From Lachnospiraceae bacterium (lineage in GTDB: Bacteria; Bacillota; Clostridia; Lachnospirales; Lachnospiraceae), in assembly GCA_017484135.1 (NCBI GenBank), contig JAFUTQ010000099.1, positions 1-32,197 on the forward strand: DNA of 32,197 nt, given 5' to 3'. The position numbers and the translations under genes were made by a program. Shown piece after piece: positions 1 through 32,197 of this stretch. The notes beneath the pieces are model-generated. The model saw only the letters and a list, made by a program, of their open reading frames with translations, was not told the origin of the DNA and ran no database searches. Position 1 is the stretch's first letter; each line of letters starts with the position of its first letter.

Positions 1-32
1 GGGAGACGGGGGGAAAGAGGCATATCCTGTAA

Positions 33-170
33 GCCCGGGTCAAAAGGTTCACATCGTGAAACGATGTGAACACTTTGCGCAAGAATCGCTTTGGAAAGCT
101 AGCTTTCCAAAACGATTCTTGTGCAAAAAAGTCTATGCCGACTTCGTCGGCATGACCTTTTGACCCCGGC
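33..170 (-). repeat. Structured interspersed element, full copy A
   Basis: A non-coding element upstream of deoC. Outer arms at 33-48 and 155-170 pair over 16 nt with one mismatch. Inside them are three hairpins: 48-57/61-70 (TTCACATCGT stem, GAA loop), a long central hairpin with 74-88/113-127 plus 90-100/101-111, and 135-142/146-153 (ATGCCGAC stem, TTC loop). G79 would face T122, a wobble pair if transcribed, which fits an RNA fold. The order of the hairpins is reversed relative to the copies at 16844 and 32025, so this copy is in the opposite orientation and I call it minus by convention. It has no open reading frame and no transposase. It occupies most of the 209 bases before deoC, so it may lie in that gene's leader. 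I see no promoter in bases 1-32. Confidence 0.85.
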
Positions 171-209
171 CATTTATTCTTAAGTAACCACATTTAGGAG
201 ACAAAACGC

Positions 210-857
210 ATGATGAACAAGGAACAAATTTATCAATATGTGGACCACACCGCACTCCGGCCGATGACATCATGGACGGATATCGTCCGTTTATGTGAGG
301 AAGCAATCGAGCATCATACCGCATCCGTGTGCATTCCCGGCTGCTATGTCAAAAGAGTGCATGAAACCTACGGCGACCGACTTACGATCTGTACCGTCGT
401 TGGATTTCCTCTGGGATATACCAGTACCGCCGGAAAACTTGCCGAAACAGAACAGGCACTTCGTGACGGTGCTTCCGAAATTGATATGGTAATTAATCTC
501 TGCGATGTAAAAAACGGCGCATACGACGCGGTGGAGGAAGAAATCCGTACACTCAAGAATCTGGTGGGAGAAAAGATTCTGAAAGTCATTATCGAAACCT
601 GTTATCTGACCGACGAGGAAAAAATTGCAATGTGTAAAGCGGTTACCGCTGCCGGAGCCGACTATATCAAAACCTCCACCGGATTCGGAACCTCCGGCGC
701 AACGCTCGCAGATGTGAAGCTTATGAAACAGCACATCGGAGCCGGAGTGAAAATCAAAGCTGCCGGCGGAATTCGAAGCAGGCAGGAGATGGAAGCGTAT
801 ATCCAGACCGGCTGCAGCCGGCTGGGCACAAGCTCTGCGGTAAGTATTTTGCGGTAA
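210..857 (+). CDS. deoC: Deoxyribose-phosphate aldolase
   Basis: DERA cleaves 2-deoxyribose-5-phosphate into glyceraldehyde-3-phosphate and acetaldehyde in the cytoplasm, the last step in salvage of deoxynucleosides as carbon. The 215-residue protein has the usual length for the class I aldolase family. The Schiff-base lysine is K154 in DYIKTSTGF. The second active-site lysine is K183 in KIKAAGGIR, and the acidic partner is D92 in EIDMVIN. Two ATG codons are adjacent (210 and 213). The TTAGGAGA ribosome site about 8 nt upstream suits either, and I keep the first. It is followed 29 bp later by cdd, another deoxynucleoside salvage gene, so the two probably form one operon. A structured repeat lies just upstream. 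Confidence 0.96.
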   Translation: MMNKEQIYQYVDHTALRPMTSWTDIVRLCEEAIEHHTASVCIPGCYVKRVHETYGDRLTICTVVGFPLGYTSTAGKLAETEQALRDGASEIDMVINLCDVKNGAYDAVEEEIRTLKNLVGEKILKVIIETCYLTDEEKIAMCKAVTAAGADYIKTSTGFGTSGATLADVKLMKQHIGAGVKIKAAGGIRSRQEMEAYIQTGCSRLGTSSAVSILR

Positions 858-886
858 GTGTTTCCACCTGAAAGGAGGTCGTTCGC

Positions 887-1282
887 ATGAATACTGAGGA
901 GCTGATTCGTCAGGCAAAGGCTGCCAGAGAACACTCTTATTGCCCGTATTCCCATTTCCGCGTCGGCGCAGCACTCTTGTGCGGGGACGGAACGGTATAT
1001 ACGGGCTGCAATATTGAAAATGCCGCATTTTCCCCGACGAATTGTGCGGAGCGCACCGCATTTTTTAAGGCAGTGTCGGAAGGGCATCGTGATTTTAAAA
1101 AAATCGCGATTATCGGAGAGACGGAGGAGTATCTGCCGCCCTGCGGGGTATGCAGACAGGTAATGCTAGAGTTTGTCGATCCATCCCGGTTTGAAGTGGT
1201 CATGGCCGGAAATACGGATGCCTGCAAGGTGGTAAAGCTGGCGGAACTCATGCCCGAATCTTTTGGTTCGAAATTTTTTTAG
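887..1282 (+). CDS. cdd: Cytidine deaminase
   Basis: This enzyme converts cytidine and deoxycytidine to uridine and deoxyuridine, feeding the same salvage route as deoC. The 131-residue length is typical of the homotetrameric bacterial form. The zinc ligands and catalytic glutamate are all visible: C53 and E55 in NCAER, and C86 and C89 in PCGVCRQ. The substrate-binding N-terminal motif YCPYSHFRVGAAL is also present. A strong AAAGGAGG ribosome site precedes the ATG by about 8 nt. I saw no rho-independent terminator directly after the stop codon. The next element is the 6S RNA promoter. Confidence 0.97.
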   Translation: MNTEELIRQAKAAREHSYCPYSHFRVGAALLCGDGTVYTGCNIENAAFSPTNCAERTAFFKAVSEGHRDFKKIAIIGETEEYLPPCGVCRQVMLEFVDPSRFEVVMAGNTDACKVVKLAELMPESFGSKFF

Positions 1283-1305
1283 AAAAAACTAACAGGAATT
1301 ATTCA

Positions 1306-1334
1306 TTGCATTCGGGTACACAATATAGTATAAT
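1306..1334 (+). promoter_or_regulatory. Sigma-A-type promoter of the 6S RNA
   Basis: The -35 box TTGCAT (1306-1311) and the perfect -10 box TATAAT (1329-1334) are separated by exactly 17 bp. The predicted start is near 1341, which places the closing stem of the downstream RNA at its 5' end. Confidence 0.85.
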
Positions 1335-1340
1335 CCTGTT

Positions 1341-1538
1341 GAAAGGTAGAAGGGCAGCCTGAAATGTTCGACACTCCCGCTTTTTTGAACCTACATCTAC
1401 TTTAAAAGGGATTCCTATATCGCCAATTGGATGTCAAGCCTCCGTTTGCAGTGGACGGCAGAAGATTGGGTGCGGTGACCCACCTAGCTTTGCTAGGAGT
1501 CAAAATGGCGGGAAACGGCATTTTGGGTCTTCTACAAA
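1341..1538 (+). ncRNA. ssrS: 6S RNA (RNA polymerase-binding regulatory RNA)
   Basis: I recognise this as a Firmicute-type 6S RNA of about 195 nt. Near the 5' end it carries GCCTGAAATGTTCGACACTC, which resembles the conserved CCTGAGATGTTCGC block of bacterial 6S RNAs, followed by TTGAACCTACATCT. The ends close by pairing GTAGAAG (1346-1352) with CTTCTAC (1529-1535). Internal hairpins include GGGT...ACCC, CCTAGC-TTT-GCTAGG and CAAAATG...GCATTTTG. 6S RNA mimics an open promoter and sequesters the housekeeping RNA polymerase, mainly in stationary phase. The family call rests on remembered consensus and the fold, not on a covariance-model score. The exact 3' end is uncertain. Confidence 0.8.
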
Positions 1539-1592
1539 AGAATCACTACTACAAAAGATAGTTACAAAAGACGGATTACTACCAAAGATGAC
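1533..1592 (+). repeat. Degenerate 30-bp tandem duplication after 6S RNA
   Basis: TACAAAAGA occurs at 1533, 1550 and 1563, and TACCAAAGA at 1580. Spacings of 17, 13 and 17 define a 30-bp unit repeated twice with substitutions. It begins inside the 3' closing strand of the 6S RNA. No reading frame or function is apparent. Confidence 0.6.
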
Positions 1593-1642
1593 AAGATACA
1601 AATAGAGAACTCTGATTCAGAATATGAAACGTAAGAGAAAGG

Positions 1643-1670
1643 GAAGCTGCTGCGAGGCAGCTTCTTTTCC
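1643..1670 (+). terminator. Rho-independent terminator
   Basis: GAAGCTGC (1643-1650) pairs with GCAGCTTC (1657-1664) around a 6-nt loop and is followed by a short T tract. It would end transcripts from the 6S promoter before the SpoIID-domain gene. Confidence 0.7.
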
Positions 1671-1720
1671 GTAACAGGCAGAACGCACGGTATTTTATGG
1701 ACCGATTCAGGGAGTAACCT

Positions 1721-3919
1721 ATGAAATTAAGAAAAAAAATAAGAACACGATTTTTTGTATACATAAGTGCAATTGGTCTTTTGATTCTTCTGACGGCAAC
1801 GCTTCTTGCAACGGGAAGAAACCCCCGGCAAACGGAAGACTGGTCCGTTTATGTGTGGAGGGATGAAATTCCTGCATGGATGGACTTTGCGCGACTTGAC
1901 AGCGAGGACTGGCAGCATAAAATCGGATCCAAGGGACGCATGACAAGAAAAGATGTGGCAGCAGTTCTGGAGCAGATGCATCTGTCCGGTTACATCCAGG
2001 TGCCCGGAAACGGGCGGTATATCACCCGGGAGGATTGGATTGATGTATATGAGCAGCTGCTGGATTATTATGACGAGCAGGAGATTGTCCGAAGGGAAAT
2101 CATCGTGCTGGATATCGAGCCGGAGCTCGTCACCGCAGTCGAGGGAAGTTTCCATTATATAATGCCGGAGTCTGTGCAGCTGGAGCCCTTTTACTGCTAT
2201 CAGGTCTATTGTAGCAGCGATCAGATATTGGGCATCAGCCAAAAAGATGTAAAAGATGCCTTAATCGAAAATGAATATATTATAACATGTCAGGATGGGG
2301 TAGTATCCTTTTTGTGTGACAATCAGGAATATCAGGTTCCCGCTTCCAGTGAGGAGCAGCTTGCGGGGGTGGTGGGCGATCTGGTGTTCTCGGGCGGAAA
2401 AATCACAACCATACGAAAAAAAGAAGATACGATTCTGGGCAAGATGATTGCACTTACCGATACCTATGCAGATATCAAAGGATATGGTCAGGTTCCATGC
2501 AGTGATACCATGAAATTTTATTCCACCTATGACGGAATCCATGAGGCAAAAAAAGAGGAACTCCTGCTGGAAAACATGGAGATCACCTATGTTGTGGCAG
2601 AGGGAAAGGTCTGTGCCTTTTTGATGGAGAAGCCTCCCGATATCGAAAATATCCGCGTACTTCTCTTAAACGGAAAGAGCCCATACTATGAAGACATATT
2701 CATCAATGCAGATGTTCCGGTGGTAGTCAGCGAGCAGGAACAGCAGCTTACGTTGGGAGCAGGGGAATTGCTTGCCGCTTCTTCCTATCAGGAAACGCTG
2801 TCCCGAGCAACGCTTACCGTGTCTGCTGAAGACGGAGTTTCCCCATTATATCTTACGGATTCAAATGGCAACCGCGTCTCTTATGGTTATGAAGGTGTTC
2901 TGGAGCTGCGCAGCTATGCAGAGGGCTATTGCGTGGTAAACGTTGTTCCGCTGGAAAGCTATCTGAAGGGGGTGATCCCCAGTGAAATGCCATCCTCCTA
3001 TGATCCGGAGGCCTTGAAAAGTCAGGCCGTCTGTGCCAGAAGCTATGCCTATATACAGATGATGGAAAATAATTATCAGCGGCTGGGTGCCCATATCGAT
3101 GACAGCACTGCTTATCAGGTATACAACAAACAGGAGCATGGCAGCAGTACGGACCAGGCGGTGGACGACACCTATGGTCAGGTGCTGAAATTTTCAGACC
3201 AGGTCATTGAGGCCTACTATTTTTCGACATCTTACGGTCATACCGGAGATTATTCGGCGTGGAAGCTTGACCCGGAGGAGTATCCATATCTGACGGGAAG
3301 CTGGCTCAGAAATGGGGAAAACGGAATTGATCTTTCGGATGAATCAGCATTTTCCGATTACATCCGAAGTCCGGACGAAAGCTGCTATGAGTCTGATTTG
3401 AAGTATTTTCGGTGGAATACCGAGCTTCATTTTGCAGACCGGACAGAAGCTCTGAAAAACAGAATTACAGACCGGAAATCCATTCAGCCGGATATGATTT
3501 CATATGAGACTCCGAATATGGCAGAGGAGGCAGCTTCCATGAACGGGTTTGGTTCCCTGACCGGAATCAAAGTGAACGGAAGGAGTGAGACCGGAGTCAT
3601 CGCGGAGCTGATCCTGCAGTTTGAATACGGCACAGTACATATCGCGGGAGAATACAATATTCGTCATATTCTGGGTGCAGGTCTGGATCAGATCAACTGG
3701 CAGGATGGCAGCAGCAGTGACTCGATGACCATTTTGCCCAGTTCCTATATTACCGTTATAAGAGTCGATTCAGACACCTATATGGTATATGGCGGTGGAT
3801 ACGGTCATGGACTTGGAATGAGTCAGAATGGTGCACAGCAATTAGCGCTGCAGGGTTGGCAGGCACCGGAAATTCTGCAGCTATTTTATCCCGGAACGGA
3901 TATTTCCCGGATTTATTAA
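1721..3919 (+). CDS. SpoIID/LytB-domain protein, possibly a lytic transglycosylase
   Basis: The 732-residue protein starts with a basic tail and one hydrophobic segment at about residues 11-30, so it is probably membrane anchored and acts outside the cytoplasm. The C-terminal half carries the SpoIID/LytB domain, with VVPLESYLKGVIPSEMPSSY at its start. E422 in PSEMP matches the catalytic glutamate of SpoIID, a lytic transglycosylase that cleaves denuded glycan strands during engulfment. The block GGGYGHGLGMSQNGAQQLA near the C terminus is also typical. The first 380 residues or so have no domain I recognise and make the protein about twice the length of B. subtilis SpoIID. Its job could be vegetative wall remodelling rather than engulfment. 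The start is supported by GGGAG upstream of the ATG. Confidence 0.85.
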   Translation: MKLRKKIRTRFFVYISAIGLLILLTATLLATGRNPRQTEDWSVYVWRDEIPAWMDFARLDSEDWQHKIGSKGRMTRKDVAAVLEQMHLSGYIQVPGNGRYITREDWIDVYEQLLDYYDEQEIVRREIIVLDIEPELVTAVEGSFHYIMPESVQLEPFYCYQVYCSSDQILGISQKDVKDALIENEYIITCQDGVVSFLCDNQEYQVPASSEEQLAGVVGDLVFSGGKITTIRKKEDTILGKMIALTDTYADIKGYGQVPCSDTMKFYSTYDGIHEAKKEELLLENMEITYVVAEGKVCAFLMEKPPDIENIRVLLLNGKSPYYEDIFINADVPVVVSEQEQQLTLGAGELLAASSYQETLSRATLTVSAEDGVSPLYLTDSNGNRVSYGYEGVLELRSYAEGYCVVNVVPLESYLKGVIPSEMPSSYDPEALKSQAVCARSYAYIQMMENNYQRLGAHIDDSTAYQVYNKQEHGSSTDQAVDDTYGQVLKFSDQVIEAYYFSTSYGHTGDYSAWKLDPEEYPYLTGSWLRNGENGIDLSDESAFSDYIRSPDESCYESDLKYFRWNTELHFADRTEALKNRITDRKSIQPDMISYETPNMAEEAASMNGFGSLTGIKVNGRSETGVIAELILQFEYGTVHIAGEYNIRHILGAGLDQINWQDGSSSDSMTILPSSYITVIRVDSDTYMVYGGGYGHGLGMSQNGAQQLALQGWQAPEILQLFYPGTDISRIY

Positions 3920-3995
3920 GTCCTACTTGCCAGTTTTCCGTTTTCATGTTAATCTTTTAAGCGCATAGAAATAGCATTCAGTACGGAGTGAAGCA

Positions 3996-4865
3996 ATGAT
4001 TTGGAAGATGATCGGCAATATAAAGTCGTTTCTGGATAAATGCAAACGGGATAATATTAACGCATTTGCTGCACAGACAGCCTTTTTTATCATTTTGTCC
4101 ATTATTCCCTTTCTGATGGTATTCAGTGCGCTGCTGCAGTACACTCCGGTAACGGAGGGAACGCTTCTTGAAATGGTAAACCGGATTATGCCGCAGTATA
4201 TTGCGCCTTTTATGGTATCCATTATCAATGAGGTTTACACCCGGTCTGTAGGACTCGTGTCCATTGCAGTCATTGTCGCAATCTGGTCCGCTGCCAAGGG
4301 TGTACAATATCTGGTAAACGGGCTGAATGTGGTAAATGAGATCGTCGAGACAAGAAACTGGTTCATCCTTCGATTCTGGGCTGTGATCTATACGATCGTG
4401 TTTGTCATCGCCATTACCGTCACGCTGGTGCTCATTGTATTTGGCAAGTCACTGCAGGGACTGATCGTGAAAAACCTGCCGATTCTGGCTCCTGTTGTAA
4501 ATCTTATCATGGGAAATCGAAGTCCGATTATGCTGGTCTTTCTCATTTTGTTTTTTACCGTTGCCTATACCTGGCTTCCGAATCGGAGGATTCGTATGCG
4601 TTCCCAGTTGCCCGGGGCCATATTGTGTTCCGTTGCATGGTATGTTTTTTCCTTCGGCATATCGGTTTATGTGAATTATTTTAACGGCTTTTCCATGTAT
4701 GGCAGCCTGACTACCATCGTGCTTATTATGCTGTGGCTGTATTTTTGTATCTATATTATGATGCTGTGTGCGGAATTCAATATTGTGTTTAATGATCGCA
4801 TTGAACAGTTGATGAACCGCAGAAAGTATAAAAAGATTAGAGGGGGCAAAAGGTTCACATCGTGA
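3996..4865 (+). CDS. YihY/BrkB-family membrane protein
   Basis: A 289-residue integral membrane protein with about six hydrophobic segments and the YihY family pattern: an N-terminal [19 protein letters not shown] segment, a mid-protein [15 protein letters not shown] block, and a C-terminal [20 protein letters not shown] segment. The family was once annotated as ribonuclease BN, but that assignment was wrong and its role is unknown. A weak GGAGTG ribosome site precedes the ATG. The last eight codons and the TGA stop are supplied by the shortened structured element at 4844-4880, so the C-terminal tail RGGKRFTS is repeat-derived. pheS begins 40 bp downstream. Confidence 0.88.
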
Positions 4866-4880
4866 CATGACCTTTTGCCC
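4844..4880 (+). repeat. Shortened copy E of the structured element
   Basis: Arms GGGCAAAAGGT (4844-4854) and ACCTTTTGCCC (4870-4880) pair perfectly over 11 bp. Between them only TCACATCGTGA and CATG remain, matching one end of the full element joined to its other end, so the middle appears deleted. It lies across the 3' end of the YihY gene and provides its stop codon. Confidence 0.8.
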
Positions 4881-4905
4881 GTTAAATCAAAAAAGGAGAA
4901 CACCA

Positions 4906-5928
4906 ATGAAAGAGAAATTGGAACAAATCAGAGCGCATGCCATTCATGCGATCGAAAATTCGGAAAATTTAGAAAAATTAAATGAAGTGCGCATGGACGT
5001 ACTGGGAAAAAAAGGTGAATTAACAGCAGTTCTCAAAGGAATGAAAGATGTCGCAGCCGAAGACCGTCCGAAGGTTGGACAGTGGGTCAACGAGACGAGA
5101 GCTGTCATCGAAACGAGACTGGAAGAGAAAAAGGCTGCATTTGAAGCGGAAAAACTGCGTGCCAGATACGAAAGCGAGAAAATTGACGTCACGATGCCTG
5201 CCGTTACCTGCCAATGCGGCAGACTTCATCCGGTGACGCAGGTAAGAAACCAGTTGATTGACATTTTTTCAGCCATGGGCTTTGAAATATATGAAGGAAC
5301 CGAAATTGAAACCGATTATTATAATTTTACCGCGTTAAATACCCCGCAGGATCACCCGGCCAGAGATATGCAGGATACTTTTTACCTCTCACCGGAATTT
5401 TTGCTTCGCACACAGACCTCTGCAGGCCAGATTCATGTGATGGAGGCAAAAAAACCGCCGATCAAGGTAGTCTCTCCTGGAAAGGTATTTCGTTCGGATG
5501 ATGATGCCACCCATTCACCAATGTTTACCCAGATGGAAGGTCTTGTGGTAGATCGTGGGATTACTCTGTGTGACCTGAAGGGAATGCTGGATGAATTTGT
5601 ACAGAAAATTTTCGGAGAAGGAACCAAAACACGTCTGCGCCCCTCTTATTTTCCGTTTACGGAGCCTTCGGTTGAGGTTGACGTGAGCTGCTTTCAGTGC
5701 GGCGGAACAGGCTGCAAGCTCTGCAAGGGAACCGGCTGGATCGAGGTTTTAGGTGCCGGAGTGGTAAACCACCGGGTGCTGGAGGGCTGTAACATTGATA
5801 CGTCGGAATACAGCGGCTTTGCATTCGGCATCGGAATTGAGCGGATTGCCATGTTAAAGTACGGAATCAACAATATCAAGCTGTTGTTCGAGTCGGATCT
5901 GCGCGTACTGGAACAGATTGATGATTAA
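4906..5928 (+). CDS. pheS: Phenylalanine--tRNA ligase alpha subunit
   Basis: PheS carries the catalytic class II core of the alpha2-beta2 synthetase that charges tRNA-Phe. The 340-residue length is standard. An N-terminal coiled coil (about residues 1-85) for tRNA binding is followed by class II motif 2 ([18 protein letters not shown]) and motif 3 ([14 protein letters not shown]). A Cys-rich stretch [17 protein letters not shown] sits before motif 3, as in other bacterial PheS. I chose ATG 4906, preceded by AAAGGAGA. An in-frame extension to 4867 would read through the repeat hairpin and is unlikely. pheT follows 23 bp later. I saw no tRNA-Phe T-box leader. Confidence 0.97.
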
Positions 5929-5951
5929 GCTTAAGGAAAGGCAGGTAAATT

Positions 5952-8372
5952 ATGTTAGCACCGTTAAGTTGGTTAAAGGACTATGTTGAGATTGATGTGA
6001 CCCCAAAGGAGCTGGAAGAAAAATTATTCTCCTGCGGGTTTGAAGTAGAAGAGCTGACAGAGGTCGGAAAAGATATCAGGAATGTTGTAGTGGGGCTGGT
6101 AGAGCAGTGCGAGCCCATTCCCGACACACACTTAAATCTGTGTCAGGTAAATGCGGGGGCGCATGGCACGTTTCAGATCTGCTGTGGTGCCGATAATGTA
6201 AAGACCGGCGGCAAGTATCCGCTGGCATTGATCGGTGCAACGGTTTATGCCACCGAAAAGGATCATGTGACCATTGAGGGAATCATGGAGATCAAACAGG
6301 GAAAGCTGAGGGGGTATGATTCCTACGGCATGCTCTGTTCCGGTACCGAGCTGGGGCTGACCGAGGATTTATATCCCGGTGCCGGCTACAACGGACTGCT
6401 TGTTCTGCCGGAGGATGCCGAAATCGGTGCGGATGTCAAGCCGCTTCTGGGCATGGATGACTGGATATATGATATTGCAATTACCGCAAACCGACCGGAT
6501 TGCCAGAGCATTTACGGAATCGCCAGAGAAGTTGCCGCAGTCCTTGGAAAAGAATGCAAGGCACCGGCGCTTGATTTTACAGAGACTGCGGTTACCAAAG
6601 CGCCGTTTTCCGTGAAGGTGGATGCGCCGGAGCTCTGTCCGCGCTATATTGCCCATTATGTATATGATGTTACCATCGGAGAATCTCCCGCATGGATGCG
6701 GCGGAGACTGGCCCTGACTGGCTGCAGTGCAATTTCTAATGTGGTGGATATTACCAACTATGTATTAAAGGAACTTGGGCAGCCCATGCATGCCTTTGAT
6801 TATGCTTATCTGGAGGGAGATCAGATTCAGGTGCGAAGGGCAGCGGACGGGGAGAAGATCGTTACCTTAGACGAAAAGGAGTTTACCTTAAACAACAATA
6901 ACCTGGTAATCTGCGATGGCGTAAAGCCGGTGGCACTGGCTGGGATTATGGGCGGCTTAAACTCCGAAATCGTGGACACCACCTCTGAGGTCATGTTCGA
7001 AGCGGCAAAATTTGTCCGGGATAATATTCGCAAGAGCTCCAGAGCCCTGGGACAGTCTTCGGATTCCAGCGCCCGTTTTGCCAAGGGCGTGGATGAGTAC
7101 ACGACGGTCATGGCCATGAAGCGCGCCCTGCATCTGATCGAAGAATTAGGCTGCGGCAAGGTTTCCTCGACCCACATGGATGTCAATACCGGAAATTCCG
7201 TTGAACCGCATGCGATGAAGGTAAGCATAAGACAGGTAAACGGCGTTCTCGGGATCCGGGTGCCGGATGAGGACATTGTGCGCATTCTAAAGGCCTTGCA
7301 GTTTGCCCCGGAGTTAAACGGCGATGAACTGACCCTTCAGATCCCTGCTTATCGGGAAGATATGGATTCCTATCCGGATGTTGCGGAGGAAGTGATTCGT
7401 ATGTACGGCTATGAGCATGTAACCCCTACATTCATGTCTACCGCAGAGGTTACCATGGGCGGTCTGAATCTGAAACAGAAAACCGAGCTGAAGCTGAAGC
7501 GTGCGCTTTGCAGCGCAGGTGCTTACGAAGGGATTCATTATTCCTTTTTCTCGCCGGCTGATCTGGATCTGCTGCGACTTTCGGAGGATGCAGCGGAACG
7601 GAATGCCATTTCGCTTCAAAATCCGATTAATGCAGATCTTTCCCTGATGCGCACAACGCTGGCTCCTCAGATGCTTCATGCAATTGCGCGGAATCAGAAA
7701 AACGGGATTCTCGAAGGCAGAATTTTTGAACTGGGCAATATTTTTATACCAAAGTCTCTGCCGTTGACGGAATATCCAGACGAACGGGAAACCCTGTGCG
7801 TCGGTTTGTTTGGGGAAGCGGAGTCTTTCTTTACGTTAAAGGGAATGACGGAAACCGTAGCAGAAACACTGTGCCTTACCTTTACCTATGAACCCGGATC
7901 AAAACCCTTCCTTCATCCGTATCAGACAGCCATTGTGCGATGTGAGGGAATCGAAGTGGGGTATCTGGGCAAGCTTGCCTACGAGCTGCAGGATGAACTG
8001 GATATGAGAGTGCCTGCCTATCTTATGGAATTGGATGTAAGAGGCCTGTCCCGGTGGTACGGAAAAGAGCAGCGATTTGTTCCGATCCCCAGATTTGCAG
8101 AGGAAAAACGGGATTTCGCCTTCGTTGCGGACAAACAGGTTTCCTGCGCCGAAATTGAAAACGGCATCCGGGAGGCCTGCGATTATGTGACAAAAGTTAC
8201 CCTGTTTGACGTATATGAGGGGATTCAGCTGCCGAAGGATAAAAAGAGCATGGCATTTTCGGTCGTCTTTACTCCGCGTGAAGAGGCGCTTTCCGCCTCC
8301 TTCATGGAGCAGCTTGTGGAAGACATCCTGAAGAACCTGAACGAAAAGCTCGGCATCTCGCTCCGGGCATAA
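5952..8372 (+). CDS. pheT: Phenylalanine--tRNA ligase beta subunit
   Basis: The 806-residue beta subunit has the full bacterial layout: N-terminal [11 protein letters not shown], an EMAP-type tRNA-binding domain (about 40-150), the B3/B4 editing domain that hydrolyses Tyr-tRNA-Phe (about 210-380), the B5 domain (about 405-480), the inactive class II-like core, and a C-terminal FDX-ACB anticodon-binding domain (about 713-806, starting [15 protein letters not shown]). It pairs with PheS from the adjacent gene. The ATG at 5952 follows AAGGAAAGGCAGG. No truncation or frameshift is seen. Confidence 0.97.
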
Positions 8373-8407
8373 CGGAAAACAGCAGACACCAGAAAAAGGA
8401 TGAAAAT

Positions 8408-9451
8408 ATGAACGTTAAAGATTTTGATTATGAACTTCCGGAAGAACTGATCGCGCAGGATCCGCTGGAGGATCGTTCCGGTTCGCGTCTGATGCTTCTG
8501 GATCGGCAGACCGGAGCGGTCTGCCATAAAATATTCCGGGAGCTGCCGGAGTTTCTATGCGCAGGAGACTGCCTCGTGTTGAACAACACAAAGGTAATTC
8601 CGGCAAGACTATTCGGAATCCGGGAGGATACCGGAGCAAAAATTGAGCTTCTTCTTTTGAGACGTCACTCCGATGATATCTGGGAAACATTGGTCAAGCC
8701 GGGAAGAAAATGCCGGAAGGGTGTAAAAATCCTGTTTGGAGACGGACTTTTGACCGGAGAGATCTTAGATATTGTCGATGAAGGGAATCGTATGATCCGA
8801 TTTTCCTATGAAGGGATTTTTGAGCAGATTCTGGATCAACTCGGTCAGATGCCGCTTCCACCTTATATCAAGCATACTTTAAAGGATCAGAACCGCTATC
8901 AGACTGTCTATGCGAGACACGACGGCTCCGCAGCCGCGCCGACAGCCGGTCTGCATTTTACCCCGGAGCTTTTGCATAAACTTCGCGAAAAAGGCGTTGA
9001 GATTGCCGAAATTACACTTCATGTCGGTCTCGGCACCTTTCGTCCGGTCATGGCTCATACCGTCGAGGAGCATCATATGCATTCGGAATTTTATCAGATC
9101 CTGCAAGCGGATGCAGACAAAATCAACCATGCCAAAAGCAGCGGACATCGTGTGATTGCGGTAGGGACGACCAGTGCCAGAACGTTGGAAGCCGCATCAG
9201 ATTCCAACGGAGAGATGACGGAAAAAAGCGGCTGGACCAATATTTTTATTTATCCGGGCTACCAATTTAAAGTCATTGACGGATTGATTACAAATTTTCA
9301 TCTGCCCCAGTCCACACTGGTAATGCTCGTGTCTGCACTGGCAGGCAGAGAGCATGTTCTTGCCGCCTATGAGCAGGGCATCAAAGAGCGTTATCGTTTT
9401 TTCAGCTTTGGGGATGCGATGTTCATTACCGATACAAAAAATTTATTGTAA
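8408..9451 (+). CDS. queA: tRNA preQ1(34) S-adenosylmethionine ribosyltransferase-isomerase
   Basis: QueA transfers and isomerises the ribosyl group of S-adenosylmethionine onto preQ1 at tRNA position 34, giving epoxyqueuosine. The 347-residue protein has family blocks throughout: [18 protein letters not shown] at the N terminus, [15 protein letters not shown], the [14 protein letters not shown] block, and C-terminal [19 protein letters not shown]. Length and ends match the family. The ATG follows AAAAAGGATG. The other queuosine genes (tgt, queG or queH) are not in this window. The stop codon is embedded in the -35 region of the next promoter. Confidence 0.96.
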
Positions 9452-9474
9452 ATTTTTGAAAGATGTTATAGAAT
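9446..9474 (+). promoter_or_regulatory. Candidate promoter for the PilZ gene
   Basis: TTGTAA (9446-9451) and TAGAAT (9469-9474) lie 17 bp apart just upstream of the PilZ gene. The -35 box overlaps the queA stop codon. The -35 box matches consensus at four of six bases, so this is a moderate call. Confidence 0.5.
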
Positions 9475-9514
9475 GATAGTTAAGTGATCAAGGCTTTCAG
9501 ATAAGGAGAGAACT

Positions 9515-9856
9515 ATGGAAGAAAAGAGAAAACACAAACGTTTGGATTTGGATGTGTCTATCCAATTGGAAAAACTGGATGATGACAAAATTACCACGTT
9601 AAAGCTGGTTCATGTAGACGTTACGGATATCTCGCGTTCCGGAGTTGGCTTTGTTTCGGACCAGAAATTGGAGTTGGGTTCTTTTTATGATACGAAAATC
9701 CAGATCTGGACTCGTGAAATTATCAATGCGGTACTGGAAATCGTGCGCTGTGAGCCGCATGGCGACGGAAGTTACAAATATGGTTGCACCTTTATCGGAA
9801 TGACCGATACCGATGCATTAAAAATTGACATCTATCAGATCTTTAACGATGTTTAA
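9515..9856 (+). CDS. Single-domain PilZ protein, likely c-di-GMP receptor
   Basis: PilZ domains bind cyclic di-GMP and alter partner proteins in motility, attachment or polysaccharide export. This 113-residue protein is a bare PilZ domain. It has both nucleotide-binding motifs: R5-xxx-R9 in KRKHKR and the D38-x-S40-xx-G43 motif in DISRSGVG. Both are intact, so ligand binding is likely. No GGDEF or EAL protein, flagellar gene or polysaccharide operon is nearby to name its target. AAGGAGAG precedes the ATG. Its 3' end overlaps the convergent aroA by 4 bp, with no room for a separate terminator. Confidence 0.85.
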   Translation: MEEKRKHKRLDLDVSIQLEKLDDDKITTLKLVHVDVTDISRSGVGFVSDQKLELGSFYDTKIQIWTREIINAVLEIVRCEPHGDGSYKYGCTFIGMTDTDALKIDIYQIFNDV

Positions 9857-11133
9857 GTCGATGACAGGGATGACAGTTCCCGATAAAAATCCGGATAGGA
9901 GATATTGACACATTCTCCGTTCCGGATATTTGTTGTCCCTTCTGCACAAAGAGCAGCAACCGCAAAGGACATGGCAATGCGGTGATCCAGATAGGAGTCA
10001 AGCTTTGCACCGTGTAAGGGTCTGCCCCCCTGTATCGTCATACCGTCGTCTTCCGCTGTAATCTCGGCCCCCATGGCACGCAGATTAGCAGTGACCGTAT
10101 CAATCCGGTTGGTTTCCTTGACCTTTAATTCAGCCGCATCGCGGATGCTTGTCTGCCCCTCGGCATACGCTGCCATGACCGCAAGAACCGGGATTTCGTC
10201 AATCAGGGTCGGAATGATATCCCCATCAATTGTCACACCGTGGAGCGAGCTGCTGCGCACCAAAAGATCACATACCGGTTCCCCGGAGACGGTGCGTTCG
10301 TTGAGCTTTTCAATATTTCCACCCATCGCCAGTGCAACTTCTAAGATACCGCTTCTCGTCGGATTAATTCCCACATTCTCAATATACACCTCAGAATTCG
10401 GAACCAAAAGTCCCGCTGCAAGAAAGTATGCCGCCGAGGAAATATCCCCCGGAACGGCGATTTTTTGCGCAAACAGCCGTGGATCCGGTGCGATGGAGGC
10501 ACAGGTTCCCTCTGAGCGGACATCCGCGCCGAATGCCCGGAGCATCAGCTCTGTATGATTCCGGGACAATACCGGCTCTGTAACAGAGGTACACCCATCT
10601 GCAAACATGCCCGCAAGGAGCAGACAGGATTTTACCTGCGCAGATGCTACCGGCGACTGATAATGGATGGCATGCAGCGCATGTCCCTGTATCTTAAGGG
10701 GCACGCAGTCGTTTCCCTTTACACTGTCAATCCCGGCTCCCATCTGCCGGAGGGGCGTGATGATACGGTTCATCGGACGCTTTTGCACAGAGGCATCTCC
10801 GGTCAGGGTGGAGGCAAACGGACTGCCGCACAAAATGCCGGAAATCAGCCGGGTAGTCGTTCCGCTGTTTCCCGCATCCAGCGTGCGGGAGGGTGCCTGT
10901 AAGCCATGAAGTCCTTTTCCGTGCACCAAAACACAATCCCCTGTCTGCTCAATCTCAATCCCCATTTCCCGGAAGCATGCGATCGTAGAAAGACAATCTG
11001 CACCTTCCAGAAAATGTGTGATTTCCGTGGTTCCCTCTGCCAGAGCGCCAAACATGACGGCCCTGTGTGAAATCGATTTATCTCCGGGAATAGATACCCG
11101 TCCCTTTAAGCCTTTGATTGGATGAATCTGCAT
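9853..11133 (-). CDS. aroA: 3-phosphoshikimate 1-carboxyvinyltransferase (EPSP synthase)
   Basis: EPSP synthase joins phosphoenolpyruvate to shikimate-3-phosphate, the sixth step of the shikimate pathway. The 426-residue length is normal. Visible motifs are PGDKSISHRA with K19, the phosphoenolpyruvate-binding GNSGTTTR (88-95), TGDASVQKRPMNR (111-123) and the catalytic D312 in LIDEIP. The GDASxxKRPM form resembles class II enzymes more than the E. coli class. I do not infer herbicide response from this. GGAGG lies upstream of the start. It follows tyrA on the same strand with 65 bp between them, and both serve aromatic amino acid synthesis, so they form an operon. Confidence 0.96.
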   Translation of the reverse strand: MQIHPIKGLKGRVSIPGDKSISHRAVMFGALAEGTTEITHFLEGADCLSTIACFREMGIEIEQTGDCVLVHGKGLHGLQAPSRTLDAGNSGTTTRLISGILCGSPFASTLTGDASVQKRPMNRIITPLRQMGAGIDSVKGNDCVPLKIQGHALHAIHYQSPVASAQVKSCLLLAGMFADGCTSVTEPVLSRNHTELMLRAFGADVRSEGTCASIAPDPRLFAQKIAVPGDISSAAYFLAAGLLVPNSEVYIENVGINPTRSGILEVALAMGGNIEKLNERTVSGEPVCDLLVRSSSLHGVTIDGDIIPTLIDEIPVLAVMAAYAEGQTSIRDAAELKVKETNRIDTVTANLRAMGAEITAEDDGMTIQGGRPLHGAKLDSYLDHRIAMSFAVAALCAEGTTNIRNGECVNISYPDFYRELSSLSST

Positions 11134-11198
11134 ACCGTACCTCCGCTGTGATATAGATCGTATTGGCGCGCGCCGCTACGCGTCACCTGTCATATTTC

Positions 11199-12053
11199 TT
11201 ATTTCATCGAATCCCGATATTCCTTGGAATCTGCAAAAAATTGTAAGACCGCCTGCTCGTCCTCCGCCAGGATTTTCTCCTGAATTTCCGTAAGAATTTC
11301 TTTGTAAGCTGTGAGCGCTTGCAGAATCTGTTCCCGATTGGATGCACAGATACTTTCCCACATGATGGGGGAGGAGGAGGCAATGCGGGTAAGATCCCGG
11401 AAGCCTCCGGCGGCAATCCGCTTCATGGTATGTTCCGAATCATCGGAGCGGGCAATCATGTGAACCAGTCCCGCGGCGGCGATATGGGGAAGATGACTGA
11501 TGACCGCTACCGCGCGATCGTGCAGATCCGGCTCCATAATCATGGGGCTTGCCCCCAATGCAACGACAAAATCCCGAAGCTTTGTAAGTGCTGCTTGTCC
11601 GTTTTTTTCCGTAGGGGTAAGAATATAGTACGTATTTTCAAAAAGCCTTGGGAAAGAAGCCTGATATCCCGTTTTCTCAGATCCTGTCATCGGATGTCCG
11701 CCGATAAAATTCTGTTCCAGCCCAAGCTCTGTAATTGCATGATGAATATCCCCCTTTACGCTTCCGACATCGGTCAGAATGCAGGCAGGAGAGAGAATGG
11801 GCTGCAGTGCCTTTAAGTATTCCAGATTCTTTTTTACCGGACAGCACAAAAAAATCAGATCACAATCGGAAAATACAGACAACTCCGGCAGATCATCATT
11901 TGAAATCACGCCATCCGCATGAGCCAGATGAATCGTCTCCACATGCCCGGAGGTCGCAATCATATCTATGGCTGGAAAATGCTGTTTCACTGCCTTCGCA
12001 ATTGAGCCGCCGATTAAGCCCAGACCAATAAAGCCAATCTTTTGAAAATTCAT
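11199..12053 (-). CDS. tyrA: Prephenate dehydrogenase
   Basis: This enzyme oxidatively decarboxylates prephenate to 4-hydroxyphenylpyruvate for tyrosine synthesis, usually with NAD. The 284-residue protein has an N-terminal Rossmann fold with GLGLIGG (10-16), a conserved GGHPMTGSE block holding the active-site histidine, and a helical dimerisation domain with SHLPHIAAAG. It lacks the C-terminal ACT domain seen in B. subtilis TyrA, which is about 370 residues, so tyrosine feedback through that domain is not expected here. AAGGAAGG precedes the start and a clear promoter lies 31 bp upstream. Confidence 0.94.
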   Translation of the reverse strand: MNFQKIGFIGLGLIGGSIAKAVKQHFPAIDMIATSGHVETIHLAHADGVISNDDLPELSVFSDCDLIFLCCPVKKNLEYLKALQPILSPACILTDVGSVKGDIHHAITELGLEQNFIGGHPMTGSEKTGYQASFPRLFENTYYILTPTEKNGQAALTKLRDFVVALGASPMIMEPDLHDRAVAVISHLPHIAAAGLVHMIARSDDSEHTMKRIAAGGFRDLTRIASSSPIMWESICASNREQILQALTAYKEILTEIQEKILAEDEQAVLQFFADSKEYRDSMK

Positions 12054-12083
12054 AAATTTGTTCCTTCCTTTGCAAACAACACC

Positions 12084-12112
12084 ATTATAGCGTAGGAGCC
12101 TTTTGGGCGCAA
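12084..12112 (-). promoter_or_regulatory. tyrA-aroA promoter
   Basis: Read on the minus strand, TTGCGC (12112-12107) and a perfect TATAAT (12089-12084) are separated by 17 bp. The start would be near 12077, leaving a leader of about 24 nt before tyrA. Confidence 0.8.
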
Positions 12113-12131
12113 GAAAAAAAGCAAAACAATG

Positions 12132-12174
12132 TTCATGGTGTGTTCATGAATCATTCATAATTTTTGCATAAAAT
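12132..12174 (+). promoter_or_regulatory. Three TTCAT repeats phased at 11 bp, with candidate -10
   Basis: TTCATG (12132), TTCATG (12143) and TTCATA (12154) sit on the same strand at exact 11-bp spacing. A TAAAAT box (12169-12174) lies 9 bp after the third repeat. This layout resembles binding boxes of PhoB/OmpR-type response regulators, which bind head-to-tail repeats about one helical turn apart just upstream of -10. It could control the secreted protein at 12284 or act on the divergent tyrA promoter. The regulator is not in the window. Confidence 0.45.
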
Positions 12175-12244
12175 AAGCCATATGGGATGATGTGATGGGC
12201 GAAAGGTTCACATCATGCAACGATGTGAAATAAATTTTATGCAA
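12164..12244 (+). repeat. Rearranged copy C of the structured element
   Basis: Contains GGGCGAAAGG followed by the element's TTCACATC/GATGTGAA hairpin (12207-12214 with 12222-12229). TTGCATAAAAT (12164-12174) pairs with ATTTTATGCAA (12234-12244), matching the central-stem base seen in the copy at 32025. The GTCGGC hairpin and the GGAAAGC cap are missing. A second, competing pairing joins ATGATGTGA (12187-12195) to TCACATCAT (12208-12216). Confidence 0.6.
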
Positions 12245-12283
12245 CAGGGTTCGTTTCTGTAATTGCAGAAAAGGAGGGGCATG

Positions 12284-13597
12284 ATGGAGTACAAACGGGG
12301 GATTTTTGTCATGCTTCTGGTTGTTGCCATGCTGTTGGAACAGCCGGAATTTGTACAGGCCAATCAGACAGATCTGGCCGCATGGTCCGTACAGACTGCG
12401 GATCTTTCGAATTCGGTTCAGAATCAGCCGGAATCTGATGAAGATAGCAAATACCATATTACCTATTTTTTGAACGGAGGGGTTTTGCGGGATACCCTGC
12501 CTGTCTCCTATACAGAGGAAGAACTTCCCATTGTCCTTTCCATTCCGGAGCGTGAGGGCTACAATTTTGCCGGCTGGTATACCGACAGCAGCTATCGGAA
12601 TAAAATTACCGTACTTACGGAGGCAAAGCCGGAGCCCTATATGTTGTTTGCAAAATGGACAACAAAAATCCGCTCCGGTGTCAGTATTCAGCGGTATTCC
12701 TATACCATCGGTGCTGCCGGTAGTGACAGTGAAAAAAACCTTACCGACTGCAGGTATGATTTTTTGGAGAATATCATCATCCCGGGAATGCCTGCCACGC
12801 GGGAGGCGGACTATAAAAATCATCGGATCAGCACAGAAGGGCAGTGTCCGCAGGGGCTGTGTATGACGGAGGATTACTGCCTGATTACGGCCTATTGCTC
12901 GGATGGCGGAGAGAATTACGGCTCCCTGTTCATACTTGACCGAAACACAGGGGAGTATCTTGCTACCCTTGGCATGAAAAAAAACAGTCACCTTGGCGGA
13001 CTCGCCTTTGACGGACAAAATGTCTGGCTTTGCCATTCGAATTCACGCACGCTGGAATGTATCAGCTATTCCTATATCCGAAAGATTGCGTCAGAGCGGC
13101 CGCGTGAACTGGTGGATTGCAGTGAACTGTTTACCGAGTACCGGGTATCGAACACCCCTTCCTGCATTACCTGTCACGATGGGCAGCTATGGGTCGCCAC
13201 TCATAATCCTTACTACAAATCGATTATGATTTCTTACCGCTACATGGGTGACAGGCTGGTAGAGCAGGCACGTTTTCAGGTGCCGGAAAAGGTACAGGGG
13301 ATCGCCTTTGATGAAGCAAATCGTGTCTATCTGAGTACCTCCTACGGCAGAACGAAATCCTCTTATTTAAGGGTGTATGAGTCTGTGGCGGCGTTGAATG
13401 CCCGGCCGGGTGCGCCCGTAATCCGGGTCGAAATGCCGCCATGCTCCGAAGAACTCTGCTATGACGAGGGTTCTCTGTATATTTTGTTTGAGTCTGCGGC
13501 CATGAATTATTTTGAAGGAACCGACGGCAGAGGAACATCCATCTGCCCGATTGATCAGATTCTTACCGTGACAACGCAGTCTGTGCTTGGTCGGTGA
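12284..13597 (+). CDS. Secreted protein with InlB-type repeat and propeller-like region
   Basis: The 437-residue protein begins with a signal peptide (about residues 1-26, MLLVVAMLL core, likely cut near FVQA). Residues about 60-125 form one Listeria-Bacteroides (InlB B-type) repeat, with ITYFLNGG, EREGYNFAGWYTD and LFAKWT. The remaining 300 residues have repeating strands such as GGLAFDGQNVWLCHSNSRT and GIAFDEANRVYLSTSYGR, which suggest a beta-propeller. No LPXTG anchor is visible, so it is probably released or loosely bound. The exact ligand is unknown. ATGs at 12281 and 12284 both exist. AAGGAGG is 6 nt from the second, which I prefer. Leader structures lie just upstream. Confidence 0.75.
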   Translation: MEYKRGIFVMLLVVAMLLEQPEFVQANQTDLAAWSVQTADLSNSVQNQPESDEDSKYHITYFLNGGVLRDTLPVSYTEEELPIVLSIPEREGYNFAGWYTDSSYRNKITVLTEAKPEPYMLFAKWTTKIRSGVSIQRYSYTIGAAGSDSEKNLTDCRYDFLENIIIPGMPATREADYKNHRISTEGQCPQGLCMTEDYCLITAYCSDGGENYGSLFILDRNTGEYLATLGMKKNSHLGGLAFDGQNVWLCHSNSRTLECISYSYIRKIASERPRELVDCSELFTEYRVSNTPSCITCHDGQLWVATHNPYYKSIMISYRYMGDRLVEQARFQVPEKVQGIAFDEANRVYLSTSYGRTKSSYLRVYESVAALNARPGAPVIRVEMPPCSEELCYDEGSLYILFESAAMNYFEGTDGRGTSICPIDQILTVTTQSVLGR

Positions 13598-13618
13598 TAA
13601 ATGCAGGGCTGTTGCAAC

Positions 13619-13903
13619 TTATTGTCTCCGTTGCATGAGCTGCATCAATGTCATCATTTTGTCGACTTTCTGCTGTTCTTCTTTTGACATGTTCTGCTTT
13701 AACAGATTGATCAGAAGCTCGCGTTCGGAGGTGGAAAACTGGATTCCCTGATTTTTGGCCTCCCCGGCTGCATTCATGACAGAGGAAGCCATGCTCTGGT
13801 TATCCGGTGCGTGATTTTGCTGGGCAAAGCTCATAAGAAAATCCAGTTTTTCCGGGGAAATATTTTGTAAGGAGGGGTTATTTTTTAAAAAGTCGAAATC
13901 CAT
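13619..13903 (-). CDS. Small helical hypothetical protein (94 aa)
   Basis: I do not recognise this family. The 94-residue protein is rich in Met, Gln, Leu and Asn, has no signal peptide or membrane segment, and should be mostly helical. A strong AAGGAGGG ribosome site 6 nt before the ATG supports real translation. It lies 14 bp downstream of another small Met-rich helical protein on the same strand. The two share a weak pattern near their C termini (ERExLxxLL then a run with Met), so they may be distant paralogues or partners. The 3' end is convergent with the gene at 12284 with only 21 bp between them. Confidence 0.7.
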   Translation of the reverse strand: MDFDFLKNNPSLQNISPEKLDFLMSFAQQNHAPDNQSMASSVMNAAGEAKNQGIQFSTSERELLINLLKQNMSKEEQQKVDKMMTLMQLMQRRQ

Positions 13904-13917
13904 TGCGTTCCCTCCTT

Positions 13918-14247
13918 CTATTCAGACATGATGTCGGAAACGGACATGATTTGTACCAGATTCAGAAGCATATCCAGATTTTCCCGTTCCTGTGCATTGC
14001 ACTGTTCACTGATGTCGGACAGCATCCGCATCATTCGTTCCTGTCCCGATTCCTGTCCCAGCGACTGGATGGAAAGACTGGTGTCCGGAAAGCTGCGGAG
14101 GGTTCGCTGTAATTCCATGAACTTAATCATCATCGCAAACGTTTTTTGTCGATTCAGCTCCAGATAGGGCACCATTGCCTTCATAATCTGCAGATCATGG
14201 CTTTGTGTCTGCATGTCAAATAATGTTGGTTTATATTCCTGATCCAT
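13918..14247 (-). CDS. Small helical hypothetical protein (109 aa)
   Basis: No family is recognised. The 109-residue protein is Met-, Gln- and Leu-rich and predicted helical, with no secretion signal. I start it at 14247 (MDQEYKPTLF), where AAAAGG lies a few nt upstream. An in-frame extension to 14343 would read through the structured remnant at 14301-14330 and is unlikely. It is cotranscribed with the 94-residue gene that follows. A structured-element remnant lies about 55 bp upstream, between it and the opposite-strand small gene at 14358. Confidence 0.68.
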   Translation of the reverse strand: MDQEYKPTLFDMQTQSHDLQIMKAMVPYLELNRQKTFAMMIKFMELQRTLRSFPDTSLSIQSLGQESGQERMMRMLSDISEQCNAQERENLDMLLNLVQIMSVSDIMSE

Positions 14248-14300
14248 AAATAACCTTTTTGTTTTAAGATATGAAATAGAATCGGTTTTATGCATATGAT

Positions 14301-14330
14301 ATGATATGAACCTTTTGCCCCTCATATCAT
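14301..14330 (+). repeat. Remnant copy D of the structured element
   Basis: GAACCTTTTGCCCC (14308-14321) matches one end of the element. It is bracketed by ATGATATGA (14301-14309) and TCATATCAT (14322-14330), a perfect 9-bp inverted repeat sharing the GA. This is what would remain if the interior and the other end of a full copy were deleted. It lies between two small divergent genes. Confidence 0.65.
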
Positions 14331-14357
14331 GACATAGAAACAAAAAAGGAGAGAATC

Positions 14358-14504
14358 ATGGGAAAGTTAATCATAGATGGTAATCAGGTATATGAGCTGG
14401 ATGAAGCTTGTATGAAACGGAAGCGTATGCAGGACAAAAAACAGGCAGAGTCGAATCCGAAGTCGAAGCCAAAACCAAAGCCCCCGCGAAAACGTTTCAG
14501 ATGA
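14358..14504 (+). CDS. Small basic hypothetical protein (48 aa)
   Basis: An ATG after AAAAAAGGAGAG opens a 48-residue frame beginning MGKLIIDGNQVYELDEACM and ending in a Lys/Pro/Arg-rich tail (PKSKPKPKPPRKRFR). The excellent ribosome site, the intact frame and the hairpin right after the stop codon support a real gene. The N-terminal half could form a small structured unit (IIDGNQVYELDE). The basic tail might bind nucleic acid or an acidic partner, but that is only inference from charge. No family is recognised. Confidence 0.65.
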   Translation: MGKLIIDGNQVYELDEACMKRKRMQDKKQAESNPKSKPKPKPPRKRFR

Positions 14505-14510
14505 TTCACT

Positions 14511-14535
14511 GCGCAGGGAGATTTTCTCCCTGCGC
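14511..14535 (+). terminator. Strong GC-rich hairpin after the 48-aa gene
   Basis: GCGCAGGGAGA (14511-14521) pairs with TCTCCCTGCGC (14525-14535) around a 3-nt loop, starting 6 bp after the stop codon. It has no T tract of its own, so it may work together with the next hairpin. Confidence 0.5.
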
Positions 14536-14574
14536 AAGAAAGCTGCCACACAAAATTGCGTGGCAGCTTTCTTT
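14536..14574. terminator. Bidirectional terminator hairpin
   Basis: AAGAAAGCTGCCAC (14536-14549) pairs perfectly with GTGGCAGCTTTCTT (14560-14573). The AAGAAA and TTTCTT ends give T-rich tails on both strands. It could stop the 48-aa gene from one side and the Cys-rich gene from the other. Confidence 0.65.
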
Positions 14575-14593
14575 ATGCGCATGGGTGCGCAAA

Positions 14594-14622
14594 GGTGCGT
14601 GTCGCCTACGGCGACACGCACC
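14594..14622. other. Perfect 13-bp GC-rich hairpin
   Basis: GGTGCGTGTCGCC (14594-14606) pairs without mismatch with GGCGACACGCACC (14610-14622) around TAC. No T tract follows. It is one of four hairpins packed into 14511-14658. Its sequence does not match the structured element family. Confidence 0.6.
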
Positions 14623-14630
14623 CCGCGCGG

Positions 14631-14658
14631 CGAGTAGAAGAGAAATCTCTCTTACTCG
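14631..14658. other. Imperfect hairpin downstream of the Cys-rich gene
   Basis: CGAGTA (14631-14636) pairs with TACTCG (14653-14658), and AGAGA (14639-14643) pairs with TCTCT (14646-14650) inside it. It is the hairpin nearest to the 3' end of the minus-strand gene ending at 14685. Confidence 0.4.
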
Positions 14659-14684
14659 ATTTCCCGAGCTGATCGGACTGCTTC

Positions 14685-14900
14685 TCAGCAGCCGCAGCCA
14701 AGGTTGAAGCCGTTATTGTCATTGCCGTTGCAGAAGAACAGTAACAAAATCAGCCAGATGCAGCTGTTGTTGTTGTCTCCGCCAAAGCCGTTGTTTCCGT
14801 TGTTGCATCCGCATGCACTCAGGATGAACAGAAGCCAAAGCAGGCTGCAGCAGCCTCCGTTGTTATTTCCTCCGCAGCTTGTAGCAGCTAAATCACTCAT
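14685..14900 (-). CDS. Small Cys/Asn/Gly-rich hydrophobic protein (HCB-like)
   Basis: A 71-residue protein alternating Cys/Gly/Asn-rich runs (CGGNNNGGCC, CGCNNGNNGFGGDNNNSC, NGNDNNGFNLGCGC) with two hydrophobic stretches (SLLWLLFILSA and IWLILLLFF). It resembles small Clostridia proteins that databases label 'chorion class high-cysteine HCB protein 13', a name based on composition only. Function is unknown. The two hydrophobic stretches suggest membrane or surface association, and the ten or so cysteines suggest disulfides or metal binding. I start at 14900 (MSDLAATSC) because GGAGG lies 8 nt before that ATG. The in-frame ATG at 14915 overlaps that ribosome site. Confidence 0.78.
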   Translation of the reverse strand: MSDLAATSCGGNNNGGCCSLLWLLFILSACGCNNGNNGFGGDNNNSCIWLILLLFFCNGNDNNGFNLGCGC

Positions 14901-14958
14901 GGTCAAATCCTCCATATTTTTGTTTACACTTCATTGTATGGAGGCAGCTTGTCAGTTG

Positions 14959-16704
14959 TTACCGATTTTCCGTGATTTGTGTAATATTTTTGATGTCCGG
15001 TGAAATGCTCATGGAGTAATTGGTATAATAGATGACGTAACCCGCCACCGCGCCGTTGGGTTTTTTAACATTTTTCCGCTGCAGGTAGTCAATCTCCACC
15101 TTTTCACTGTCCCGTCCTTTGGAATAGTAGGCAGCCAGACGTCCGGCTTCCTCAAAGGTTTCATCCGGCAGCTCCTTTCCCTCGGTCTTTACAATGACAT
15201 GGGAGCCGGGCATCCCCTTTGCATGAAACCACCAGTCGCCGCCGTTGGCAACCTTAAAGGTAAGCTCATCATTCTGAAAGTTATTTTTTCCGACATAAAT
15301 ATCAAAGCCGTCAGACGAGCGGTAGTGGAGCGGTTTGCTTCGAATGGGCTTTTTCTTTCCTATATTTTTTGCGCGAATATACCCGGAGGCGGACAACTCC
15401 TCCCGGATCTGCGCCAGATCCTCCTCGTTTTCTGCAAGCTCCAGCGAATTGAGAATGGATTCCAGATGGTCAATGACCATCCGGGTTTCCGCCATCTGTG
15501 TCGTCAGGGCTTCGCCGGTGCGTTTCAGCTTGTTGTAACGGGCAAAATACTTCTGTGCATTTTCCAGCGCTGTCATGGTCGGATCCAGTGGAATCGTAAG
15601 GGGCTCATTGGTGTAATAATTTTGCACCTCTATGGAACGCGTCCCTTCCTCTGCCTGATAGCCGTAGGTATTCAGAAGCTCCCCGTACACTCGGTAGCTG
15701 TCTTTTTTTTCCGTATCGCGCATCTGTTTTTCCTGTAACAAAAGCTTTTTCATGTTCCGCTCATGCAGGGTTGTGATAATTTTGCGCAGATCTGTTGACT
15801 TCTGGCGGATTCTGGTATATCGGTTGCGCTTGTCATAGTATTGCTCCAGCACCTGCGAGACGGACGGTTCGCGCTGAATCTTAAGATCAGAAAACTCCGT
15901 CAGCTCCATCGCCGCAAACTCAACGGGCTCCTGATCGCGGTAGACGATACATGGCGTAAATTGTCCATCCTTTACCGCAGTCATGATAGACGAAAAGCTC
16001 TGCCAGAGCTTTTGTTTTTCCGGGTCTGACAATCCGGCGGTGGGCGTGTCTGCATCCACTGCCGCGCGATAGCAGATCTCGCCGGCAATCTGGGTACTGA
16101 TTCCGGTGAGCGCAGAGGTCATTGCCTTGCTGCAGGGTTGCGGTCTGCTTAAAACCTCCGCAAGGAAGGTATTCTGATCGATTCCGAGGGGATCTGCCTT
16201 GCTCTGTGTGTCCGGCAGAAAATAGGCGCGTCCCGGAAGCACCTCCCGCACGGAGCTGATCTGAAAGGAAACGTGCTTGATGCTGTCAATGATCGTCTGC
16301 TCCTCATCACAGAGAATGATGTTGCTGTGCTTTCCCATTAATTCAATGATTAACAGCTTTTTCTTCCGGTCGCCCATCTCGTCAAAATGCTCGATTTCAA
16401 ACCGGATGACCCGTTCCAGCCCCGACTGTGCAATATCGGTAATACGCCCGTTTGCAATGTATTTTCGTAACACCATGCAAAAGAGCGGGGCCGTCATGGG
16501 ACCGGTTTTGTTCTGATCGGTCAGATAAACAAACGGAAGAGAGGCGCTGGCAGACATGGCAAGGCGTCTCACGCTGTCCGGAGTTTTGATCGTCAAAAGC
16601 AGCTCGTCCTTTTCCGGCTGTGCGATCTTGCTGATTCTCCCGTTTAATATGGTATTTTTCAGCTCGTGTACAAGCCCTGCCACAACAATTCCATCAAATG
16701 CCAT
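14959..16704 (-). CDS. rqcH: Rqc2-type ribosome quality control protein RqcH (NFACT family)
   Basis: RqcH binds stalled 50S subunits, recruits tRNA-Ala and adds a C-terminal alanine tail that marks the nascent chain for degradation. The 581-residue protein has the full NFACT layout: NFACT-N (about 1-215, starting MAFDGIVVAGLVHELK), a helix-hairpin-helix region, a long coiled coil (about 285-440), and the C-terminal NFACT-R domain (about 455-560, with WWFHAKGMPGSHVIV). Older databases call it fibronectin-binding protein A. The residue pair equivalent to the D97-R98 dyad of B. subtilis RqcH reads E97-R98 here, a conservative change. GGGAGGG precedes the start. It is transcribed away from yicC from its own promoter. 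Confidence 0.93.
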   Translation of the reverse strand: MAFDGIVVAGLVHELKNTILNGRISKIAQPEKDELLLTIKTPDSVRRLAMSASASLPFVYLTDQNKTGPMTAPLFCMVLRKYIANGRITDIAQSGLERVIRFEIEHFDEMGDRKKKLLIIELMGKHSNIILCDEEQTIIDSIKHVSFQISSVREVLPGRAYFLPDTQSKADPLGIDQNTFLAEVLSRPQPCSKAMTSALTGISTQIAGEICYRAAVDADTPTAGLSDPEKQKLWQSFSSIMTAVKDGQFTPCIVYRDQEPVEFAAMELTEFSDLKIQREPSVSQVLEQYYDKRNRYTRIRQKSTDLRKIITTLHERNMKKLLLQEKQMRDTEKKDSYRVYGELLNTYGYQAEEGTRSIEVQNYYTNEPLTIPLDPTMTALENAQKYFARYNKLKRTGEALTTQMAETRMVIDHLESILNSLELAENEEDLAQIREELSASGYIRAKNIGKKKPIRSKPLHYRSSDGFDIYVGKNNFQNDELTFKVANGGDWWFHAKGMPGSHVIVKTEGKELPDETFEEAGRLAAYYSKGRDSEKVEIDYLQRKNVKKPNGAVAGYVIYYTNYSMSISPDIKNITQITENR

Positions 16705-16739
16705 GTTTCATCCCTCCCGAAATAAGCTGATTCTATGCT

Positions 16740-16768
16740 ATCATACAGAAAATGAGCGCGAAAATCAA
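16740..16768 (-). promoter_or_regulatory. rqcH promoter
   Basis: Read on the minus strand, TTGATT (16768-16763) and TATGAT (16745-16740) are 17 bp apart, 36 bp upstream of the rqcH start. It is divergent from the yicC promoter at 16809. Confidence 0.7.
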
Positions 16769-16808
16769 GATAATGTCCAATTTGCGCATTTCCAACAAAT
16801 CATAATAT

Positions 16809-16837
16809 TTGACGAATAAGCCAAATTGCTTTATAAT
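16809..16837 (+). promoter_or_regulatory. Promoter of the yicC-rpoZ-rimO-coaD operon
   Basis: TTGACG (16809-16814) and a perfect TATAAT (16832-16837) are separated by 17 bp. The predicted start near 16844 is the first base of the structured element that follows, so the transcript would open with the element's closing stem. Confidence 0.85.
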
Positions 16838-16843
16838 GAATAA

Positions 16844-16991
16844 ATGATTTGAGAGTCAAAAGGTCATGCCGACTATGTCGGCATAGACTTTTTGCACAAA
16901 AATCGTATTGGAAAGCTCGCTTTCCAAAGCGATTTCTTGTGCAATGTGTTCACATCGTTTCACGATGTGAACCTTTTGACCCTCAAATCAT
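16844..16991 (+). repeat. Structured interspersed element, full copy B
   Basis: Outer arms 16844-16864 and 16971-16991 pair over 21 nt with one mismatch. The order inside is the GTCGGCAT-type hairpin, the long central hairpin capped by GGAAAGCTCGCTTTCC, then the CACATCGT-TTC-ACGATGTG hairpin, the same order as the copy at 31958. The central stem (ATCG...CGAT) differs from the other copies but still pairs. The outermost 10 bp of the arms (ATGATTTGAG side) are unique to this copy. It fills the leader between the promoter and yicC. Confidence 0.88.
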
Positions 16992-17019
16992 AAATGTGTC
17001 TGCACGAAAGGGTGAGGCT

Positions 17020-17898
17020 ATGATTCAGAGCATGACCGGCTTCGGCCGATGTGAACTGGTTGAGGAAAATCAGAAAATTACCGTAGAACTCAAAGCGGTG
17101 AATCACCGCTATCTGGATCTGAGTGTCAAGATACCCAAGAAGCTGAGCCCTTTTGAAAATACGGTAAGGAATCTGCTGAAGGAGTATATCCAGCGGGGGA
17201 AGGTAGATATTTTTATTACCTATGAATCCACCGATGAGGGGCACGTAACCCTTCAGTACAATGAACAGCTGGCCGAAACATATCTCGCATATATGAATCG
17301 CATGGCAGAGCAGTTCGGACTGCCCAACGATGTGACCGCCTATCGGCTTTCCCGCTGTCCCGACGTGCTGGTGATGGAGGAGCAGGAGACCGATGAACAG
17401 CAGATTCAGGGGCTTCTGGAAAAGGCTTTGCGCGCGGCCGCAGAGGAGTTTGTGGCTTCCAGAGCGCGGGAGGGTGAGCATTTAAAGCAGGATCTTTTGG
17501 AAAAACTGGAACAGATGCTGACTTATGTCGATTTCATTGAGGAGCATGCTCCGGTCATTCTGCAGGACTATCGGCAGCGGCTGGAAACGAAATTGGCGGA
17601 ACTTCTTGCAGATAAACAAGTTGATGAAGGAAAAGTTGCAGCTGAGGTCGTGCTCTTTGCCGACCGGATCTGTGTGGATGAAGAGACCGTCCGCCTGCGC
17701 AGTCACATAGAGGCTATGAAGCAGGCTTTGCTTACCGGCGGAAGTGTGGGGCGAAAGCTGGATTTCATCGCGCAGGAGATGAACCGCGAGGCAAATACAA
17801 TTTTATCGAAGGCAGGAGATCTGACCGTATCCGATATGGGGATCAATCTCAAAACCGATATCGAGAAGGTACGGGAACAGATTCAAAATATTGAATAA
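17020..17898 (+). CDS. yicC: YicC/YloC-family endoribonuclease
   Basis: The 292-residue protein begins MIQSMTGFGR and contains AVNHRYLDLSVKIPK and the C-terminal GRKLDFIAQEMNREANTI, all hallmarks of YicC/YloC. The length equals that of B. subtilis YloC. Family members have been reported as endoribonucleases. I did not derive that from this sequence. I chose ATG 17020, preceded by AAAGGGTGAGG. The frame extends upstream to 16849, but only through the structured element. It is the first gene of the operon, with rpoZ 19 bp downstream. In B. subtilis remA and gmk lie between these two genes, and both are absent here. Confidence 0.93.
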   Translation: MIQSMTGFGRCELVEENQKITVELKAVNHRYLDLSVKIPKKLSPFENTVRNLLKEYIQRGKVDIFITYESTDEGHVTLQYNEQLAETYLAYMNRMAEQFGLPNDVTAYRLSRCPDVLVMEEQETDEQQIQGLLEKALRAAAEEFVASRAREGEHLKQDLLEKLEQMLTYVDFIEEHAPVILQDYRQRLETKLAELLADKQVDEGKVAAEVVLFADRICVDEETVRLRSHIEAMKQALLTGGSVGRKLDFIAQEMNREANTILSKAGDLTVSDMGINLKTDIEKVREQIQNIE

Positions 17899-17917
17899 AA
17901 AATAAAAGGAGAAGAAT

Positions 17918-18175
17918 ATGATACATCCATCTTATGTAGAATTGATGAAGGTTGTAAACGACAAAAACGTAGAGATCGGGGAGGAGCCGGTGGTAAACAG
18001 TCGGTACTCCATCGTGATCGCCGCTTCCAAGCGCGCACGCCAGCTCATTGCCGGTGACGATCCCCTGGTTGATGGCAGAGGAAAGAAGCCATTGTCTATT
18101 GCTGTGGAAGAGCTGTATCGCGGCAATGTAAAAATTATGGGAGAGGATTCGGAAGAAGAAGGAACGATTTCATGA
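17918..18175 (+). CDS. rpoZ: DNA-directed RNA polymerase omega subunit
   Basis: The omega subunit supports assembly of RNA polymerase by holding the beta-prime subunit. The 85-residue protein has the family pattern: MIHPSYVELM at the N terminus, then NSRYSIVIAASKRARQL and KPLSIAVEELYRG. AAAAGGAGAAG precedes the ATG. The stop overlaps the rimO start by 4 bp (ATGA), suggesting translational coupling. An acidic tail (GEDSEEEGTIS) is typical of Clostridia. Confidence 0.95.
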   Translation: MIHPSYVELMKVVNDKNVEIGEEPVVNSRYSIVIAASKRARQLIAGDDPLVDGRGKKPLSIAVEELYRGNVKIMGEDSEEEGTIS

Positions 18176-19500
18176 ATTTTTTCTTTGTCTCCCTCGGCTG
18201 CGATAAAAACCTCGTAGATTCTGAGTATATGATCGGCATGCTGCAGGCTGCTGGCTACCGGATGGTTTCGGATGAGACACTGGCAGATGTCATCATTGTC
18301 AACAGCTGCTGCTTCATTGGAGATGCCAAGGAGGAGAGCATCAACACCATCATTGAACTGGGCAGATACAAGACCGAAGGGCGTTTAAAGGCTCTGATTG
18401 TAGCCGGATGTCTGAGTCAGCGCTATCAGAAGGAGATGGCACAGGAGCTTCCCGAGGTGGATGCGATTCTTGGAACAAACGCGTATGCGCACATTGTGGA
18501 AGCAGTAGAGACGGCACTGCAGGGGCACTTCTTTACCAATACCGACAATCTGTGTGCACTGCCAAAGCCAGGCATGGAGCGTGCGCTTTCCACCGGATTG
18601 CAGCGGTATGCCTACTTAAAGATCGCAGATGGCTGCAATAAACGCTGTACCTACTGTGTCATCCCCTCTGTAAGAGGAGATTACCGCAGTGTTCCCATCG
18701 AGGAGCTGACTGCCTCAGCCAGGGAACTGGCAGACCGCGGCTGCCGGGAGCTGATTCTGGTGGCGCAGGAGACGACGCTTTACGGAATCGATCTGTACGG
18801 AGAAAAATCCCTGCATCGGCTGCTGGATGCATTGAACCGGATTCCCGGTCTGGAATGGATCCGTATCATGTACTGCTACCCGGAGGAGATTTATGACGAC
18901 CTGCTTCTCGCTATGAAGCGAAACGAAAAGGTCTGTCATTATCTGGATCTTCCGATTCAGCATGCCAATTCCGGGCTTTTGCGGAAGATGGGACGAAAGA
19001 CTACGAAGGAGGAGCTTGTCAAAAACATTTCTCATATCCGGGAAGTGATACCGGATATTGTGCTCCGCACCACGGTCATCTGCGGCTTTCCCGGAGAGAC
19101 ACAGAGTCAGCACGAGGAGCTTCTTTCATTTATCGACGAGATGGAATTTGACCGACTGGGTGCCTTTCCCTATTCGGCAGAGGAGGGAACTCTTGCTGCG
19201 GGGATGCCGGGGCAGATCGCTCCGGAGCAGATGGAACTCTGGCGGGATGAGGTCATGGAACTTCAGCAGGAGGTTTCTGCGGACAAAAATGAGCTTCTGA
19301 AGGGAAGCGAGCTGTCCGTCTTTATCGAGGGACGGGCGGTTGAGGAAACAAATCTCTATGTGGGAAGAACCTACCGGGATGCGCCGGACGTGGATGGGGC
19401 AGTGTATATCCGCACGGATGACGAGCTGATGACAGGCGACTTTGTCCGGGTAAAAATTACCGGCGCTTATGAATATGATCTGATTGGAGAAATGATTTAG
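18172..19500 (+). CDS. rimO: Ribosomal protein uS12 methylthiotransferase
   Basis: RimO is a radical SAM enzyme that adds a methylthio group to an aspartate of ribosomal protein S12. The 442-residue protein has the N-terminal UPF0004 domain with cluster ligands C10, C46 and C80, the radical SAM motif C155-xxx-C159-xx-C162 in GCNKRCTYCVIP, and a C-terminal TRAM domain (about 375-442). The RGDYRS sequence after the SAM motif favours RimO over the tRNA enzyme MiaB. The stop is directly followed by the pgsA start codon. Confidence 0.95.
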   Translation: MNFFFVSLGCDKNLVDSEYMIGMLQAAGYRMVSDETLADVIIVNSCCFIGDAKEESINTIIELGRYKTEGRLKALIVAGCLSQRYQKEMAQELPEVDAILGTNAYAHIVEAVETALQGHFFTNTDNLCALPKPGMERALSTGLQRYAYLKIADGCNKRCTYCVIPSVRGDYRSVPIEELTASARELADRGCRELILVAQETTLYGIDLYGEKSLHRLLDALNRIPGLEWIRIMYCYPEEIYDDLLLAMKRNEKVCHYLDLPIQHANSGLLRKMGRKTTKEELVKNISHIREVIPDIVLRTTVICGFPGETQSQHEELLSFIDEMEFDRLGAFPYSAEEGTLAAGMPGQIAPEQMELWRDEVMELQQEVSADKNELLKGSELSVFIEGRAVEETNLYVGRTYRDAPDVDGAVYIRTDDELMTGDFVRVKITGAYEYDLIGEMI

Positions 19501-20049
19501 ATGAATTTACCAAATAAGCTGACGCTTTTTCGTGTCATTTTAATTCCGTTTTTTGTGGTGTTTATGCTGGCGCCGATCTGTGAGGGATATGCCAATTACA
19601 TTGCGGTTTCCATTTTTATTATTGCATGCCTGACTGATCTGATCGACGGAAAAATCGCAAGAAAATATAATCTTGTGACAGATTTCGGCAAATTTATGGA
19701 TCCGCTTGCTGATAAACTGCTGGTATGTTCCGCATTGATTTGTCTGGTAGAGCGCAGACAGTTGGCTGCATGGATTGTCATTATCATCATTGCACGGGAA
19801 TTTGTTATCAGTGCCTTTCGGCTGATCGCCTCAGACAACGGGATTGTCATTGCCGCCAGCTATTGGGGCAAATTTAAGACGGCATTTCAGATGCTGATGA
19901 CCATTGTTCTGATTTTCAATCTTGATTTTGACAATCACTATGTATGGGTATTCGGACAGGTGCTGGCTTATATTGCGATGATTCTGACGGTGATCTCACT
20001 GATCGACTACCTGATCAAAAACCGCGGCGTGCTGAAGGAGCAGAAATAA
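19501..20049 (+). CDS. pgsA: CDP-diacylglycerol--glycerol-3-phosphate 3-phosphatidyltransferase
   Basis: PgsA makes phosphatidylglycerophosphate, the committed step to phosphatidylglycerol, in the membrane. The 182-residue protein has several membrane segments and an intact CDP-alcohol phosphatidyltransferase motif: D46-xx-D49-G50-xx-A53-R54-(8)-G63-xxx-D67-xxx-D71. The N-terminal NLPNKLTLFRVILIPFFV matches bacterial PgsA. It starts immediately after the rimO stop codon and the next gene starts 1 bp after its own stop, so the three genes are tightly coupled. Confidence 0.95.
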   Translation: MNLPNKLTLFRVILIPFFVVFMLAPICEGYANYIAVSIFIIACLTDLIDGKIARKYNLVTDFGKFMDPLADKLLVCSALICLVERRQLAAWIVIIIIAREFVISAFRLIASDNGIVIAASYWGKFKTAFQMLMTIVLIFNLDFDNHYVWVFGQVLAYIAMILTVISLIDYLIKNRGVLKEQK

Positions 20050-20050
20050 T

Positions 20051-20548
20051 ATGGAAAAAATAACACAACATCCGGAGGAACCGGTGGTTGCCCTGCTGCG
20101 AAGGCATGGTCTTACCATTGCAACCGCTGAGTCCTGCACCGGGGGATTGGTGGCGGCGGCACTGATCAACGTATCCGGCGTGTCCGAGGTGTTAAAAGAG
20201 TCCTATATCACCTACTCGGATGAGACAAAGGAAAAAATTCTTCACGTTTCGAAGGCGACGCTGGATGCCTATACGGCGGTAAGCGAACAGACAGCCCGCG
20301 AAATGGTGCAGGGTGTGACGCAGATTGCGGGATGTGACGTTGGTATTTCGGTTACCGGAATCGCCGGACCGGAGGGCGGAAGCGAGGACTGCCCGGTGGG
20401 GCTGGTCTATATCGGTCTGAAGGTTTCAGACGCTGTCCGGATTCTGCGCTTTCAGTTTTCGGGAAACCGTATGGCAGTGCGCACGCAGGCAGTAACCAAA
20501 GCGCTGGAAGAGCTGCTTGCATTACTGAGAGAAGAGGGCTATCAATGA
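20051..20548 (+). CDS. CinA C-terminal family protein (NMN amidohydrolase-like)
   Basis: This 165-residue protein is a stand-alone CinA C-terminal domain, the family that includes PncC, which deamidates nicotinamide mononucleotide in pyridine nucleotide recycling. It shows TIATAESCTGGLVAAALI with the nucleophile-region serine, SYITYSDETKEKILHV, and SVTGIAGPEGGSEDCPVGLV. The N-terminal molybdopterin-binding-like (MocF) domain of full CinA is absent and not merely truncated, since the gene opens directly after pgsA. In many Firmicutes full-length cinA also follows pgsA, so the location fits. It overlaps rsmD by 4 bp. Confidence 0.9.
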   Translation: MEKITQHPEEPVVALLRRHGLTIATAESCTGGLVAAALINVSGVSEVLKESYITYSDETKEKILHVSKATLDAYTAVSEQTAREMVQGVTQIAGCDVGISVTGIAGPEGGSEDCPVGLVYIGLKVSDAVRILRFQFSGNRMAVRTQAVTKALEELLALLREEGYQ

Positions 20549-21105
20549 GAATTATTGCCGGAAAGGCCCGGAGTCTTCCCTTAAAGACCACTCCGGGAAC
20601 AGAGACCAGACCCACCACAGACCGTATAAAAGAAACCTTGTTTAATATGCTGCAGACCTCGGTGGCCGACTGCAGATTTTTGGATTTGTTTGCAGGAAGC
20701 GGGCAGATCGGGCTCGAAGCGATTAGCCGCGGTGCCGCACATGCGGTTTTTGTAGAAAAGGACAAGGCGGCGGCAGCGTGCATTCAGTCCAATATTTCCT
20801 TTACCAAATTTGACGATCAGTGTACCCTGTATGTCTGCGATGTGCTTGCGGCGCTGCGCCGCATGGAAGGGCAGGAACCCTTTGACATCATCTTCATGGA
20901 TCCGCCTTATGACAGGCAGTGCGAACAGGAGGTTCTGGCATACCTTGCGGACTCCACGCTTGCGGCAGCACACACGCTGATCCTTGTGGAGGCATCCCTG
21001 CGGACTGATTTTTCCCGGCTGGACGAGCTGGGCTTTGTGATGGAGAAGTGGAAGCCCTACAAGACAAACGGGCATGCATTTATACGAAAGAAGGGCAGAA
21101 CATGA
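20545..21105 (+). CDS. rsmD: 16S rRNA (guanine(966)-N(2))-methyltransferase
   Basis: RsmD methylates G966 of 16S rRNA. The 186-residue protein has the N-terminal [13 protein letters not shown], the family signature [15 protein letters not shown], the SAM-binding [20 protein letters not shown] and the catalytic DPPY in IIFMDPPYD. It is the homologue of B. subtilis YlbH, and the order ylbH-coaD is conserved. It overlaps both neighbours by ATGA, so translation of the three genes is likely coupled. Confidence 0.95.
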
Positions 21106-21590
21106 AACGCGCAATTTATCCGGGCAGCTTTGACCCGGTTACCAACGGACATATGGATATCATCGTCCGGTCGGCAGACATTGTAGACGAGCTTGTGGTA
21201 GGCGTGCTGAATAATCATGCAAAAAATCCATTGTTTTCTGTGGACGAACGTGTTAGTATGTTAAAAGAGATTACAAAGGATTTTCCAAATGTAACCATCG
21301 CGTCTTTTGACGGACTTTTGGTGGATTTCATGGAGGAGATTCAGGCGACCTTGATCATACGCGGTCTTCGTGCGGTAACGGATTTTGAATATGAACTGCA
21401 GATTGCGCAGACGAATCATATCGTGAATCCCAAAGTAGAGACCATTTTTCTGACCACAAGTTTGAATTATTCCTATCTGAGCTCCACCATTGTAAAGGAA
21501 ATTGCATCCTATGGCGGAGACATCTCGAAATTTGTACCGGTACAGTTTGTAGACCGGATTTATAAAAAATATAAGGAGTGTGAATTATGA
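21102..21590 (+). CDS. coaD: Phosphopantetheine adenylyltransferase
   Basis: CoaD transfers AMP from ATP to 4'-phosphopantetheine, the penultimate step in coenzyme A synthesis. The 162-residue length is standard. The nucleotidyltransferase motif is in [15 protein letters not shown] (T-x-G-H), and the second motif appears as [24 protein letters not shown] is also typical. I start at 21102, where the ATG overlaps the rsmD stop. An in-frame start at 21048 would overlap rsmD by 58 bp and adds a non-family extension. The stop overlaps the next gene by 4 bp. Confidence 0.96.
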
Positions 21591-22237
21591 GCAGCAGAAT
21601 GGAGCAAATCATTGACGAGATAGAGGAGTACATAGACAGCTGTAAATATCAGCCGCTTTCCAGTACCAAGATTGTTGTCAATAAAGAAGAATTAGAAGAA
21701 TTGCTGACCGAACTGAAAATGAAGACTCCGGAAGAGATCAAACGCTATCAGAAGATCATCAGCAACAAGGAGGCAATTCTGGCAGATGCTCAGGCGAAGG
21801 CAGATGCAATTATCGCGCAGGCGCAGATTCAGACCAATGAGCTGGTCAGTGAGCACCAGATTATGCAACAGGCTTACGCACAGGCCAATGAGGTGGTAAT
21901 GATTGCCACAAAACAGGCACAGGAAATTCTGGACAATGCCACAAACGATGCAAACAATATTCGCATGGGCGCGATTGATTATACCGACAAAAGCTTAAAA
22001 AGCGTTGAGGATATTCTGACCCATGCCATTGCAAACTATAAAACGAGATATGAGAGCCTGCTCAATTCCCTGCAGAACAGTCTGGACATTGTCGTGGCCA
22101 ATCGAAGCGAGTTAGTTCCCATGGAGGTGGAGGCTGAGGCAGCTCCTCCTGCCAAGGAGAATAAAAAGCCGGTCGAAGCTGCTCCGGTCAAGCCGGAACA
22201 GCCGAAGGCTGCCCCCGAAAATCAGAAGAACGGATAA
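21587..22237 (+). CDS. Coiled-coil hypothetical protein
   Basis: The 216-residue protein has an N-terminal segment (about 1-50) resembling the start of DivIVA-like or ATPase subunit-like proteins. A long Ala/Gln/Ile-rich coiled coil follows (about 50-175, with [15 protein letters not shown]), then an Ala/Pro/Glu/Lys low-complexity tail (180-216). There is no signal or membrane segment. The heptad region resembles F0 subunit b or V-type subunit E stalks, but the location beside coaD argues against an ATPase role. A scaffold or cell-division adaptor is possible, but this is inference. It is the last gene of the operon, and its end overlaps the convergent ylbJ by 16 bp. Confidence 0.8.
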
Positions 22238-23133
22238 AGCAGATAGGCGCAGATGCCGCTGACACATGCTAAAAGCAGACGGATCCGGATGTATTTTTTC
22301 ATGGAAAGTCCTGCCGGATATACCATGGAATAGGTCTGGGCCATGCTGCAGAGTCCGCCGAATGCCGTCAGGGCAAGGATACCTGCATATTTCATGCGTG
22401 GATTCAAAGCCGAGCTCTGCAGAAGCGTGATGCCGTTTGTAATTTCAAGCGGTGCAGCCAATCCGAGCACCGCCATGGACCCGGGGCAAAGGGTTTGTAT
22501 CAGTTCCGTAATAATCGAAAAAAGCATGATGTAGCCCCCGAGCTTACACATCATTTCAAAGCTGTTCATAATCCCCGCATCGATGATTGAAAAATTGATT
22601 TTCAATCCGGCTGCGGGAATTTTTTTCTCCGAAGCATGCTGGCTGCGAAGCAGACAATATCCCACGAGCCATGCCGGAATGTACAGACACAGAAGCGTAA
22701 CGGCCAGCAGTCCGTCATTTCCCAGGGTATCATGCACGATAAAGCTGATGATAAAGATGGGGCTGATGTTATTGCAGAACGGAAACAGGCAGTCGGCCTC
22801 CGAAGCATCCAGTTGTCCGCTGCACACCATCTGCGCACAGATCCGGCTGCCCATGGGAAATCCAAACAGGAAGCCTGCCGCAACGGGAAAAGTTCCCTGT
22901 CGGCTGCATGGGAGGAAGGGATGGATCAGCACATACAAAACCTCCGACACGACAAAGCAGGCATTGGAGTGAATCAGGATGTCGGACAGGATCGAAAAGG
23001 GCAGTAAGGCAGGCAGGATATGCTCATACCAGAGCAGCAGCCCATGTGCCGCAGCCTTTACACTTACAATTGGATTGGCAAGCATTGCGGCTAACAGAAA
23101 GAACACCGCAAGCACGGGAAGAATTTTTTTCAT
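22222..23133 (-). CDS. ylbJ: YlbJ/SpoVV-like membrane transporter
   Basis: A 303-residue polytopic membrane protein of the nucleoside-recognition (GATE) superfamily, with about eight hydrophobic segments and the characteristic AAGFLFGFPMGSRICAQMV loop. In B. subtilis YlbJ (SpoVV) is needed for dipicolinic acid export into the forespore and is encoded next to ylbH-coaD. Here the same three genes are neighbours, although ylbJ is inverted and separated by the coiled-coil gene. It is about 100 residues shorter than the B. subtilis protein as I remember it. A role in spore maturation is likely by family and context, not shown by the sequence alone. Confidence 0.82.
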   Translation of the reverse strand: MKKILPVLAVFFLLAAMLANPIVSVKAAAHGLLLWYEHILPALLPFSILSDILIHSNACFVVSEVLYVLIHPFLPCSRQGTFPVAAGFLFGFPMGSRICAQMVCSGQLDASEADCLFPFCNNISPIFIISFIVHDTLGNDGLLAVTLLCLYIPAWLVGYCLLRSQHASEKKIPAAGLKINFSIIDAGIMNSFEMMCKLGGYIMLFSIITELIQTLCPGSMAVLGLAAPLEITNGITLLQSSALNPRMKYAGILALTAFGGLCSMAQTYSMVYPAGLSMKKYIRIRLLLACVSGICAYLLYPFF

Positions 23134-23241
23134 GCTTCATTTTATGGTTGAATGATTCGAACTATGCCTGTTATCGGTCATGTCTGGGAAGTGGTCATCA
23201 TATTTATTAGGCAAGATACAATTTTTTCAGGAAGGGCAGCT

Positions 23242-24066
23242 ATGAAACGGTATGTGGTGACAGCCCTGCTTATGCTGGGAGTGATTCTGGCAGACCTTTA
23301 TCTTTTCTCCTATGTGGAAACACAGACGCAGGAGCTGATCCGGTTTGATGATACGCTTGTTTTTGAATCCATCCGCAATCAGCAGATTCAGCCGGCGATC
23401 GTTCAGAAGCTGAAACAAAGCGATGCCGATGCCTCTTTTTCTGAGCTTCTGTTTGCGTATTTTTATTCCGGCAAGGAGGATCCCGCGGAGCTGGCGCGAA
23501 TCTATGATAAGCTTTGCAGACGCTGCCCCGAAGAAACGGAGCAATATGTATCGGAGCTTTCAGCAGTGTGGAGCGATCTGAAATATTTTCCCATTCCCTT
23601 GTCGGGCGCAGACACTCCGGATGTCGCCTATGAGGATTCCTGGATGCAGTCCCGTACCTATGGCGGGGCGAGAGTCCATGAAGGCTGCGATATCATGGCG
23701 GGGATCAATCAGCGTGGGCTTTATCCGGTGGTGAGTGTGTGTGATGGTGAAATCGAGAAAATGGGCTGGCTTCCTCTGGGCGGCTATCGAATCGGTGTGC
23801 GCAGTAAGCACGGTGCCTATTTTTATTATGCGCATCTGGCGGACTACGCGGAAGGGCTAAGCGTTGGCGACTCTGTCAAAGCGGGAACCCTCCTTGGCTT
23901 TATGGGCGATACCGGTTATTCCGACATCGAAGGAACTACAGGAAATTTTGACGTGCACCTGCATTTTGGTATATACTTAGATGATACGAACGGAAATGAA
24001 TTCGCCGTCAATTCCTATGCCGTATTGCAGGCTCTGATGGAACATCGGCTGCAATACAAATACTGA
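23242..24066 (+). CDS. Membrane-anchored M23 family metallopeptidase
   Basis: The 274-residue protein has an N-terminal membrane anchor (about residues 5-23) and an extracytoplasmic C-terminal LytM/M23 domain (about 135-265). The zinc and catalytic residues are all present: H146 and D150 in HEGCD, H198 in YYAHL, and H239-x-H241 in HLHFG, so an active peptidoglycan endopeptidase is likely. I start at 23242 (MKRYVVTALL) with AGGAAGGGCAG upstream. The longer frame from 23152 lacks a good ribosome site. The gene is divergent from ylbJ, and a SpoIIQ-like sporulation role is conceivable but unsupported. Confidence 0.85.
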   Translation: MKRYVVTALLMLGVILADLYLFSYVETQTQELIRFDDTLVFESIRNQQIQPAIVQKLKQSDADASFSELLFAYFYSGKEDPAELARIYDKLCRRCPEETEQYVSELSAVWSDLKYFPIPLSGADTPDVAYEDSWMQSRTYGGARVHEGCDIMAGINQRGLYPVVSVCDGEIEKMGWLPLGGYRIGVRSKHGAYFYYAHLADYAEGLSVGDSVKAGTLLGFMGDTGYSDIEGTTGNFDVHLHFGIYLDDTNGNEFAVNSYAVLQALMEHRLQYKY

Positions 24067-24096
24067 TCAGGTGAATTCGAAAGGATACACGGCATC

Positions 24097-24810
24097 ATGA
24101 GACTGGATAAATATTTGTGCAGTGCCGGTCTGGGCACACGAAGTCAGGTAAAGGAGCTCATCCGAAAGGGGCGCATTACGGTAAACGGCACAGTCGGAAA
24201 ACGGCCGGAGCTGCAGATCGATCCCCAAAGGGATGAGGTGGCTCTGGACAAAACCCAGGTTGTCTTTCACGAGTATGTTTACTATATGCTCTACAAACCG
24301 ACAGGCTATGTAAGTGCCACCCAGGATCAACGATATCCTACGGTCATGGAGCTGCTCCCGGAGGAGATCCGGCGCAGGGATCTGTTTCCGGTGGGACGAC
24401 TGGATCTGGATACAGAGGGGCTGCTTTTGATTACCAATGACGGGGCACTGGCACATCGGCTGTTATCGCCCAGTCACCATGTCCCCAAAACCTATTATGC
24501 CAGAATACAGGGAAGCGTGGGAGCGGAGGAAGAAGCACGTTTTGCCGATGGGGTAGAGATCGGAGAAAAACATCCTACAAGACCAGCTGTTTTGCAGATT
24601 TTGTCGCAGGGGGATGTCTCGGAGATTGAACTTACGATTACCGAGGGAAAATATCATCAGGTGAAACGGATGTTTGAGGCAGTGGGGAAAAAGGTGTTGT
24701 ACTTAAAGCGGCTTTGCATGGGTACCTTAACCTTAGACCCCGCCCTGGAGCCGGGAAGCTTCCGGTTGCTGACCGATCTGGAGCTGTGCAGATTAAAGGA
24801 CGGGATATAG
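24097..24810 (+). CDS. RsuA/RluB/E/F-family rRNA pseudouridine synthase
   Basis: The 237-residue protein has an N-terminal S4 RNA-binding domain (about 1-48, MRLDKYLCSAGLGTRSQVKE) and a RsuA-type pseudouridine synthase domain with catalytic D103 in GRLDLDTEGLLLITND. The short length and YYMLYKPTGYVSATQD favour RsuA, which modifies U516 of 16S rRNA, over RluB, but the exact target cannot be fixed by eye. A second pseudouridine synthase gene follows 3 bp after the stop codon. Confidence 0.9.
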   Translation: MRLDKYLCSAGLGTRSQVKELIRKGRITVNGTVGKRPELQIDPQRDEVALDKTQVVFHEYVYYMLYKPTGYVSATQDQRYPTVMELLPEEIRRRDLFPVGRLDLDTEGLLLITNDGALAHRLLSPSHHVPKTYYARIQGSVGAEEEARFADGVEIGEKHPTRPAVLQILSQGDVSEIELTITEGKYHQVKRMFEAVGKKVLYLKRLCMGTLTLDPALEPGSFRLLTDLELCRLKDGI

Positions 24811-24813
24811 TAC

Positions 24814-25860
24814 ATGAAGACCTTCAGGATTAAGGAAAATGAAGCCGGGCAGCGGCTGGACAAATACTTAAAAAAACTGTTAAAGGAAGCGCCGCCCGCC
24901 TTCCTGTACAAGATGCTTCGCAAAAAGAATATCGTCTTAAACCAAAAGAAGGCCAACGGAACAGAAAAGCTGACAACCGGAGATGCGGTAACGTTTTATC
25001 TTTCCGATGATACCTTCTTAAAGTTTCAGGGAGGACAGCCTTCGGAAAAAACACTGCTTACGCAGTACCCGGAGCATCCCTTGGACGTGGTCTATGAGGA
25101 TGCCGACTGTCTGATCATCAATAAGCCCGCCGGGCTGCTTTCTCAGAAGGCAAAATCGGGCGATGTTTCCGCCAATGAATATATCATCGGCTACCTTCTT
25201 CACAGGAACCGGATCACCCCGGAGGAGCTTGCCACCTTTAAGCCCTCCGTCTGTAACCGTCTGGACCGCAACACCTCAGGACTTCTCATCGCGGGAACGA
25301 CCCTCCGGGGACTGCAGGAATGGTCCGAGGCCTTAAAGAGCCGCAGCCTGGAAAAATACTACATGGCTCTCGTGAACGGTGTCGTAGAGCAGGACGGACA
25401 CCTCAAAGGGTATCTGCACAAAAATCCCAGCGATAACCGGGTATATATTTCGGAGACTGCGAATACCGGGGACGGATCCGAAAGCAGCTATATTGAGACC
25501 TCTTATGAGGTGCTGGAGCAGTACCGGGATGCATCCCTGTTGAAGATTCATCTGATTACCGGGCGGACGCATCAGATCCGGGCACACCTTTCCTTTATCG
25601 GACACCCGATTATCGGAGATCCGAAATACGGAATTCCGGAGATAAATCGCAGCTGGAAGAAAAAAGCCGGTGTAAGCCGACAAATGCTGCATGCCTACCA
25701 GCTTTCGTTCCCGGATCATCCGGAAAAGCGCAGCATTACCGCGGAGCTGCCGGAAGACTTTCAACGAGCCTTACAGTATGCCAAAGCTGCAAGCACAGCC
25801 AAACACAAAGGAGAAGATCATGCTTATTTATCTGATGCGCCACGGAGAAACCGATTATAA
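24814..25860 (+). CDS. RluA-family (RluC/RluD-like) pseudouridine synthase
   Basis: A 348-residue protein with an S4 domain (about 12-60) and a RluA-type catalytic domain, with D151 in NRLDRNTSGLLIAG and the substrate block LITGRTHQIRAHLSFIGHPI (all catalytic motifs intact). It probably modifies 23S rRNA. The C terminus carries a short non-family extension that overlaps the downstream gene by 41 bp. The final residues (AYLSDAPRRNRL) are read from DNA that also encodes the start of that gene, so the tail may have arisen by stop-codon loss. Confidence 0.9.
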   Translation: MKTFRIKENEAGQRLDKYLKKLLKEAPPAFLYKMLRKKNIVLNQKKANGTEKLTTGDAVTFYLSDDTFLKFQGGQPSEKTLLTQYPEHPLDVVYEDADCLIINKPAGLLSQKAKSGDVSANEYIIGYLLHRNRITPEELATFKPSVCNRLDRNTSGLLIAGTTLRGLQEWSEALKSRSLEKYYMALVNGVVEQDGHLKGYLHKNPSDNRVYISETANTGDGSESSYIETSYEVLEQYRDASLLKIHLITGRTHQIRAHLSFIGHPIIGDPKYGIPEINRSWKKKAGVSRQMLHAYQLSFPDHPEKRSITAELPEDFQRALQYAKAASTAKHKGEDHAYLSDAPRRNRL

Positions 25861-26467
25861 TAAAAGGGGGCTGATACAGGGGCGGCTTGATATCCCGTTA
25901 AACGAAAATGGCTTCATGCTTGCCCGCCTGACCAGAGAGGGCTTTGACCGGGAGGGACTCGCCTTTGATTACTGCTATTGCAGTCCCCTGATTCGCGCCA
26001 GACAAACGGCAGAGATTTTGCTTGCCGGAACGAATACGCCCATTATCTATGACAATCGGATTTGTGAGATGAATTTTGCCGAGGGCGAGGGGGTATTGTT
26101 AAAGGACATTTCCGTAAAGCCGGAATACCAAAACATATACAACCTCTTTCATGCCCCCGACAAATACCGGGCAACGGAGCTGGGAGAGGATTATGAGGTT
26201 TTGTTTCAGCGGGTGGAAAGCTTTTTATGGGAGGAGCTTGCCCCTCATGAAAGAGACTATGAGCGGGTGCTGGTCTGCTGTCACGGCGGGATTATCCGGG
26301 CCTTTTTAGCCTTCATGAAGAAGTTAAGGTTAAGTGAATTCTGGGATAATCATCAGCCGAACTGCAGTGTAAACATCATTGAGCTAAAGGATGGACAGCT
26401 TGATATTCTGGAGGAGCACAGGATCTACTATGAGCTCTCGGAGGACAGGAAAGGAACGATACTTTAA
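25820..26467 (+). CDS. Histidine phosphatase (phosphoglycerate mutase-like)
   Basis: The 215-residue cytoplasmic protein belongs to the histidine phosphatase superfamily. The phosphorylated residue is H8 in LMRHGETDYN, supported by YCSPLIRARQTAEILL and the second histidine in CCHGGIIRAF. The substrate is unknown, since relatives act on sugars, cobalamin precursors or nucleotides. I start at 25820 after AAAGGAGAAG, which lies inside the end of the preceding gene. The frame upstream to 25691 is only a shadow of that gene. Its stop codon overlaps the recU start (TAATG). Confidence 0.9.
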   Translation: MLIYLMRHGETDYNKRGLIQGRLDIPLNENGFMLARLTREGFDREGLAFDYCYCSPLIRARQTAEILLAGTNTPIIYDNRICEMNFAEGEGVLLKDISVKPEYQNIYNLFHAPDKYRATELGEDYEVLFQRVESFLWEELAPHERDYERVLVCCHGGIIRAFLAFMKKLRLSEFWDNHQPNCSVNIIELKDGQLDILEEHRIYYELSEDRKGTIL

Positions 26468-27000
26468 TGGCAACATGGAATTCCAGAGGCCTTCGGGGTT
26501 CTGCCCTGGAGGACTTCATCAACCGCACCAACGAGAAATATGCCGAGCACAGACTGGCGGTAATCCAGAAGGTGCCAACCCCCATTACCCCCATCAAAAT
26601 CGACAAGGAAAACCATCAGATCACACTGGCGTACTTTGAACAGAAAAGTACCGTGGATTACATCGGGGTGGTGCAGGGGATTCCGGTATGTTTTGATGCC
26701 AAGGAGTGTCACACCGACACCTTTCCGCTGGCAAATATCCATGCACATCAGGTTGCGTTTATGGAAGGATATGAACAACAGCAGGGGATCGCCTTTTTAA
26801 TCATCTTTTTTACCCATCGGGACGAATATTACTACATGCGCTATCGTGAAATGAAAAAATTCTGGGATCGTGCTCTGGAAGGCGGACGGAAAAGCTTTCG
26901 CTATGAGGAGCTGACACCGCAGTTTTTCTTTACCTCCAAATCCGGCGTGCTGGTGCCGTATTTAGATGAAATTCAGCTGGATCTGAACCTTAGGGATTGA
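26467..27000 (+). CDS. recU: Holliday junction resolvase RecU
   Basis: RecU cleaves four-way DNA junctions in recombinational repair and chromosome segregation in Firmicutes. The 177-residue protein begins WNSRGLRGSALEDFINRTN and has the core block QKSTVDYIGV with D64, then D77-x-K79-E80 in CFDAKE, followed by FPLANIHAHQVAFM. B. subtilis RecU uses an E-x-K form at the second position, and here it is D-x-K. In B. subtilis recU is paired with the penicillin-binding protein gene ponA, which is not present here. The stop codon is part of the -35 box of the his promoter. Confidence 0.93.
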   Translation: MATWNSRGLRGSALEDFINRTNEKYAEHRLAVIQKVPTPITPIKIDKENHQITLAYFEQKSTVDYIGVVQGIPVCFDAKECHTDTFPLANIHAHQVAFMEGYEQQQGIAFLIIFFTHRDEYYYMRYREMKKFWDRALEGGRKSFRYEELTPQFFFTSKSGVLVPYLDEIQLDLNLRD

Positions 27001-27025
27001 CAAGGTACGCATATTTTGTTATGGT
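26997..27025 (+). promoter_or_regulatory. Histidine operon promoter
   Basis: A perfect TTGACA (26997-27002, overlapping the recU stop) and TATGGT (27020-27025) are 17 bp apart. The predicted start is near 27032, within the tandem repeat ATGGTAGC (27021-27028 and 27029-27036). Confidence 0.75.
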
Positions 27026-27037
27026 AGCATGGTAGCA

Positions 27038-27049
27038 CACTAAAGTGTT
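27038..27049. promoter_or_regulatory. Palindrome at the his operon start, candidate operator
   Basis: ACACT (27038-27042) and AGTGT (27045-27049) form a perfect inverted repeat around AA, just after the predicted transcription start of hisZ. Its position fits repressor binding. TrpR-like HisR/YerC regulators control his genes in some Firmicutes, but I cannot assign this site to them. No His T-box leader is present, as the leader is only about 43 nt. Confidence 0.4.
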
Positions 27050-27074
27050 TGAACATAACATTACGGAGGCTTCC

Positions 27075-28100
27075 ATGAAAAACCAGTTATTGCATACCCC
27101 CGAAGGCGTGCGGGATATTTACGGAGAAGAATGTGAGCGGAAATTAGAGCTTCAGAGCCGCCTGTATAAGGCTCTGGGCAAATTCGGATATCACAGTATC
27201 CAGACACCTACCTTTGAGTTTTTCGATGTTTTCAGCAGGGAAATCGGAACCACTCCCTCAAAGGAATTATACAAATTTTTTGACCGGGAGGGCAACACGC
27301 TGGTACTGCGCCCGGACATCACGCCGTCCATAGCCCGCGCGGCGGCCAAATACTATACGGATGAGGATATGCCCATCCGCCTGCGTTATCAGGGAAGCGT
27401 TTTTATCAATAACAGCAGCTATCAGGGCAGACTCAAGGAGTGCACCCAGCTGGGCGCGGAGCTGATCGGAGATGATTCGGTGGACGCAGATGCAGAGATG
27501 ATCACCATGACCATTGAAGCATTGAGAAATTGCGAGCTGAAAGAATTTCAGATCAGTGTGGGACATGTGGAATTTCTTCAGGGACTGGTGGAGGCTGCAA
27601 ATCTCAATGAGGAGGAAGCGCAGACCATCCGGGAGCTGATCGTGAACAAAAATTTCTTTGGCGTAGCAGAGGAAATTGCCAAATATTCCCTGCCGGAGGA
27701 GTTAACGCAGCTGTTTGGTATGCTGGGCAAACTCTATGACCGGACTGCAGATTTTTCCGCTGCCGGAGCGCTTGCGGCAAATTATTCGAAGGTGCTTTGC
27801 GCAATCCGACGGCTGGAACAGCTGGATGAGATCCTGCAGGAGCATGAGGTGGCATCCTATGTCTCCTACGATCTGGGGATGCTGACGGATTATCACTATT
27901 ATACCGGAGTGATTTTTGCCGGATACACCTATGGAACTGGGGAACCCATTGTGCGCGGGGGCCGTTACGACAATCTGCTCGAACATTTTGGCAAAAAAGC
28001 GCCCTCCATCGGCTTTGCCTTTGCGGTAGACCAGATCATGACTGCGATTTCCAGACAAGGTCTGCAGACTGCAACAGAATCCACGAGCTCGTATTTATGA
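27075..28100 (+). CDS. hisZ: ATP phosphoribosyltransferase regulatory subunit HisZ
   Basis: HisZ is a HisRS-like protein without aminoacylation activity that combines with short HisG to form the active, histidine-inhibited first enzyme of the pathway. The 341-residue protein has class II synthetase-like motifs (LHTPEGVRDIYGEE, LRPDITPSIARAAAKYY, PIVRGGRYDNLL) but no anticodon-binding domain. The adjacent hisG is the short form, so the pair is consistent. I start at 27075, 6 nt after CGGAGG. An in-frame ATG at 27045 lacks a ribosome site. Confidence 0.94.
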   Translation: MKNQLLHTPEGVRDIYGEECERKLELQSRLYKALGKFGYHSIQTPTFEFFDVFSREIGTTPSKELYKFFDREGNTLVLRPDITPSIARAAAKYYTDEDMPIRLRYQGSVFINNSSYQGRLKECTQLGAELIGDDSVDADAEMITMTIEALRNCELKEFQISVGHVEFLQGLVEAANLNEEEAQTIRELIVNKNFFGVAEEIAKYSLPEELTQLFGMLGKLYDRTADFSAAGALAANYSKVLCAIRRLEQLDEILQEHEVASYVSYDLGMLTDYHYYTGVIFAGYTYGTGEPIVRGGRYDNLLEHFGKKAPSIGFAFAVDQIMTAISRQGLQTATESTSSYL

Positions 28101-28116
28101 CAGGAGAGGAATTAAT

Positions 28117-28773
28117 ATGGAAGACAGATATTTGACATTTGCACTGGGAAAAGGCCGTCTGGCCAAGCATACCATGGATTTGTTTGAAAAAATCGGCATT
28201 TCCTGTCAGGAGATGAAGGATAAAACCACACGGAAGCTGTTGTTTGTCAACGAGGAGCAAAAGCTGCGCTTCTTTTTGGCAAAGGGTCCCGATGTTCCTA
28301 CCTATGTGGAATACGGTGCCGCGGACATCGGCATCGTAGGACGGGATACGATTTTAGAAGAGGCACGAAATATTTACGAGGTGCTGGATCTTGGCTTTGG
28401 GAAATGCCGGATGTGCATCTGCGGACCCCAAAGCGCCGAAGCGTATTTACATCATCATGAGCTGATCCGTGTTGCGACAAAATATCCGAGAATCGCCAAG
28501 GATTATTTTTATAACAAAAAGCATCAGACAGTGGAAATCATCAAGCTGAACGGTTCCATTGAGCTGGCACCCATCGTAGGGCTTTCCGAGGTCATCTGCG
28601 ATATTGTAGAGACGGGCTATACACTAAAGGAAAACGGTCTGGTCGTGCTGGAGGAGGTTTGTCCGCTTTCCGCGCGTATGGTGGTGAATCAGGTCAGCAT
28701 GAAGATGGAGCATGAACGGATCTCGAAACTGATCAACGATTTACAGGCAGCACTGCAGGAGGAGGAACCATGA
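28117..28773 (+). CDS. hisG: ATP phosphoribosyltransferase catalytic subunit, short form
   Basis: HisG condenses ATP with phosphoribosyl pyrophosphate, the first committed step of histidine synthesis. The 218-residue length identifies the short form that needs HisZ and lacks the C-terminal regulatory ACT-like domain. Family blocks include FALGKGRLAKHTMDLFEKIG, YGAADIGIVGRDTI and the late TKYPRIAKDYF. The substrate-loop residues ELNGSIELAP appear as KLNGSIELAPIVGLSEVI. AGGAGAGGAAT precedes the ATG. It overlaps hisD by ATGA. Confidence 0.96.
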   Translation: MEDRYLTFALGKGRLAKHTMDLFEKIGISCQEMKDKTTRKLLFVNEEQKLRFFLAKGPDVPTYVEYGAADIGIVGRDTILEEARNIYEVLDLGFGKCRMCICGPQSAEAYLHHHELIRVATKYPRIAKDYFYNKKHQTVEIIKLNGSIELAPIVGLSEVICDIVETGYTLKENGLVVLEEVCPLSARMVVNQVSMKMEHERISKLINDLQAALQEEEP

Positions 28774-30071
28774 GAATCTTAGAGCTGACACCGGAAACAC
28801 AGGAAAATATATTGGAAAAGCTGCTCAAGCGAAGCCCGAACAGCTACGGAAGCTATGAAGCAAGCGTAAATGAAATTATCGCCAATGTCAGAGAGCACCG
28901 GGATGCCGCGGTTTTTGACTATACCAAAAAATTCGACGGAGCCTCGATTGATGCGTCCTCCATCGTAGTTTCGGAGGAGGAAATCCGTAAGGCCTATGAT
29001 CTCGTAGACCCGAAGCTGTTGGAGGTCATCCGCAAGGCAATTGTAAATATCCGCAAATACCATGAAAAGCAGCGGCAGCAGAGCTGGTTTACCAGCGAGG
29101 ACAACGGCATTATTTTAGGGCAGAAGGTTACCCCCTTAGAGCGGGTCGGCGTCTATGTACCGGGCGGAAAAGCCGTCTATCCTTCTTCGGTGCTGATGAA
29201 CATTCTGCCGGCGAAGGTTGCCGGTGTGGATGAGATCATCATGACGACACCGCCGGGAAAGGACGGAACGGTCAGCCCGTCCACGCTGGTGGCTGCCAGA
29301 GAGTCCGGAGCAAACCGCATCTATAAGGCGGGCGGCGCACAGGCAATCGCGGCAATGGCGTTTGGAACGGAGAGCATTCCAAAGGTAGACAAAATCGTGG
29401 GGCCCGGAAATATCTATGTAGCTCTTGCGAAGAAAGCGGTATTCGGTTACGTGAGCATCGACTCCATTGCGGGTCCAAGTGAAATTCTGGTGCTTGCGGA
29501 TGAGTCCGCAAATCCCAGATACGTTGCTGCGGATCTTTTGTCACAGGCAGAGCATGATGAAATGGCATCCGCCATTCTGATCACCACCAGCCGCGAGCTG
29601 GCGCAGCAGGTATCGGAGGAAGTGGAACAATTTCTGACCCGGCTTTCCCGGACCCAGATCATACAAAAATCGCTGGACAACTATGGCTATATCCTGATTG
29701 CGGACACCATGGAGGAGGCAATCCGCACCGCAAATGCCATTGCCTCAGAGCATCTGGAGATCGTCACCAAAAATCCGTATGAAGTGATGACAAAGATTCG
29801 CAATGCAGGCGCGATTTTTCTCGGGGAATACAGCAGCGAGCCGCTGGGCGATTATTTTGCAGGCCCCAACCATGTACTGCCCACAAACGGTACGGCAAGA
29901 TTTTTCTCCGCGCTTTCGGTGGATGATTTTATCAAAAAATCCAGTATCATCTCTTATTCCGAGGAGGCGTTAAGGGCTGTATCCCGGGATATTATACAGT
30001 TTGCGGAGTGCGAGCAGCTGACCGCTCATGCCAACTCCATCCGGGTGCGATTTGAGGATGAAGCAGAATAG
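28770..30071 (+). CDS. hisD: Histidinol dehydrogenase
   Basis: HisD performs the last two oxidations from L-histidinol to L-histidine with NAD and zinc. The 433-residue protein is of typical length and carries VGVYVPGGKAVYPSSVLMN, KAGGAQAIAAMAFGTESIPK, DSIAGPSEILVLAD, SQAEHDEMASAI, with the catalytic and zinc-binding residues SEHLEI and GPNHVLPT. It starts within the hisG stop codon, and hisB starts 10 bp after its own stop. Complete, with no unusual feature. Confidence 0.97.
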   Translation: MRILELTPETQENILEKLLKRSPNSYGSYEASVNEIIANVREHRDAAVFDYTKKFDGASIDASSIVVSEEEIRKAYDLVDPKLLEVIRKAIVNIRKYHEKQRQQSWFTSEDNGIILGQKVTPLERVGVYVPGGKAVYPSSVLMNILPAKVAGVDEIIMTTPPGKDGTVSPSTLVAARESGANRIYKAGGAQAIAAMAFGTESIPKVDKIVGPGNIYVALAKKAVFGYVSIDSIAGPSEILVLADESANPRYVAADLLSQAEHDEMASAILITTSRELAQQVSEEVEQFLTRLSRTQIIQKSLDNYGYILIADTMEEAIRTANAIASEHLEIVTKNPYEVMTKIRNAGAIFLGEYSSEPLGDYFAGPNHVLPTNGTARFFSALSVDDFIKKSSIISYSEEALRAVSRDIIQFAECEQLTAHANSIRVRFEDEAE

Positions 30072-30081
30072 GAGGTTTGAT

Positions 30082-30675
30082 ATGGAAAAGAAACGAAAAG
30101 CCGAAACAACCAGAAAGACAAAGGAAACCGACATTTCCCTCACATTGAATCTTGACGGCAGCGGCCAGTCGGAGGTGGAAACCGGAATCGGATTTTTTGA
30201 TCACATGCTTACAGGCTTTGCCAAGCATGGGCTCTTTGACTTAAAGGCAAAGGTCATCGGGGATCTCGCGGTGGACTGCCATCATACCATTGAGGATACC
30301 GGCATCGTGCTGGGACAGACGATTGCCGCCGCTCTGGGCGACAAAAAAGGCATCCGGCGCTACGGCAGCTGCATGCTTCCGATGGACGAGACTCTGGTGC
30401 TTTGCGCCGTGGATTTGTCGGGGAGACCGTATCTTTCCTTTGACGCAGAATTTACCACAGACCGCGTCGGATATATGGACACCGAGATGGTAAAGGAATT
30501 TTTTTATGCCGTTTCCTATTCCGCCGGGATGAACCTTCACCTTAAGGTATTGACACCGGGGAATAATCATCATATGATAGAGGCAATGTTTAAGGCCTTT
30601 GCCAAGGCACTGGATGCGGCCACCATGGTGGATGCGCGTATTACCGATATTTTGACGACGAAAGGTAGTTTATAA
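30082..30675 (+). CDS. hisB: Imidazoleglycerol-phosphate dehydratase
   Basis: The enzyme dehydrates imidazole glycerol phosphate to imidazole acetol phosphate, using manganese. The 197-residue protein is a single dehydratase domain without the N-terminal phosphatase seen in enteric bacteria. Metal-binding motifs are present in [47 protein letters not shown] and [19 protein letters not shown] start at 30082 after TAGGAGGT. The frame upstream to 30028 lies within hisD. The next gene starts 1 bp after the stop codon. Confidence 0.96.
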
Positions 30676-30676
30676 A

Positions 30677-31957
30677 ATGAATCACAAAAATATTGTTGCC
30701 ACCATGTTTTTGAAGGATGGCACCGCAGTCCGATCCATCAGGGATTTTACCAAGGTCGGCGAGTGGAAGGAGCTTGCGAAGCTCTACAGTGACAGCGGAG
30801 TCGACAAAATTTATGTCTTCGACCTCTCGGAAACGGACGAGGAGCATGAAAAAAATCTTCACATCATAAAAGAAATCTTTCGGGTGGTTGAGATTCCGCT
30901 TTGCGCAGGGGGAAACATCAACCGGATGGAGGATATCAAAAAATACATCTATGCGGGCTGTAAGCAGGTCATGTTAAACGGCTCAAAGTCGGTCAGTGTC
31001 TCGCTTGCAGAGGAAGGGAGCAAACGCTTTGGAAAGGATCGCATTTTGATTTCCGTAGAAAATGTAGACTTTCTGTTCAAAAATCAGGAAGTGCTGGATC
31101 AGTATTTTCATGAGATGCTGGTATTGGATCCGGATTGTATCGAGAGCGTTGAAAGCATTACGAATATTCCCTTTGTGGTAAAATACGACAGCTATGACGA
31201 AGAGCAGCTGGTTCAAACCTTAAAGCGGGCAAATGTGCGGGGGATCTGCGGACCCTTCATCGACGATCCGGAGACAGACATCATGTCCATGAAGCTTCGG
31301 TTTTCCCAGTTTGACATCCGGATGGATCACTTCGCGCCGGAGTTAAAGTGGAGCAGTTTAAAGACCAATTCGGACGGACTGATTCCGGTTATCGTGCAGG
31401 ATTATAAAAACGCAGAGGTACTCATGCTGGCATACATGAATGAAGAGGCCTTTCATGCGACAATTGCCACCGGAAGAATGCATTACTACAGCAGAAGTCG
31501 GCAGTCCCTCTGGGAAAAAGGTGAGACCAGCGGTCATTTTCAATATGTGAAATCTTTGATCGCAGACTGTGATTTTGATACCATTCTGGCGAAGGTGTCC
31601 CAGATTGAGGCCGCCTGCCACACAGGTGCACGAAGCTGTTTTTTCAATGACATTGTGAAAAAACAGTATGTAGACAAAAATCCTCTTCAGGTATTTGAGG
31701 ATGAATACCGGGTCATCACAGACCGAAAGGAGCACCCCAAGGAGGGTTCCTACACGAACTATCTGTTTGATAAAGGGATTGATAAAATATTAAAAAAAGT
31801 GGGCGAGGAAGCGACGGAGATCGTAATCGCAGCCAAAAATCCGGAGCCTCAGGAAATTGTCTATGAAATTTCCGATTTTCTCTATCACATGATGGTGCTG
31901 ATGGTGGAACGAGGGGTTACCTGGGAGGATGTAGTGGAAGAATTGGCTCAACGGTAG
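30677..31957 (+). CDS. hisIE: HisF/HisA-like barrel fused to HisI-HisE
   Basis: A 426-residue fusion. Residues about 1-215 look like a HisA/HisF-type phosphate-binding barrel: [15 protein letters not shown] aligns with the family start and [20 protein letters not shown] with its first phosphate site. But F11 stands where HisF has its catalytic Asp11, and the second aspartate position reads ISVE128. No clear second phosphate loop is seen, so the barrel is probably inactive. Residues about 230-325 are HisI (phosphoribosyl-AMP cyclohydrolase), with D297-C298-D299-F-D301 and zinc cysteines C314 and C321. Residues about 345-426 are HisE (phosphoribosyl-ATP pyrophosphatase), with E377, E378, E381, K387 and ExxDFLYH ending at H404. 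Steps 2 and 3 should be active. A barrel role as scaffold or ligand sensor is inference. Confidence 0.88.
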
Positions 31958-32197
31958 TCTTTTCATAAATAAATGGGGGGATGTTTGGTTGATGCCGAGG
32001 TCAGGTTGGGTTTCGGAAAAAGGTCATGTCGGCGTAGCCGACATTGACTCTTTGCATAAAAATCCCATCGGAAAGCTAGCTTTTCGATGGGATTTCTTAT
32101 GCAAAGGGTTCACATCGTTTCACGATGTGAACCTTTTTCCGAAACCCAACCTGACCTCGGCATCAACCAAACATCCCCCCATTTATTTATGAAAAGA
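31958..32197 (+). repeat. Structured interspersed element, full copy F, in a 240-bp palindromic structure
   Basis: Arms 31958-32024 and 32131-32197 are reverse complements over all 67 bases. The interior (32025-32130) has the family hairpins: GTCGGC-GTA-GCCGAC, a long central hairpin from TTTGCATAA to TTATGCAAA capped by GAAAGCTAGCTTTT, and CACATCGT-TTC-ACGATGTG. The left arm starts at the first base after the hisIE stop codon, and the right arm ends at the last base of the window. No gene lies here. The structure could end the his transcript, though no T tract is seen. Confidence 0.85.

Follow-up and report, generated by a model that had tools for sequence, protein, structure and literature searches.

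How does a short hairpin element come to carry long complementary flanks that differ from copy to copy? The question is raised by the window, by which we mean the whole 32,197-nucleotide (nt) stretch analyzed here, which is all of contig C109 of a Lachnospiraceae bacterium genome (2.55 Mb in 116 contigs, 83% complete). The window contains three full copies of an element of about 120 nt and three reduced ones. A sequence-only reading of this DNA had described an inverted flank private to each full copy and to one remnant, and had proposed that the element either inserts into existing palindromes or, perhaps through template switching, writes an inverted copy of its flank. That observation is right in kind and mostly wrong in the examples chosen from the window. 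Inverted flanks are carried by a large minority of the copies in the window's genome, and they are best explained as template-switch copies.

Copies of the element in the window

The core of the element consists of three hairpins and a closing stem, AAAAGG/CCTTTT. The three full copies (A, B, and F) had been described as sharing this arrangement, and covariance-model matches, folds, and the covariation reported below all bear the description out. The six loci are as follows.

33 to 170, reverse strand: copy A, with its core at 41 to 162 (reverse strand) and the stem GGGTCAAAAGG; covariance-model match, fold, and arm score
4835 to 4889, no strand: internally deleted derivative, with the end GATTAGAGGGGGCAAAAGG, a shortened hairpin, and the opposite stem
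12187 to 12229, no strand: truncated copy, with one end and hairpin 3
14296 to 14330, no strand: remnant D, internally deleted, with the terminal repeats ATGATATGA/TCATATCAT on either side
16840 to 16995, forward strand: copy B, with its core at 16857 to 16978 (forward strand); covariance-model match, fold, and end repeats
31958 to 32197, forward strand: copy F, with its core at 32017 to 32138 (forward strand); covariance-model match and perfect 67-nt arms

Flanks were assessed with an arm score, the outward complementarity of the two sides of a copy, which was compared with that of all mixed pairs of sides. At copy A, the GCC(G/C) lying past the common GGGTCAAAAGG adds 3 to 4 nt of pairing and brings the score to 12. 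This is within chance, as the 95th percentile of mismatched pairs is 14 and their maximum is 21, and the arm that had been taken as specific to this copy is not significant. The flank ATGATTTGAG/CTCAAATCAT attributed to copy B is not specific to it either. It holds the terminal repeat of the family, GATTTGAGG, together with a direct target duplication, ATAAAT (16840 to 16845 and 16990 to 16995), which encloses the copy's terminal repeats GATTTGAG (16846 to 16853) and CTCAAATC (16982 to 16989). Since GATTTGAGG is common to 34 of the 87 copies analyzed in this genome, ATGATTTGAG is a family end and not a private flank. The inverted bracket around remnant D likewise resolves into terminal repeats, a variant of the family's end, on either side of the internal deletion, and so none of copies A, B, and D is a case of inverted-flank copying.

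Copy F is the only copy in the window with a copy-specific flank. Its inverted arms (31958 to 32024 and 32131 to 32197) are perfect over 67 nt, as had been claimed; the left arm starts directly after the stop codon of the open reading frame at 30677 to 31957, and the right arm terminates exactly at the end of C109, which is also the end of the window. Because the arms reach the contig end, their outer part could have been lengthened or made by the assembler.

Fold and covariation of the core

Copy F folded as RNA gave a z score of −27, and copies A and B folded as DNA gave −14 each; no shuffle was equally stable. Among the 39 copies from which the covariance model was built, changes on both sides were found in 27 of 47 core pairs, compared with 8.7 ± 1.8 in shuffles and with 6 to 12 pairs in slid controls. 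This strong covariation, together with the mostly intergenic position of the copies, often close to stop codons, would be expected if selection on an RNA stem, for 3′-end stabilization or a similar role, maintained and lengthened the arms through ordinary compensatory mutation. We consider this very unlikely. Among non-Watson-Crick core pairs, G.U is not in excess over A.C (18 versus 27), which gives no indication that one RNA strand has been selected; moreover, perfect copy-specific arms of 37 to 47 nt, and identical duplications in both arms, described below, would be hard to reach stepwise. No known RNA family accounts for the element. The sole Rfam match above the gathering threshold in the window was 6S, which does not lie on the element; copy B had subthreshold matches only, and in five loci with element copies from relatives nothing matched on the element. 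The family is absent from Rfam.

Copy number, distribution, and MITE-like features

A search of the window's genome with the covariance model yielded 87 copies for analysis, which is a lower bound (150 of 1,409 candidates were scored). Opposite-strand duplicates, the overlapping partial matches C49:28546 and C1:69124, and the ten weakest matches (E above 3e-5) were left out. The 87 copies are dispersed over many contigs and nearly all are intergenic; by simple codon-usage gene calls, only 2 of the 87 overlap a gene by more than 30 nt. Beyond this genome the family is sparsely distributed. The element is present in 6 of 397 genomes of the bacterial family, namely the window's own, G005, G198, G262, G329, and G380, and among 40 relatives searched it was found in G005 only, one of seven members of the genus. 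The copies analyzed in the other genomes were 30 of at least 42 in G198, 10 of 11 in G262, all 20 in G329, and all 7 in G005. Exact hairpin patterns had no match in genome_contigs or viral_contigs, from which records near the window's genome were possibly excluded. A degenerate pattern likewise had none in viral_contigs, and in genome_contigs it matched a record from the MAG Lachnospiraceae bacterium SC0379_S9_8 as well as a contig from Catellatospora.

The ends of the element in the window's genome are GATTTGAGGGG, and the 34 copies mentioned above have GATTTGAGG, with up to two mismatches, on both sides. Exact direct duplications of 6 to 8 bp were found at 6 of these 34 two-ended copies, copy B included. 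In G198 the ends are TTTGAGTTTCCCCATTTTT, and TTGAGTTTCC (up to two mismatches) lies on both sides of 29 of the 30 copies analyzed; 18 of these 29 are surrounded by a direct duplication that is exact over 8, 9, or 10 bp (controls, 0 to 0.12%). By its shared terminal inverted repeats, its direct target duplications, and its short, dispersed, and mostly intergenic copies, the element is MITE-like. Pattern searches for an autonomous partner showed, by eye, no end pair 1 to 3 kb apart among the matches listed for G198, and none in the window's genome with a pattern that was one base too long and gave most of its matches at three mismatches.

Copy-specific inverted arms across genomes

Whether other copies have inverted flanks of their own was assessed in 83 copies of the window's genome, with copies F, L078, L088, and L098 excluded because their arms lie at, or 2 nt from, a contig end. 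In 38 of these 83 copies the score is higher than in any of 6,806 mismatched pairs. The mean score of matched arms was 21.7, whereas that of mixed pairs was 4.5, and none of 10,000 permutations (mean, 4.7 ± 0.38) attained the matched mean. Counting six bases of the closing stem, examples of arms lying inside contigs are 70 nt with two mismatches (L085) and, among perfect arms, 47 (L060), 45 (L065), 44 (L099), and 37 nt (L071). A weaker version is present in G329, in which 6 of 20 copies exceed all 380 mismatched pairs. No copy did so in G198 (0 of 30) or G262 (0 of 10), and the best arm score among the seven copies of G005 was 15.5, below the mismatched maximum of 22. In G198 the element takes the form of an ordinary MITE, with direct duplications and without copy-specific inverted arms.

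Long inverted repeats could be produced by contigs folded back on themselves during assembly, and the arms of F, L078, and L098 do reach a contig end, while that of L088 stops 2 nt short of one. As a general explanation, we regard such an artifact as highly improbable: the 38 copies remain after these four are removed, the sequence outside the two arms differs, many arms contain mismatches, and arms are also found in G329, an assembly of about 40 contigs.

Insertion into the center of palindromes already in place, such as terminator hairpins, which covers the first of the two proposals made from the window, is disfavored. Many arms do begin near a stop codon, which lies within 12 nt in 22 of 38 long-arm copies, but the proportion does not differ significantly from that in short-arm copies (18 of 49; P = 0.055), and four-T runs immediately beyond the arms (2 and 4 of 35) are near the 7% background. 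Inverted repeats of comparable size (arm of at least 18 nt, spacer of up to 320 nt) are almost lacking elsewhere, with 2 found in about 280 kb outside the elements compared with 58 touching elements; the loci in this count partly overlap, and a third match, which was the core of another copy, was dropped. As long palindromes are otherwise nearly absent, the arms are probably not preexisting targets. No inverted copy was found at the informative comparison sites described in the next section either, and prior palindromes are accordingly a very improbable source of the arms.

Polarity of the arms at gene ends

If one arm is a copy of the other, arms that overlap a gene should indicate which is the older. 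Relatives in the genus are about 70% identical to the window's genome, and intergenic DNA is not expected to align, so the comparison is limited to gene ends, one downstream motif, and one paralog. Four copies with an arm overlapping a gene end were compared. The clearest is L065, whose arm contains the final 21 nt of a BNR-type gene. The same genome has a paralog of this gene (L210, C37:39893) that is 82% identical over 446 nucleotide columns and aligns into the stop codon; at the same gene end the paralog has no element and no inverted copy (best match, 15 of 30), whereas the far arm of L065 repeats the gene end in inverted form at 21 of 21 positions.

At L035, the gene-side arm includes the last eight codons of a DJ-1/PfpI gene, and relatives align 3 to 6 codons into it. 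The inverted copy of this gene end matches at 22 of 24 positions, compared with only 12 to 15 of 24 for the best inverted match within 300 nt downstream in 14 relatives. The motif CCAACATATTTT lies about 10 to 30 nt after the gene in genus members and, by eye, about 25 nt after the far arm of L035. The third copy, L070 (C42:3661), is a weak case. Its arm includes the last five codons of a threonine synthase gene, relatives align 2 to 4 codons into the arm (to residue 492 to 494 of 495 in all 17 of the relatives listed), and the inverted copy matches at 17 of 24 positions versus 11 to 15 of 24 in the 17 relatives. At L066, the gene end is not conserved among the compared sequences. The gene-side arm is therefore the older sequence, clearly in L065 and L035 and weakly in L070, and these alignments make it clear that in L065 and L035 the far arm has been newly copied in inverted form.

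Matched changes, composition, and inheritance of arms

A second line of evidence comes from changes shared by the two arms of a copy. In L025, GATTTGAGGGGC occurs twice in each of the two arms, and further matched changes in both arms were seen by eye in L068, L075, L033, L019, L076, L064, and L089. That two identical changes arose independently in the two arms is implausible, so one arm must template the other. These changes and the polarity cases together support the second proposal made from the window, inverted copying of the flank with template switching as one possible route. Its extension to an inverted flank as the usual signature of insertion does not hold, given the ordinary direct duplications found here and in G198.

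The insertion reaction itself could nevertheless write the inverted copy, as in a fold-back or hairpin-primed transposition in which the inverted arm is the equivalent of a target duplication. Such a reaction agrees with the outer edges of the arms, where no direct repeat of 5 to 10 bp was found in any of the 35 long-arm copies inside contigs, and with the far arm of L065, which is perfect and extends into the gene end. It does not account for the exact direct duplications that do occur (6 of 34 and 18 of 29 copies in the two genomes), and it would require later rewriting to give matching duplications within both arms. We view this reaction as an unlikely source of the arms.

The composition and distribution of the arms also bear on their origin. 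Read on the inward strand, 36 long arms contain 43.8% G and 11.4% C, compared with 24.5% and 20.4% in the flanks, and G exceeds C in all 36. This G-richness is not predicted by plain copying of local flanks. Some arms may be explicable as growth from the G-rich end GATTTGAGGGG through repeated duplication, and the G excess reported for template switching may point in the same direction, although the excess here may have other sources. By eye, some arm motifs seem common to several copies (F with L098 and L070, and a GACCGGGG-CAGGATGGGGA group). As several arms look shared among copies, most long arms need not derive from the present flank, which suggests that many were inherited and not copied at their current site.

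Proposed mechanism

We propose that the hairpin element is MITE-like and that snap-back template switching repeatedly rewrites and lengthens its arms, a reading to which we assign a probability of roughly 0.58. The element would be a short noncoding DNA mobilized in trans by a putative DDE-type transposase and inserted with ordinary direct target duplications, which were seen at part of the copies. The three strong hairpins and the closing stem would be expected to stall replication. A stalled nascent 3′ end that had just copied one arm could then fold onto the other arm, presumably of its own strand, copy that arm, continue into the flank beyond, and rejoin its template. This single process could keep the arms complementary while both change, place an identical duplication or insertion in both arms, and write one flank, gene ends included, in inverted form onto the opposite side. 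The rewritten arms would then seem, from the motifs compared by eye, to move with the element and so give rise to subfamilies with different ends. Several observations speak against this reading: the G-rich arms, the lack of direct repeats at the outer edges of the 35 long-arm copies, the weakness of the L070 case, the arms that look shared, and the fact that no copy in G198, G262, or G005 exceeds all mismatched pairs. Pure insertion of the copied arm would also predict a displaced target duplication, and inspection by eye revealed none in L017, L028, L034, or L035.

A related scheme, which we think unlikely, would place the fold-back copying within the element's own insertion or replication cycle. 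Each copy of such a mobile element would acquire inverted host sequence and take it to new sites as a new end, and its terminal repeats would thereby keep changing.

The origin and upkeep of long perfect stems is an old question, and this family addresses it with a single genome in which the same hairpin occurs dozens of times, in many cases with arms of its own and in a few with recognizable inverted gene ends. Template switching would thereby become countable in a bacterium, and the family suggests how a mobile element alters its own ends. We found no account of inverted-arm rewriting of such an element in the one open-access library searched.

Comparison with known systems

Foldback transposons such as Galileo are eukaryotic and larger than the element described here, and the REPIN/RAYT system is defined by a GTAG/CGTC-tagged REP pair and a RAYT gene. 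As described in the sources on Galileo, foldback transposons resemble the present element in their long and variable terminal inverted repeats (PMC3573991, PMC4079207). The element also resembles the bacterial MITEs and small repeats such as Correia/NEMIS, ERIC, RUP, and YPAL, which are described as noncoding and shorter than 200 bp, with terminal inverted repeats, direct target duplications, stable stem-loops, and many, mostly intergenic copies; the targets of YPAL span or adjoin dyad symmetry (PMC2229807). Unlike those repeats as they are described there, the element has a three-hairpin core and complementary arms that vary from copy to copy, some of them with inverted host gene ends.

The mechanism proposed here is the same as that established for quasipalindrome mutation in Escherichia coli, in which a polymerase that has stalled takes the nascent strand as its template and makes an inverted repeat more perfect (PMC7202029). 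The E. coli case, as presented in that source, concerns a 4-bp change in engineered reporters, whereas the changes here would involve whole arms, tens of bases long, in a family of elements. Template switching has also been put forward as a process that both generates RNA hairpins and maintains them; the features described are perfect stems formed by a single event, compensatory changes, insertions that extend stems, and more G-C than C-G pairs (PMC8794818). That proposal, as set out in the source, was drawn from rRNA and microRNA genes; here it would extend to a mobile bacterial element in which the G excess is strong.

Composition and extent of the long inverted arms

In the 36 long-arm copies of the element in the window's genome, the inward arm strand is strongly G-rich and C-poor. 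At locus L078 (1368-1758), inverted arms of 134 nt reach the end of the contig with mismatches in their inner part and a perfect outer part; these arms represent either a recent extension or a fold-back introduced by the assembler.

Short end pairs, an adjoining partial copy, and a distant pattern match

Five end pairs in G198, a family genome that also carries the element, are smaller still (63 to 112 nt) and have the same terminal repeats as the element; no core match at these sites was among the matches listed. They are likely to be miniature derivatives of it.

Short end pairs in G198
C1:275532-275594
C4:198512-198574
C22:56633-56695
C24:13578-13647
C5:101226-101337

At locus L009 (1444-1497), a full copy is directly adjoined by a partial copy in inverted orientation. 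The degenerate hairpin-3 pattern also has a match in a distant bacterium, Catellatospora coxensis (L106, 3359-3381).

Other repeats and conserved sequences

Nine loci of the window's genome share another interspersed repeat of ~75 to 150 nt, apparently unrelated to the hairpin element.

Copies of the second repeat
L031 1-166
L026 968-1038
L060 2125-2230
L072 518-594
L080 1565-1647
L086 2380-2462
L094 1404-1541
L038 1348-1471
L101 1577-1724

Downstream of the DJ-1/PfpI gene, loci L035 (1752-1920) and L073 (1260-1429) are 69% similar over ~170 nt, and the motif CCAACATATTTT recurs there across several members of the genus; an Rfam search of both loci gave no match. In G262, another element-carrying family genome, a Clostridiales-1 RNA (L154, 1675-1835, minus strand) lies ~50 nt from an element copy.

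Two further features were identified in the window.

Non-element features of the window
1353-1533, plus strand, 6S RNA, the sole above-threshold Rfam match in the window
30677-31957, plus strand, one fused protein with domain matches to His_biosynth (partial), PRA-CH, and PRA-PH
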